From NCBI GenBank assembly GCA_914767715.1, contig OU612075.1:18602001-18666000 (forward strand): DNA of 64,000 nucleotides. Direction: 5' to 3'. The translations under genes were made by a program, and so were the position numbers. Numbering within the stretch: the stretch's first letter is position 1; every line of letters starts with the position of its first letter. The notes below the pieces were generated by a model. It was not told the DNA's origin and searched no databases. It saw only the letters and a list, made by a program, of their open reading frames with translations. Positions 1 to 64,000 of this stretch are shown here, piece after piece. The DNA comes from Membranipora membranacea (Eukaryota; Bryozoa; Gymnolaemata; Cheilostomatida; Membraniporidae).

Positions 1-56
1 GTTGTGGGGAGGGGGGGTTGTGGTTCCCCCGACAACAAAGCTTGTCAAGACAGGCT
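1..56. repeat. partial foldback element, AGCCTGTCTTGACAAGCTT family
   Basis: A G-rich stretch is followed by the terminal motif GCTTGTCAAGACAGGCT at about 39-55. The same motif recurs as inverted arms at 154-222, 16466-16559 and 22504-22536, and as half copies near 23491 and 24664. Only the right half lies in the window. Confidence 0.5.
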
Positions 57-146
57 GATGAGTGAGATGAGATGAGTGAAACAGGTTTATACCTGCAAAT
101 TGTTTAAATCGAAAGCTTTATGTTGATTCCTAACGCTGAGCTGCCT

Positions 147-229
147 CCTTGTTAGCCTGTTTTGACAAGCCTTGTTGGGGGGGGGGGGGACAGCCCACAA
201 AATATCTTGTGAAGACAGGCTGCCTTATT
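147..229. repeat. foldback element with G-run loop and near-perfect 7-bp target duplication
   Basis: The inverted arms are AGCCTGTTTTGACAAG and CTTGTGAAGACAGGCT, separated by a run of about 13 G. Flanks CCTTGTT (147-153) and CCTTATT (223-229) match at 6 of 7 positions, as expected of an aged target-site duplication. It lies in intron sequence upstream of the exon at 518. Confidence 0.55.
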
Positions 230-517
230 ATCTGATCCGTAGAGATGAGATCCTAGGCGCTGCCTGTCCCTTGGATAAGCCGTGAAGGTTGAACTTTCAA
301 CTAGTAGCACAACCTTAAGGGCTCAAACAATTTTGTGACATAGTGAACATCAGACACGTCAAAATCACCATATAGCCTGATACCAGTAATCCAATGTTTA
401 CACAGAGCGATCCTACGCAGATATTGTAGGGGCATAACAAGTTGTCTGCTTACACCAGATTACCTTTTATAAAGATTCCATCAAATGTCTAATTTGACTC
501 TCTCCTTCTATTTATAG

Positions 518-2995
518 ACTCATCTTACACTTACACAGGATATTACTACTCAGGATTTGGTGGATGTGTGTTCGTTGTACCCTGTTTCTATGTGTACCGG
601 GTAAGTTTAAATCATACTTCAGGGCCATAGTGTAGAAAAATTGTTAGGGGAAGCAGAAATTCTTGAGCTAATGAAGCTTCACCCGGTGGGGTATTGTAAG
701 CTCCTCCTGTGTGGTCTGGGACAATACCCAGCTTATGCTAGAGTGTTTTTGAAGTATGTAAAAAGCCAAACAAACTCCAATAGAACTGATTCTGTCATGG
801 AATAAATCTATTATAGCGTTTATAGGCCATCCTTTTTAGCATGGTAAGGGATGCAGAGCCTCCCTGCCTCCCCTAGAACTACAGGCCTATATTTGGAAGA
901 TGAGTTGTTTATAACACCGAGTATGGCGAGCTTGGACAAAATATTGAACCGTTTATCTCATAAAGTTATTTTAAGATTAAATATCACTCATAATGTATCC
1001 TTCCAATCCATAATCCATCAATTGAATGAGTGCAAATCAAACCCTTATCAAGGTTAACGATAGATATCAAATGATAAGCTGCAGTCATTGTACCTTGGTC
1101 CTCTATGTGCCATGTATGTTGTGATACGATGGGGGTGTTTCAATTTGTGTGGCCAAATTTTTATGGATGGGTAAGGTATCAAAGGCCATCAACAAGCAGT
1201 GGCAGATAGATTTTGGCACCGCTTCTTTGATTGGTGATAAACATAATGTCATGGGAGTGTAGATGACAGCGATTTTATCTTGATTACATTACCTTATAAG
1301 TATAAGATAAAAATGTAGCACTTTTCTTCACAATAATATTTTCACAAAACCGTACTGACATGTTCACACCTAGGTCAGCATTGAGTTAAGCAACAAATTA
1401 CACAGTTTGTAAAAGACATGCTCAGAATTATCTTCTTCTTGCATCCATCAAGATCGCTCAACAATAATTTCATTCCACTGTCACAGAAAACCACTCGCCG
1501 TATGATAAATTAAAAAAAACGGATTGGCCTACTTGCAATCAGGGCACAATAAATATCGCGTTACTATGAGTGTTCCTATGAACAAGTTTGTTCCCACTGT
1601 GGTGGCAGAAGGATATTGCAAAAATCGGGTATCCAGGTGCGGCGCTTCGATACCCGACTCTTGCAATATCCCGACTCTTGCAATATCCCTCCGCCACCAC
1701 GAAGGGAACAAACTTGTTCTAAAGCGTTCCTGACTCATCTTCACTGAATCTTTCTTATCTTACAAGGAAAGTATTGGACACCGGGGACAACCCCCCTGCT
1801 GAGGGAAAGGCAAAATCTCAGACACATCATCTCTTTTTGGTCATTTGTGTTTCTTTGCTTTACAGAAGAAGAGGCGAGCAGGCGTTGTGAGGAGACAGGG
1901 AACAGTGATTACTGTATCGAGTAACATCCAACACCAGAGGCTGAGGGAGGAAAGGGACGACACGTCTCCACTTCCCTACAATGGTACAAAACTACAAGCT
2001 ATCTAGTTTTTGTGTCACACTACATATTAAATATTTTTCCTATTATTCATGTAAAACTACTCTATTACAAACCCCATGGTTTCTGTGATAGTTGCAATAA
2101 ATTCTTATCAAATCAAACCGTAGTGACAAAAAAATTTAAATGTTTCAAAAAACGGATCTGACGTATTTATTGTAGGATTTATTTGACATTCGATGTCAAT
2201 TCAATGAATGAATTAAATTTATCACACTGTCAACTTACCACACCCGTCCCCTTGAATGTTTTGATAGGCAATCAGAAGACAAACGCATTGTTAGATCCAG
2301 TTTCATAGAATCAGGTACTGTAGAATGGGTTTAAAATACGCTGTAATATTTAACGTTTTTGTGCCAAAAATGGTTCTCAAAATTTTAACGAAAATATTAT
2401 TCAACTATTGACTTGGCTTCATCAATTAATTTTTACTATTGACCTGACCTCAACAATTTATTTCTACTAGGTTTTCATATTGCTAGATAAGTACAAGCAC
2501 AAAACAGCTGCTGCTTACAAAAATTACGTGCTCATGTCAGGAGGGTAGACAACTCAGAATGCTCAGATGCTGCTAATTTCTTCTCTCAAACACGGAAATG
2601 TGACTGTGTGCATAACAAACTGCCAATCCTATGAGTACTATAGTCCTTTGGTACTATGCAACAATAATCCTATGATAATTAATCATAATATACCAGTGTG
2701 AGAGCAAGCAACTCCCTGACATTAAATAAATGTCAAGAATGATTACATTGTTGATTTTTTACTGGTTTTTATTTTAACTATTCTATTGAGGTCGTTAATT
2801 TCGTTAACCGATAAGTCGTTAATGAAACCCATTCTACAGTAATTTGAGGAATTGAACAATTGCATGTGGGATTTCAACCAATTATTTTATGTTCCTTGGT
2901 ATTTTGCAGGTGCCCAAGCTTTGCCAACTGCTAAGCTGCCGACATACAGTGAAGCTTGTGAGACAGAGGCTTCTCGGTCCTCAAGTCAGCCTTGA
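518..2995 (+). CDS. 3' part of an NHL-type single-pass membrane protein gene (copy B)
   Basis: Three exons are recognised by alignment to the complete copy on the other strand (4571-7973). Exon 518-600 encodes the membrane span (SGFGGCVFVVPCFYVYR). Exon 1866-1983 encodes a basic cytoplasmic segment starting KKRRAGVVRRQG. Exon 2910-2995 encodes the tail with LPTAKLPTYSEACE and stop TGA at 2993-2995. Acceptors (TTTATAG, TTTACAG, TTTGCAG) and donors (GTAAGT, GTACAA) are in place. Exon lengths 83, 118 and 86 nt and their phases match copy A (83, 121, 86), so the frame is intact and the gene may be functional. The extracellular part lies left of the window. LPTY is an L/PPxY-like motif of the kind bound by WW domains (inference). 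It ends tail-to-tail with copy A. Confidence 0.78.
1580..1719. repeat. imperfect 140-bp inverted repeat in intron of copy B
   Basis: GAACAAGTTTGTTCCC at 1580 pairs with GGGAACAAACTTGTTC ending at 1719. Further arms (GTGGTGGC/GCCACCAC, GGATATTGCAA/TTGCAATATCC, CGGGTAT/ATACCCG) continue inward. One arm segment (CCCGACTCTTGCAATAT) is tandemly doubled. No target duplication is visible. Confidence 0.6.
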
Positions 2996-3643
2996 TCAAG
3001 AGCATGAGCACTCCCTAACTAAGAACAATAATGTACATCCAGATTCAACACCATCGAAATTGCTGTATCAATATCAATTATAATGAGACTATCTACACTA
3101 CATGCTTTAAGTTTTTTTTTAACTTCGGCAATTAAATCGTTGTGATTTGAAACTTATTCAACTCAATTTTTAAGCAGAATCAATATTCAAATGAAAAATA
3201 ATTTTATTATCAATATATAAAGATCAAACTTCATTTGGCACTCGCATTAGGGCTTGCAAAATATTTTTCCATTCGTGTTTGGGCGGACGGTAATTGTTTC
3301 AACAATGCAGTCATTATTTTTTTTAAATTATACACATCGCATAATCGGTATCTCTTATATCAAATCATAAATTATTTTTCAAAATGAACTCTATGTTTGG
3401 TTTTGAGTTACCGTATAGTCAAATAATTTGCAAAGTAATAATTACGCGGTGCATATTTATGCACTTTTATGGTGCTAGTTTTTTCTGTGGATTTTAACAC
3501 AATATATATAGAAGTGTGCAGATGGCATTCAGTTTGCGGAGTGAGGGAGTTTTAATCATTGTATTGCCGTTAGTATTATAAACAGGTTAGACAAATTCGA
3601 GAAGTTGTTCCCCTTGTCTGATATTCTAGTTTCGGATAAACGG
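2996..3643. other. intergenic and 3' flank of copy B; no gene seen
   Basis: AT-rich sequence. The part from about 3590 is homologous to 9370-9560, so this 3' flank exists twice in the window. No reading frame or RNA gene is supported. Confidence 0.5.
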
Positions 3644-3776
3644 TACATGCCTAGTTCAAGCGCTTAGCCTGTGCGGGGATAGCTGGAAGTAGCATTTCAT
3701 TATCAACAAGTTGTTGATAATGAAATGCTACTACCAGCTATCCCCGCACAGGCTAAGCGCTTGAACTAGTACTTGC
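3644..3776. mobile_element. 119-bp foldback element, GATAGCTGGTAGTAGCATTTCATTA family (copy 1)
   Basis: Arms of about 59 bp meet at about 3710. They start CTAGTTCAAGCGC and end GCGCTTGAACTAG (element 3651-3769). Flanks TACATGC (3644-3650) and TACTTGC (3770-3776) are a 7-bp duplication with one mismatch. The homologous flank at about 9400-9445 runs through without the element. Related copies lie at 6025, 26044 (half), 34011, 34677, 60735 and 63240. Confidence 0.75.
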
Positions 3777-4570
3777 CTCGAAAGCTCCAAATAAACAAAA
3801 TTTTATTCCAATCAACATTTTACAGCTTTCATCATTAGACAAGGTTTTTCTGTGCTTATGACCATTTGTTTGCGTAGCATGACGTTATCAAACACTGTTC
3901 TGTGATACATGAGAAATCGGAGGAGTTAGAGCTGTCAGACTCCACCTCCAGGAGCAGTCAACTTTGGGGCTCCCCGCGTATTTTACTGAAGATTGAAGAT
4001 TGAGTGTTTTAAAGTTGTAGAAAAGATCTAAATGAAAAATCAATAGAAGAGTTCCAAATTTCTAGTAGACTGGATTCAGTCATACAACTTGAAGTTATCT
4101 ACTCAGGTTGGGTTTGTTGGTTTGAACAGACAACTCCATACAACAATAAACCAAAACCACCCTCCCTGCCAAAACCAGGAAGTTTGGTCCCAATGGAGCA
4201 GTCGGTGACGAGCAGGTTCTCTCACAAAGAGCAGTTGGTGAGTAGGCTTTATTGTACTATTAGTCAGACAAGCATTATTCAAGCGAACTGGTCTCAACTC
4301 ATTGAAGTTATTTATTCTCACAATTCATGTATAAAACAATAATTCAAAGTTGAAATTTTCTGAAAAATATTAATACCATACATACATCTATGACAAATTA
4401 GGCAAAGGGAGTTTAATTTGGAAACATGACAGAGGATAAGAACCTGAGTAAGGTAGAAATGCAGTGTTGACTATATTGTTGATATATAAAAGCAGTGGAT
4501 TTCTGGTAGTTCATAACGTCGCTGTCCTATTTCTGTCAACAACAGCTTGGTTATGTATTATTTCTTGTAA

Positions 4571-7500
4571 TCAGGCTTGACGTGAGGACCCAGGAGCCGC
4601 TGTCTCACAAGCCTCGTTGTATGATGGTAGCTTGGCTGTTGGTAGAGCTTGCCCACCTGCAAAAAAACACAATATAAAACTATTTTAGACAGTTATGTTA
4701 GAGATCAATAGCAACAGCTGAAATCTCTCAGTACAGGAAAGAAACTAGAAATCCATATAAATGTCTTCATGTATCCTATAATTGTTTGACATATTACCGC
4801 TGATAAGTTTAATGAAGACGGCAAAATGCTTATTGATTTCCCTCAATGTTTTACTGAAGATTAAAAATACGAACGACTTGCAACAGACCACGGTCAAGTT
4901 AGATCAATCTGCCTGCATTCAGAGTTGCTCCCTCCACTGCTCATGCCGCAGCTGCACGCCGCACCCTTCACTACAATGTGACCAGTGGAGGGGGGTTACT
5001 CTGAATGCAGGCAAATGGATCAAACTTGATCTTCAACAGACCTGATCATTTCACTATTGTCCCTATCGGGCAAAATCTTTACAACTTGTCATGTGATTAC
5101 TGTTACCTTTGTTGGGAGGCGGGGCCGGGCCAACACTTTCTTCCACCAGCCTATGATGTGGAATGTTACTACTCGATGTCGTAACCACCAATCCCTGTCT
5201 ACGCACAACAGCTGCTCGCCTTTTCTTCTGTAAAGTAAAATGTGTTACAAAAAAAAGTGTGGACAATTCTAAGACAACCTCATAATGCTAATACAATAAA
5301 CATACAAAAAGAGATGTTATATGTTTATGCATGGCTAATACTTATGACATAATACTAATACTAAAAATAACTATCAATACTAATAATAACTCTATGGCTA
5401 ATACTTTCTTGAAGCCCATCGATGTTTCACTTTGCTGATGGATGAAATGACATATGAGGCACATTAGATTTTACTCAATTGATTTCACATAAAAATGCAA
5501 CTCTAGCTATCAGCCATTTCATTCTACATGACTGTGTGCAATATGATAACACAGCGTATATCCTTACTCTGTGATGATAACATCAATCAGAGCTAATGTA
5601 AATGAGACGACATTGTTCGAGATCATGTGATGGTGATGACCTTCGAAATAGATAACACGATTGCTCAAGCTCATATGTGACCTCGCTGAAATCACTACAT
5701 AACTCTATTCTATGTTTTTATAATCATGTCCTGTCACTTATCTTGGTAAGGAAGTGGCTTTCAAATTTTATAATTGGCAAAATTTATCGGATTAAACGGC
5801 TGCCTGCCACAAAAATGGCTGCCTGGCTAAACTAGGTTTTCCACAAATGGTACGAGAATCTACCATGTGTAGCTTTTATGACTTACCCTATACACATAGA
5901 AACAAGGCACAAAGAACACGCATCCTCCAAATCCTGAGTAGTAATATCCGGTGTAAGAATAAGTTGTACCTGTATAACGAGAAATAAAATCAGGATATAT
6001 CTTTGTGTTTGCAGTATTTTAAGCGCTCAAACTGTGCCAGGATAGCTGGTAGTGACATTTCATTATCAACCACTTTCCCCTCCTGCTTTTGCGGTATGTT
6101 CTTAAACTTACAGAGGGGAAAGTGATTGATAATGAAATGTCACCACCAGATATCCCGGCACAGTTTGAGCATTAAAACTATGATGATCACAAGAATTATC
6201 TTAATATATTCTTATTAACATAACCATACCAAAGTCTCGTTATTTCTAAGTATACAAACCGCCGTCGTCAATGATTGGGTCCCAGGTGTATGGGTTGAAG
6301 GTCCATGGGTCATAGTTTGTGGTGGTCTCCAGCGATGACCCCCTTGTCAGCCATTCATCTGTACGATAAAATATAAGGTTCTCAGGCTCAGAGGTGACAA
6401 AAGTAACTATTTAATACTGTATCATAGTGGAGAAGATTTTCCTGCTTAGCTCGGTTCCTGCTCTTCTAAGAGAGAAAAATCATTGATCTACAGTCATTCG
6501 TAACGACATCTGTATTGACATCACAAAACCTTGGTACAGCTTGGGGCAGCAGATCTTTGAAATTGGAGGTTTTGACATTGCCTATGCGAGAAATACCTGC
6601 CAGCGCATGACCTAAAGAGTTACAACACAGCTGATTATTGCTAAGCATTTACAAACAGCAATCAAAAAATAAAAATCACAATCAAAATACTGACTAACCA
6701 TCACAGCAGATGAGCGGACAATTCGGGTCTATAACGAAATCTGGTGTGACAGATATTTCTACACGCTTGATTTCTAGCTCATTGGTCTGCTTATCATCAC
6801 TGAAGTGGATTCTGTTTCCGATAAAGAGTCTACCGTCTACATAGGCTAGAGAACTTGGTCGGGTGATATCGCCATAGTCGACATGTTTACTGAGGGGAAC
6901 ATACATATCATTCACGTTGTCGAGCAGAAGAACGTCACCTGAAACGGTATCTGTTACTACGTACAGTCCGTTTATCTCCAAAAGTCGCTCAGCTTTCATG
7001 TGTTTGACCCATTTAGGGTCACTATGAAGAGAAGAATTACAGTGGTGTTTGTCACCGGCTTTAGCGAAAATATTATCGGTCGTAGGTTCTTCATAAGGTT
7101 TGACATTCAGTAAGCTCCCATTCTCAGCAACAACTACGAGCCTATTCTCTAGGGGATGGTAGTGGAAATCTTTGATAAGAAAGTCAGCTTGATACAGAGT
7201 TGTTACTGCTGCTGCATACCTGTCGATATTGAGGATGGCTGATTCATTAGTGCTAACTCGTGAATCAAGCACCAATATGCGTTTTTGATCTTCGACATAC
7301 TGAAGGGTACTCGGAGAACAGAATGTGGCATTCAGTAACGGGGTGTCAGTCCATTCACATGTAGACTCATGTTCAAGGGATCCATTGATACAAGTGCCTG
7401 AATATGTTGTTATATTCAGTGAAATCATATCATAAAGCCGCAAGCAACGATTACCCGTATCAGCAATGATGATCATCGGAGATTCCAACTGGGCAAGCCC

Positions 7501-7973
7501 AGAAATGTTACAGAAGCGGGCGGTGGAAAAGTCCCCTTCCTCATACCCACAACCAGCACTATTCCCGATTCGATAACTTCTGACAGTTCCTTTCGAGGAA
7601 TAATAAATAACAGCTCCCCCAACGGCAGCAATGATATCTCTGGGATTTTTGCGGTCTTCTTGAATGACTGAGATAGAGACTTCTTGGGACGAATCATTCC
7701 CGTGTATGGCCACGGCCCCAAACAGGCCAAGGCCACTGCGAATTGTAATTTTGCTGTCATCATCGGGGGCCATCCTATGAAAGTAAAAATAGTCAAAGAG
7801 TTGTTAAAAAATAATATACAACCGATAATACACTGAATGAATCCACCATATTGATCACGATAAAGGAGCTTTTTGGAGAGTAAATAATTTCAATGGAAGT
7901 AAGAGAGACGTCTTACTTACCAAACCCCGACAGCAAGGGAAGTTAATATCGCACAGAGAAATATCCGTCCCAT
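4571..7973 (-). CDS. NHL-type beta-propeller single-pass membrane protein (copy A, complete, 505 aa)
   Basis: Six exons (high to low coordinate): 7973-7921, 7774-6699, 6358-6260, 5969-5887, 5227-5107 and 4656-4571. All have GT-AG borders, and the summed length of 1518 nt is in frame. Exon 1 gives a signal peptide (MGRIFLCAILTSLAVG). Exon 2 encodes about 360 residues with an NHL-like repeat (ADTGNRCLRLYD) and several N-glycosylation sequons, so it is probably an extracellular propeller. A short stalk (DEWLTRGS) leads to one membrane span (SGFGGCVFFVPCFYVYR) at about residues 420-437. The cytoplasmic tail starts KKRRAAVVRR and ends with LPSYNEACE; LPSY is a possible WW-domain ligand. The family is not named in my knowledge and the ligand is unknown. 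The start codon is chosen because it opens the signal peptide and the exon 1 donor GTAAGT joins exon 2 in phase 2. Intron 4 carries a micro-palindrome insertion and a foldback element. Confidence 0.82.
4881..5042. repeat. 144-bp foldback element with 9-bp flanking direct repeats
   Basis: CTGCCTGCATTCAGAGT pairs with ACTCTGAATGCAGGC, and CCTCCACT pairs with AGTGGAGG. Outer arms are GGTCAAGTTAGATC and GATCAAACTTGATC. CAACAGACC lies immediately outside on both sides (4881-4889 and 5034-5042). The AATGCAGGCAAATGGA end recurs alone near 35241, and GGATCAAACTTGATC recurs next to the palindrome at 57471. Confidence 0.6.
5543..5580. mobile_element. micro-palindrome, family alpha, TSD ATGATAA
   Basis: The 24-bp element 5550-5573 (CACAGCGTATATCC... 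CTTACTCTGTG) is the 30-bp alpha palindrome with a shortened left arm. ATGATAA stands directly on both sides (5543-5549, 5574-5580). It lies in intron 4 of copy A. The homologous intron of the decayed copy C (about 15431-15465) has a single copy of the target region and no palindrome. Confidence 0.8.
6025..6170. mobile_element. foldback element, GATAGCTGGTAGTAGC family (copy 2)
   Basis: Starts GCTCAAACTGTGCC and ends GGCACAGTTTGAGC. Inner arms TTTCATTATCAACCACTTTCCCC and GGGGAAAGTG(A)TTGATAATGAAA flank a loop of about 40 nt. It lies between exons 3 and 4 of copy A. No convincing target duplication. Confidence 0.7.
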
Positions 7974-9169
7974 CTTCACAGTTCCTTTTAAACAAGTGTT
8001 GGCAGAGATTGCCAAATAACAAACAAACACGCTGTTTATCAGTCAAATCTGTCAAGTGTTGATACAGTGATGGGTTTTATGTATATCATTGATAATAATA
8101 TGGATCTGTTACAAACAATATTCAGATAAGGCTTTATAGCGTGCAGTGTCAAATACTTCTTAAAATTTTACAGTAGAATCAAATCCATCATCCATGCTGA
8201 GAATTCTTAATTTTTTAACACAAATGACTTTTTCTTTGTATTGTACACAGTGTTCTGAGTGAGTGGGAACTGGTGGGAACTCAGTTTCCGTCAAAAAATA
8301 TAGAGGGGGAACCTTTAGAAAAACAGTAACCTTTAGAAAAACAGTGTCAAGCTGTCTCTTTTGACCAGATATCAATCATACTATTACAGATCCATATTTG
8401 TGCATAATTTGATCTAGAAATTGCAAACAATTCTCAAAACAATTTTCAACCCAGAGAGTAGAGTACCCACAAAGGAATAAATCCACTTAGACCACTGATA
8501 GTACACATATGAAACACTCATTTCCGGCAGAAAAATAAATTATCTAAAATTTGGAGGTGATAGAGGAGATTCAATGGGAATACAACTCCAATTTCAATTC
8601 CATATAGCTTTTATACATCGATCAGAACCATAGACGATGCGCAATGATTATAATATATATCGTTATTTCAAGCTTGCTTGGTTAGGAAAGAGACACTGCA
8701 ATGAACTTTATGATACGATTCTGATTCCCATGCAGTAACTGTGGTTCGCCACTTAGAAGAAATCCAAACTAAACAGGACTATAAATTAAAAATTGCTCAC
8801 AGTCTTTCTATGTGAAGTCTTATTGAGCAAACCAACAAGATGCTGTGGTTTGATCAAGGAGTCTCACTCCTTTTTTTGATTATCAGAAAGTGAAATTTTA
8901 AGTTTGATATTTGTTTATTCATTAGTATTAGTTGAAAAATCGCATATATAGGGGTTTTGTCTCTTGGTGGTTCTATACTAGGATGGCTGGTATTCATCTA
9001 TCTTTGCTCTACGAGCAAGATGAGGAGTTTGCTGTTATTTCTATGTTTATTACGATACCACGTTTTCAATATCTCATTTACCGCATTCCACTCTACACAT
9101 CTGTATATTCCGTCGCTTTTAGATCTGTAGGTTAGTGTGTACGAGGTAAGCGAGGTAGGCTTACTCCTT
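7974..9169. other. intergenic stretch upstream of copy A; no gene seen
   Basis: Presumed promoter side of copy A, but no TATA or other box close enough to call. There is a direct repeat of AACCTTTAGAAAAACAGT at about 8310-8345. Reading frames here are short and unrelated to anything recognised. Confidence 0.4.
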
Positions 9170-9212
9170 ATCGAACCAGGGAGGGTGGGAGACTCACCCT
9201 CCCTGAACAAAC
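9170..9212. mobile_element. micro-palindrome, family gamma, decayed TSD
   Basis: The 29-bp element 9177-9205 starts CAGGGAGGGTGGG and ends CACCCTCCCTG (11-bp perfect arms). Flanks ATCGAAC and AACAAAC agree at 5 of 7 positions. The same family, with a perfect TSD, is at 12362-12396. Confidence 0.5.
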
Positions 9213-9653
9213 TGGATAATTAATTAACTTTTAGAAAAGCCACAAAAGAATGATTCATCAAACAGATCTGATGAAAATTAGGAAATATATTTTGTCCGAT
9301 GTCATTGGAAGAAAAATTTTTATCTCACTATGAACGTCCATCACCTCATCATTTACGGCAATTATTAACCAGTCGGACAAAGTTGAGAAGTTGCTCCCCT
9401 TGTCGGATAATTTAGCATCGTTCAAAAAGTATTTTACTGTGAAAGCTAAAAATGAACAAATTATTATTTCAATCATAATTCACAGCCTTCACCTTTAGAC
9501 AAAGTATACTAATGAACAATGGTTTGCGTGACATGCTATGATCAAACACCACTCTGCGATACATGATAAATTGAGCCAATCCAAGCTGCTAAACATCAAG
9601 GTACATACACGGGCAGCCTCCTACACATTTATCTATTAAATCCATTGGCTAAG
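9206..9653. other. no gene; diverged copy of the 3' flank of copy B
   Basis: From about 9370 the sequence (for example GAGAAGTTGCTCCCCTTGTC) parallels 3598-3910 in the same orientation, without the foldback element present there. It shows that the flank was duplicated. Confidence 0.5.
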
Positions 9654-9888
9654 ATCGCTTCTCGGACTATTGGCTAAGATCAAAGTGTCATGGCTAATGG
9701 CTGATTAGTGCCTGTTTCAGTTTCTGGCAGCTTGCTGCACACTCACGATTAGGAGGTCCACCATGGCCTCACCTCTAGGATGCATTCTAGCTTGCTAGGA
9801 TGTATCACACTCTCAGTATGAGGACTCCGGGCAACTTGCGTCCCTCTTTAGGTGCAGCCCACCCTCTGTTTTGTCATAAACAGGGGTT
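9654..9888 (+). mobile_element. U2-headed SINE-like unit 1
   Basis: The first 35 bases (ATCGCTTCTCGG, then ACTATTGGCTAAGATC up to AAAGTGT at 9688) match the conserved 5' end of U2 snRNA almost base for base. From there the sequence departs from U2: the branch-point recognition region and Sm site do not follow. The remaining 200 bp are unique to this repeat and end TTTTGTCATAAACAGGG. It is not a functional U2 gene. It is directly followed by a second unit, making a head-to-tail dimer. Confidence 0.75.
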
Positions 9889-10125
9889 ATCTCTTCTCGG
9901 CCTATTGGCTAAGATCAAAGTGTAACCGCCAATGGCGGATTAGTACCTGTTATAAGTTTCTGGCAGCTTGCTGCACACTTACGATTAGGAGGTCCACCAT
10001 GGCCTCACGTCCTCTAGGATGCATTCTAGTTTACTAGGATGTATCACACTCTCAGTACGAGGACCTCGGGCAACTTGCGCCCCTGTTTAGGGGCAGCCCA
10101 CCCTCTGTTTTGTCATAAACAGGGA
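9889..10125 (+). mobile_element. U2-headed SINE-like unit 2
   Basis: Starts ATCTCTTCTCGGCC-TATTGGCTAAGATC, again U2-like for about 35 bases, and ends GTCATAAACAGGG at about 10125. It is about 235 bp, the same length as unit 1 with moderate divergence. The Tx1-like LINE fragment starts within a few tens of bases downstream. Confidence 0.75.
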
Positions 10126-10139
10126 CCGTTATCAAACAG

Positions 10140-11163
10140 GCCTCTTTTTTCCTCTGTTTTCCCAATGTTCTACCTGTTTTCCCAATGTTTTACTATTTGG
10201 CTAGTACATTTCTACCCCGTGGTGTAGTTTTAGAAAGTTTGTCACATTTGACCTTTGAGCTTATCTGGTCCCCTGCCAAAAGGAAAATGGTAGACAAAAG
10301 CTTTTTCTTTTTGTCCAAAGACAAAGGGGGCTGGGGTCTGGTTCATCTGCTGTCAAAGGCACAGAGTCTGTTTTTTTCTAACAACTTGTTACGCTGTGTT
10401 TCAGAGGATTTTGAGCATCGCCGAAAGTCTTTTTTTAAGTACTTTTTTTCTTTGCTATGCAGGGATTTTTTTCCGTCTGTGTTTGACAACACAACACCAC
10501 ATATATTAGTACTAAAAAAGTCGTGCCCATATTATGGGCTCATTGAGCTGTATAGGCTGATAAGTTGGGAGTTATTCTCCCTTTTATACCCTCCGTAAAC
10601 CAAGTATATCAATGGTTGCTCGAGCTCATAGACTTTCCTAGTCAGCTACGAGTCAAGTTCTCAGCAGGGCTTTCGGAGGAGAAGCAGATCTTGGTGTGGC
10701 GGTCTGTTCACTCTGGAACGCTCAGCGCTAGGTATCGAGATTTCATGAGGAGGCTCTCATCTGGTTTCCTGAAAACGGGAGAAGTCCTAGCAAGATGGAA
10801 TATGCATTGGGTGAAAACACTGAGTGTGTCTACTGTAAAGGGGGGGGGCTGGAGACAGTCACACACCTCTTTGTAACTTGTAAAGAACTGCAGCCAGCCC
10901 GCGACCTCCTGGCCTGGTATGCACAACGGTTTTTTGATATGGAGATGAATACAGCGAGGGAGCTTGCTATGTTAAATGCAGTATTTTCCGATCGAGTTGG
11001 GCATAATGAAGGAGACCCCCGACTTCGGCATCTTGTTGTGGCACTCAACAAGATTATATGGGACATGAGGTGCCGTATAATTTTTGACAGTGAGGTTTTT
11101 ATCTGCAATATTCTAAGATCGAGATTTTTGTCTGCTGTTAAACCCATCGGAGAGAATGAGTAA
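10140..11163 (+). pseudogene. 3' end of a Tx1/L1-like LINE ORF2, frameshifted
   Basis: Three consecutive reading frames (10185-10598, about 10565-10794 and 10795-11163) read as one LINE C-terminus broken by two frameshifts. The first holds the thumb-like region typical of L1/Tx1 ORF2 (FELIWSPAKRKMVDKS, then KGGWGLVHLLSKA). The last ends with the CCHC zinc knuckle CVYCKGGGLETVTHLFVTC. Nothing recognisable as the reverse transcriptase palm or endonuclease remains, so the copy is strongly 5' truncated. The family call rests on this architecture. It sits directly downstream of two U2-headed units. Confidence 0.7.
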
Positions 11164-11409
11164 TTTGTTATGATTGATGGTTATCGTGCATACATAGAGA
11201 TTGGTTTTTTTTTGTTTTTTTTTCTTCTCTCATGGTTTTTGTTCCAGCAGCCACTCTCTGACTGATTCGAAATTTGTTTGCTGAGCCACGGGAAACCTTT
11301 TCTGCCGCTAGTGTGTGTTCAGGCAATCGCTGTCTGCATGAGAATTTGTGGTGAGTCCTAGTAAAACCTAATACCATACACAAACCTTAATCAATATCAT
11401 CTCACTAAT

Positions 11410-12340
11410 TTTCCTGCCTTTCACAAACATTATTACTCATATATTAACCAAAACAGTGTTCGAGCAAACTGGTCTCTTCTCTTTCCGGTAAATTATTTTC
11501 ACAATTAAGAAGATTAATCATTATTCGTTACTATTATCAAAAATGAAACAAAAAAATGTAAATTATTCACACAATTAATGCAAAAAACAACTATTTCAAT
11601 ATTGAAATTTTCTGGAAATTATGAATTCAAACACAAATTTCAAATACAGCAAACATAGAATAATTTGGATAGTTATGTGGAGGAGAAAATAGTTCAATAA
11701 CGACTCTGTCCTGCCACCTGCAAAATATGTAACAAAATACTTGGTTTCCATATATAAACGTCTTGATAATTCCAATATCTTGATGGTTTGTAACCACTGT
11801 GAAAAGGTAAAATGTGCAAAGAAATTTCCTCCGCGTTTTACTGCGGTTATTACTGAGGATAACAAATGCAAACGACTAGCCAATAGAGCTGATCAGTTCA
11901 CTCTTTGTTACTATGGGCCCTGTTTATGACAAAACAGAGGGTGGGCTGCCCCTAAAGAGGGACGCAAGTTGCCCGGAGTCCTCATACTGAGAGTGTGATA
12001 CATCCTAGCAAGCTAGAATGTATCCTAGAGGTGAGGCCATGGTGGACCTCCTAATCATGAGTGTGCAGCAAGCTGCCAGAAACTGAAACAGGCATTAATC
12101 AGCCATTAGCCATGACACTTTGATCTTAGCCAATAGGCCGAGAGTTACTATGGGCCCATGGGGCGAAATGTTTACAACTTGTCACACAAGGACTGTTACC
12201 TTAGATGGGACTGTTACTTCTTCACTCAGCCTTAGGTGTGGAATGTATTTCTGTCTATGCATAGCAGCCGCTCCCTCCCCTTTTCTTCTGTACAGAAAAG
12301 TGTGTTACATATTAAAGTAAGGACTAAGATAACCTCATAA
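11410..12340 (-). pseudogene. decayed 3' remnant of the NHL membrane protein gene (copy C')
   Basis: On the minus strand the cytoplasmic exon (about 12296-12180) starts KKR after a TACAG acceptor but has an in-frame stop and deletions compared with 5227-5107. The terminal exon equivalent (about 11733) follows ATTTTGCAG but no longer encodes the LPSY tail. Flank and intron sequence is collinear with the 3' half of copy C (about 15480-16990) in inverted orientation, and with 4240-5340 of copy A. It is interrupted by a U2-headed SINE (11921-12143) that copy C lacks. Confidence 0.65.
11907..12157 (-). mobile_element. solo U2-headed SINE, 5' truncated, with 14-bp target duplication
   Basis: The element reads on the minus strand from TCTCGGCCTATTGGC (12143) to TTTTGTCATAAACA (11921). 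It has lost the first few U2 bases and has no poly(A) tail. GTTACTATGGGCCC stands on both sides (11907-11920 and 12144-12157), a perfect 14-bp duplication. 5' truncation plus a long duplication indicates target-primed retrotransposition. The homologous site in copy C (about 15500-15530) is empty. Confidence 0.85.
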
Positions 12341-12354
12341 ATGTTAAGATGAAC

Positions 12355-12403
12355 TATGCATCAGGGAGGGTGGGGGATATACCTCCACCCCCCCTGTATG
12401 CAT
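12355..12403. mobile_element. micro-palindrome, family gamma, TSD TATGCAT
   Basis: The 35-bp element 12362-12396 starts CAGGGAGGGTGGGGGAT and ends CCTCCACCCCCCCTG, an inverted repeat with two mismatches in 15. TATGCAT lies on both sides (12355-12361, 12397-12403). Copy A has a single TATGCAT at about 5321-5330 in the corresponding flank. Confidence 0.75.
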
Positions 12404-13624
12404 CAATACAAGCACGAGGACAAAGTCTATTTTACGTTTATCATAGATGATGGGCTTCTCACAAGGCACATTAAATTTCACACATTGCTATTATCCTTTT
12501 CAGGCCAAAGGGCTAAACCCTCATTGTTCATTGTTCAAACTAAGTCTGACGGATCCTTAAATAATGCTACATTCTGTTCTCCGAGCACCTTGCAGTACAT
12601 AGAAGATCAAAAACGCATATTGGTGCTTGATTCAAGAGTCACTAGTCAGCACTAATGAATCAGCCATCCTCAATATCGACAGGTATGCAGCAGCAGTAAC
12701 CACTCTGTTACAAGCTGACTATCTTATCAAAGATTTTCACTACCATACCCTGGAGAATAGGCTCGTAGTTGTTGCTGAGAACGGCAGTTTACTGAATGTT
12801 GAACTTAATGAAGTACCTACGGCTGATAGTATTTTCGCTAAAGCCGGCGACAAACACCACTGTAATTCAATTCTTCGTAGTGACCCTAAATTGGTACTAA
12901 ACATGAAGGCTTAGCGACTTTTGGAGATAAACGGACTCTACGTAGTAACAGATACCGTTTCAGATGAAGTCCTTCTGCTCGACAATGTGAACGATGTGTA
13001 TGTCCCCCTCAGTCAACATGTCCGCTATGACAATCTCACCCGACCGAGCTCTCTGGCCTATGTGGAAAGTCTCTATATCGAACACAAAATGCGCTTCAAT
13101 GCAGATAAGGAATAAATCGAGATACTAATATAGCGTGTAGAGATGTCAGTGACGCCAAACTACGTGATCGACCCAGATTGTCCGCTCACCTGCTGTGATG
13201 GTAAGTCAGTACTTGACTTTTTTCTAAGACATCATGATGACATTGCTGTCTGTAGATGCTTACCAATAGATCAGCTTATGTGACTCTCAGTCTTTGGGTC
13301 GTAGGTTTAGCGGAGATTTCTTGGCCTCTCCTCTCCTAGAGCCCTGGAGCAAAGTCCAAACCTCCGCTTTCCAAGGTCTGCTGCCCAAAGCTGTAACAAG
13401 GTTGTGTGATGTCAATATGAATACAATAACAAGTAATCGCAGATAACTAATTTTGCACTCTTACATCATGCAGGATAACCAAATCGATACTATTATAAAT
13501 AGTTACTTTTGTCTGAGAACCTTTTGTCTTGCAGATGAATGGCTGACAGGGATGAAAACCACTACTAGCCTCGATGGATGGAGCTTTTGTGAATCCCATG
13601 GTTTGTATATTAAAATGTTATGAG

Positions 13625-14408
13625 ATAATTGATTGATTGATTTTATTCTATCACTAACACTATACGGTGTTGCGAAAAATAGGTTGCAGTACTTTGCTAA
13701 TATTCGGAGAAAACCTTGCATATGCTGACTAAAATAATGCACATAGGAAATAGGTAATAATAGGTATAAGAACTCATTGAGCTTTATGCTCATGGATCTC
13801 AGGAAGCTGTCTCTTCCCCAGGAGCTTCGGTATTTGGTATGACGGTAGCGACCCGAAGGACATTGTTCAAGAAAATTGTTCATAAAGTGGTCGAAATCAT
13901 GGATCATCTGTAACATCAGCGTTTTAGTTCGCTTTTGTATAGTATTGTCTATGCTGTCTATGTCTTCTAACCCTAGTCTCAAGGCTCGTTTAACTACATC
14001 TCTAATGTCTTTCTTACTTCTAGAAAAAAGGCTAGTATACAATATGGGGAGACAGTACATGAGCAGGGATAACACAAAACTTTTAAATAGCATACAGGCC
14101 AGTGGTTTAGTACTTCGGTAAATAAAACTCCGTATAATATACATTCTTTGATTGGCTTTGGTCACAATATTCTCTATGTGGTCTTCAAAACGCAGTCTGT
14201 CCTCTACTTCTACACCTAGATATTTTGCACTACTTATCTCTGTGTCATTTAATATCAATGGCTCACTGCCTTGTTTATCTCGTCTTGTAGAAAATAGCAT
14301 TTCTTTAGTTTTAGAAGCATTTAAAAGAAGGTCTAAATCAGTGCATTGTTGGGCTATCCTGTTTATCTCAGAAAAGTAATTACATAAACTTGGTTGTCTC
14401 CAATACAT
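13625..14408 (-). mobile_element. 5'-truncated LINE (Rex1/CR1-like) with (TTGA)n-type tail
   Basis: The minus-strand frame from 14408 encodes the region just after the reverse transcriptase catalytic motif: LLLNASKTKEMLF, then AKYLGVEVEDRLRFEDHI and MYCLPILYTSLFSRS. The palm with the YxDD box is absent, so the copy is 5' truncated. The 3' end is AATAAAATCAATCAATCAAT (minus strand, about 13650-13625), a short tandem tail as in CR1/Rex1/RTE-type LINEs rather than poly(A). The open frame happens to run past the element into copy C. No clear target duplication. Confidence 0.7.
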
Positions 14409-14744
14409 AATGCTATGGATATGTAAATAAGAATATATTAAAAAACATTATGGCAAATTTCGTCAACTGCTCAGATGGCTGCTATGCATGTTAGTATCAT
14501 TGCATTATCCAACACTCATTTTCAGAGATGAGTGTTTGACAACTCGCCAATAACTCACATTTCAGCCGCCATAGTTTTTAGTCTAGCCAGAACTAAGCTA
14601 TATCCCAAAAAACTTGCATGTGATGTTAAGACACTGAACCAACACTTTTCTTTCTTGTTATACAGGTACCACTTATTCCATCTCCGGATATTACTACTTT
14701 GGATTGTTAGGATTCTTGTTCTTTGTACCTTGTATCTATGTGTA

Positions 14745-14832
14745 CTGGGTAACGTAAGTTATAAGAGCTGCACATACCTTGTATCTATGTGTACTGGTAC
14801 TGGGTAACTGGGTAAGTTATAAGAGCTGCACA
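14745..14832 (+). repeat. local tandem duplication at the membrane-exon donor of copy C
   Basis: AAGTTATAAGAGCTGCACAT occurs twice, with CTTGTATCTATGTGTACTGG (end of the exon) copied between. The duplication copied the end of exon 14666-14748 and its donor after the gene had lost function, or helped to break it. Confidence 0.6.
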
Positions 14833-15085
14833 TGGAACACTCTAGAATCATTTGCGGAGAACATTTATTTTGCCAGGCAGCCATTTCTATGAAAGTCAGT
14901 TGTTTTTGTAACACGCAGCCTATTTTGTGACATGCAGCTATCTTCTTCTTATTTCTTTAATCTTTGATAACTTTGATAACAATTGAAAATGACTTGAGTA
15001 TAATATAAATAGAGTAGAGTTATGCAGTGATTTCGATGAGGCAACATGTGGGCTAAAGCAATCTTGTTATCTCTTTTGAAGGTTA

Positions 15086-15390
15086 TCACTGCCCATGGGC
15101 GTCAGAAGGGGTGCTCAAGTGAGCACCCCTTGGGAGGTTTAAATTTTTTTTTTTTCAACAATCAGGGCCTGGGCAAAAGGCTGTTGCTGTTAAATATTTT
15201 TGGTATCATGATTGGTGTTGCTCATCCATAAAAGTTGGCTGGTATGTACCAGAATGTCTCTTTTTAGGTCTCAAATTTCAAAAAATTTCCGTCGGCAGTA
15301 GGGCGCCCCTCCCGCACCCTCCCCGCTTACACATGCCACAGCTAAAAAGAGCAACCCTTGGTAAATCCTTCTGACGCCCATGTCACTGCC
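15086..15390. mobile_element. 289-bp hAT-type MITE with perfect 8-bp TSD
   Basis: The element spans 15094-15382, with terminal inverted repeats CATGGGCGTCAGAAG and CTTCTGACGCCCATG. TCACTGCC is duplicated on both sides (15086-15093, 15383-15390). An 8-bp duplication and CA...TG ends fit hAT (P elements share both traits). It has no coding capacity. It is inserted in an intron of copy C. The matching intron of copy A (about 5633-5660) has the uninterrupted target. Confidence 0.85.
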
Positions 15391-15878
15391 ACACCATCTT
15401 GATATCCTTGCCTCCTCTCACTTACGATGCTTTGAATGGTGTCTTTTTTTCATATTGCGCAACAATTCACTTAGTCTGAACAATGAACAATGAGTTGTAA
15501 ACATTTTGCACCATAGGAAAAAATATTGAACTGATCAGTTCTATTGCTATTCGTTTGCATTTGTTATCCTCAGTAATATCTAGTGATGGCAATGTCTCTG
15601 TCTCGATCTAGTGAGACTTGTCTCCTCGAGGCACTTTCTCGTCTCGTCGAGACAGACACTCTTGATACATGTCGAGATATGTTCATTATAAACATTGTTA
15701 TGATGATTACCCAATGGGCCGTACATACAGGCGACACCGAATTATGCTGTATTATGATGTATTATGATGACCATCGATCTTTCAAAGTGATAATATCAAA
15801 ATTAATTTACGAGTTAAGTGAGACTTACCTACGTAGTCCGTAAGTTGAAACTTGACTTTAATTCTCATTGAAGCACTG

Positions 15879-16217
15879 CTATACTATGGGAGACCAAAGG
15901 TTGGAATTTACAAGGTCAGCCACAGCAGAATTTATGCTGGGCCCCTGTTTCTCAGTTACTAGCTGAGTAAGTTGGCTTAGATAAGCACTGCCATTGTTTA
16001 AGCTGTGATCCTCGTTGCTTATGGCATTTTCTTGATTAGATTCTCTAGTAGTTCTGAAGAATCTACCTAGAGCCTGGTCCCCGGAGTCTACACCGCGTCC
16101 AGGACTGTCATTGTCTCTATTATTATGATTATTATTGTCATAAATACCTCGATCTTCTTCTTCTTCCTCCTCATAGTTGAGTTTTTCCTCGTGTATCTCT
16201 ACACCTCAAGATGCCAT
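15879..16217 (-). pseudogene. fragment of a retroelement gag-like/ORF1 protein
   Basis: A single minus-strand frame runs from ATG at 16217-16215 to TAG at 15881-15879, broken only by TGA at codon 4. It encodes a very acidic, Asn-rich N-terminus (NYEEEEEEDRG, DNNNHNNRDND) and then QLTQLVTEKQGPSINSA and VADLVNSNLW. The pattern GPxIxxxLAxLVNxxLW after an acidic lead recalls the N-terminal protein of tyrosine-recombinase or other retroelements of cnidarians and other invertebrates (recognition from memory, moderate confidence). It lies in a block of about 0.9 kb (about 15577-16440) present in copy C but absent from the C' arm, so it arrived by insertion. Confidence 0.45.
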
Positions 16218-16458
16218 GTTTATTAAGTAGAAAAGTTTAGATAATTTTAAGAATTTTATAAGAGGAAAATTTTTCCCCTGTCTTGGTGAGAAGCTTAACA
16301 AGCCGGAAGTGAGGAGCTGCGCAGGCGCGGTGGATTCCCTTTGGGAATACCATAGTATTATTGCAGTGCTTCAGTATGAGAATTAAGTCATTTCTGTATC
16401 ATATTCATTTTTCAGATGAGAAAACTTTTTGCATAAACCATCTTCACATTCACTTCAT

Positions 16459-16566
16459 ATTCACATAGCCTGTCCTAACAAACTTTGTTCGGTGGGGGGG
16501 GGGGGGGAACAAGCTTTGTTCCCCCCCCCACTGAACAAATCTTGTTGAGACAGGCTACTATTCACA
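16459..16566. mobile_element. foldback element with G14/C10 hairpin loop and TSD ATTCACA
   Basis: Element 16466-16559 has ends TAGCCTGTC and GACAGGCTA. Nested arms CAAACTTTGTTC and GAACAAATCTTG surround a G-run and C-run hairpin around AACAAGCTTTGTT. ATTCACA flanks both sides (16459-16465, 16560-16566; 8 bp if the preceding T is counted). The inverted paralogous arm C' has one copy only (AACCACTGTGAAAAGG at about 11793-11808, reverse strand). Confidence 0.75.
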
Positions 16567-16702
16567 GTGGTTATAAAGCAACAAGATACAAGATTATGAA
16601 GATATTTATATGGAAACCAAGTTTAATGTTACGTATTTTGCAGGTGGACAAGCAACCATCTTACAAGTGGCTGATGACAACCAAAATCGATTACCATTAT
16701 AG

Positions 16703-17603
16703 ACCCGATGCCGTTTTAACTAAATTCATACCTTACTCAGTTTTCTACTCCACAGTCCACATGACTATCCAAATTAATATATGTTTGCAGTAATTAATTC
16801 ATAATTTTCAGAAAATTTCATCATCGTAGTAGTTTTGCATTAATTGTGAGATAAGTGTACCCTATTTTTGCTTCATATTTGATGCTAGGAACAAATAAAG
16901 ATTATGTTCTTATCAATTGTGAGTGCAATTTACCCAAGCAGAAGAGACCAGTTTGCTCGAATACTGTTTTGATTAGTACGATAAAATCTGCTCACCGACT
17001 GCTCCATGCGAGAGATCGTTGACTATCATGAGCATCGTGGTCTATCAGTATCTTTGTCCTGATTTTTTCAACCGTCATGTTTGAATGTTTGTTGATTAAA
17101 CAGTGTTTTCCTGCTTAGAAGAAATTCTCACTGGCCCTGAAGAGACCACCCAAGCTAAACTGGACCATAAACTACAAAATTGCTTTGTCTTTCTCAAAGA
17201 AATCTATTGAACCAGGATATATTTTTGATATCATGACCACCATGTGACCTGCTTATACAACCAGTGTGACACATCGATACAGTCGATCATGGATAAAATA
17301 TATTATATATTCTGAACAGGTTATGAGAAATAGCAGCTGATCAGATATGTAACTAACCGTAGGGGACTGCTTATTTACTATTTTCTATTATAATTGAGAA
17401 AAAAACAAGACATGTACATAAAACCCACAAGATTTAAATATCAAAACTCACACGTAAATTGAGAGAAAAGTATCAATACATTTATACATTCCAATTAAAA
17501 AATTCCGCTCATTCACTAATTTCTAGTAACAGTTCATTGTCTACTCCTCAATTACTGACACAAAAGACCTGACTCAGTAATTTCATGCATAGTAGATCTT
17601 TGT
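16703..17603. other. end of the copy C duplication and spacer; no gene seen
   Basis: Up to about 16990 it is collinear with 11410-11600 inverted (shared GAGACCAGTTTGCTCGA). Beyond that it is AT-rich spacer before the 3' end of the zinc-finger gene. No reading frame is supported. Confidence 0.45.
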
Positions 17604-20600
17604 TTATACATCAGCAAGGTTTGTCTCCGTCTCAATCACATTCTCAATCAGTATAACAGTATTGCCATCATCCGTCTCCACCGCGCCGGATGCCTCGACC
17701 TCCGCCAGCATAGCCTGATCGGCGTCGTTGACCTCTGAACCTTCAATAGACACAGGTATAACCATCACTCCGCCCTCCTCACCGGGTACAACTGTGGCTG
17801 ACTCCACAGCGTCAGCAGTAGAAATGCTGACAGTTTTATCGGAGTCGGCATCAGGTATGCTGACACCTGGATGTTTCTTCATGTAGTGAGTTTTCATGTT
17901 ACGGTTGTTGGCGAAGGTTGTTCTGCACATGTGACACTGGTATTTACTGCGATTGTGGTGCCTTCTGACGTGTGATTTCAATTTGGCGATACGCTCGCAG
18001 GTAAAATCACACAGCTTACATTTAGCCATCAGAACTGGTGTGTAGTCGACGTCATCTGTTGTGATGTTCTTCTGGTCCTGCTTGAGTTTGGCTTCCTTGA
18101 GCTCCGGAGGTAGTTCTTGATCGGGATGATCATCTTTGATGTGTTTTGCCAGAGATCCGGCATACAAACTTTTATAGTCACAGTATTTGCAAAGCATAAT
18201 TGTCTTAGTCTCATGGTCTCTGTGATGGGCTCTCAATGTAAGCCGGCGATATGTGTGGAAACTGCATTCCGAACACTGATAGATAACTTTCTTCAGATGA
18301 ACAGCATTGATGTGATCTTCAACCTCATACTTTGCGTCTCGTCCGAACGGGCAATGCGGACACTTGTGGTCAAAATCACCAGTATGCTTCATGTGAACAT
18401 GCCGCTTCAAGACATCCTTGTGATTGGTGCGATAGTCGCAGTAATCACATTTGATATCTTTGCTGGTACAGTGAACCCGAGACTGGTGCCGTCTAAGTAA
18501 ACATGCCTGAGGGGAAGTGAAATCACATTGGTCACACTTGAATCGTTTAGTCTTTAGATGGACGTTCTCGATATGAGATTTGATATTCCAGGGGTAACGG
18601 GAGGTGTAGTTACAGTATTCACATGCATATGGCCGCTCAGCGGGATGGTTCATCTTGTGGTGGCGATTGAGTTTATCTCGTGTGTCTGTGGAAAAGCTGC
18701 ATGTCTTACATTTGTATGTGTTGATGCCAAACATTGAATCAGTGCTTTCCATAACATCATGTGGCACCTAAAGGAAGAGAGAAATGAGAGATAGCCTCAT
18801 GAGCACTTGAAACATATGATATATATAGGGAATGATTAACTTCATTCGAATTCGTCCAAATTCACAAGAACAGTAAAATCAGGCTGTGTACTGTATTGGA
18901 GCCTCACCGTGCACTCCCTTGGGATGTATAAATTACTAAAATCTGAATATCCAATATTCACAAGTATGCCCTCTGCATTAACATTGAAAGAGTCAATTTC
19001 GCTCTCAAGTACCGTTACATTAAAGTAAGGCAAAAGACAGAAATGTTAATCTCCCCTTGCAACATTGATTCCTCCCATTTTATTATCAACCATGGTTGTG
19101 ATTGTCTGAGGAAGGCTTTGAGCTAGCAATACTAACAATCAAGTTAGATGAGGACTACAGTATTATGTATCCAAGAGTATTTGTATAAGGAAAAGTTTGC
19201 TATCAGAACAGGCTGAAGTATATAAATTTAGGGTGACCAACATTTATTCTTCACTTTATATAGGCCCTCACCTAGCTAGCCAAAATATAGTGCTAGAAAA
19301 ATTTAAGACGCCCAAATCTAGCTAGAAACCAAACTCTAGCTAATATTTACTCCCCTAAGGTATGTGTATAAATACTCACCACATTGGATATCTCTGTTGT
19401 CTGCTCACTACTCTCAACTTCTGTATTTCCATCAGTTTCATTTTCAACCTCTAAAACCATAAAAATCATACTTTATATGAAATGATTACAAGAGTTGTGT
19501 GAGAAACTTGTACCTTTTGTCTTGTTAAAGTGACAGTCCTACTAGGCCATGTTTGGTATGGTTTTAAAGATCTCAGGCTGAAAAGTCATTAGGGCATATG
19601 AAATAAAAGAGCATGTGAACCTATTTGCAGTAAAACTGCTGCAAAGTTTGAAAATTGGGATCATAGTAGATCATAGTGATTTATTGCCTCCTCCTGACCA
19701 CTATGATCCTTGCTAAAATCATTGAAAAAAAACTAATTGCTATTTTCACAATTTTCATTATTTTTATTTACCCTATGAACTCACAATATTTGATATACCG
19801 GGGTAGTGTATACCGGGGCAGTGTATACCGGGGCAGTGTATACCGGGGCAGTGTATACCGGGGCAGTGTATACCGGGGCAGTGTATACCGGGGCAGTGTA
19901 TACCGGGGCAGTGTATACCGGGGCAGTGTATACAGGGGCAGTGTATACCGGGGCAGTGTATACCGGGGCAGTGTATACCGGGGTAGTGTATACCGGGGTA
20001 GTGTATACCGGGGCAGTGTATACCGGGGCAGTGTATACCGGGGCAGTGTATACCGGGGCAGTGTATACCGGGGCAGTGTATACCGGGGCAGTGTATACCG
20101 GGGTAGTGTATACCGGGGCATTGTATACCGGGGCAGTGTATACCGGGGCAGTGTATACCGGGGCAGTGTATACCGGGGCAGTGTATACCGGGGCAGTGTA
20201 TACCGGGGCAGTGTATACTGGGGCAGTGTATACCGGGGCAGTGTATACCGGGGTAGTGTATACCGGGGCAGTGTATACCGGGGCAGTGTATACAGGGGCA
20301 GTGTATACCGGGGCAGTGTATACCGGGGTAGTGTATACCGGGGTAGTGTATACCGGGGTAGTGTATACCGGGGTAGTGTATACCGGGGCAGTGTATACCG
20401 GGGCAGTGTATACCGGGGCAGTGTATAACGGGGCAGTGTATACCGGGGCAGTGTATACCGGGGTAGTGTAGTGTTGGCATTAACCACTGACAAAGCAGTC
20501 AAGCACTCGCCTGTCCAATCAGGGATATTATGTCCCAAACACACTGGTTCAATTCAGACTTAATTTTTCACAATAATTTAAGTTGTCCTCTCTGTTAACA

Positions 20601-22180
20601 GACAGAGACAACTAAAAAGTAGTAATGGCTGTCAAAAGTAGTAGGCTGCCATTAGATAATCTAGAAGCCCAAGTTTCATTATGTGGCTTTTATAAAATGA
20701 GATGTCAGAATAGATACTGCTGATATTAGGCTGTGCAGAGAAATGTTTATCGACGTAATAATTGCAGATCGAGATTCTCTTTTCCCTTTAGAACCATTCA
20801 TTTTTTCCTGATGTTTCAGTCTGAAGTCCCTTGAGATTGACAATCTGATACACCTACTAACTAATCACCTCACAAACATGACCATACCTTTTGGGATAAG
20901 GGTAACATGGTTAGGATTATGTTTGATCAGGGTTCGAGGCTTCGTTGCAGGATTGATCTTTCTTTTCTTCGCCGCGCTTGTCGTTTGTGGCTCCTGGACT
21001 GTGTTCAGGGGTTCCGCTTGAGTATCCAGTACAGTTGGCGCTAGAGGAGTGGCCGGAGCTGGATCGATTCCATTCTACAAAATTAAATAACAATAATCTT
21101 CATCACATCATCAACAAAAAACAAAGGTCTACAAGTGGATATCAGTGACTGTATATACATAACATAACGTTACATTTCTAAACATACAGTATACTACAAT
21201 ACCGCAAGTGCTACTATGTTACCTGTTACAAGATTATTCAACATACTTATATTTAAGTGTAAACCATTCTGCCACAATCTAATCTAATTAAAGTCAATTG
21301 AGATACCTTAGCTTATGTTTAGAGTGGATAATTTGCGAGAAAAATCTACCTCAGAGAGCAAGCCTTTTGAGCAAACTGATAGCGAAGGCTAAACAATTGT
21401 GGCTCATTCTAATTGTTACCTCCTTAGAAATCTCATTTTCTACTTACATTCAAAATAGGTAACGTCTTGCATTTTTCAGCTATCTGAACTTTGAAAAGTC
21501 TCTTCTGCTCCTTCAAGAACTCAGTCTGAGGTGTACTGAGGACTTTGAGCCAAAAGGCCGTCTCACCAACGGCGTTGTCCCCTTCCCATGTTGTTTGTTC
21601 CACCAAACAGGACTCTGTCAACAGAATCGATACACAATATATGATAATTACAAATGATTCAAGTCTATAGAGTCTACTAATCTGGCTTGATCCGGTGCCA
21701 AAATCGCTACGTGTAGTGGTCACAACCAAACAACAGATCCTAAAACCTACGACTCTGAGGTGTTTGAGATTCAAACCATCAATTTATCAGTCATCTACCA
21801 CATCTGCTAAGATGAGCAGTGTCAGCCTCAACATACTTTCTAAATCTTTGTTTCATCATTATTTCAACAGGATGATGAACACACATATATATATAGGCCT
21901 ACCCTATCCCTGTGTAGTCTATATAGTCCGGCTCCATTACCTAAAGCTCCATACCCCGCTATTCTAGCAATACACTATATGTTCCTTATAATGTTATAGC
22001 GATTCCATTATGCAACACTGATGACCAGAAACACCCACCTGTCAAGTGCAATGCTAGTGACTCATCATTCTGGTAGAAAGCAGCAGGAAATAACAGAGCG
22101 AGGTGCTGTGGGGTGAGGCGGTCGTATCTGAAGGGGTTCAGCAACACATCCTCTGTGGTCTGTAGGATCTCAGCAGTCAT
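17604..22180 (-). CDS. nine-finger C2H2 zinc-finger protein (576 aa), probable transcription regulator
   Basis: Five coding exons: 22180-22039, 21614-21448, 21074-20888, 19450-19380 and 18767-17604. Borders are GT-AG, phases 1-0-1-0 are consistent, and the total is 1731 nt. A 5' untranslated part runs to 22213, with an upstream leader exon ending at about 22843. The N-terminal ~100 residues (from MTAEILQTTEDVLLNPFRYD) match no domain I know. Next come a basic stretch with AAKKRK, a possible nuclear signal, and an acidic linker. The last exon carries nine C2H2 fingers from about residue 207, starting YKCKTCSFSTDTRDKLNRHH and ending YQCHMC...HYMKKH. Linkers are mostly irregular rather than TGEKP, as in REST-like or ZFAT-like multi-finger proteins; I do not assign orthology. 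The C-terminus is acidic and rich in Val, Glu and Asp, a plausible activation region. Likely nuclear and DNA-binding. Confidence 0.85.
19517..19796 (+). repeat. dispersed ~280-bp repeat, copy 1 (borders the minisatellite)
   Basis: Sequence from AAAGTGACAGTCCTACTAGG to TGAACTCACAATATTTGATA parallels 42725-43030 with substitutions and small indels. It includes GATCATAGTG...CACTATGATC inverted arms around TTTATTGCCTCC. It has no coding capacity. It lies in an intron of the zinc-finger gene. Confidence 0.7.
19797..20472 (+). repeat. 15-bp minisatellite, about 45 copies
   Basis: The unit is ATACCGGGGCAGTGT with variants (GGGGTAGTG, ACAGGGG, TACTGGGG, AACGGGG, GCATTG). The period of 15 is divisible by 3, so several frames are open throughout on both strands; these are not genes. 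Variants cluster: GGGGTAG units group at about 20320-20385. It is inserted exactly at the 3' edge of the dispersed repeat, in an intron of the zinc-finger gene. Confidence 0.95.
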
Positions 22181-22213
22181 CTTGAGGTATCAAGACACAG
22201 CCCAGTTCAGCCT

Positions 22214-22905
22214 CTGCAACAAGGCAAACAGAAAAATGTCAACTTAAACATTCAGATATATATGATTGGGACATTGAATAAATACAGTGAAAGCTCGACA
22301 TGCTGCAACTCTCTACTAGTTTGAAGAAGAGAGCGATGCAACATTGAAAGGTATCCACTGCGTAAGTAGGCATAAATTGAGTCCATAAGTCAAGTCTTCT
22401 TCAAAACTTGGGGCTTTGGCAAGGTTTGACTGACCACCCTCCCCCTTGGCCTTGAGTTTTTTGCTGCTTTTGGGGGCAGTCAAACATCTATTGCCTAAGA
22501 CCTAGCCTGTATTGACAAGCTTTGTCAAGACAGGCTCAGGCTGCTAAAGACACAGGTTTTGGAACAGACCAGTCCTGTTATGTGGAATATATTGTTTATT
22601 TGTAATTAACCACAGCAAGTCTGCATCATGATTAGTACCATGATGATGATTAACCAGACAGAGATAGTCACTTTCTCTAGCAGATTCAGTGATTCTGAAT
22701 AACAAAAACATCATCATACAGACATTTAAGATGTTCATGCTGATCCAGGGGTAGGACATCATGTTTTCTTATGATATCTGGATTTCCCATGTGTGTTTAC
22801 CCAGTCATCAGACCTAAAAATCACAGCAGACGGCAACTTACCAGTTCAATTCAAAATGGTTGTCTATGGAAAGAAATATGGCACCTGGGCGGGACTTTGT
22901 TTTCT
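22214..22905 (-). promoter_or_regulatory. 5' leader intron, leader exon and putative promoter of the zinc-finger gene
   Basis: On the minus strand, GAATTGAACTG|GTAAGTTGCC gives a leader-exon donor at 22843/22842, and TTTGTTGCAG|AGGCTGAAC gives the acceptor before 22213. A GC box (GGGCGGGAC, about 22889-22897, plus strand) lies at the presumed transcription start. The leader exon and start site are inferred, not proven. The leader intron contains the foldback at 22504. Confidence 0.45.
22504..22536. repeat. 33-bp AGCCTGTCTTGACAA palindrome
   Basis: AGCCTGTATTGACAA and TTGTCAAGACAGGCT pair with one mismatch around GCT. Flanks TGCCTAAGAC and TGCTAAAGAC are similar but displaced, so target duplication is only suggested. 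Confidence 0.6.
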
Positions 22906-24107
22906 GTTTGGCGAGCAACTAATAACTAAAACACACCGCCAACCAAACAATTTCATAGAGGAAATGTAGCCCCAATAACACACACAATTGTTAAGGGAAA
23001 CATTATGAGATATCCGATGTTTTGCAGTTGATTGATTAAAGGTAGTTTCATTTTACTGGAAGGAAAAGTGGGTGTTTGGTTTGCAGCTAGATTCTTTGCA
23101 GAGTATTTACACTACCAACTAGGCCTACAAGTAAGTTAGTAAATAGGGCTCAATTACTTGGCAATATCCTACCTAAATTGATTTAGCCCACCATCCACAG
23201 ATATATGTGATTAGGCTTTTGACCAAGGAACTGAGCTACTAATGTTGTCCTTGTAATGTTTTGTACAAAACTACTAGAATCTACTGGCCATAGATAGATA
23301 GATGGATAGAGAGAGTAGACAAGATAGTGAGATAGCCACGCCCACAGAGATACTAGACCACAGGTCTACTCCAAAACCTGGGTCCCTGGCAAGAAAAATG
23401 CAAGAGGGCAGTGAAACATTGCCAGGGACCCAGGTTTTGAAGTAGACCTGTGTACTAGGCCTTATATATATCATGTGCATTTTTTAAGCTAGCCTGTCTT
23501 GACAAGCTAGGTTGAAGCATGTACTCTACAGTACTACCCCCTCCCACATTTTAATATGTGTCACTAGTTGGTAGCATTTTTGTTTTGCTGGGGGGCTCGC
23601 TGATATTTGTGTCTTAATCCCTCTTTTTTCAGAGGCCTGTTACTATAGTTTGTGCAAGTTCAGTGATCGGGTGCCACTGTCACAGTACTTGTTGAGGCTC
23701 AACCACTGGGCTTGCACAAACCACAAAGCCTCTGTGTTTGGGTTGTCTCAGCTGTTAATAATCATAAGCACGGATTCACAGTTGCTACATCATTATTTGT
23801 GACCCTTTTGTTATAGTATATTAATGACAATTAATTTCCATGTCTGGATTCTTATTACCCACGACTCAGGGTCTCTTGTCTTGCAGATCAGTGCATATAC
23901 AATTGTTCAGAGAAATTCTCATAAAATTGCGCTATTACTGGCTAATATTTGAATAGTGATTCTGCACTACACACCTCTAAAACGTACTTTCTAAAAAGTG
24001 TTATTACGATTATTGGGACATATTTTTTTGTGGGTAAGGGTAGGCTATGTCGCAATTTTCTGGAGTTCCTAATTTTTTGCTGGGTCATTGTTGTGACTGA
24101 CTATTGT
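22906..24107. other. intergenic region between divergent genes; no gene seen
   Basis: Separates the zinc-finger gene (-) from methyltransferase gene 1 (+). It contains GATA-rich simple sequence (23288-23310), a 94-bp foldback (23351-23460), a half foldback at 23491 and a GTTTGTGCAAG/CTTGCACAAAC inverted repeat (about 23650-23730). Confidence 0.5.
23351..23460. mobile_element. 94-bp foldback element with 8-bp duplication (one mismatch)
   Basis: Element 23359-23452 starts CACAGGTCTACTCCAAAACC and ends with GGTTTTGAAGTAGACCTGTG. Long arms include CTGGGTCCCTGGCAA/TTGCCAGGGACCCAG. Flanks TACTAGAC and TACTAGGC agree at 7 of 8 positions. The CA...TG ends are shared with the micro-palindromes. Confidence 0.65.
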
Positions 24108-24150
24108 CCAATCAGGATGAATGTTTTCTTTTCAGCAATCATATATAAGG
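24108..24150 (+). promoter_or_regulatory. CCAAT box and TATA box of methyltransferase gene 1
   Basis: CCAATCA at 24108-24114 and ATATATAAGG at 24141-24150 lie about 130 and 100 bp before the start codon at 24241, with normal spacing for a focused RNA polymerase II promoter. The start site would be near 24175, giving a short leader and no leader intron. Confidence 0.55.
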
Positions 24151-24240
24151 GAAGTAAATATCTGGTCCTTCATTTTTTCTTAAAGTAAGGTAGCACGTAA
24201 ACTTATTTAATTCGAAGGTTACGAGTATCATATTTTCATC

Positions 24241-27200
24241 ATGGAGTTCACTGAAAAAGTAGGAAAGATCATCACCAATGGCTGGGCTGCTGCTGGTCTG
24301 GCAATGGGTGAGTCATAACAATTAATTATTACTGTTTTTATTTCTCTTTCATGCGCATCATAGTGGAAATGGTAGAAACTGTGTTGTATCAAGTCAAAGT
24401 AATAGTAATGATCAAACAAATTTGCAATTAGACCTCTTGCTCCCAATTATGTTTGTAACAAACTTTTCAATCACAAGAACGAGAGATGATTTTAGAATGC
24501 GAAGGTGTCACGGTGTGGAAGGTGACACGGTGTAGGATGTGTCACATAGCCAGAGGTGTCACGTAGTCGGAAGTGTCATGGCATTGGATGTGTCATGTTG
24601 TCGCTGAATTATTGCTAATTTGTTCATGGTAGTTATATAAGTCAATATTTCATATTATCCAGTGACCTGTCTTGACAAGAGTTGTAAGATTGGCCGGCCA
24701 CTCTGTTGTGCACACAGATAAAATTTAAAGTACGATTGAGACTATGCTTTTGGTCATCTTATCTCCAACTGTAATGTTAGTCCTGCATCATTGTTGTGTT
24801 CTTGTTATTGACCTTGTTCATCACCCTGCTTAGTCCCATATTATAGCTACTTAATTTGAACCACAGACTTATGTCTATGGTTCAAACTAAGTAAATATAA
24901 TATGGGACTAAGCAGGGTTAATTAACAATGTCGATAACAACAACACTACTCCACGATGATGCAGCGCTAAGGTGGTAGTTCACAGATGCTAATGTGTCAC
25001 TTGCTGGGATTACCGTGACTATGATACCTATTGGCCTCCGTAGGGATAATACATTGGTCTAGGGATTACCACAACCCACAGTATATCACAGAGTAAGGAT
25101 ATATCCTTACTCTGTGAGTATATTGTGGTATATGAATACATGTTATATTGTGAGTAACATGACGTTGATTGTTGTTGTTTTCAGGAAGTCGTCTGGGTTT
25201 ATTTAATGGCTTGGCTGATTTAGCTCAGACAAAAGAAAATGCTGTAACAACACAGCAGATCGCTGACTCAATGAACATGAAAGAAAGGTAGGCCTACTCA
25301 TAATTCTGGAAATTATATATTTTAGTCCTTTGAAAATTTCCCTGTCATCAATACTCAAATTAAAGTCGGCGTCAACAGACTTTTTTTTCTGGTTCTTTTG
25401 ATTCACTTACAGCAGCATGATGATTGGTTCTCAATTCAATAAAGTGGTCTCCATTTTCAGATTTGCTGAAATTTTCATTGGTTTTCTTGGAACATGACAG
25501 CAGCTATTTAGTATTCACATCACAGAGTAGGATATATATCACAGAGTAAGGATATATCCTTACTCTGTGATATATATTCTTACTCAGTGATGTACATACA
25601 ACAACAACTAAACTTTTTGTCTAATGATGGACTGATTTTTGGCAGCTATCCAAAGTTTATTGAGCACACTTTTTGTCCACTGAAACTGTGACAATCTTCT
25701 GGAAATATTTCTGAGATAAAGTTGTTTGTATGAGGCGACAGTGAGGTTTTACATAAAACAGGCAGTAGAAGATGTGTATGTTTTGCATTAGTTGTAGCAA
25801 TGGCAAAAAAAACTTGTTGCTGGGTGTCATGCGCTATTCTTGTCAACAAATTAGTAATGTGACGATCATCAGCAACCCTATTCTCAGAAAAGTTAGCTAA
25901 CCAAATAAGCCAACATTTCTGCTGACGTCATGCATTCACTTTTCATTGATAGCTAAGTGCATGACATACGTTATTAACTAAGACGCTTTTACTCCTAACT
26001 AAGATGGACTTTGTTTAGAGATTATAAGATCTAGGCGACCCAGGGGAAAGTGGTGGATAATGGAATACTACTACCGGCTATCCCGGCGGCACAGTTTGAG
26101 TGCTTTGATTAGGTAGGGTATGTTTGACCCAATCAAGGGCATAGATAGTTTAGGGGTAGGCAACGAGACTGATAGTACTGTCTTAGTCTTGTTTCAATGT
26201 ATTTTAAATGTCATAGATATTTTATGATATTACTTCGGAAGTAATAGACCAGGTCTATATAGTCCTAGAAAACAATACAGACAAACATTACTGGTGTTAT
26301 TTTTTCCCTATCATGAGAAGAAATCAGACTATCAATCATTGTTTACAAAATCCTAGCAACAAGATGAGATGTTGGACAAATTAAATGTGGATGAATCTCT
26401 CTCTCATGCAAACTGCATAGCAGATGACATAAATCTGACAATTGTGTCCGAAACATTAATAGGTCACCGACAGTCTAGGGATACATTCAGACCACTCAGT
26501 CACTAAAGTATCCTCTTTTTTTTTCTGTCCCTGCAACTCCCCTCAATGGTTGTACTCTTCTTGGTGGTACAAGCACAATGAGCTTCCTACCTCTGCAATC
26601 AGTCCACTCATCCCTGAGACACATAATCAGGAGCCAATAATAAAGGGAAAATACCAACTAGTTTGAATTGTCAGTGCCGTCAGTAAGGAGTAGCTCTTGG
26701 TTTTATGTATCTAATGATTTTATAAGTAGCATGACTAATGATGGTCTTCGATGTGTCTAGCAGTTCTATAGAAATCTATGTCCTGGCCATATTCAACATG
26801 TTACAATTTTCTTTTCTATTCGCAAACATTTATTATGCATATACATTATATTATATATATATTCTTACTTCAACTCAGTGTTTTTAAGTGTAGACAGAAT
26901 ATGAATCAATCCAAGTCTAGTCAATCACATAGAATACATCATGATAATTTTACTTGAACAAGATGCAGATGCAATTAAAGGAATGCATTGGTGAAGTTTC
27001 AGGATTTTTGGGTTTATTGCAGCATTTTCGCAAAAGACAGCTAGTATCATCCCAGCTCATATGTAGGTAGATCACTTTTCAAGTTAACGAGTTTACATTT
27101 CCCTGTAAAGACGGAAGTTTTTTATGCCATGCATATGGACATAAAAACCAGTACATTTTATCAAGCCGACTCTTCTTCATTCTATGAGGAAGTTCAATAT

Positions 27201-30200
27201 AAAGAAAAGCTCATAACACAACATGTCAATGAGTCTTATTAGTAATCCTTTCAGTTTCCGTGTTTCACCATTCCATAGACTCTGTTTACGCTTTGTAAAC
27301 CAGCCGACCATGTTGTGTTTTCACCAACAATTTGTCACACAGCTCGCTTTCTGCTCTTTCCGACTGTGGAATAGGCACCCGCGGAATTTCTTACTTGAAT
27401 TGAATTGAATTTGAATTGAACTTACTTGAATTGAATTGATTGACTTATTATATAGGCTGACCTGTAAAATATAAATTATCACGTCATGATTTTCATTGAA
27501 ATCCCTGTTCTGTTACACAATAAAACATAATATTGAAAGCAGTCTTATTGATCATCGATGACTTCTGACATTAATCAGGTCAAGATGTAATAATTGCTCA
27601 GACCAGGATGTTTGAACCTCCCAGATCAGACTGGGTTGTTTATTGACAACTTGTTCAACACTTTGTAGTTGTCCTCCCCTTAATTCTGCAGTCAAAGAAG
27701 TTGCAACTCCCAAAAGTGTCCATATTGCCAAGCCATGTGAATACTGTACTGTACAAGAGAAAAATAATGACTTGATTTAGCCTGGGCAGGCTAGGCTGCC
27801 CAGGCTAAACTTGATTGACATTGCAACAGCTCTGATGCAGATAGAACTGCATGGCTTTTGCAGATTTCGAATGCTGCATTATCATAATTGCCTGGTGTGC
27901 AGCTCTACTAGTAGCCCATACTTGAGTCAAGAAATAATATTGTTCTTCAAAAATACCTGCTACATTCCATTGTCTTGGCCAGGCAATTTTGTTTCTTTGA
28001 TAAGCACCAGTGGCTATAGGTAGTAGCTGTAAGTATCATTCCAGTGTCATATAAAAGAAGAAAGAGTCCTAGCTAGTAGCAACTTGACTACTAGAGTATT
28101 TTGTAGAGGTAGACTAGGCAGGTTGTTTAGCTGAACGTTTCCCAGTAGAAGGCCCAAAGGACACAAAAATAACAGTATTATATCTCAGATACAGATAATC
28201 GGAGTGATATATAGCATAGGAACACATATATGTGACACAAAATCAAGCTAATGTCACAGCACAGCTAACAAGAGGGTAATGGCAGTCAAGAGTTCAGATT
28301 GTGAGGCGGAAAAGAGGTGTTGTCATCATAAGCCAGTAATAAAGAACCACATAACCCTAAATCATAGGCAATGAGTGAAATCCAAGGCACAAACATGTGT
28401 AGAACAAATATTCAACATCACTTTTTGTGTTTACTAATTCATCAGGTGGCAGTTACATTGCATTTAAAAGATTAAAATTGAAATTTTCAGTAATATAAAA
28501 TATCACATTAAAGCTAAGATTGGAAGCAAAATCGGGCAGTGACAACATATCTTATTTACAAGAGGAAACAATGAAGATCTTAGAAGAATTCAGAAGGGGT
28601 TTTTAGACCCAAGTATTCAACAGCAACAAACTGAGTCATAATTTAAATTAAGTCAATTTTTAAAGCAAATATTCAAGATTTACCACCTCATCTTTAGCAC
28701 ATCATTACGATGTGACTTCCATTTCATAGGCTCTTTTCATTGTGGTAAATCAAATCTACAGTCTTTCTTACCACTGTTATGTCATTTTGAAGTGTGTAAA
28801 TCCTTATCCAGTAAGAGAAATGTCATTGCATCAAGAAATGACATTTCAAAAAAATTCAGCTCTTTGATCTTTATACGTAGTCTGAGACCGTTGCCAACCC
28901 CTACCCTTGACCCAATCATTATCATAGTCATGCTGCATCCATGTTATTCATTCTATATAAGTTTGTTTCTATGTTGTCTTCGTAGGTATATCAGGGAGTG
29001 GATCAAAAGTATGGTAGCCGCTGAGATCATAGATCACATCCAGATAGACGGGGTGGACAGATACTGGCTGGCTACTCCCAAAGTGGCTACGCTTGTCAAT
29101 AGAGGGAGCAATCTATGTCCAGTCAATGGTTCTGAGCTCTTTATTGGTGCTGTCTCTAATTATCCGGCTGTGGAGAAATGCTTTGCTGCCGAGGGACCTA
29201 GAGGTTAGTGTGACTATAGTTATCATAGCAGAAGTTCTTAAATGGGGTATGGGGGCGGATGGGTCTCAATTAAAATCATATTAGGGGATTGTGAGACTTC
29301 GAGAATGCACAATTTGCTGTTGTTAGAGTTGTGGGTTTGAGTCCCACTTGGGGAGCTTTCAAGGTTGATTGTTCCAGTCCCCAGCACCCTCGGGTGTACA
29401 CTTCTCCATAGTTCAGTATTGGCCGCTATGAGGGGAGATTTGCTTTTAAACCATGATCAGTGATCAAAATGGAAGGTCATCAAATTTTCAAAAACATTTA
29501 TACCAATGATAGATTGTGATTTTAATACTATGAGGTTGGGAATTGATATAACAATGACGTCATGGCACTGACGGCTAAAACTGTTTTGGTAATTTATTCC
29601 GAACAAAAATGGTGACAGATTCATAAACAAACTGCTAAATTAGTCTAGATCCTGGTTATATTGGACCATCCTTGACCCAAATTGCAAAAAATATAGAATA
29701 TCTGGGAAATAATAACTAAAACAACAGGGATGTGTCCTTGTTAATAATCTTTGTATAATGTCTTTGTCGATTCAACTCTGACCGGTAGGCCTATCTGTTA
29801 CAAGTCCCACCATCCAGTATATCAACTGTGGAGTGACGCCATATAGTTATTATAGAGTATATAAAAACTCTAGGAGTGACACAAATCTGCATTATACTTG
29901 ATAAATTGGAGCCAAAAGTTGTCAAAATTTAATTCATTTATTGAGAAATGTTATACTGCTATGCAAATAAAAGCCAATTATTTCTGGATATCAATAAAAA
30001 ATCTGGTATCTGTGGTATTGATGGCCTTGTCCCGCAGCCACTTCAGCGTTACAAGGCTACCCCAAAAACAGAAAAAGTAGAATCATGTCAAGGCTATGGT
30101 ATTATACTAGGCCTAGTCCTAGTGATGGAAGCTGGACTCTCAGTATATGAGTTCTGAGGAAGACTTTAATACAGGTAATCCGCCCCCCCCCCCTCCTTGA

Positions 30201-33200
30201 CATCCCTGCGACCTAACTGTGTGATGTCAGAGTTTCATCAAGCCGGTCCATTATAAAAAGTATTATCATGTCGTGGTCACACATCGACACATCGAGGGAA
30301 GGTATCCCAATATTACTGAAAAAAAAAGCCGTATTCAGCCGATAGATACAGGTGCGGACATCAGGATACCCAGCGTCGGATTTGAATTAATCCAATCTTA
30401 TTGAGTAAAAGGAAGTTGAGTTAATTATCATTTTAAACATTTTGCAATTTTTCTTTTTTCAGGTCTTTTTGCAGATAGTGGGAAACTCATAATGCCCCCA
30501 AGTTTCAATTTTTTTTGCAAATAAGTAGTATTTTATCGGGTAATCCACACTGACATCAAGAATGCACTCTGATTGCTAGAGTACATTTAGTCTGAGTACC
30601 TCATGTTGCCCGCCCCTTATTCAAGGAGCTAATACACACCTAATACTTTCCGATGGTGATGAAGCTACACGAATTAATTCATGCATTTTCTATCATAAAG
30701 ATGAGCCGTGTCAGGGGTTTGGGGGTAACCAGGCGCTCAACACATTGAACTATTAATTGTTCAGGTTAGCTTTTAGTTCACTGGTCTGTACCTGTACACT
30801 TCTATCCATGTTTTATTGCAGGAACTGAAGTTGACCACTACCCAATATTCCATGAGTTTTTGGCTAAGAAGACAGAGCATAACTTTCAATCCGCTGCACA
30901 GATTCCAGGATTGATCAACGATGAAGACACCATGACAAGATTAGGTAAGTTCTGGTATTATCAAGGATGCAAATAGTTAGGGCTTCCAGAAGTCTGTTTT
31001 CCGTAATGATATATCTCAATCCCAAACATTTGAAGTTGACACCAAAAAAACTGGCATCCATAGGAAAAAATGTGCTTGCATTAGTTATCCTAACTACCAC
31101 TTCCTTAATACGACATTATTACATCATATTGCGTAACGTAATCTGAATATGAAATACCTTGTCAAAATACTGCTAATGAAAAGTAAATTACTTAAATTTT
31201 TTTGTTTCCCCCAACACTGAACCTTTCCATCCAAATACTGGCTTCCAAAGACCAACACTGTTCATCTATATGGCCAATGTCAGAATAGTAAAGATAATAA
31301 CCTTTCTATGTGACTCGATAACAGTGATTTTCTATATTATTATGCGAGTTCTTGACTTTGGAGTTGTCCTTGCATGAATAATATGAAATTTCTATGCGTT
31401 CCATATCAGCAATATGAATGCATGTGTCAGTTGTAAGATACACAATGTGGCTTTTTGTGAAGAAATTCTCTGAATATTTTTGACTTCATGACAGTATTGA
31501 ATTCAGCTTAAATCTGGCAGCTCATATGTGGTAGATTGACTTCTAAAACTTCCAAAACTGAAGCAAGCTGCTCTTTAAAAGTTTATATCAAGTTGTAATA
31601 ATTTTTTTATAACATGTTGACCCATGATGATTATTTTTGCATCAATGTCAAAAAAATTTTTTAATTGTGATAATAATGCAAAGCATTGGAAGCTTCATTA
31701 ATTTTGCCACGTGCCATAAAATTAAGATGAATGGTAGAAAAAAAAGGAAAATAATCTTCAACTGTGTCTTTTCATTATGAATTAAAATCGGAACTGTTGT
31801 ATGAATCTGTTGTATACAATAATAATAATAATTTTATTATTGTATACGAAAGATTCATACAATAGTTCTGATTTTAATTATAGCTGGATATAAATATAGC
31901 TGGCTTGAATGACGTATATTTTGTTATAGACGTCAAACTCAAAAGCAATTCATTTAAGATAGAAAGGTTTTATTCAGGGAGTCAATTGAATGAATAATAG
32001 TATGGTTTTCACTTGAGAGTATCTGTATTTGGTAGATGAAAAACTCCCAGCATGCACCACAATTTTCGACTTGCATGGTCTTATTCTGTGTAGTATTCTA
32101 CTTCTTCCTTAAGATGAAAGTTGAACTTATGCTTGATTCCATTTATTCAGAGACAGGTATACGGGTGTTGGAGGTTGGGTGCGGCGCAGCTGGCCCTACA
32201 AGACTTCTGGCTGAGAATTACCCGGACAGTACATTCACTGCTTCAGATCTATCGGAAAACGTGCTTATCAGGGCAAAGGAGAAATGCAAAGGTTTGTAGC
32301 TGTGTTACTATTACTGGGTTGGAAACTATGTGTTTGGACTCAGAACTCATTTTCAATTTTGTACTGTCCAGTTTATGTTGGTTATCTTTGCACCGTAGTG
32401 ACTGAAAATATAGCTTCTTTAGACAAAATATAACTAGGCTGATTGGACCACTTAGTGGAACTGTAGCTAACTGTGCAGAGAGACTCGAATGTCAGATTCA
32501 ATCTGCAAGCAGTGTGATCCTTAACCTTCAGCGGTCCCCACATCCAGTTTATGTTGTTTGTTTTAAACAAATAAAATAACAGTGGGATTACTGTGTAGCT
32601 GCAGGAGTTGCATGCAGCAAAACATGCACATACTATAATACTCTACAGGCCTCATCTTAGGATTTTCTGCCTAGACCTGGGCTGAAAATCTAAAAATCTA
32701 TATTGCCTCTACATAATCTTGTGCTTTGCTATAAATGCCTTTGTTGTATTTCAACTTTATTTATTGGACAAAATTCTGTTATGAAATCATGTCGTGTTCA
32801 ATTTGATGCGCTGGCGAAACAGTGCCGTTGCGAATTGTTGAAGTTATTACTGCTAAATGAGAAAGAAAAAGACTCACACGTGAAGTATACCAGCGAAACT
32901 TCAGAATCAAATTTTGTAATTTGGAGTTGCCCGCTCACAAAATATACACGGAAGCAAAAATCAAAACCATGTAAATACTAATATAATAGCATTATTACAT
33001 TATGAGTTTGATGATTGCTTCTTTTTGCTTCAGCGACAACACACCAAATACTTGGACACAAAAGAGAATGACAACACACATAGCATCACTGACTGCTAAT
33101 CAACTCACTAACTCAATAAAATACAGGAAAACTTACACCTGGCCCTTATATATTCATTCTGCATGCTTCATTATATGATTATAGTAACATTATATTTTTA

Positions 33201-35810
33201 CAGATCTTTCAAATGTCAAATATCAAATACTAGATGCCTGCGATATCCCTGATGACCTGGTTAACAAGTTTGATCTTGTTATGTTGATCGATGTGTTCCA
33301 CGATGTAGCCTACCCTGATAAGCTTACACAAGGAATGTATAAACTACTGTCACCAGGAGGGAAGGTGCTCATCTCTGACATAGATATGTGTGGTGATATC
33401 AAACAGGACTTTGAAAGAGGTAAGATTTTACATCACAAAATGCTTTGTCTAAATCCTGGTTCTCATTATCTCGAATCACAGCACAATGAAGTGAAGTGTT
33501 AGGATATAGGTGAACTTGAAGGTAGAGGCTTTATCTGCTTTCCTGTGGGGCTCTAATATATACGTAAGCTACCCGCGTGTTATAAGCTTAAGTTAGATGC
33601 GCTTGTTTGTGTAAACCAGGCTTTACAGAATTTCAGCCAATAGAATTCCAACCACAAGATTCTTTCCTGTTGATGCGCATACCCTCTCAAACTGTTCTGG
33701 TCTTATTTTATCATTAGAACCTAAATTTTTGTGTGAGTGGTCTGAGCAAGGTGTCACCCCCCCCCCCCCCATAGTCCTGGGTACTCCAACTAAGTCAACC
33801 TCTGCTCTATTTGCTAGCTAATACACCCATGGAGCGACCACCCATTCTTTATTCATTACAATTGTTGCTACTTGAGTCCAATGGTCTATTTGACATTTTC
33901 ATGTTGAATCCATCAATGCCCTCCACAACACACAGTGATGGTTAAGATAGATGTGCACAAAATATCTAATGAAGAAAGCTGTGACTGGATCCTCTCATTT
34001 GTCTTGTTTTGCTCAAACTCTGCCAGGGTTGTTGGTAGTGGTATTTCATGTCAACACACTCGGTCAGATAGTAGTTGATAGTAGAATGCCACTACCAACA
34101 ACATAGGCAGAGTTTGAGTATTTAAATCAGTTTTACTGATGCACTTCTATTAACAATCATATCTCGTGAAGTATGGTATCGTTTGGAAGTACGTAGCGTA
34201 GCGGTAACAATTCACATTGTGATGTGATAACTTATCGGACCTTGCGTAGAATCTACGCCCTTGTAAATTTGTAACTAGCAGTGAGCCAGTTTGGATAAGG
34301 TATTTCCCTACCTATGTAAATCTTTTGTTGCTTTGTGTTTGGTTGGAGTTCATGATATTGTTTCTCCAAAATGAGTTACCAATGAACCTGAATGATTCTG
34401 GTCAGTGGATGGTGTAAAAATGTGTTCTGGGACAAGTTAGAAGCCACTACCATTAGGTCTCGGTGCTCAGGTGCTGGTATCAGTTAAATCTGGGAATAAG
34501 TGGGCACTCAATCTATCTTACTGTCATGGCGACCTCTGAAATTACCTGAAACTATTGGTGCAACTGACAGCTTATTATCTTAGACTAGTAAGCAGAACAT
34601 AGTCTCTAATACATCTGCTTGTGCCACCAGTTTTCATAGCTTGCTGCTGCTCTATTCTTGAACTCCTACCAAGGTTGACCAAACTGTGTCGAGATCGGCA
34701 TTTCATTATCAACCACATTCCACTTGGGTGGGGAAAGTGGTTGGTAATGAAATGCTACTACCAGCTATCCCCACACTAACCAAAGAGCCAGGTTTGTTCA
34801 AGTATCCTTGATGAGACTACAGTTAGACTAGAAGTATGCTATTGTGTTTGGCCATATAACTGCTAAGGTTACAAAGGATGCACATCTTGTGGCTAACTAA
34901 GGCAAAAAATGAATAAATTAAATCAGGATTAGTGGGGCAATAACTGGTGGTGTCGGAGGTCAATGACACGATGATGGTTTAACTGGTTGTTGTGTTAGTT
35001 TGCTGGTTGGCTGGGTTTTCTTACCCATTAGCTTTTTATTGTACCACAACAAAGAATGTTATTATCAGAAGATATATTCACAGATTAAATGATATATTAT
35101 CAGAGACTATAGATATCTATAGTCTCTGATATTATACGATATTATAATAATCAACTGGGTCAGGTTATCATATATCAAGTTCAATCCTGCCTTCATTCCA
35201 GTTACTTACTTCCACTGATCAATGGTGGGAGCACCTCCTAATGCAGGCAAATGGACCAAACTTGGTCAATATCCAGAAGAGCCGCTCGGCATTACACAAG
35301 TATACTACTTGAAGAATTTGAAGGTTAAATACAGTACATCTAGCAGTATGAATATACTTCCTCACTGTTCGACATCTTATAGACTCCTATCGGTCCATAG
35401 ATGCTTTATGTCTGGTTCTCAGAGCTAAGTAGATCAGGTTTGATCCACTTAACCCGCATTCTGCCTGTTTCCATTCTACTGGTGAGCCTTTGCGCCTGCG
35501 ACTCGAACTACACAATAAGGCAAATCAGTGCATACTTGATCTAAGGATCATATAGAGATAGGACTTGTTAGTTGGTAAATTTTAACATCTCATCCTGATT
35601 TATTTTGTAGACCCGGGATCATCTGTGTTTTATTACTCGGTGAGCACACTGTATTGTATGCCTACGTCTCTATACTACCCCGATGGTGCTGGGTTGGGGG
35701 CATGCGCTGGCCCCACAAAGATTGAGAAGATATTGAGAGAGGGTGGATTCAGGAATGTGAGGACTACCTGCCGAGATGGTGCTTCTTTATTTCTCTGCAG
35801 TAAAGACTGA
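24241..35810 (+). CDS. SAM-dependent methyltransferase, Rv2258c-like (gene 1, 355 aa)
   Basis: Seven exons: 24241-24307, 25185-25287, 28986-29203, 30822-30944, 32151-32291, 33204-33419 and 35611-35810. Total 1068 nt; stop TGA at 35808-35810. The first ~110 residues hold a winged-helix module (SRLGLFNGLADL, then QIADSMNMKERYIREW and GVDRYWL), the hallmark of the Rv2258c-type family. The Rossmann domain has motif I VLEVGCGAAGPTR (residues 176-188), the acidic ribose-binding Asp203 in TASDLSEN, then DLVMLIDVFHDVAYP and GGKVLISDIDM. A C-terminal lid follows (YSVSTLYCMPTSLYYPDGAG). Length is normal for the family. The reaction should be methyl transfer from SAM; the substrate is not predictable. 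It is probably cytosolic, as no signal peptide is present. Large introns contain foldbacks and micro-palindromes. First of three tandem paralogues. Confidence 0.9.
24791..24945. repeat. inverted repeat in intron 1 of methyltransferase gene 1
   Basis: ACCCTGCTTAGTCCCATATTAT pairs with ATAATATGGGACTAAGCAGGGT (24823-24918). Inner arms TTTGAACCA(C)AGAC and GTCTATGGTTCAAA, and outer arms GTTGTGTT...GTTATTGAC and GTCGATAACAACAAC, extend it. Clear foldback; no certain target duplication. Confidence 0.6.
25080..25123. mobile_element. micro-palindrome, family alpha, TSD AGTATAT
   Basis: A perfect 30-bp palindrome (CACAGAGTAAGGATA and its exact complement) lies at 25087-25116. AGTATAT is duplicated exactly on both sides, and the next bases outside differ, so the duplication is exactly 7 bp. 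Confidence 0.85.
25521..25589. mobile_element. nested pair of family alpha micro-palindromes
   Basis: A perfect 30-bp alpha palindrome (25540-25569) is flanked by ATATATAT on both sides. The pair sits inside a decayed alpha copy whose left half is CACAGAGTAGGATATAT (from 25521) and right half ATTCTTACTCAGTG (to 25589). A younger copy landed at the AT-rich centre of an older one. Confidence 0.7.
26044..26103. repeat. half foldback, GATAGCTGGTAGTAGC family (copy 3)
   Basis: GGAAAGTGGTGGATAATGGA through CTACTACCGGCTATCCC to GGCACAGTTTGAG corresponds to one arm only of the elements at 6025 and 63240. Intron 2 of methyltransferase gene 1. Confidence 0.55.
27395..27450. repeat. GAATT-type microsatellite
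   Basis: Irregular runs of TTGAATTGAATTGAAT with point changes, in intron 2 of methyltransferase gene 1. The rest of this 3.7-kb intron outside the listed elements shows nothing recognisable. Confidence 0.6.
27770..27815. mobile_element. micro-palindrome, family epsilon, TSD ACTTGAT
   Basis: 32-bp inverted repeat at 27777-27808: TTAGCCTGGGCAG, then GCTAGG, then CTGCCCAGGCTAA. ACTTGAT is duplicated on both sides (8 bp if the following T is counted). A longer relative is at 54263-54318. Confidence 0.8.
29285..29360 (+). repeat. tRNA-like segment (possible SINE head or tRNA relic)
   Basis: GTGGG-TTTGAGT-CCCAC at 29331-29347 is a perfect T-arm and contains a good B-box-like GGTTTGAGTCCC. No matching acceptor stem or D-arm can be folded upstream, so it is not a functional tRNA gene. 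It lies just after exon 3 of methyltransferase gene 1. Confidence 0.35.
31793..31872. repeat. 80-bp palindromic hairpin in intron 4 of gene 1
   Basis: GAACTGTTGTATGAATC pairs with GATTCATACAATAGTTC, and TTGTATACAATAATAAT with ATTATTGTATACGAA. Outer bases AATTAAAATC/GATTTTAATT also pair. No target duplication recognised. Confidence 0.6.
34011..34118. repeat. foldback element, GATAGCTGGTAGTAGC family (copy 4)
   Basis: GCTCAAACTCTGCC at the left pairs with GGCAGAGTTTGAG at the right. GTTGTTGGTAGTGG pairs with CCACTACCAACAAC. Diverged in the loop. Intron 6 of methyltransferase gene 1. Confidence 0.6.
34677..34782. repeat. foldback element, GATAGCTGGTAGTAGC family (copy 5)
   Basis: GGCATTTCATTATCAACCAC pairs with GTGGTTGGTAATGAAATGC, and CTACTACCAGCTATCCCC is the conserved family arm. 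Outer arms are eroded. Intron 6 of gene 1. Confidence 0.6.
35094..35135. mobile_element. micro-palindrome, family beta, TSD ATATTAT
   Basis: A perfect 28-bp palindrome (CAGAGACTATAGAT and its complement) at 35101-35128, with ATATTAT on both sides. Bases further out differ, so the duplication is exactly 7 bp. Second copy at 38113-38141. Confidence 0.88.
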
Positions 35811-37540
35811 TTCTACGATTCTCTGATACTCTAATCTCCTGATTCTTTGGTTGTCTGAAGTTCATTAATCCATTTAGTTTCATCTATTCTATCGTACTAC
35901 TCTTTTTTTTAGACTATAGCATTTTAGTACCATGATTAAGAAACAATTGGGGACAATTTCAGTCCACACCACATAATTCAGACTTCTAGCGGCCACAAAT
36001 TAAACTTAGAATATTAACATTGACATTAGAATGTATGTAGTTTTGGATGCAGGGACCATTATTTTATGGCTGATTTGACAGAAATTCTGAATTCGCTGGA
36101 GCGCATTGTAGCTGTTGTACCTGCCTGTAAGATGTAGCAGGATGTAGATTATTCCTTTTCTGTTTATTTGTCCAGATTTGATGCATTGTGATCATTTGTA
36201 ATCATATGTTATCATTTGCTATCGTTTGTATTGATTGGTGCTTTTTTATATGGCTTTTCTGAAGAAAAATCTAATTTTCATTACATCTCAAACCACTACC
36301 ACTTGGTATCTGTTGTGAAATCAATCTTATCAGAGACAGTAGATTATGAAATAATAGTCTGTGGTCTGGTCTCGTTACTAGGAGGGTGAGATATGACTTT
36401 TATTACCCTCCATCGGATTGGAGTGATCAATCACTCTGGTATTCATTGCATTCATTTTGGCCATAGAGTTGAAATCTATTTCATGTTTGGAATGGTCACT
36501 TTACATCGAGTAAACTAATGCTAGCAGAGATCCTGGTTGGCCAGTCTCATTTTTAAAAAGAGCAAAAAGGGGCTGTTTCAGCAGACACCAGGACTAATAT
36601 GGGAGTTTTAATTGAAATGTGAGACATTAGTGGTTTCCTTTGAGGCAAAATAACAGTGAGTAATTATTTAGCTTTTGACATAATTTGATAATTTATGTAG
36701 ACATATATTTTTTGCATCACCTGATTCGATCAATGATCTTGTGATAAGAGCAAAAGTATAATCAACTGTTTCAATTTTTCCATGGAGAATTCCTAATTCC
36801 AACAGGTAACAAAATTGTGACAATGACTGCGAAATTGGGTTTCTTCCAGTACTAAAGCCAAAGTGTGCTCTGATCTATGTTATCTAACCAAATTCTCAAA
36901 ATACTGCTGTTATCCGGCAATTTAGAGCTTCGTCTACCCGTGCATCTATATACAGTCTGTTGAATATTCTGTCTGGATATTCTAACCAACTATATACCTG
37001 AAAATTTCAACCTGTCTGGTAGCTAGCACTTATTTTTCACTAGCTGCAGTTAGAGCCTATGTAAGGTGAAAGGAGTGAGTATTAGTTGGGGGAGGAATTA
37101 AATACAGCTATTTCAGGCAATACAATACAATACAATAGTGTTTGACCTAACTCCTCTAGGTAGGTACAAAAATCCATCACTTATTATTGATCAGAACTGC
37201 TCAAAAAGTTTATAATATTGTTACACTTAATTTTAGTAAGGTAGCATAGCCAGTAAATTTTTGTCTAATGATTTTATTACAAACTGTAAAAGTAAATTGG
37301 TAAACCCAAATACACTGAAATTAAAAATATAAGCATTTTGACTACAAAAATATAATAAAAATGCTATTATACATTTGTGGAAAAACTGTTTAAAAATATA
37401 AAGATTCAAAAACAAACAAATAAATACAACATGTTTATGTGTCAACAACTTGAAACAAACAGTTGATCAACATTCTATTCAAAGTTATTCTCGCGTAAAA
37501 TGTCTTATTCACCTTCTAAACTTCCTTGTATTAATATGCA
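35811..37540. other. 3' flank of methyltransferase gene 1 and spacer; no gene seen
   Basis: Frames are short and AT-driven. A degenerate CAGAGAC...GTCTGTG hairpin at about 36337-36370 may be a decayed beta micro-palindrome. A short AATAC microsatellite lies at about 37115-37135. Confidence 0.45.
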
Positions 37541-38607
37541 TCAACAGCCTCGCTCTCCGATCCGGCGGCTAATGCCGCGCTGAACAATTGATCGTATCTT
37601 GTTGTATGACGTCAACTGGCGGCGAGCGGTGAACTTTCGTAACTGCATGCGAGCGCATGCATTATGGCATGCTGATACATGCAGTATGGCATGCGGGAAA
37701 CTGTAACATGTTCTATCGAGCAAGCTGCATGTGAAAAACCGATACATATACGCGCCAGACGGCAAACTTAATAAAGATGATCATGCCTACCTTAGGCTTG
37801 ATTCTAAATAGATAAATGAGTCCTTGTTCCGCGTTGCCGTGCATCAACCGATGTGCTATTGCTGAAGTCAATGATTGTAAGTTTGGATCTGAGGCTATAA
37901 TGAACTTGACCGTGTTATTGCATGCTGCTGTTTCAATGCAGGTACATGTAGTTATGCATGCAATACATGTTAAATAATAATGTTAAATGTACAATGCGCA
38001 TGCGCCAGATGCAAAACTCTGATTACATACACTAATGGTTTTTGCTTTCACTAGAGCGTCGCTAGAGGTCGCAATTGATTGACCAATGATATCTGATCAT
38101 TAGTGGTGCCAGCAGAGACTATAGATAATCTATAGTCTCTGGTGCCAGCTCTCAAATTAGCCCTAGATAATAGAATCATGTCCTGTTACAATATCGGCAT
38201 ATTGATCCCCACCCCAATTATAAATCATTATATAGACATACCGTTCGCTTACATCGTTAAGTTGAGGTGATGTAAGTCGAGAAATGACTAGACAATTTTT
38301 AGCACTTTGCTCCTCTTGAAATAGTGAAATAGTGAAAGAAACCACAGGTCAAGCTTTTGAGGTTGCGAGAAGCCATTTGATCACCATTCACAAAGACCTT
38401 AAAGCCCCAAAGTGTGTATGATTCACACTAGATTAAATGATGATAATAAATTGGCATTATTTGGTCTTAGAGCTTGGCATTATAACATTTACACATACTC
38501 TTCTTCAGCAAGTCCAGTTTCCAAGATAGCATAGACTTGAGTGCCCAATCAGCCTATGTATTATAATCTGAATAAATTTATTTGAAATCATTCCATTCTC
38601 TTTACAG
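37541..38607 (+). promoter_or_regulatory. putative promoter and leader region of methyltransferase gene 2
   Basis: A CpG-richer patch (37545-37760) contains TGACGTCA (CRE-like) and clustered GCATGC. TGCGCATGCGCC at 37995-38006 is very close to an NRF1 site. CCAAT occurs near 38080. Exon 1 of gene 2 begins after a TCTTTACAG acceptor (first base 38608), so a non-coding leader exon must lie upstream, consistent with a promoter here. The exact start is not determinable. Confidence 0.35.
38106..38148. mobile_element. micro-palindrome, family beta, TSD GTGCCAG
   Basis: 29 bp at 38113-38141: CAGAGACTATAGA, then TAA, then TCTATAGTCTCTG. GTGCCAG flanks both sides. Adjacent bases also agree by chance, so up to 10 bp match; palindrome symmetry sets the duplication at 7. 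Confidence 0.82.
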
Positions 38608-38671
38608 GTTACCTGATCCCGGCTGGATTTCTCTCATCCTAGTCATATAAGCGTCTGAAGAGATATTCGTT

Positions 38672-41600
38672 ATGGCGGAAGCAGAGTTTGCACAAAAAAT
38701 AGATACGATTGTCAACCACAGCTGGATAACTGTGGGATTATCCATCGGTGAGCTGAACATGCATTTTGCCCAGCGTCATGTCAATATTGGGCAATTACAC
38801 ATTTACACTAATGTTGAGAGCACATTATTGCCTCCCCATGAAAAAAAGGAAACAACTCCTAATGAGGTATTGTACTCAACAATTTATTGCTTTTTGTCTT
38901 TGATACAGTGTCCGTCATAAAGGGAGAGTGTGTGATAATAATATATCTATACCAATGATGTGCTTGATTCAAAGTTGATAGTTGTAGTTAGTATCTACCC
39001 TACAAACCAAAACTTTTCAACCTATATGCACATGTAATTTATAGCAAAATTAGTATAAATAAATTTTGCTATAAATTCCCTTTACAGCTACGTTTCCATA
39101 ATGCCATATATTGGGACTATTTTGAGATTAGAATTTGTTTGATTTTTGGCTGGTAACTTCTATACTTCAAGGTATGGTTACTAATTATAACAATTGTTAC
39201 TCACCTCACCTTCTTGATGTAGGCAGTCGACTCGGTCTTTTTCGAGGGCTGGCAGATCTGTCACAATGTAAGGATACTTCAGTAACTTCTTTACAGCTAG
39301 CTGATCGCTTGGACATGAAGGAACGGTAAGAGATCTCATATCTTCCCTTTGTACTCAATGATGGTCAATTAAACATGACAATACTATTTCATTCAACAAA
39401 ACTTAGCTCAACATTTTTCAAAGAGGCTGAAATTAGACCTTTGCCTCTATAAGACCCTTGCGTGAAGTTTTCATTTTCAAATGAGGCCATTGTGGTGCCT
39501 CCCCATATTTGGTATCAACCTGAACGGCACTGTGGAAAACTTTTAAATAGCCTCTGGTGATAAACAGTGCATTAGGGTTACTGGAAAGACAAGTCTTTTT
39601 GGCTGCCTCTGCTTTATGCAGGTGAAGAGAATGCAAGGGTTACCCAGCTATGTTGTTAGCAGTGGGGATTGAACAACAATGTGCCATCTCCCTGCTTATT
39701 GCCCACCTGCCATCAAGGTCAAGGTAGTAGTTTCAATTTGCCTCATAAGTAGCCATGGTTTTGGCTCTGAGCTGATGACCTACCAGCCAGCACATTGGCT
39801 ACTTATAAGTACAGTTTGCAACATCCAGTATGAAATGCAGTTTGTAATGGTCTTTGTTTCCTATTTAGATATGTCCGTGAGTGGATTTGCGGTATGGCTT
39901 GCGGAGGTATTGTTGATCATTGTGAGATTGAGGGTGAGGACAGGTTCTGGATCACCCCTTATAGACTACCTGCTTTAGTTGGTACTCCGTCTACACATGA
40001 GAATTGTACAAAGAAAGTTATGTATAACGCACAGCGAGGGGAGCAGCTGACAGGGGCTCTTGGTGACTATAGAGAAGTCGAGAAATGCTACTATAAAGAT
40101 GGGCCCTCAGGTAAGGTAAACCATTTTGTACACAGGATAGTTTGGGCGCTAGTTCTGAAAGATAGCGATCCATTCATGAACGGAAGCTCCCATAGTTGAA
40201 GGTTATCCATAAACATGTTGATAAAGTATTTATATGTTCATGGTTATATCAATGAGATGAGCTTTTAGTAGCTAAGACAAAATTTTGATGAAACACTGTG
40301 ACCAAAGGACAATATTTTTGAGAGACAACGGAGAACGAGAATCAAGGCAGAAAAAAATAAGTATTTTTCTGGATATCTGTAAGAATTCAATGAAAAGTGC
40401 ATACTTCCGATCAACAATATAATATATACTTATATTTTACTACCAACCAGGCACGAAAGTAGACAACTATCCGATTCTACATGAATTCTTGTCAAAAAGA
40501 AACACATCATTTCAGACACTAGATCACGCTGCTGTGTTTCTTGGTGGCACTGAAATGCTGGACAGACTCAGTAAGTTACTTATACTGATACCTTGTCCTG
40601 TCTTTATATATACTTTATACTTTTATTGTCAATCTACAGTCATCTTTAGGAATGTTTTTCATGCAGTGACAGAACAAAAAAACTTAAGCGGAGAGAAAAA
40701 GAAAAAATACACAAGTAATAAAAATAAATAGGATTTAAAGTGCTTTGATAGTTTTTGTTTGAAATGAGTAAGTTTGGTTGCTGAGGGTATCTGAATTGGT
40801 AAAGAGTTTAAAGTTGTAGTGATTTTTTGTCTTAATTGATGGCTGTGATAATTTAATAGATGTTTGTCTCTAACAAAGTTTTTAGAGCTAGCTGGAATAA
40901 ATCCTTCCAAAAGGAAGTCAGATGCCATCAAATGCAAAATTTGAAAACCAAAACTACAGGTGAAATGACATTCAAGGAGAGGAAAAGGAATCAGACCAAG
41001 AGATGTATGTAAATCTCTTTAGAAGGGGGCTGCTAAATGGTTTTATTACCACTGTCAGAAAAATGTTGTAGGCACAACATAAAATTCACTGGTTCCTGAA
41101 GATTTTTTTATCTAGCCTCTCGAGAGATGGGATTGGAGTCTGTGAAAATTAGGGACTTGCTGAGGTGTCAGTACTTAGGATCACTGTTTCTAAGCTCATG
41201 ACGCTAAGTTGAGGTTGATGTGCAGTAGCCTAAGCCTGAAATCAGGGGGCAACTTGAACCCAATCATCAAAGTCCCTCCACTAGGAGAAATGAATGTTTA
41301 TCTTTTTCATTATATATTGAACTATTTTTCAATAAGCTCGGTCATAATTTGGTTGCTCCCCCCACCTCCCTATACACATTTATTGTTCTTTCAGAAACCG
41401 GTATCAGTGTTTTGGAAATCGGCTGTGGAGCTGGACATCCATCAAAGCTGTTAGCTGAAAACTTCCCGGCTAGTCAATTCGTAGCCTCAGATCTCTCTGA
41501 AGATTGCCTCACAAGAGCTAGGGCTAACATGAAAGGTTAGTTCAGCATCAGACAAGTTTTGTCTACTTGTTCAGACTGTCATCATTTGTCATCAGGCTGA

Positions 41601-44600
41601 TTTATTTTCATGATGGGACATTGCAGAGGATCATACTAAAAACCTGTTTCAGATTTTCCAATCAAATGGGTCAAAATTTTAGCCAGCAGCTTGCGCAAAT
41701 CGGCCACCCAGCTTCAAACTACAATACCGACAGAATTGTATGTATTGTATTTCTTGTCATTTCAGAGTTATCCTCTCATAGTAGAAAGAGACGACAAACT
41801 AGAGATAGAAATCTGTTGCTCATGTTAGTTATTTTAAGTTTCACTTACTACCATTAATTACCATCTAGGTATATCTGCCCATTCACTCAGTATTTATAAG
41901 TGAGTGTTTTAAAACATACATTATATCTTGCAGGTCTAAAAAATGTTGAGTTTGCTGTTCTCGACGCCTGCGAAGCAGTAAATCCAGAGTTGAAGAATAA
42001 GTTTGACTTGGTGATGTTGTTTGATGTGTTTCATGATGTCGCCTACCCAAATAAAATGATCAGTGTGGTACATGAGATGCTGAGAGATGGTGGGAAGTTC
42101 CTCATTCTCGATGTACCGACACACGGCAGTCTCACGGAGAATATAAAACACGCAGAAGGTATGTACATTCCAGAAAAAGTCCAATTCTGTATGGGCAGTA
42201 GCCAGTTTTATGAAAAATCATAGTAGAAGGTTGGTTGGTGCATCCCATGATGCATGCTAAGACATATTGTAGGAACTTAGTCCAATCCAACACTCGGTGT
42301 TCTGAGACGTGTGGCAGGTGCTGTATGGGACATGTCTTACAGCACTCAAGAACAATGTTTTTTATGGGTTTATGCTGTATCACAATGCTCTTTTGTATTT
42401 AAGAACAATGCTGTAGAGGCCTTGAGCGCTGTAAGACATGTCCTGCCAGCAATCATTTTAGTGCCCATTCAGAAATGATTAAATTTTGTGGTGTCAAGTC
42501 AGCATTCCCACCTTCATATACCTTTGTTGATCTGGGATGTCATTCAAGTTTTCAATTTTAAAGCAAATTACCACTATCTCTTCGCTCAAGATTATCACTC
42601 ATTTGGAGTTGCAATTAGAAAAAACCTTGTTCTCAAATCATTCACTCAGAAAGATTTGGAAACGAGACCCCTAGCAACCTGCTCACTCGGTGAGCGAGCA
42701 ATCAGAAAGTGATATTTTTTTTAGTGTCAAAGCGACAGTCCTACTAGGTCATGTTTGGTATGGTTTTCAAGATCTCAGGCTAAAAAGTCACTAGGGCATA
42801 TGAAAGAAAACAGCCTGTGAACCTAATTGCAGTAAAACTGCTGCAAGGTCTGAAAATTAGGATCATAGTGGATCATAGTGATTTATTGCCTCTCCCTGAC
42901 CACTATGGCCACTATGATCCACTATGGTTCTTGCTAAATTAATAATAATTAAAAAAAAACTAATTGCTATTTTCTACAATTTACATTGTTTTATTATTTT
43001 TATTTGCCCTATGAACTCACAATATTTGATTTACTGTGGTGATATATCCACTAATAGGAAAGACCCCCCTGTGTCCCAGTAGGGAATGTTTCTAGCTTGT
43101 CAGGGACTGACTTTTGTCAAAAATAGTTGTTACCACGGTGCAACAGGTGGTGACTCAGATTTGCTGCAGCCTTCATTGAGATGAGAAGATTTGAAAGATA
43201 CTTTTGCAGCCAAAAAACCGAATTTTGAAATGTAAATAAATGTCTTCTATGACTGAAATATAATATTGATGCTACTATACAAACATCAATGCAGACCATA
43301 GACCTACTAATAATAAACCTAGACAGGTGACAGATATAGAGCTTATACAGTGAGCAGTGAGGCCTATAATAACTGGAATTCCCCAATGACACAACGATAC
43401 TGTGTTGTGCACAGCGCATGCTGCAATGAATGGTTTTACTATATGAGCGTGACTGATTATTAGCTATAATGGCATTTTTCTCATAGAGATATCGTAGACC
43501 GATGCCTACAAGTTAATTTTATCTGAAAGGTGATGTACCAAGCAACGCCATAGTCTCTGAATATTTTCTTTAGCTTAAATATTGAATGAGATACAACCAT
43601 TAGAAGTCGGCAATATCTGTAAACGTTGATACATTATAGCAAGGAGCAACAGTGAAGATAAAAATGTGTCTTGTATTGGTTGTAATAATAAATGAGAAGT
43701 CTTATTCTTACTATGCAACGGAACATCCAGAAGTACCACTAGAAGTACGAGTTGCGTACCTTATATCATGATATACATAGATAGACCAGTTACTGATGCT
43801 GAAATATTACCAATCTATTGAGTTTAGATCGGATGTTTTCATTTTTCTCTGATGTTATCTTCTGGGTTTCGTAATGAACTCGTATCATTATGTATCGGTG
43901 GATAAGGGATCTGATTGTTGAAGTGGAATGCACAGCACATTTCATAAATCCATGCAAATTTCCTAAAAGAATATGGTTGAGGACTCTGTTTCGGGTTTTG
44001 ATAAATATGTTTGTGTCAACACCATTGCATGTTATATAATTGCTCGCTCACTACGAAGAGCTTCTTTGTGTTTGGAGAAAGTACAACAAGCCCGCCCCTA
44101 TTCTTGACGGACACCAGTGTAGTATCATCATTCGGGTCGTTAGTGTCTGTATCTATAAGTGAATCTCTTCAGTCTGAACATGTCTAAGATACCTATCATG
44201 TTACGTTGTACTCTCTCCTTCTCAAATCTGCGTATGTGTTGCTGCAATGTCTTTATTCGCCTCCTTTGTTTAGGAACTTTGGCTTCAGGAGTTGTGTTCT
44301 TTTGTCCACGCCCCTCCTGCGGCGCGTCGCTACTCAGTATTAAGGGTATATCTGGAACTACAGGTTCTGCTGCTTCAGCAGGAACTGTATCTGCTTGCAC
44401 AGTATGTAAATCCTCACTAGTCTCTGCGCTGGAACTCGGAGGGGGGGGGGTTTGCAGCGTCTCTGCTTAACACTCTACTTTTTTGGGTTGTGGGGGTCGT
44501 AGATACGCAGGATACTCCGGAAACATAGTAGGCACTGCATTCGGGTAGAGCATAGCCCGTCTCCCTGGAAGGTTAGGAGGCACTCTGTATGCACCCTTTC

Positions 44601-46244
44601 CAAAATGCTTGCTGCATAGAACAGAGTTTGTGCTCGGTTTCCAATCTTTATGGGACACTGCTTCGATCCATTTGTCACGGCGTTCCTGCTGAGTCGGAAA
44701 ACGATGGAAGGTGAGGCTTGCATTCTTAATTGGTGTGTTGCTACAGCCAAAAGCACAGCAGCAGTGTCGACTACTTTTACTGGCCTGTAAAATTGAGAAA
44801 CTCATAAACATGACATCAATCTTTCTCCTACTTTGCGAAAGTGAAAAAAGAGCATAATGTCGCGCGTGTCATTGCCACCTTTACCTGACAGTATTGAAAA
44901 GTAGAGCATACCATACCATGGAACTGAAACATATTAAAACACAAGTATAGTTATGAATCTTATCTTACCGATTGCGATGTTGATGCGATGTCAGGTGTGC
45001 AAGAAATCCACTGAGCAACTGGACAGTTTAGTCTCAATAAGGCAAAGCCCACCAATGAAGAGTATGCAAAAATTAAGCTAATCCTACAGCGATAACTTTC
45101 AAGATCATGCTACTTATGGGGACGTGTCACAAACCCCTTGAGCTACAATACAGATGGACACAGCATGTGCAAGGTTGACCAAGGTTATAGCTATTTTTAG
45201 CTAGCCATGCTTTGAGTCATCAACTGATTGCAGCAAACCCACATGGTAAGGCCTGTGTCTTTCAGAACGCATAAACAAATATTTTCACGCAACAGTCAGT
45301 CATTGAGTCATGATATTTCCAACTTCTAATGGACGTAACTCACTCAATAGTTGAGTCAGATACAAAATTCAAAGACTCACAGCTGGCTTGGTCCATCACA
45401 TTTCACATAAAATTAACTTGCTTGCATAATTTCTCGATGAATCTGTGAGAAAAATGCTATTTCCTTGCTGCAATGCTTAAATAATGTATCACTGTTTACA
45501 GATATTGCTGGCTTCTAATGGTCGTATCTCATTCAATATTTGAGCTAGAGAAAAAATTAAGAGACTATGACGTTGCTTGTTACATCACCCTCCAGATAAA
45601 ATTAACTTGTAGGCATCAGTCTTCGATATCTCTATGAGAAAAATGACATTATAGCTAATAATCAGTCATGGTCATATAGTAAAACCATTCATTGCAGCGC
45701 TCACTGTGCACAACACAGTAACGTTATGTCATTGGGGAATTCCGGTTATTATAGGCCTCACTTCAGCTGAGCAGGTCACCTGTCTAGGTTTATTATTAGT
45801 AGGTCTATGATGCAGACTAAACGCATATATTCTGACTTCATCTTCTAGTATTGTTGTGACCAACCAGGTCAAAAACCTGCCCTTTCAGATCAAAATAAAC
45901 AACCCAGGATGGCATTATGTGGTGTGGTCCAGGTCATCATTCATATATATTATACATATTATTCTCATAATGATACAGAGATGCACTTTTCATAACAGCC
46001 AAAAGATGTAGGTTTTCCGATTTCTCTAACATCTTTTTTTATATTTTTAGATCCAGAACGTATTGCGTACTATTACACAGTCAGCATGTTATACTGTGTT
46101 CCTACATCTTTGTACTTCCCTGGTGGTGCTGGTTTAGGGGCATGCGCTGGAGCACCCCAAATTCGGAAGCTGTTGGAGGATGGAGGATTTAAAGTTGAGC
46201 GACTTGATAATGATTACGGACTATGCCTAATGTGTACAAAATAG
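38672..46244 (+). CDS. SAM-dependent methyltransferase, Rv2258c-like (gene 2, 366 aa)
   Basis: Seven coding exons: 38672-38747, 39223-39325, 39869-40110, 40451-40570, 41395-41535, 41934-42158 and 46051-46244. They have the same phases as gene 1; total 1101 nt, stop TAG. The winged-helix part reads SRLGLFRGLADLSQ, LADRLDMKERYVREW and EDRFWITPYRLPAL. Motif I is VLEIGCGAGHPSK, followed by VASDLSED, DLVMLFDVFHDVAYP and GGKFLILDVPT. The C-terminal lid is YTVSMLYCVPTSLYFPGGAG. All expected residues are present. A 5' leader intron is implied by the acceptor before 38608. The last intron (3.9 kb) contains a P-type transposon and a dispersed repeat. It is a paralogue of gene 1, with a longer third exon; a different substrate or expression is possible but not shown. 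Confidence 0.9.
42328..42443. repeat. inverted repeat in last intron of gene 2
   Basis: GGACATGTCTTACAGC at 42328 pairs with GCTGTAAGACATGTCC ending 42443. AAGAACAATGCTGTA/AAGAACAATG direct repeats lie between. No target duplication seen. Confidence 0.5.
42725..43035 (+). repeat. dispersed ~280-bp repeat, copy 2 (no minisatellite)
   Basis: Parallels 19517-19796 from AAGCGACAGTCCTACTAGG to TGAACTCACAATATTTGAT. Where copy 1 enters the 15-bp array, this copy has a single degenerate unit-like TTTACTGTGGTGATAT and then unrelated sequence. Confidence 0.7.
43289..45817. mobile_element. P-superfamily DNA transposon (2513 bp), long TIRs, TSD ATGCAGAC
   Basis: Element 43297-45809 begins CATAGACCTACTAATAATAA and ends with the reverse complement. 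Imperfect inverted arms extend about 350 bp inward (to about 43650 and from about 45483). ATGCAGAC is duplicated exactly outside (43289-43296, 45810-45817). An 8-bp duplication, CA...TG ends and an internal THAP-domain frame together indicate the P superfamily. The right arm carries an additional diverged repeat (about 45300-45460). The RNase H-like transposase core is absent, so the copy is non-autonomous. It lies in the last intron of methyltransferase gene 2. Confidence 0.82.
44140..44811 (-). pseudogene. THAP-only fragment of a P-type transposase
   Basis: One frame of about 223 codons, interrupted by a single TAA at 44467-44469. The first part holds a complete THAP DNA-binding domain: CCAFGC, FHRFP, KWIEAV, then CSKHF and the diagnostic AVPTMFP. 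After a Pro-rich linker encoded by a C10 run, the second part is basic and helical (KQRRRIKTLQQHIRRFEKER), possibly a coiled coil, and then stops. Catalytic domains are missing. A TTTTACAG acceptor just before ASKSSRHCC suggests that the real start is in an upstream exon. The layout (THAP plus short helix) resembles the truncated KP repressor of Drosophila P elements; a repressor role is inference. It would need splicing around or readthrough of the TAA. Confidence 0.65.
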
Positions 46245-46499
46245 GTTTGATATGAGGATTTGATTTTTTTATTGTAAAATTACTGACTTCCTCATTTTTA
46301 CAAGTTCTATGCTCAATGCAGAGGATGGTGAAGGCCATAGTGTGGTGCTTTTTTGTAGTGACAATGTCAAACAATATCTAAATGTCCGGCAGGGGTAATG
46401 CTCTTTGCATCGCTTATTTTTTCTTCACTTTCTCGTCAAAACTCATGATAAAATGTACCCTAGAGGAGTAAACATTAGCTCAAGACTTTGCCTAACTGC

Positions 46500-46580
46500 T
46501 GGTGTTAGGCAGATATATATGTATATATATCGGCCTAACTGCTGGTGTTAGGCAGATATATATGTATATATATGTATAAC
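46500..46580 (+). repeat. two tandem ~50-bp units with hairpin and TA-rich tail
   Basis: GCCTAACTGCTGGTGTTAGGC followed by AGATATATATGTATATATAT occurs twice in a row. Each unit folds as GCCTAAC/GTTAGGC. It lies just downstream of methyltransferase gene 2. Confidence 0.7.
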
Positions 46581-47306
46581 ATATTCTTCTACAAGTGAAT
46601 TAGCTGTGCGGGCCATAGACTCATAGATCACTATACTGGCTTATGATGATGTTATGGACAATGAACTGATATGTTCTCTATCAATATCTGATGTTGATAT
46701 TTGTCTGTTCTTCCTTGGTAGGTGTGAAATATGACAAAATAAAATATAGCATCACATGACGTGACAAAGTTGAGAACATATAATTATAGATTGGTGAGTC
46801 TCTGTGTACCTAACAAGAGAACATGAATTCAAAATTCTGTTATATCTTTACATGGCTCCTGGAAATGTAATGCTACTACCCTATTTGATGAAAATATTCA
46901 ACGTATTTCAAATTTCACGATTTCACTTTTAGGAACTTCTCTTAATACTTCTTTATCATTAGATGTTTCGAGATCAAAGTGAGATAATTCTTGGCCAGGT
47001 GGCCAAATTTCATTCTGTAAATAATTTCATCCAGCAGGGTAACGTTTCTAAATGTAAAACTGGCTACAACCTTAAAATGTTTGACATGATTAGATGTGAC
47101 GTTGACAGACAGACAGACATGGAATTACAACCTGCTTGCCTCCACAGTATGATCCCCAAAACATTTAACCTTCGACCTTTTTTGAGCTTTATGCATTAAG
47201 TTCCGCTAACGATGAAACCTAGAAGCATTCAAATATATGGTGAATGCCATTACTAGTCAGAGATAAATTACTACTGCATACATAGCTCAGATAAGGGAGT
47301 TAAGAT
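46581..47306. other. spacer between methyltransferase gene 2 and pseudogene 3; nothing recognised
   Basis: AATAAA at about 46739 (ACAAAATAAAATATAGC) is a possible polyadenylation signal for gene 2, about 0.5 kb after its stop. Otherwise AT-rich with no supported gene. Confidence 0.4.
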
Positions 47307-48626
47307 AGAGTCAATACAGCTTTTGCAGATCGCATTGATGAGATAGTGCTTAATGGATGGATTGCTGCTGGATTATGCATGGGTATGTTATGGATATGAG
47401 ATTGGTTTGTTATGGGTTATGGGAAAGTTATGGGAATGTTATTAGCCTTATCGTTTTGCCACAAAACAAAAATGAGTTGCCAGTTTCTTATCGGTCTACT
47501 ATGGAACTGCAAGCACCGGCCAGTAGTTATCAGTCAGCTGCAGCAATACATAGAGTTTTCCATCCGACAATGTATTGTGCTGCTCTTTCACTACCACCAT
47601 GTAAACTATTGGCAATGGCGGCAGACATTACAGAGCCTCTACTGGTAAATGACTTGCTTTAAGCCTGATAAATAGAGCCCATATAGCTGTCGTGGTGATA
47701 TTTTATAGGTTCTAGACTTGGCCTGTTTAAGAGACTATGATCTGGCAAAAACTAAAGAGACGGCAGTCACGAGCCAACAACTAGCTGATAAACTCGTGAT
47801 GAAAGAAAGGTATCATTTTTATTCTGGTACTACAGATCAGGCTGTCTGGGCTGGGTGCCCTCCTGACAAGATGGTCATCAAAAACTATTTGCTGCTGCTC
47901 AATCCTTCACATATGTTCAAAATGTCGAGACTAAACTGGTTACAGGTTTTCTTGCAGACTATGCTCCCTTTCAAGCAAGTTTGAGCATCCAGTTGAATGC
48001 CTTGGATTCGCCGCAAATAGGAGTTTGTCTTTTTTTCAGATATGTTAGAGAGTGGATAAATGGTATGATCTGTGGTGACATTATTGATCACATTGAGGTA
48101 GATGGGGTTGACCATTACTGGATCGAAGACTACAGATATGTGGGACTCATTGACTCAGTTGGGATAGAAAAAAACTTAGATAACGCTACCAGCCCTGCTC
48201 ATGCTTCAGAGCATCTGATGGTCCGAGAGGTAATACTGTTCAGTGTTAGTATGAAACATAGTGAGGCACCCTTTTTTAAGCCAAGCCATCTCTGCTTGCC
48301 TTTCTCTTTTCATCAACTTGTTGAACATTCTGTAATATTAAACTTCTCATTGTCAGCTCTCATCGTTTGTTTGAGATTTCCTCGGTTTTCAACATGAAAT
48401 CTCTGTCAGCAATACAGGGGAGGGGCTGGAAGATTCAAATTCAATTCAAAAAAAGTTTCCTATTGGACTTTCTAATGGGCCAATTTATTTACAAAATATT
48501 GGGTCGCTAGTCTGTGAATCTGAAAACTGACCTCTGATTAGAGGAAATAACCCCCAACAAAATTGATCTCCCGTAATACTGAACTTTACTTTGTTAATAT
48601 TCTTTCAGGAACAACGGTAGATGGCT

Positions 48627-48670
48627 ATCAAATCAATGAACTAAACCTAGGTTTAGTTCATTGATCAAAT
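48627..48670. mobile_element. micro-palindrome, family delta, inside a coding exon, TSD ATCAAAT
   Basis: A perfect 30-bp palindrome (CAATGAACTAAACCT and its complement) at 48634-48663, with ATCAAAT duplicated exactly on both sides. Removing palindrome and one repeat (37 bp) restores an exon of 117 nt and the reading DGYQILHDFL, aligned with DNYPILHEFL of gene 2. The insertion shifts the frame and brings a stop. Confidence 0.93.
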
Positions 48671-49969
48671 ACTCCATGATTTCCTGTCCGGCCGTATCAA
48701 AACTTTTCATACTATTGACCACGCAACTGAATATCTCAGCAAAGATATTATCAAAAAACTTGGTAAGCTTCAACCCCTCATCTTTCACATATGTAAGGGC
48801 TAAATGACTACAATTACAATTAATTGGGTCTTCCTCTAATACAAAAAATTGTCCCATTTTCTTTTAAACTCAAGGTTTGATGCTATGAGGGCAATGGCCG
48901 CTCTTGTGAAAATATTGTCCCCAAAAGTTTAGTACAGCCCTTAATGAATGCCTTGATAAAAGTTATGTTCTCAATCAGCAATCAAACTACATCCTGAAGT
49001 GCTGGCTAGGCACACAACAACCTGCCTCAGCAATGGTAGGCCATTAATCGTTTTCCGTCTGTGCATAATTTGTAAATGTAACCTTTCGTTTATTTACAAT
49101 TACTTGATTCTTTTAATTCAATTCTTGTTTAATGTATATCCTATCAAGAAGCTGGAATCACCGTATTGGAACTCGGTTGTGGTTTAGCTGATCCGACAAG
49201 ATGTTTAGCGGAGTACTTTCCTAAAAGCACATTTCTAGCTTCAGATGTTTCTGCCTCTACTCTTGACAAGGCTCATTTGAACTGTCTAGGTTAGTTACTG
49301 CTGGATCATCACATTCATGTAAAGCCAGTAAGCATTATCCCCTATGTTATGTACGTTGTTGGAAGTTCCCCATGCAGCAATATCAGTATGTAGTCCTCTT
49401 ATTCATTTATAAAAAAAAGATCTGGTCAAGGGATAATCCTCCAACTTGCCAGAATTTATGGAAAAACTTGTGAAATTATGATCAGATATCCACTTTGTTC
49501 AATTTTAAGATCAATCCAATGTAACCTTTGCTGAGATAGACGCCTGCGATGTCTCTGATGAAATGGCTGACAAGTATGATCTTGTTATGATGCTTTATGT
49601 ACTCCATGATGTTGCGTACCCGCACAAATTACTGCAAGGCGTTCAAAAGATGCTCAAAAATGGTGGACAATGATTAATGGTTGACGTTGACATGATGAGT
49701 ACCCTCAGAGAAAACAAAGAAAAAGGTACTTGTGATATTCATAACACATTTTATGGTGATATCAAATTTTGTGATGGCTTTTACTCATTAGCTATACTTC
49801 TTTGGTTGTCTAGGTTTATATACTAGGCCACTCTTTCAAAAAAAGTGACATGGCCTTGTTGCTGTATTCCCTTTATAGCCCATGGCACCATGAGTTAATG
49901 GTTCAACTTTTGCTTTAACTTAAAGCGGAGTTACATTATGACATCTGTATACAATATTTATATGTAAGG

Positions 49970-49993
49970 GTGTGTGTGTGTGTGTGTGTGTGT
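49970..49993. repeat. (GT)n microsatellite
   Basis: About eleven GT units in the last intron of the methyltransferase pseudogene. Confidence 0.9.
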
Positions 49994-50502
49994 TTGCTGT
50001 CATTGGTACACACTAAAATCACTTGTGCTATGAATGATCACAGAGTAAGATAATACGACCATGACTCCTTAACAGGGAGGTTAAGAATTATTAGCAACTC
50101 CTCACCACTCTCCCCGTCCTTACTATGTATGTTAATAGCCTGAATATTTGGTTCAACGATGGGAATCATGCTCTCTGTATGCTTGGGAAGACAACTGCTT
50201 ACCTCACATTCTTGAGTGTTCCTTTTTTGAGGATGATCATTGTACTAAATTTCTTCTTTCAGATGCGAATGTAGAAAATAATGCTTCTTTATATGGTCAG
50301 CTTACTGTACTGTATGCCTACATCACTTTACTTCCCTGGTGGTGCTGGATTGGGGGCGTGTGCCGGAGCACAGAAATTGGAACAACTCTTTAGAGATGAA
50401 GGTTTTATGAACATTACTCGAACAGTCAATGCATTAGGCCTTTGCCTAACAGGTGACAAAACACTCTTAGACTGTGTGTTATTCAGGACTTATACTTACT
50501 GA

Positions 50503-51049
50503 ACGAGTGGAGGGTAGATGTACCATTATTTATCACATGTTATCAACAGCTTTGGAGTTACTGTTGACTGGTTGTTTTTTTTTTATTTAACTGAAAGATT
50601 TTTACAGCTGAATGTTGACTACTCAAAGTGAACAAATACAATCACAAATGTTTTTTTCAAATTTTAAACAGCTTATGTGATGACATTACTTTTATCAATG
50701 AAAAATTTTACGATGAAATATCACCATAGCACAATGGAATCCTCATTTATTTGGAAGCTTTCCACCCACTGTTAAAGAAAGCAATTATTTTGTCATTGGG
50801 CATAAATTTACATCGACTCTTTTTTGTATACTAACTAATGTGTCAAAATATTTTAATGTTGTTTTGAGCAACAGCAATTTCTTTTTCCCAAATTGTGTTC
50901 CAACTTATTTTTATACAAGCGAACTCAGTTCAACTCTTGAAATGAGATAGTTGGGTGAACTCCAAGCTTCACATTGCATCGTGGGGAGCCTGTCTACTCT
51001 CCCCAAGGATTGTGGAAAGCTTACTGAATGGCAGGTCACTTGTCTGGGG
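50503..51049. other. 3' flank of methyltransferase pseudogene; no gene seen
   Basis: AT-rich spacer leading into the tandem repeat array. No frame, RNA gene or element is recognised. Confidence 0.4.
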
Positions 51050-53150
51050 CATTCACTTCATTGAATGGTTTGAGAACTGAAAGCTCAGTACTGCATGAAC
51101 CCCAATAACAAACTGTTTCTTCACAAGTCTGCATAATGATTTTAAGGTAAATTACCCCTAAACCAACTGAGTTACGCATGTGAATGTCTGCACTTTATAG
51201 GGTTACTACAGTATAACACCCACCCCCCCCCCCCTCTGCCATACACAACCACGCACAGTGTTCTCCCTCAATCGTACCAAGGGTGGAACTTCAATCAAAT
51301 GATGCCCCAATATAACAGCATAATAAATGTGTTTAAAGTTAACATAAGAATACAAAAAATACTTGTATGAAATGGTCATCCTCAGCGTAATTAATTGCAC
51401 AGAATTTAGACATTCTATGACATGCCTTTGCTAACAAATAGTGCCGCAACTCTCTTCCCATATTTAAATGATGCAGTTTTGTTTGACACCCTGCCATGTG
51501 TGCTAGGGGGTAACTATATCTTTGACCAGAATAAAAGCACATTCTGTTGCTTCACCAGAAAGCTGACCCGATTTCATTTGATGAATCAGGTCACTGATGT
51601 TACATAATTCCCTGGGTCATTATCTAGCTTTATAGGACACACAGGATGAAAAGAAGGACTTTGCTTGTTTTCAGGATAACTCCTAATTTTCCAACGAAAA
51701 CCAACTGATTTGAGGAAAATCCGATATACAAAAGCCCAGTAATTTACGAGAAATAGCTCATTTATAAGCATTTTACTTGGCTAATACAGTATGAGCCTAT
51801 TATTGGCATTTACCAGTAGAATGGGCTAGCTTTCGTATATGCCTTCACTATATTGAATAGGTTGACGATGAAAAGCTTAATACAGTATAAACCACATATC
51901 CAAACTGTTAACTCATAAGGTAAAATACCCAAAATGAAGCTAATGCTTGTGAAAGTTGGCACTTCTTAGGGTTATTACAGTACAACCGACCCTGCCATAC
52001 ATAATTGACTACTGTGTTCTCCCTCGATAGTACCAAGCGTGGAATTTCAACGATAATATACACCATATATAACAGCATATTAATAATGTATGAAGTAGTT
52101 ATCAGGATACAAGAAATACTTGTATGAGACAGTTACCTTCAGAATAATTGATAGCTCAAAAACAAACTGTTTTATTACATGCCTTTGCTAGAAAATAGTA
52201 CTTCAACTTTCTTCCCAAATTTTGTAGCTGCGTTTTGGCCAGCCCACCCTGCCATTCGTGCTAGGGGGTAACTGTCTTTGACACAAATAATATTGCATTC
52301 ACTGAATTAGATTCTTCTCTTAGAATGGAAATAGTATCATAGCGTTATACGGTTAGGACACTAAACACAGGGACCCATCTGACTGTTATCTGATTGGCTG
52401 TCCCTAGTAGCATGAATAATTAGCCTGAGAAATTGTCTTGTTTACAAAATTGCAAACAGTAATTATACCCCTACAGTGTCGATGATTAGGGCATTTCTAG
52501 ATTACTGTCTGGGTCATTATCTAGCTTTATAGGACACACAGGATGATAAGGAGGACATCGCTTGTATTTGGGATAATTCCCAATTTTCAGACAAAATTCA
52601 ACTAATTTGAGAAATTTTGATGAACGAAAGCCCATTAATCTGCAAGAAATAGCCCATTTATTAGCGTTTTATTTGGCTTTTACAGTATGAGCCGATTATT
52701 GGCAGTTACAGTAGCATGAGCTAGCTTTCACGCAGGCTTTCACTATTTTGAAAGGCTTGACAGCAGATAGCAGAGTACTGTAGTAACCACATATCCAAAT
52801 CCCTACCTCACAATTCTATATATCTACATAAATTGATTTCGTTTCAACATAGCTCCAAACAAACCATTGAGTCTGTATTTTTGAGGGATATTACAGTATA
52901 TGACCTAGTCAATATTACAGCCGTTATTTTTAGTGTTCTCACATATATATAGTCTTTGGGTTTAGTATAAAAACATGCAGCAGCGATGTGTAATATAATA
53001 TTAATGAACTATTAGATGGGAATCCTCAGTCAAAATGTATGCTTGTTTCTCCTCATTATTTTATTTCTCACAGATGGTGCTATATGCTTCTACTCATATG
53101 TGATCAAAACCTCAGGTTGACCCACCCTGCAAAGTGTGTCAGGAATAAAT
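51050..53150 (+). repeat. degenerate tandem array, units of ~0.8-0.9 kb (2.5 units)
   Basis: Unit 1 (about 51050-51830), unit 2 (51840-52725) and partial unit 3 (52735-53150) share ordered landmarks: TTGAA-GGTTTGA, AGGGTTACTACAGTATA, TGTTCTCCCTC, AAATACTTGTATGA, CATGCCTTTGCTA, CACCCTGCCAT, TGCTAGGGGGTAAC, GGGTCATTATCTAGCTTTAT, GAGC(C/G)TATTATTGGCA. No frame is shared between units, so the array is not a coding tandem. Unit 2 carries an extra ~195-bp block (52310-52505). Confidence 0.65.
52310..52505 (+). repeat. ~195-bp repeat, arm 1 of an inverted pair
   Basis: From CACTGAATTAGATTCTTCTC to AGGGCATTTCTAGATT it matches 54568-54768 in inverse orientation almost base for base. The corresponding place in tandem unit 1 (about 51540-51610) lacks it, so it is an insertion. 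The two arms are about 2.05 kb apart; they may be terminal repeats of one element or two insertions of a small one. Confidence 0.7.
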
Positions 53151-53519
53151 ATTTAATCATACATTGGCATTTTTTTTAATTCTGAAACTGATATTTCAAA
53201 AGGTTCTTATAACTGTAATTTATTTGAGCATATCTTAAAATTAAAGGTAGGATTAAAGACTTTTTTACAGAACATAAACAATGCAAAACAAAAGCTACAT
53301 TTAAAAGAGCCAAGGACAAAATAAACACATATACCATCACCATTTTTATACACCATATGTACATTCTAGCATCATCTATTTAGGAAAACCAATTTCCAGT
53401 TCTCAATAACTGTAAAAGCCTGTTTTTTCCTCTCAAATATTAAAACCCTGATATGAGGATAGGATACCGGTTCCGTATACCACACTGCTTGCAGATCAAC
53501 TCTGTGATACGAGTCTCTC

Positions 53520-53650
53520 TGCACCGTAGTGACTGAACTAATTCAAATGTGCTTGAGTTCCTAGTTCTCCAGTTCAGGTGGGGTGACTTTTCAGTTTGAG
53601 AACTCATGCACATTTGAATTAGTTCAGTCGCTACGGTGCAAAGATAACCA
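53520..53650. repeat. inverted repeat TGCACCGTAGTGACTGAAC
   Basis: TGCACCGTAGTGACTGAAC at about 53520 pairs with GTTCAGTCGCTACGGTGCA at about 53624-53642, and TAATTCAAATGTGC pairs with GCACATTTGAATTA. A single arm (CTTTGCACCGTAGTGACTGA) recurs at 32387-32403, so it is a dispersed family. Confidence 0.6.
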
Positions 53651-53724
53651 ACCTGAATTGATTGGTGCACATGCGCAAAGTGTCCGTATACTGACGAGCT
53701 TATGCAAATGAAAAAAGTGTGATA

Positions 53725-53765
53725 GGTTGAGGCCATAAACATATATATTGGTTTATGGTTGAGGC
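53725..53765. mobile_element. micro-palindrome, family zeta, flanked by GGTTGAGGC
   Basis: CCATAAAC...GTTTATGG hairpin (about 25 bp) lies between two copies of GGTTGAGGC (53725-53733, 53757-53765). The exact boundary is ambiguous by two bases, so the duplication is 7-9 bp less overlap. Confidence 0.55.
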
Positions 53766-54255
53766 AAAATGCATTTCTGTTAGTTAATCAAAACAAATCA
53801 ATTTTTCTAATTAAAATATCAATATTTACAATAAAGTTGTACATTATTGCAACAAACCTGAAGCTTCGTTCAAAATAAACTGTATTCAGAACTATCACTT
53901 CCAGCTATGGCTGTAGGCTCGTTGGTCTGAACTTGTGGCCTTTGGTATCTACACTTCAAATCATATCAGCAAGCATCATCCTCTTGGCGTGCCTTACTAC
54001 GGACCGACGATTATCTTTACCTCTGACGCCATCTTCTGAAACAGCACCATAAACCAGATATTATCTCCCCCTGGTGAGAAGGTCAAGGTCGGTCGGGAAT
54101 ATGGTAAATAGTGCAAGACGGCAGCAGCGCTTTGTGTTTCCCCTTTTACCATTCAACTCATTCGGAGCTACAAAAATATGTACTCAAGTCAATTACAATA
54201 AGGTGGTGGTGAGAACAGTAACAAATAATAGAATTCAAAGTATCTAGTGATACTA

Positions 54256-54325
54256 CCACAGATTAGCCTGGGCCCCTCCCTCCCCACCCACGCACCCCTG
54301 ACAGCCTGCCCAGGCTAACCACATA
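54256..54325. mobile_element. foldback, family epsilon (long form), TSD CCACA(G/T)A
   Basis: Element 54263-54318 starts TTAGCCTGGGC and ends GCCCAGGCTAA, with a C-rich spacer of about 34 bp. Flanks CCACAGA and CCACATA match at 6 of 7. Same termini as 27777-27808, which lacks the spacer. Confidence 0.7.
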
Positions 54326-54567
54326 TCTCTTCATGTGAATGATACCCAAGATAACTAAGTATTTGTCATAGTATTTGATACAGCAGTTGTCATTTCATAC
54401 ACTTTTATTTTTTCAAGAGGTGACAACTTGTGAGCTTGCAAGAACGCAATACCTAAAAACATATCATTAAGTATAGACAACATTGAATTCCATATCTGGA
54501 ATAGCATCATTAGCTTTCTTTTGCAAAACAGAGGGCTTGCAAAAATAGCCAGTCCCTAGTAGCAATC

Positions 54568-54768
54568 TAGAAATGCCCTAATCATCGACACTGTATGGGG
54601 TATAATTACTGTTTGCAATTTTGTAAACAAGACAATTACTCAGGCTAATTATTCATGCTACTAGGGACAGCCAATCAGATAACAGTCAGATGGGTCCCTG
54701 TGTTTAGTGTCCTAACCGTATAACGCTATGATACTATTTCCATTCTAAGAGAAGAATCTAATTCAGTG
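54568..54768 (-). repeat. ~195-bp repeat, arm 2 of an inverted pair
   Basis: Inverted match of 52310-52505, ending AGAATCTAATTCAGTG. It includes GGACAGCCAATCAGATAACAG shared with arm 1. No target duplication could be identified around either arm. Confidence 0.7.
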
Positions 54769-55174
54769 ATAGACAATAATTAGATATTATGTATCATTGG
54801 GTAAAACTAATCCGCGCAAGCTCTATGGAGCTGCTTCATAAAAGGGAAAACAAAAGCACTCAGCATCCTAAAACGGTCATCAAACTATTTCTGGCCATTT
54901 TTAAAGACATATAAATAGTTTTGTGAGCGTCGAGTTTTCACTATCAATACAGAGGAGGGTCTTGATTGTGAAATTTTCAATATCTACTCAAGGGACATAA
55001 AGAGCTTTGTTACTAAGACCTTGACGATTATTACAAGTGATGCAAACAGATTATCTAACATACCAACCAATGTTTAATGTATAATTATTTACTGCCATAA
55101 GACATACTAGCTGATATCAAACCTACCTAAGTGCACCTTTCATGTCAAACTCTTTCAGAGCGGCTCATTGCAGA

Positions 55175-56765
55175 TTTACAACCATGCAGTGCCTATTTAC
55201 TCCTGACTTTTTAACTCCAGACATTTTAACTCCAGATTTTGGCCCACCTAAAAAACCGCATTATTTTGATTGTTAATTCCTTCTGCCATTATTACCCTGT
55301 TTCTTAATTCCCGCCAATACTATTAACATCAAAAAGGCAAAGTTTATTGTGACATCTACCTAGCATGGAGTGATCAGAGTGTCATATTATCACGGCTGCC
55401 TCAAATAGCTTCAGTACTGAAACTCTTCTCATTCTCCCTAAAACACAGGCAACAATTCAAATTTTAGTTCAAGCTGTTTGCTGTATTTCTTCATCATGAC
55501 TTGAATAGATAAAATATTTGAGTTCAAATATTTATAACAGGTGATTGATTATTTAATTCTGCTCCCCTGCAGTGCCACTTTCAAAATTTACTAGCGCCAT
55601 CAAGGAAAGAATCATCAATTTTAAGAAGAAGTTTGAAAATCACTACAAGCCATTTCAATATTCCGGGAGGAGAATGGGTAAGAGTTTAATGCAGACATGA
55701 GTTAAATATCCAAAAGGAGACGAAATCACGCTGATTGGTACAAGGCTTGAATAGAGGCAATTTTTACCCCAATATGCCTGAAAGCAAATGGTTATTTTTG
55801 TTTGAAAATGGAGGTTTATATTTTGGAATTAATAAAATGTCTTTCGCCTAATATTTGATGGCTGATGCTCATACAGACACCTGTTTTTACTTCAAACAAG
55901 GCCCAAACAATTATAGTTGTGATTCTTCTACTATTTAAAACTTTGTAGGTGTCAAGCATACAACCATACAGTGCCTATTAACTCCTGTTTTTTTAACTCC
56001 AGATATTTTTACTCCAGTTTTTGGCCCACCCAAATAACCGCATTATTTTAATTGTTAAAATCCGACATTATTACTTTGTCTCCAAATTCCAACCTATACC
56101 ATTAAATATGAAATTGAGACATCTACCTAGAATGGAGAGATCAGAGTGTCATACTATCACAGCTGCCTCAAATAGCTTCAGCGCTGAAACTCTTCTCGAT
56201 CTCCCTAAAACACAGGCAGCAGCTCAAATTGTAGTACGGGTCATGATTGGTCATTGGAAGCATCAACTTGATAAATTTGAGGTCAACTATTTCATGGCAG
56301 GTGATTGATAATAGAATTCTGCTCACACACAGTGCCACATTAACTAGCAGTAACAAGAAAATAGAAATTCTGAGCAGAGCGTTGGTGACTAGACCCATAT
56401 TGAAATTGACTTACAAGCAATTTTAATTTTCAGGAAGAGAATAGGGAAGATTGATTTAGTGCAAGCAGCATTATTTGCCAGAGTAGACATGAGTTAAATA
56501 TCACAAAGGAGATTGGTAAATGCTTGAGGCAATTTTTACCCCAATATGCCCAAAGACAACTGGTCATTTTTCCTTGAAAATGGAGGTTTATATTTTGGAA
56601 TTAATAAAATGTCTTTCGTCTTAAACTTGAGAGCAACACCCCCAAAAATGTGCCATGCTCATACAGACACCTGCTTAAACTTCTAAAAGTTTTAGCTATG
56701 GTTGTTCTACGGTTTAAATTGTTGCAGGTGTCAAGTTTGAAATGAGCCTGTAAGAAATGTCAGAA
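55175..56765 (+). repeat. tandem duplication, unit ~0.79 kb, two copies
   Basis: Copy 1 (about 55175-55955) and copy 2 (about 55960-56765) share ACCAT(G/A)CAGTGCCTATT, TTTTGGCCCACC, CATCTACCTAG, CAGCGCTGAAACTCTTCTC, AACACAGGCA, CAGGTGATTGAT, TTTACCCCAATATGCC and GGAGGTTTATATTTTGGAAT. Indels have broken any common frame; no gene is supported. A preceding degenerate trio of TTTTAACTCCAGA lies in each unit. Confidence 0.75.
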
Positions 56766-56951
56766 AATTTGCCTTGAAAAATCTGTAGTTATAGTAAGGA
56801 ATGATTATGCTGTCCATGGTGTAAACGTGGGAGTTGCGCTGGCGCTAGGGGTCGGTAATCGGTGGTCTAGCATAGACAAGGCCTTTATTTGTATTATGCA
56901 ATACTATGACTCATAATGCAATGCATTCACAATTTGTCTTTTTGCATACAA

Positions 56952-57463
56952 TAGACAGTTTTCTGAGGTCTTATTTATGCCTCAATTCGGAGTTGTCCTC
57001 TCTCCAGTTTGGTACTTTTAACCCACGCCGCATAGGAAAAACCTGCTGAAAGAGGGTTATCTTGAAAACCGCTTATGTTAGGATAAAAATGATTTTCGAT
57101 TCAGAGTCTGCACCATTGAAAATCCTGTGAGACAGGGTTTCCAAATCATTGGAGGCTTGAATGTTTATAAATCTTAATTTTAATGACGAAACTCATGAAA
57201 AATTCTGCCAAATTGTCCGCAAAACAGGCAGAAAATGCTATAATTGACTATCCAAATACTAAAATGATTTCCCAAACTATGTCCATATGAGTTTTCAATG
57301 CTGCAAATTCTGAAGCAAAAATAATTTGTATCCTATTATAAGCGGTTATCAAGATAACCCTCTTTTCAGCACGTGTTTCCTATGCGGCGTGGGTTAAAAG
57401 TACCAAACTGGAGAGAGGACAACTCCGAACTGAGGACTAAATCAGAGCTCAGAAAACTGTCTA
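56952..57463. mobile_element. 512-bp element with ~115-bp terminal inverted repeats
   Basis: Ends TAGACAGTTTTCTGAG and CTCAGAAAACTGTCTA. Arms continue through TCGGAGTTGTCCTCTCTCCA, CCACGCCGCATAGGAAA and GAGGGTTATCTTGA(A)AACCGCT with few differences. The TIR is bounded by TA, so a TA target duplication (Tc1/mariner-like) is possible. There is no coding capacity, so it is non-autonomous. Confidence 0.75.
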
Positions 57464-57470
57464 TAGAAGG

Positions 57471-57541
57471 CCATTTTTCCCTCCTTGATTTGCCCCCCTC
57501 TACTGTCAGTAGAGGGGGGCAAATCAAGGAGGGAAAAATGG
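57471..57541. repeat. 71-bp perfect palindrome
   Basis: Two 35-bp perfect arms (from CCATTTTTCCCTCCTTG to CTCTACTG, and the complement) meet at a single T (57506). It is followed directly by GATCAAACTTGATC, the end motif of the foldback at 4890. No target duplication. Perfect arms imply a recent origin. Confidence 0.85.
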
Positions 57542-58719
57542 ATCAAACTTGATCTAGGCTTTCCCATGCTATAGCTTTTCCATGATTGTATATCTTAAAC
57601 ACTTCATTAATCATCGAGCTTCCGAGCTGAGCACATCATAACCAAGGGCACTACGTCTTATTGTAAGTGCATTTTCAATATTCTATATTTTCATATTTTC
57701 TACAAACATGTATTGTGTAAAGCCAGGCAAATACGTCTTGTATTATTATCATGGCTTGTACCAAATGTAAATGCATCATCACATTTATCATTGCTGCTGA
57801 TTCTTACCGAACATTATGTCCATTATTTCTGTGTACTAATTCAGCATTATTATCAAACACATATTTATTTCAGTTGATGTGTATCAGGACTAGTCCTCTA
57901 GCCCACTATCTCTATTATATTGCAATGCTAAACTATCCCCCTATAATGTGTGAGTTTATATTTCTACGCATTTATATTTTGTTTATGTTTCTAAGAGTGT
58001 TAGATACTATATTTTGTCAACATAATCTGCATTGCTATCACTATGGTGTATCCATCGATTCTTTCATTTTTCTCTCTTATATGCTAAATCCTCATGTCAT
58101 TTTGTATCCTTTCACAGGATTACTAGACAACAGTTACAGTCACAATAAAGTTCTAATTGTACTGCTAATTATTCTACTGCGTGAGTCACGGGATTTTCAA
58201 TTGGCGATCTCAATCCACATGGCCTCCTCTGATTTTTTCTACATGTGATATGCGACAATCCTGTTTTGTTGTCAAAGGCGTTGGCGATTGAAAAACATTC
58301 CTGTTTTGCACAAAAAAACTCCGGAACACAAAGTTTGAGAAAAAATGTCGAATCGAATAAGTCAATTTTTTATTGTTTATTGCTCAACAAAAATCTGACT
58401 GATTTTCACAGTTCACACCCTACATGGTGACCTACTGTCTATTCATCTTAAGATTTCATGTCCACCATAAATGTGACCATACAATTTCTAAAATCTACTA
58501 ATATTTCTCAAGAGGTTATGTTCTTTCTAGGTTTGTTTGTCATTTGTGTTAAAAGGTTTCCAAAAATCTTTGGGACAGATTTAATTTGATATGATAAACA
58601 GGTTGAATAGATATACCACACCTTAAAAACTAAGTCACGATGATCAACAGGTTGATTTTCCACAAATATTTGTGAAAATTTAATTTTGGAATTCGGAAAA
58701 TAAGCTTCCAAGATCTTAC
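57542..58719. other. AT-rich stretch; no gene supported
   Basis: A plus-strand open frame (57751-58248) exists but has hydrophobic, low-complexity content, no homologue that I recognise and no splice context. It may be part of an intron of the minus-strand gene to the right. Confidence 0.4.
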
Positions 58720-60028
58720 CCATTTCGAATCGACGACAAGTTGAGGTCATGGCTCGTCTGCTCCTGAGCATGGTGAAGAGATTCTGAGTCTGGAAAGGCA
58801 TACCGTTCACATAGAAGAATAAACAGATGGAGCCTTGATAGTTACCGTGTTTGAAGTATGTCTTATACTGTGAAATAAAATTAATATTTGAGCTTATTAC
58901 GTGTTTCTCTCACAAACAGCATCATTGACAGAACTTCTCTCCTCAGCAGCCAAACCCTTAATTGTGTTTGAGTGAGCTTTTAACCTTGGTGGGCTGAAGG
59001 AAAAACTAACACAGTTATGTCTTGGACAATCTGAGAGTGGTGATTTAGATCACCAGGAGTCCCATCCTGACAAATAACTAAATGCCTGCACCCATATGTG
59101 GAATTTGCAGAAGTAATATTCTCCCAACTCACTATTAGCCTTGCTATTAGACTAACATGTCTTCAAACTCTCCAATACTGTGCAAGTCAAGTTAGGAGTA
59201 ATTCAGCCCTATCTAGTGAGAACATAACTCCCAATGTATTCCAATCAACTTGAAGTGTTGCGGAAGGAAGATTGGTGCCCAAGTTGTTGTGGTATACAAG
59301 TATGTCTCACCTTTCATCTCCTAACAAATGTGTGTTTTGACAGCCATCCTCAACATTCCCTCTACCAAAGCATTAGTCTAAGCGCCCAGGCGGCTGCAAG
59401 TGCCTGTTCGGGGAATAACATTGTCAAACACTTATTTTGGTGTTTGTTGATGGGACTAATGACACTAATTTTCATTTGCAGCCTTCTGACCACTTAAACT
59501 ATATGCCCTTATATGGCCTCGGGTCAATTAAATGACATGGCTTGTCTTTGAAAATCAATGGGGATGGGAATTTGGGGTAAACTTGCACAAAAATAAACGG
59601 GCGTTTAGGAAACGATATTTCTTGCAGTTGTAGAAAAGACAGGTGCTCACATCAAATCTGTATCCACATTGATCACATGATATACGATTTTATGTATATC
59701 TCTGTTCAAAATAGCGTGATGTAATAGGCATGAGTACCATCACAAGGAATTTGATGTGACCACCGGAGTTAAATTTTATTAATTTGGGCGGCGGGCGGGC
59801 GGGCACGTGTTATGTACTCATACTAAACTGACTCTTACGATCAGAGATACACATTCTCGATGACAGTGTGATCAGTATATACACACCTGGAATCATCAAT
59901 CGACTAACCTGTGGATCTTTGAGGATGATGCCTATCATATCTAATAGAATCTGCCTTATATCTTCTGAAACAAACTTCTCTATGATGGGAATCAAATTCT
60001 CATATGTGACTGTAACTGGCAGGGCGCA
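58720..60028 (-). CDS. two exons of an unrecognised gene (partial)
   Basis: Exon 60028-59909 (120 nt, phase 0-0) reads CALPVTVTYENLIPIIEKF and ends LDMIGIILKDPQ. Exon 58867-58720 (148 nt, phase 0-1) reads YKTYFKHGNYQGSICLFFY and ends TSTCRRFEMG. Acceptors TGATTTCAG and TTTCACAG and donors GTTAGT and GTAAGA are good. The two join in frame, which is unlikely by chance for two independent open stretches. Composition and codon use look like real protein. Flanking exons are not identified, so start and end are unknown. I do not recognise the family; no signal or catalytic motif is visible. Confidence 0.55.
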
Positions 60029-60734
60029 CTGAAATCATAATAATCACATTCCATAGCTTCGATCAAAGAAACATGCAACAACGGAATACAAATATCTTAT
60101 CCTATCTGCATAAAGGTAAGGGAGGTTGTTCTCGAAGACTTTCCACTGTGAAAATATCTTGGATATTTGAGAAACCAGAAATGACTCATTGTGGCAGTAA
60201 AATATGAAAATCAGAGGGAATTGTAACTGAGAATACAAATTTGAAAGTGAAAATGTCTCTGGGAGGAACGAGCCATTTCGCATAGTGGCTTCACACAGTC
60301 AAATTGTCGATCAAATTACCCCACATTGTTACCTTGTTTTTGAATTATGTATTGTATTTGCCATTTCAACATAACTGCTTACACCATTGGACTTCATACA
60401 ATTATGGAGGTACACTTTTGGTATTGGTGGTTTGAATGAAAGCATCACAACAGAACAATAGTTTACAGGAGTTCTATCTCCTCAAATTTTATCCAGTCAT
60501 CTTTCGAGAGTAGCAGTCACTACCCACCCCCCCCCCCCCCCCAAATGGCATGCACCCTGCAGTATTTAAAAATCATTTAATAAAAGGGCTTAATTTTATT
60601 AGATCTCTTCAGGCATATTTTTAGGTGGAAAGAACAAGAAAATTAAAGAATCTCAATGAGATGGCTCTAGTGACCCAGCGGATCTTACTATTACAATGAG
60701 CCAAGGCCAAGCCCTCAAAAGCACTTCGCTAGTT
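60029..60734. other. probable intron or spacer; nothing recognised
   Basis: Contains a C-run of about 17 (60526-60542) and AT-rich sequence. No exon compatible with the neighbouring minus-strand exons was found. Confidence 0.35.
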
Positions 60735-60847
60735 TGCTCAAATATTGCCCGTGCTGATGGTAGTATAAATTCATTATCAGCCACATTATGTTGCTGGGAA
60801 TGTGGTTGATAAGGAAATGTTGCTACCATCAACCCGGGCGATTTGGG
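60735..60847. repeat. foldback element, GATAGCTGGTAGTAGC family (copy 6, diverged)
   Basis: GCTCAAATATTGCCCG pairs with CGGGCGATTTGGG, GATGGTAG with CTACCATC, and TTCATTATCAGCCACATT with AATGTGGTTGATAAGGAA. Same layout as copies at 6025 and 34677. Confidence 0.55.
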
Positions 60848-61214
60848 GAGGGGGTCTAACCTTGCGTTATAAAACATGAAAAGGAAAAGAAGGTACAAGT
60901 TGTACTAGGTTAACCAACTTGCACATGTTCATAGAATCAACTTCAGCCCATGCAACCTTTCTATCTACAATTGTGGCATTTTCCCACTCTGCCAAGCTGT
61001 TTTTTGTCTTGTTACAAAACAAGGATTGGTTAGGAAGAAGGTTTATCTCACTTGAGCGGAATTAATACATGACATTTATTTTTTGAAAAAGATTGCAGAG
61101 TTTATATACTCTGCAATGACCTGCATTGGCTTTTCTAATTTAAAATTGCTATCAAATTTGTTTTTTAGGATGATCGGGAAGTCTTTAAGTTTAAACAGAA
61201 GCATTAGGATGACC

Positions 61215-62829
61215 CTGTTGAACCCACAAATGTCGCAAACGTCGAAACGTCACAATCCAGCGTTCCACTCACGTCGCAATCCCAAAAACGTAGCAACGAA
61301 GGGTTTAACGTCACAAACCCACAAACGTCGCAATTTTTTAAACGTTGCAATAGCTTGAACCCACAAACGTCGAAAATGTCGCAACTCAACAGAAATACCA
61401 AGTTGTCTTCTCATATGATGCAAATTGGTGATGATGATTTGCTGCGAGAAGTAGATAGGAGCATAGGATTTTCAAAACATGGTGGGGAATTGAATATCAA
61501 TGTTACATATAGTGTGAAATGGAGAATGGAGTATTTTTCAGGTTATTTGAAACATTTTTTTCACTTCCTTTATTGTTACCTCAGAATCCATTAATGCTGT
61601 CATAAAAGGGATGCCAACCAACATCTAGCAGGTATAATGACATACCAAATTGTAATGTACCTCAATGTTTGATTTAGCCAACGATTGTCAAGAGGTATTG
61701 ACACGGGTGGATTGAGTGCTATATTTTTTCCTCTTGCTGACATAGCCTTAATCCATCAATAAAAAATGTTACATCATTCCCGTGATGAAATACTTTGGTT
61801 TTCCCAGATGAATCAAAGTGTAACTTATTTCATATCATGTGCCATGTAAGCTTGAGCTGTTACATTGTAATGATCGACGATGCACGGATTAAGGAAACAA
61901 TTTTTCAATTTTCATTTCAATGGGAGTTGTTCCCTCACAAACAAACAAGGATAACTCATAACTAGGCTTTCTAGATCTTACTTTTGAAATAAAATGTTAT
62001 GGTAGAAAGTTAGTTTATTCTCCCTGGTTGAAGATAAATGAACCTTGTTTACAAACAGATGCACATGAACTACCATCTGAGAGCCCTGAGCGTGTTTATT
62101 GTGAAGTTTGATCAATGGAAACAAAAACCTGTGTGCCTAGACAATATTATGTGCCTTGTGATTATTTTGTCTTATATATATACACAATTATATATATATA
62201 TATTTATATATATGATATAGGCGCTGGCTGACCGTGTTAGATTTATTTAACACAATGTATAATCAGTAGAATATGGCTACAGCAGATCTACTTAGCTCTT
62301 TTTATTCTATTCATTGACCCTCCCCCCCCCCCTCCATACCATAGGTGGTAGGCAGCCCACTGTATGTATAGGTAGAATAGATAGATACTGTTGCGCCTGC
62401 TGGCTAGATAGAGAAAAAGCAGGTTACACTTTTAGAGGTAGGATAATAGTCTTTGGGTACCCAGGCATAGTTGAGCTGCAAATTTTATCAAATAACCTGA
62501 AAAATACACAACAATTATCCATAACACAATATTATAACGTTGATATTCAACTCCCCACCATGTTTTGAAGTCCGTATGCTCCTATCTACTTCTCGCAACG
62601 AATCATCATCACCAATTTGCATCAAATGAGAAGACAACTCGGCATTTTTGTTGAGTTGCGACATTTGCGACGTTAGTGGGTTCGAGCTATTGCGACGTTT
62701 GAAAAATTGCGACGCTTGTGGGTTTGCGATGTTATAAAAACCCTTCGTTGCAACGTTTTTGGGATTGCGACGTTAGTGGAATGCTAGATTGCGACGTTTA
62801 GACGTTTGCGACGTTTGTGGGTACAACAG
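61215..62829. mobile_element. 1.6-kb element with ~295-bp TIRs built of ACGTCGCAA subrepeats
   Basis: Arms 61215-61506 and 62535-62829 are inverted copies with scattered substitutions. The outer ~170 bp of each arm contains many spaced ACGTCGCAA/AACGTTGCAA-type words, often preceded by CCCACAA. The inner arm (AGTTGTCTTCTCAT...GGTGATGATGATT...GGTGGGGAA) is ordinary sequence. No transposase frame lies between the arms. Target duplication not found. The words look like multiple protein-binding sites of a DNA transposon (inference). Confidence 0.75.
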
Positions 62830-64000
62830 ACTCCAATGTTTTTTTTAACTAAAAACGGATGCAAATGAGTTATTGTTACATTCCATTACCAAGAAAACAG
62901 ATGCTTGAACGTGAATGGAAAAAGGACCTACTCGCAACTGTTTTAGCCCATAAACTCCCTTGCTTGCACCGCAGCCACCCTTTTCGAGAACCACCCATAT
63001 CCTCAATCCGACAAAAAAATAAGAAACTCTCAGAGGTTGGCTTTGTAGCTACGGCTAGCTAGTACCTGGCACTTAATTCAAAGTTTCTGATTTCAGGTAA
63101 GAACAAATATATATGATACATAATTTCTTACCTCGTTCACAAATCCTTGATCAGAAGGACAAAGTGCGTCACTCTGCTCGGAACAATATTACAAGGCAGA
63201 CAGTATAGACAGGTGGTACAGCTTTGAGTAGAATTAAACCAAAGCTGTGCCGGGATAGCTAGTAGTAGAATTACATTACCAACAACTTTTCCGAAGTGGT
63301 TGGTAACCGAATGCTACTACCAGCTATCCCGGCACAGTTGAGCACTTACACTTGATACAATTTGCCATCATCTTAAGTTGCTCCCTCTCTTCTTAAAGCA
63401 TATCGATAGAGGGTAAGCAACTTCAAATACATGCTCATCATGTTAAATTTTATCTAAGCCACACCATCGCTCAATTTGGAATGTGAGATCATTCGTATCA
63501 CACTGTCAACTAAAGGGAACATTTTCTGCAGGTTTGTTGCCACCACAATCACATTTAAAATCAGATGTATTATATGTTTATAATATAATATGTTTATGAG
63601 TAGAGATTCTGGAACATGTACCCTATCCTCAGCGTTGAATCTGAATCCAAACTGGATTCATTTCGACACCATGTTACTGCTATTTAACATTTCAGTGTTG
63701 TTTTCACATTGAAAGGTCTGTTGTCCCAAGTGGATCAAGATGAAATTCAGTGGCAGTCCTGCCATTATCAAGCACTTTGGTCTTTCTGAATAGAATCCCA
63801 ACAAAGATTGCTGTTTGGCCATTCAAACAAACTCTTTAGCTGTATGTCTTTGCACCGTTCATGATATTTTGAGAAAAGGAACCAAAATATTACATCAACA
63901 TTTACAGAGTTACTTGTGCACAGAAGAGAGAAAATCATTTGTATCACTGAAGGTGAATATATCGTTCCATGTTGATATTGAGGTGAAGGAGTAACACATA
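62830..64000. other. no gene supported; contains one foldback element
   Basis: A possible minus-strand exon end (GTGAACGAG|GTAAGAAA, about 63132) has a poor acceptor and is not called. The rest is AT-rich with no recognised feature except the foldback at 63240. Confidence 0.35.
63240..63343. repeat. foldback element, GATAGCTGGTAGTAGC family (copy 7)
   Basis: GCTGTGCCGGGATAGCTAGTAG pairs with CTACCAGCTATCCCGGCACAG (arms quoted in part), and TTACCAACAACTT with AAGTGGTTGGTAA. The best preserved copy after the one at 3651. No target duplication visible. Confidence 0.7.

Follow-up and report, generated by a model that had tools for sequence, protein, structure and literature searches.

What could have placed seven palindromes of 24 to 35 bp, unrelated in sequence and each standing between identical 7-bp direct repeats, within one 64,000-nucleotide window of the Membranipora membranacea genome (the whole stretch of DNA analysed here)? 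The initial annotation listed these sites, and the letters of the window bear out all seven positions and their exact 7-bp flanks; it saw in them a single mechanism at work on many sequences and offered two options, ultra-small mobile elements or excision scars. Our analysis makes it highly probable that the palindromes arose when sites vacated by cut-and-paste transposons of the P superfamily were repaired, and that they are not elements that move by themselves, and thousands of such scars seem to have been kept in the M. membranacea genome.

The sites belong to several families. In the alpha family, the scar at 5550-5573 (5543..5580 with flanks; minus strand) has the TSD ATGATAA on both sides and is lopsided, consisting of a 17-nt tip (CACAGAGTAAGGATATA), CG, and a 5-nt tip, while that at 25087-25116 (30 bp; 25080..25123 with flanks; no strand assigned, as for the palindromes below) has the TSD AGTATAT. 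A further alpha scar, at 25540-25569, lies inside an older alpha copy (25521-25589) between AT repeats that leave its duplication ambiguous, as had been said of it; with the boundary fixed, the flanks fit 4, 6, or 8 bp, not 7. The beta scars are at 35101-35128 (28 bp; 35094..35135 with flanks; TSD ATATTAT) and 38113-38141 (29 bp; 38106..38148 with flanks; TSD GTGCCAG), the latter made of 17 + 14 with a 2-bp overlap, and the delta scar at 48634-48663 (30 bp; 48627..48670 with flanks; TSD ATCAAAT) of 15 + 15. The gamma palindrome at 12362-12396 (35 bp; 12355..12403 with flanks; TSD TATGCAT) is readable as 17+1+17, with 17 as the putative tip length; no intact gamma element was seen. A relative of it, absent from the initial list, is a 29-bp gamma palindrome at 9177-9205 (9170..9212 with flanks), whose decayed flanks, ATCGAAC and AACAAAC, match at 5/7. 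The epsilon palindrome at 27777-27808 (32 bp; 27770..27815 with flanks; TSD ACTTGAT) lacks the CA...TG ends typical of the P elements seen here, though its TSD is 7 bp; its ends are TT...AA. Epsilon is a doubtful member of the scar class and may fall outside it, and we claim no P-superfamily membership for it. RNA genes were rejected as a source, there being no Rfam match at gathering score within the window, and a search for the alpha palindrome in viral contigs found none.

An excess of 7-bp flanks over shifted controls, which had been proposed as the signature of a single process, is indeed present. The palindrome scan covered 310,730 bases, 64,000 of them the discovery window, with the alpha seed sites masked: exact 7-bp flanks were found at 6 of 99 palindromes (four within the window, two outside) versus 0.2 in shifted controls. 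The other flank lengths compared, 5, 6, 8, and 9 bp, gave 1, 2, 1, and 1 cases versus 1.6, 0.8, 0, and 0, and the single 9-bp case arises at site 38113 when its boundary is shifted. Five of the seven sites in the window were recovered by another palindrome scan, 12362 by a separate search, and 5550 by a looser scan. Over the same 310,730 bases, the looser scan returned 10 exact cases at 7 bp versus 0.4 in the control (4 outside the window and 6 within it, one of which, at 46504, is a tandem-repeat artefact), together with 7 at 5 bp and 3 at 6 bp, raw and uninspected matches, versus 0.8 each, and 2 at 8, 2 at 9, and 1 at 10 bp versus 0.

The families extend far beyond the window. Exact tip matches in the 339-Mb genome number 3,161 for alpha, 1,804 for beta, and 1,410 for delta, against 0, 2, and 0 for reversed-letter controls. 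Among 49 alpha palindromes (2 window copies and 47 on contig 1, where L053 and L054 are one duplicated event), 28 have exact 7-bp flanks, versus 0.84 expected from re-paired flanks, and 9 further copies match at 6/7 flank bases; 17 of the 49 lack an exact flank at any length from 3 to 12 bp, and 8 of those 17 match at 6/7. For beta, the flanks are exact in 13 of the 16 pairs examined among the 29 close pairs listed, with the remaining 3 at 6/7. Of the 12 compact delta copies (L089-L100, in which L090 and L091 are a single event, duplicated), 11 are exact at 7 bp and one matches at 6/7, and 5 of 18 further delta tips have no flank matching at 6/7. For nine of 20 single alpha tips examined, no partner could be clearly made out within 62 bp: two of these continue into the long element, a third is a duplicate that has decayed, a fourth can be read as a scar of 22 bp, and the last five fit none of these readings. 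The consensus of the 70 exact TSDs is RTANTAY-like, with T2 and A6 at 0.89. Both the re-paired and the shifted flank controls reject a chance origin of the flank repeats.

Excision of P-type transposons would account for this structure as follows. Insertion would duplicate 7 bp of the target (other P families of this genome duplicate 8 bp), and at excision the transposase would cut one strand at the edge of the element but the second strand 17 nt further in. Both edges of the gap would then keep a copy of the duplication, extended by a 3' tail of 17 nt, which is the element tip; the two tails, having the same letters in opposite orientation, would on joining form a palindrome of about 24-35 bp between the duplications. 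A tip with a self-complementary end (TATA in alpha and beta) would allow the tails to anneal, so that the same 30-bp product would recur, whereas the delta tip, which has no such end, would yield variable joins, possibly with filler copied from the tip, as in polymerase-theta-like end joining. We infer the cut itself and the repair enzyme.

Arm lengths were taken from 89 copies with flanks matching at 6/7 or better, i.e., 178 arms, of which 65 are exactly 17 nt. In alpha (39 copies), 43/78 arms are at 17 and one is at 18, and in beta (19 copies), 21/38 are at 17 and 0/38 above. Delta (31 copies) hardly tests the 17-nt limit, because its arms are most often 15 nt long, which is the length of the seed, and only 3/62 reach at least 17 (17, 18, and 20, once each). 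The three longer arms (18 in alpha; 18 and 20 in delta) are readable as 17 nt extended by a chance base or by overlap. When distinct joins are counted once, the 9 beta joins have 10/18 arms at 17 and none longer, and the 22 distinct alpha sequences have 17/44 at 17 and one above. The modal alpha length of 30 bp (24/39 copies) and the beta lengths of 30 bp (6/19) and 28 bp (5/19) are those predicted by TATA or ATAT annealing; for TATA-ended tips, 2×17−4 = 30. In 8 of 10 hand-picked cases, the filler contains copies of tip or flank letters that are longer than those in at least 98.9% of shuffles. Beta and alpha scars thus have tips of at most 17 nt (with the one alpha exception among 78) and TSDs of their parents' length, 7 bp in L109 (beta) and L010-L012 (alpha).

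These lengths also bear on a reading in which interrupted templated gap repair of P elements left internal deletions, and so extremely short non-autonomous copies. Deleted copies exist, including the element at 43297-45809, alpha copies of 0.5-0.7 kb, and beta copies of 1.25-1.8 kb. Interrupted copying, however, predicts many tip lengths, whereas beta arms end at 17; the two-ended alpha and beta copies examined are either 22-52 bp or >500 bp, with intermediate sizes poorly sampled because close or clearly spaced pairs were chosen, and 160 bp around single tips. Delta copies of 48-206 bp are present. We regard this origin as most unlikely.

The recurrence of identical units raises another reading, that a P-like transposase acts in trans on 30-bp, tip-only units, which multiply as such. 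One identical 30-bp sequence, with different duplications, makes up 13/39 alpha copies, and if that unit spread as such, the arms of these 13 copies are no independent evidence; a 26-bp delta join with an overlap of at most 1 bp likewise recurs in 7 identical copies among 31. Tips also exceed exact subterminal words genome-wide (3,161 versus 361 for alpha, 1,804 versus 159 for beta), although these ratios, about 9:1 and 11:1, are inflated because the subterminal words are longer. The delta subterminal word, with 4 genome matches versus 3 for the reversed word, is useless for counting intact copies. P mobility would require subterminal sequence, however, and this is absent from the units; moreover, joins vary (9 in 19 beta copies, 21 distinct joins in 31 delta copies), and beta arms end at 17. 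Fly excision isolates also repeat identical palindromes (14 isolates, possibly not independent, in the account given in PMC2895639). Self-mobile units are therefore very unlikely, and the option of ultra-small mobile elements is unneeded; the 17-nt limit of alpha and beta arms, the variety of joins, and the fillers copied from tips all weigh against it. Were it true, the 30-bp palindromes would be scars turned elements and would rank with the smallest DNA units that propagate themselves in an animal.

Of the families, only beta was tied to a P transposase. L109, a 4.5-kb element with beta tips and a 7-bp TSD (GTTAGAC), contains pieces, searched separately and not as one read-through frame, that match THAP (PF05485, E 9.6e-10), TNP-like_RNaseH_N twice (PF21787, 7.6e-22 and 4.6e-11), and TNP-like_RNaseH_C (PF21789, 1.7e-9). 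Among PDB chains, one piece has a match to Drosophila P transposase (6p5a, 7.8e-7), and the C-terminal piece has none. Beta therefore has both marks of the P superfamily, a P-type transposase and TIRs with a 7- or 8-bp TSD; the beta elements L086-L088 have exact 7-bp TSDs and L085 one of 6/7. The P-transposase RNase H domain has 134 matches in the genome, and in some cases a single copy accounts for a pair of them. None of the elements examined combined a transposase with alpha, delta, gamma, zeta, or epsilon tips: such tips do not form a TIR pair at any of 10 P loci (7.5 kb each), and of the 361 alpha subterminal places, the first 100 gave no transposase-sized pair. The alpha TIR occurs as variant GGATATACAG in L009, L023, L051, and L056; among the four long copies whose two ends were both examined, it occurs as variant GGATAAGC, without TATA, in three (L010-L012). 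We infer a P nature for alpha, delta, gamma, and zeta. Several tips start with CAGAG or CAGGG, which hAT ends resemble, and the palindromes might on that ground be hAT-type footprints or MITEs with CAGRG-like tips; but the TSD is 7 bp in alpha, beta, and delta, not the 8 bp of hAT, and the P domains of the beta element contradict this origin for beta. Footprints of hAT elements retain few or no tip bases. The probability of this origin is negligible.

The window also holds a representative of the 8-bp P families, an internally deleted P-superfamily element of 2,513 bp at 43297..45809 (minus strand), with the 8-bp TSD ATGCAGAC and tips CATAGACCTACTAATAATAAACC. Its inverted ends are ~340 bp long with 88% identity, and its main pieces are 93-96% identical to the 4.9-kb elements L145 and L148, which enclose P-transposase domain matches. 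Within it lies a THAP-domain open frame (44467..44868, minus strand; PF05485, E 5.5e-19), for which a near-identity phage search returned nothing, as expected. Four CATAGA-tipped P elements have 8-bp TSDs. Short palindromes with CATAGA[CG] tips number only two in the 310,730 bases; their 8-bp flanks match at 8/8 and 6/8, and at seven-bp flanks they match at 0/7. Palindromes with CATAGACCTACTAAT tips would be expected to have 8-bp flanks across the genome, an expectation for which these two serve as the sample; among the elements examined, none was intact with precisely those tips.

These results support the initial view of one mechanism behind many sequences, each family being read as the tip pair of a different transposon; the constant size, the CA...TG ends, and the 7-bp repeat would follow from P-type cutting. 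Of the two options offered, excision scars are the one supported, by the 7-bp flank rule, the limit of beta and alpha arms at 17 nt, the copied fillers, and a P-type element that pairs beta tips with a duplication of 7 bp. Should P-type excision cut 17 nt within the element, each scar would be a natural record of one excision and its germ-line closure, and in a scar-rich genome past jumps could be counted, dated, and compared with resident copies. The scars would also show end-joining habits, such as microhomology and copied fillers, in an animal beyond the assay. For annotation, they carry a warning that such tips, which probably never moved on their own, could be misfiled as miniature elements.

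The zebrafish Pdre2/THAP9 transposase belongs to the P superfamily, but its 8-bp TSD and tip (CATACCTGTCAAC) are closer to the 8-bp CATAGA families of Membranipora than to beta, and the fish enzyme made larger deletions on excision in a fly-cell assay; the same source states that fly P transposase leaves a 17-nt 3' extension (PMC10983969). Galileo, a member of the P superfamily in Drosophila, has mostly 7-bp TSDs with the consensus GTANTAC (PMC4168063). Membranipora resembles it in the mostly 7-bp TSD with a symmetric, GTANTAC-like consensus and in the long inverted ends; the word "footprint" is absent from the main texts on Galileo (PMC4168063, PMC2775673). That no standard class exists for such palindromes, as had been stated, is half right, since P-element excision in Drosophila gives the same structure. 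As described in PMC2895639, scars in Drosophila melanogaster comprise an 8-bp TSD, tails of at most 17 nt, and microhomology or a templated insert; one 30-bp palindrome was found in 14 isolates, and a class just as frequent (14 isolates) has lost most of the tip sequence and would leave no palindrome. The mechanism is already known, and a genome-scale natural collection may be new, no such description of P scars having been found in the literature as judged by titles. The Membranipora palindromes share with the fly scars the order TSD, tip, microhomology or insert, tip, TSD and the 30-bp palindrome class; but the fly scars come from a single marked site with an 8-bp TSD in Rad51-deficient laboratory flies, whereas those of Membranipora lie at natural sites, with 7-bp TSDs, several unrelated tips, and 1,410 to 3,161 tips per family.

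Palindrome scans and the letters of the window reproduced, just as the initial annotation described them, seven short palindromes with exact 7-bp flanks (starting at 5550, 12362, 25087, 27777, 35101, 38113 and 48634). An eighth, at 25540, stands in an AT repeat as described there; its flank fits 4, 6 or 8 bp, not 7, and the palindrome is nested inside an older alpha copy. The window scan added a gamma copy at 9177-9205, whose flanks agree at 5 of 7 positions. Longer palindromes of other sequence (71-111 bp; 3655-3765, 24823-24918, 31784-31875 and 57471-57541) had no 7-bp flanks in the scan and are probably other hairpin-like elements.

Across the genome (339 Mb, 18 contigs), exact matches to the family tips far outnumbered those to the reversed letters: 3,161 vs 0 for alpha, 1,804 vs 2 for beta and 1,410 vs 0 for delta. 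The alpha sample comprised 49 distinct copies, 47 of them on contig 1 outside the window, each entered by an exact 15-base tip with a partner tip at most 62 bp away. Flanks matched over exactly 7 bp in 28 of the 49, compared with a mean of 0.84 and a maximum of 4 in 500 shuffles of re-paired flanks; 9 more matched at 6/7, one copy fits 5 bp, one fits 10 bp, and the sole exact matches at 6 bp and at 8 bp both belong to the AT-repeat copy at 25540. The first 100 beta matches listed included 29 close pairs, and the 16 of these that were fetched gave 13 exact 7-bp flanks and three at 6/7. Compact delta pairs were exact in 11 of 12 (the other 6/7), and eight further delta places comprised longer copies of 206 and 826 bp (both exact), three complex places (2/7, 3/7 and 6/7), a composite of 617 bp (5/7) and two single-tip places, L107 and L108, found exact in the arm-length analysis, which also divided two of the complex places into smaller scars whose flanks match at 6/7 or 7/7. 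Among 18 more single delta tips, 12 had a flank of at least 6/7, five had none at that level, and L117 repeats L116. Because their flanks are common to both members, L090/L091 and L053/L054 each represent one duplicated event.

Tips also outnumber subterminal matches genome-wide (3,161 vs 361 for alpha; 1,804 vs 159 for beta), a ratio inflated because the longer subterminal words lose more copies to mutation. Since each resident element gives two of each, most tips do not belong to a resident whose subterminal words are intact and, judging from the sampled copies, would amount to thousands of scars. A partner was recognizable for 11 of 20 single alpha tips fetched; of the nine without one, two continue into the long element, one is a second copy of another event, one reads as a 22-bp scar, and five gave no clear reading.

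Candidate alpha and beta parents mostly carry duplications of the same length. Alpha copies of 0.5-0.7 kb (L009 to L012; common tip CACAGAGTAAGGATA) read as having 7-bp target duplications in L010, L011 and L012 and 6/7 in L009, and beta copies of 1.25-1.8 kb have them in three of four, with 6/7 in the fourth. The 4.5-kb beta copy L109 (duplication GTTAGAC) contains pieces matching a THAP domain (E 9.6e-10), the RNase H N-terminal part (two pieces, 7.6e-22 and 4.6e-11) and the C-terminal part (1.7e-9); another piece that was scanned had no family match. Against PDB chains, one piece hit the Drosophila P transposase structure 6p5a (7.8e-7) and the C-terminal piece hit nothing. The P-transposase RNase H domain has 134 genome matches, some being two pieces of one copy. 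Among 10 such loci fetched, four had convincing terminal inverted repeats and duplications around the match, all of 8 bp (L145 and L148, tip CATAGACCTACTAATAATAAACC; L146 and L153, tip CATAGAGTTAT); at L147 the single candidate was weak, with 7 bp and a TCAGT tip, and the rest gave no candidate. P elements with 7-bp (L109) and 8-bp (the other four) duplications thus coexist here. An element of the L145/L148 kind (main pieces 93-96% identical) that has lost internal sequence lies at window 43297-45809; its duplication is ATGCAGAC, and it contains a THAP frame.

Beta belongs to the P superfamily; alpha, delta, gamma and zeta are proposed to work like it, and epsilon, given its TT...AA ends, may be another kind. 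The zeta family (tip CAAGGAGTT) was seen at L020:133-159, inside an alpha copy with flanks CTCAGAG/CACAGAG, and at L136:627-651, with duplication GTTTGAG. A 126-bp element at L145:6916-7041 has tip TTAGCCTG and 7-bp flanks ATATAAG; because the start of this tip resembles epsilon, epsilon may belong with TTAGCC elements and not with P scars.

The domain search also found a C2H2 zinc-finger frame in the window, and related frames at 28642-29208 and 47867-48397 have a weak Rv2258c-like winged-helix match just under the curated cut-off. At 9654-10124, two 239-bp tandem units, about 90% alike, begin with ATCGCTTCTCGGACTATTGGCTAAGATCAA, which resembles the start of U2 snRNA; they gave no Rfam match at the gathering score. 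They lie directly upstream of frames, one of which matches zf-RVT weakly, under the cut-off for that family, and the region may be a retroelement whose leader derives from U2. The C2H2 and THAP frames and this weak zf-RVT match suggest that the DNA is from an animal. At 19794-20470, a 15-bp unit (TATACCGGGGCAGTG) recurs about 45 times, open in several frames.

When 70 exact duplications are read in both orientations, they show a symmetric preference (A/G, T at 0.89, A-rich, mirrored, A at 0.89, T/C). Duplication length appears to follow the element family. Short palindromes with CATAGA[CG] tips occurred only twice in 310,730 bases examined, with 8-bp flanks (8/8 and 6/8) and no 7-bp match; such flanks are what 8-bp CATAGA parents would predict (n = 2; no intact element with exactly these tips was seen).

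Arm lengths were counted in 89 copies with at least 6/7 flank match, a filter that keeps this set from being a second proof of the flank. Each arm was measured up to its first mismatch, and some are therefore shortened by point mutations; arms shorter than the seed occur on the partner side only. Alpha arms are 17 nt in 43 of 78, with one of 18 (window 5550, readable as 17 + CG + 5); beta arms are 17 nt in 21 of 38, none longer; delta arms are 15 nt in 33 of 62 and 16 in 8, with one each at 17, 18 and 20, the last readable as 17 + 15. As identical palindromes are not necessarily independent, each distinct join was also counted once: 17 nt remained in 10 of 18 arms from nine beta joins (none above) and in 17 of 44 from 22 alpha sequences, many of them point variants (one above), and delta had 21 distinct joins among 31 copies. 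Alpha and beta 17-mers both end in TATA, the alpha 17-mer being that of the GGATATACAG terminal repeat variant (L009, L023, L051 and L056; L010 to L012 have the other). Annealing of two 17-nt tails at TATA would give 2×17−4 = 30 bp, and annealing at ATAT would give the 28-bp beta scars; 30 bp is commonest in alpha (24/39), and 30 bp (6/19) and 28 bp (5/19) in beta. The delta tip lacks a TATA-like self-complementary end, and delta joins vary widely, from 20 to 61 bp; a 26-bp join recurs in 7 identical copies, a recurrence that long microhomology does not account for. In eight of ten filler scars chosen by eye, the filler holds longer tip or flank copies than at least 98.9% of its own shuffles; the theta filler (0.107) and a 3-nt filler (0.679) fall below that mark, and L101, one of the eight, has no matching duplication.

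Galileo, a P-superfamily element of flies, makes mostly 7-bp duplications with consensus GTANTAC (PMC4168063). The tip of zebrafish Pdre2, CATACCTGTCAAC, as given in PMC10983969, resembles that of a 1,248-bp element at L132:240-1487 (tip CATACTTGCCAAG, 8-bp duplication CACAGTGG). According to two papers, P transposase cuts in an unusual way, so that a 17-nt 3' extension of element sequence stays at the donor site (PMC10983969, PMC2895639). In the latter's table of repaired fly sites, two tip remnants of at most 17 nt each, with microhomology or an insert between them, lie between two copies of the 8-bp duplication; that paper also describes copied fillers as possibly marking alternative end joining in flies. 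A 30-bp palindrome joined at self-complementary AT was recovered there in 14 isolates; another 14 had a longer imperfect microhomology join that lost most of the tips, for which no palindrome is expected (PMC2895639). The initial annotation had allowed either ultra-small mobile elements or excision scars; that the tiny palindromic units move by themselves strikes us as very improbable, and we regard excision scars as the likely explanation, the palindromic rows of the fly table having the same anatomy as the palindromes of the window (PMC2895639).
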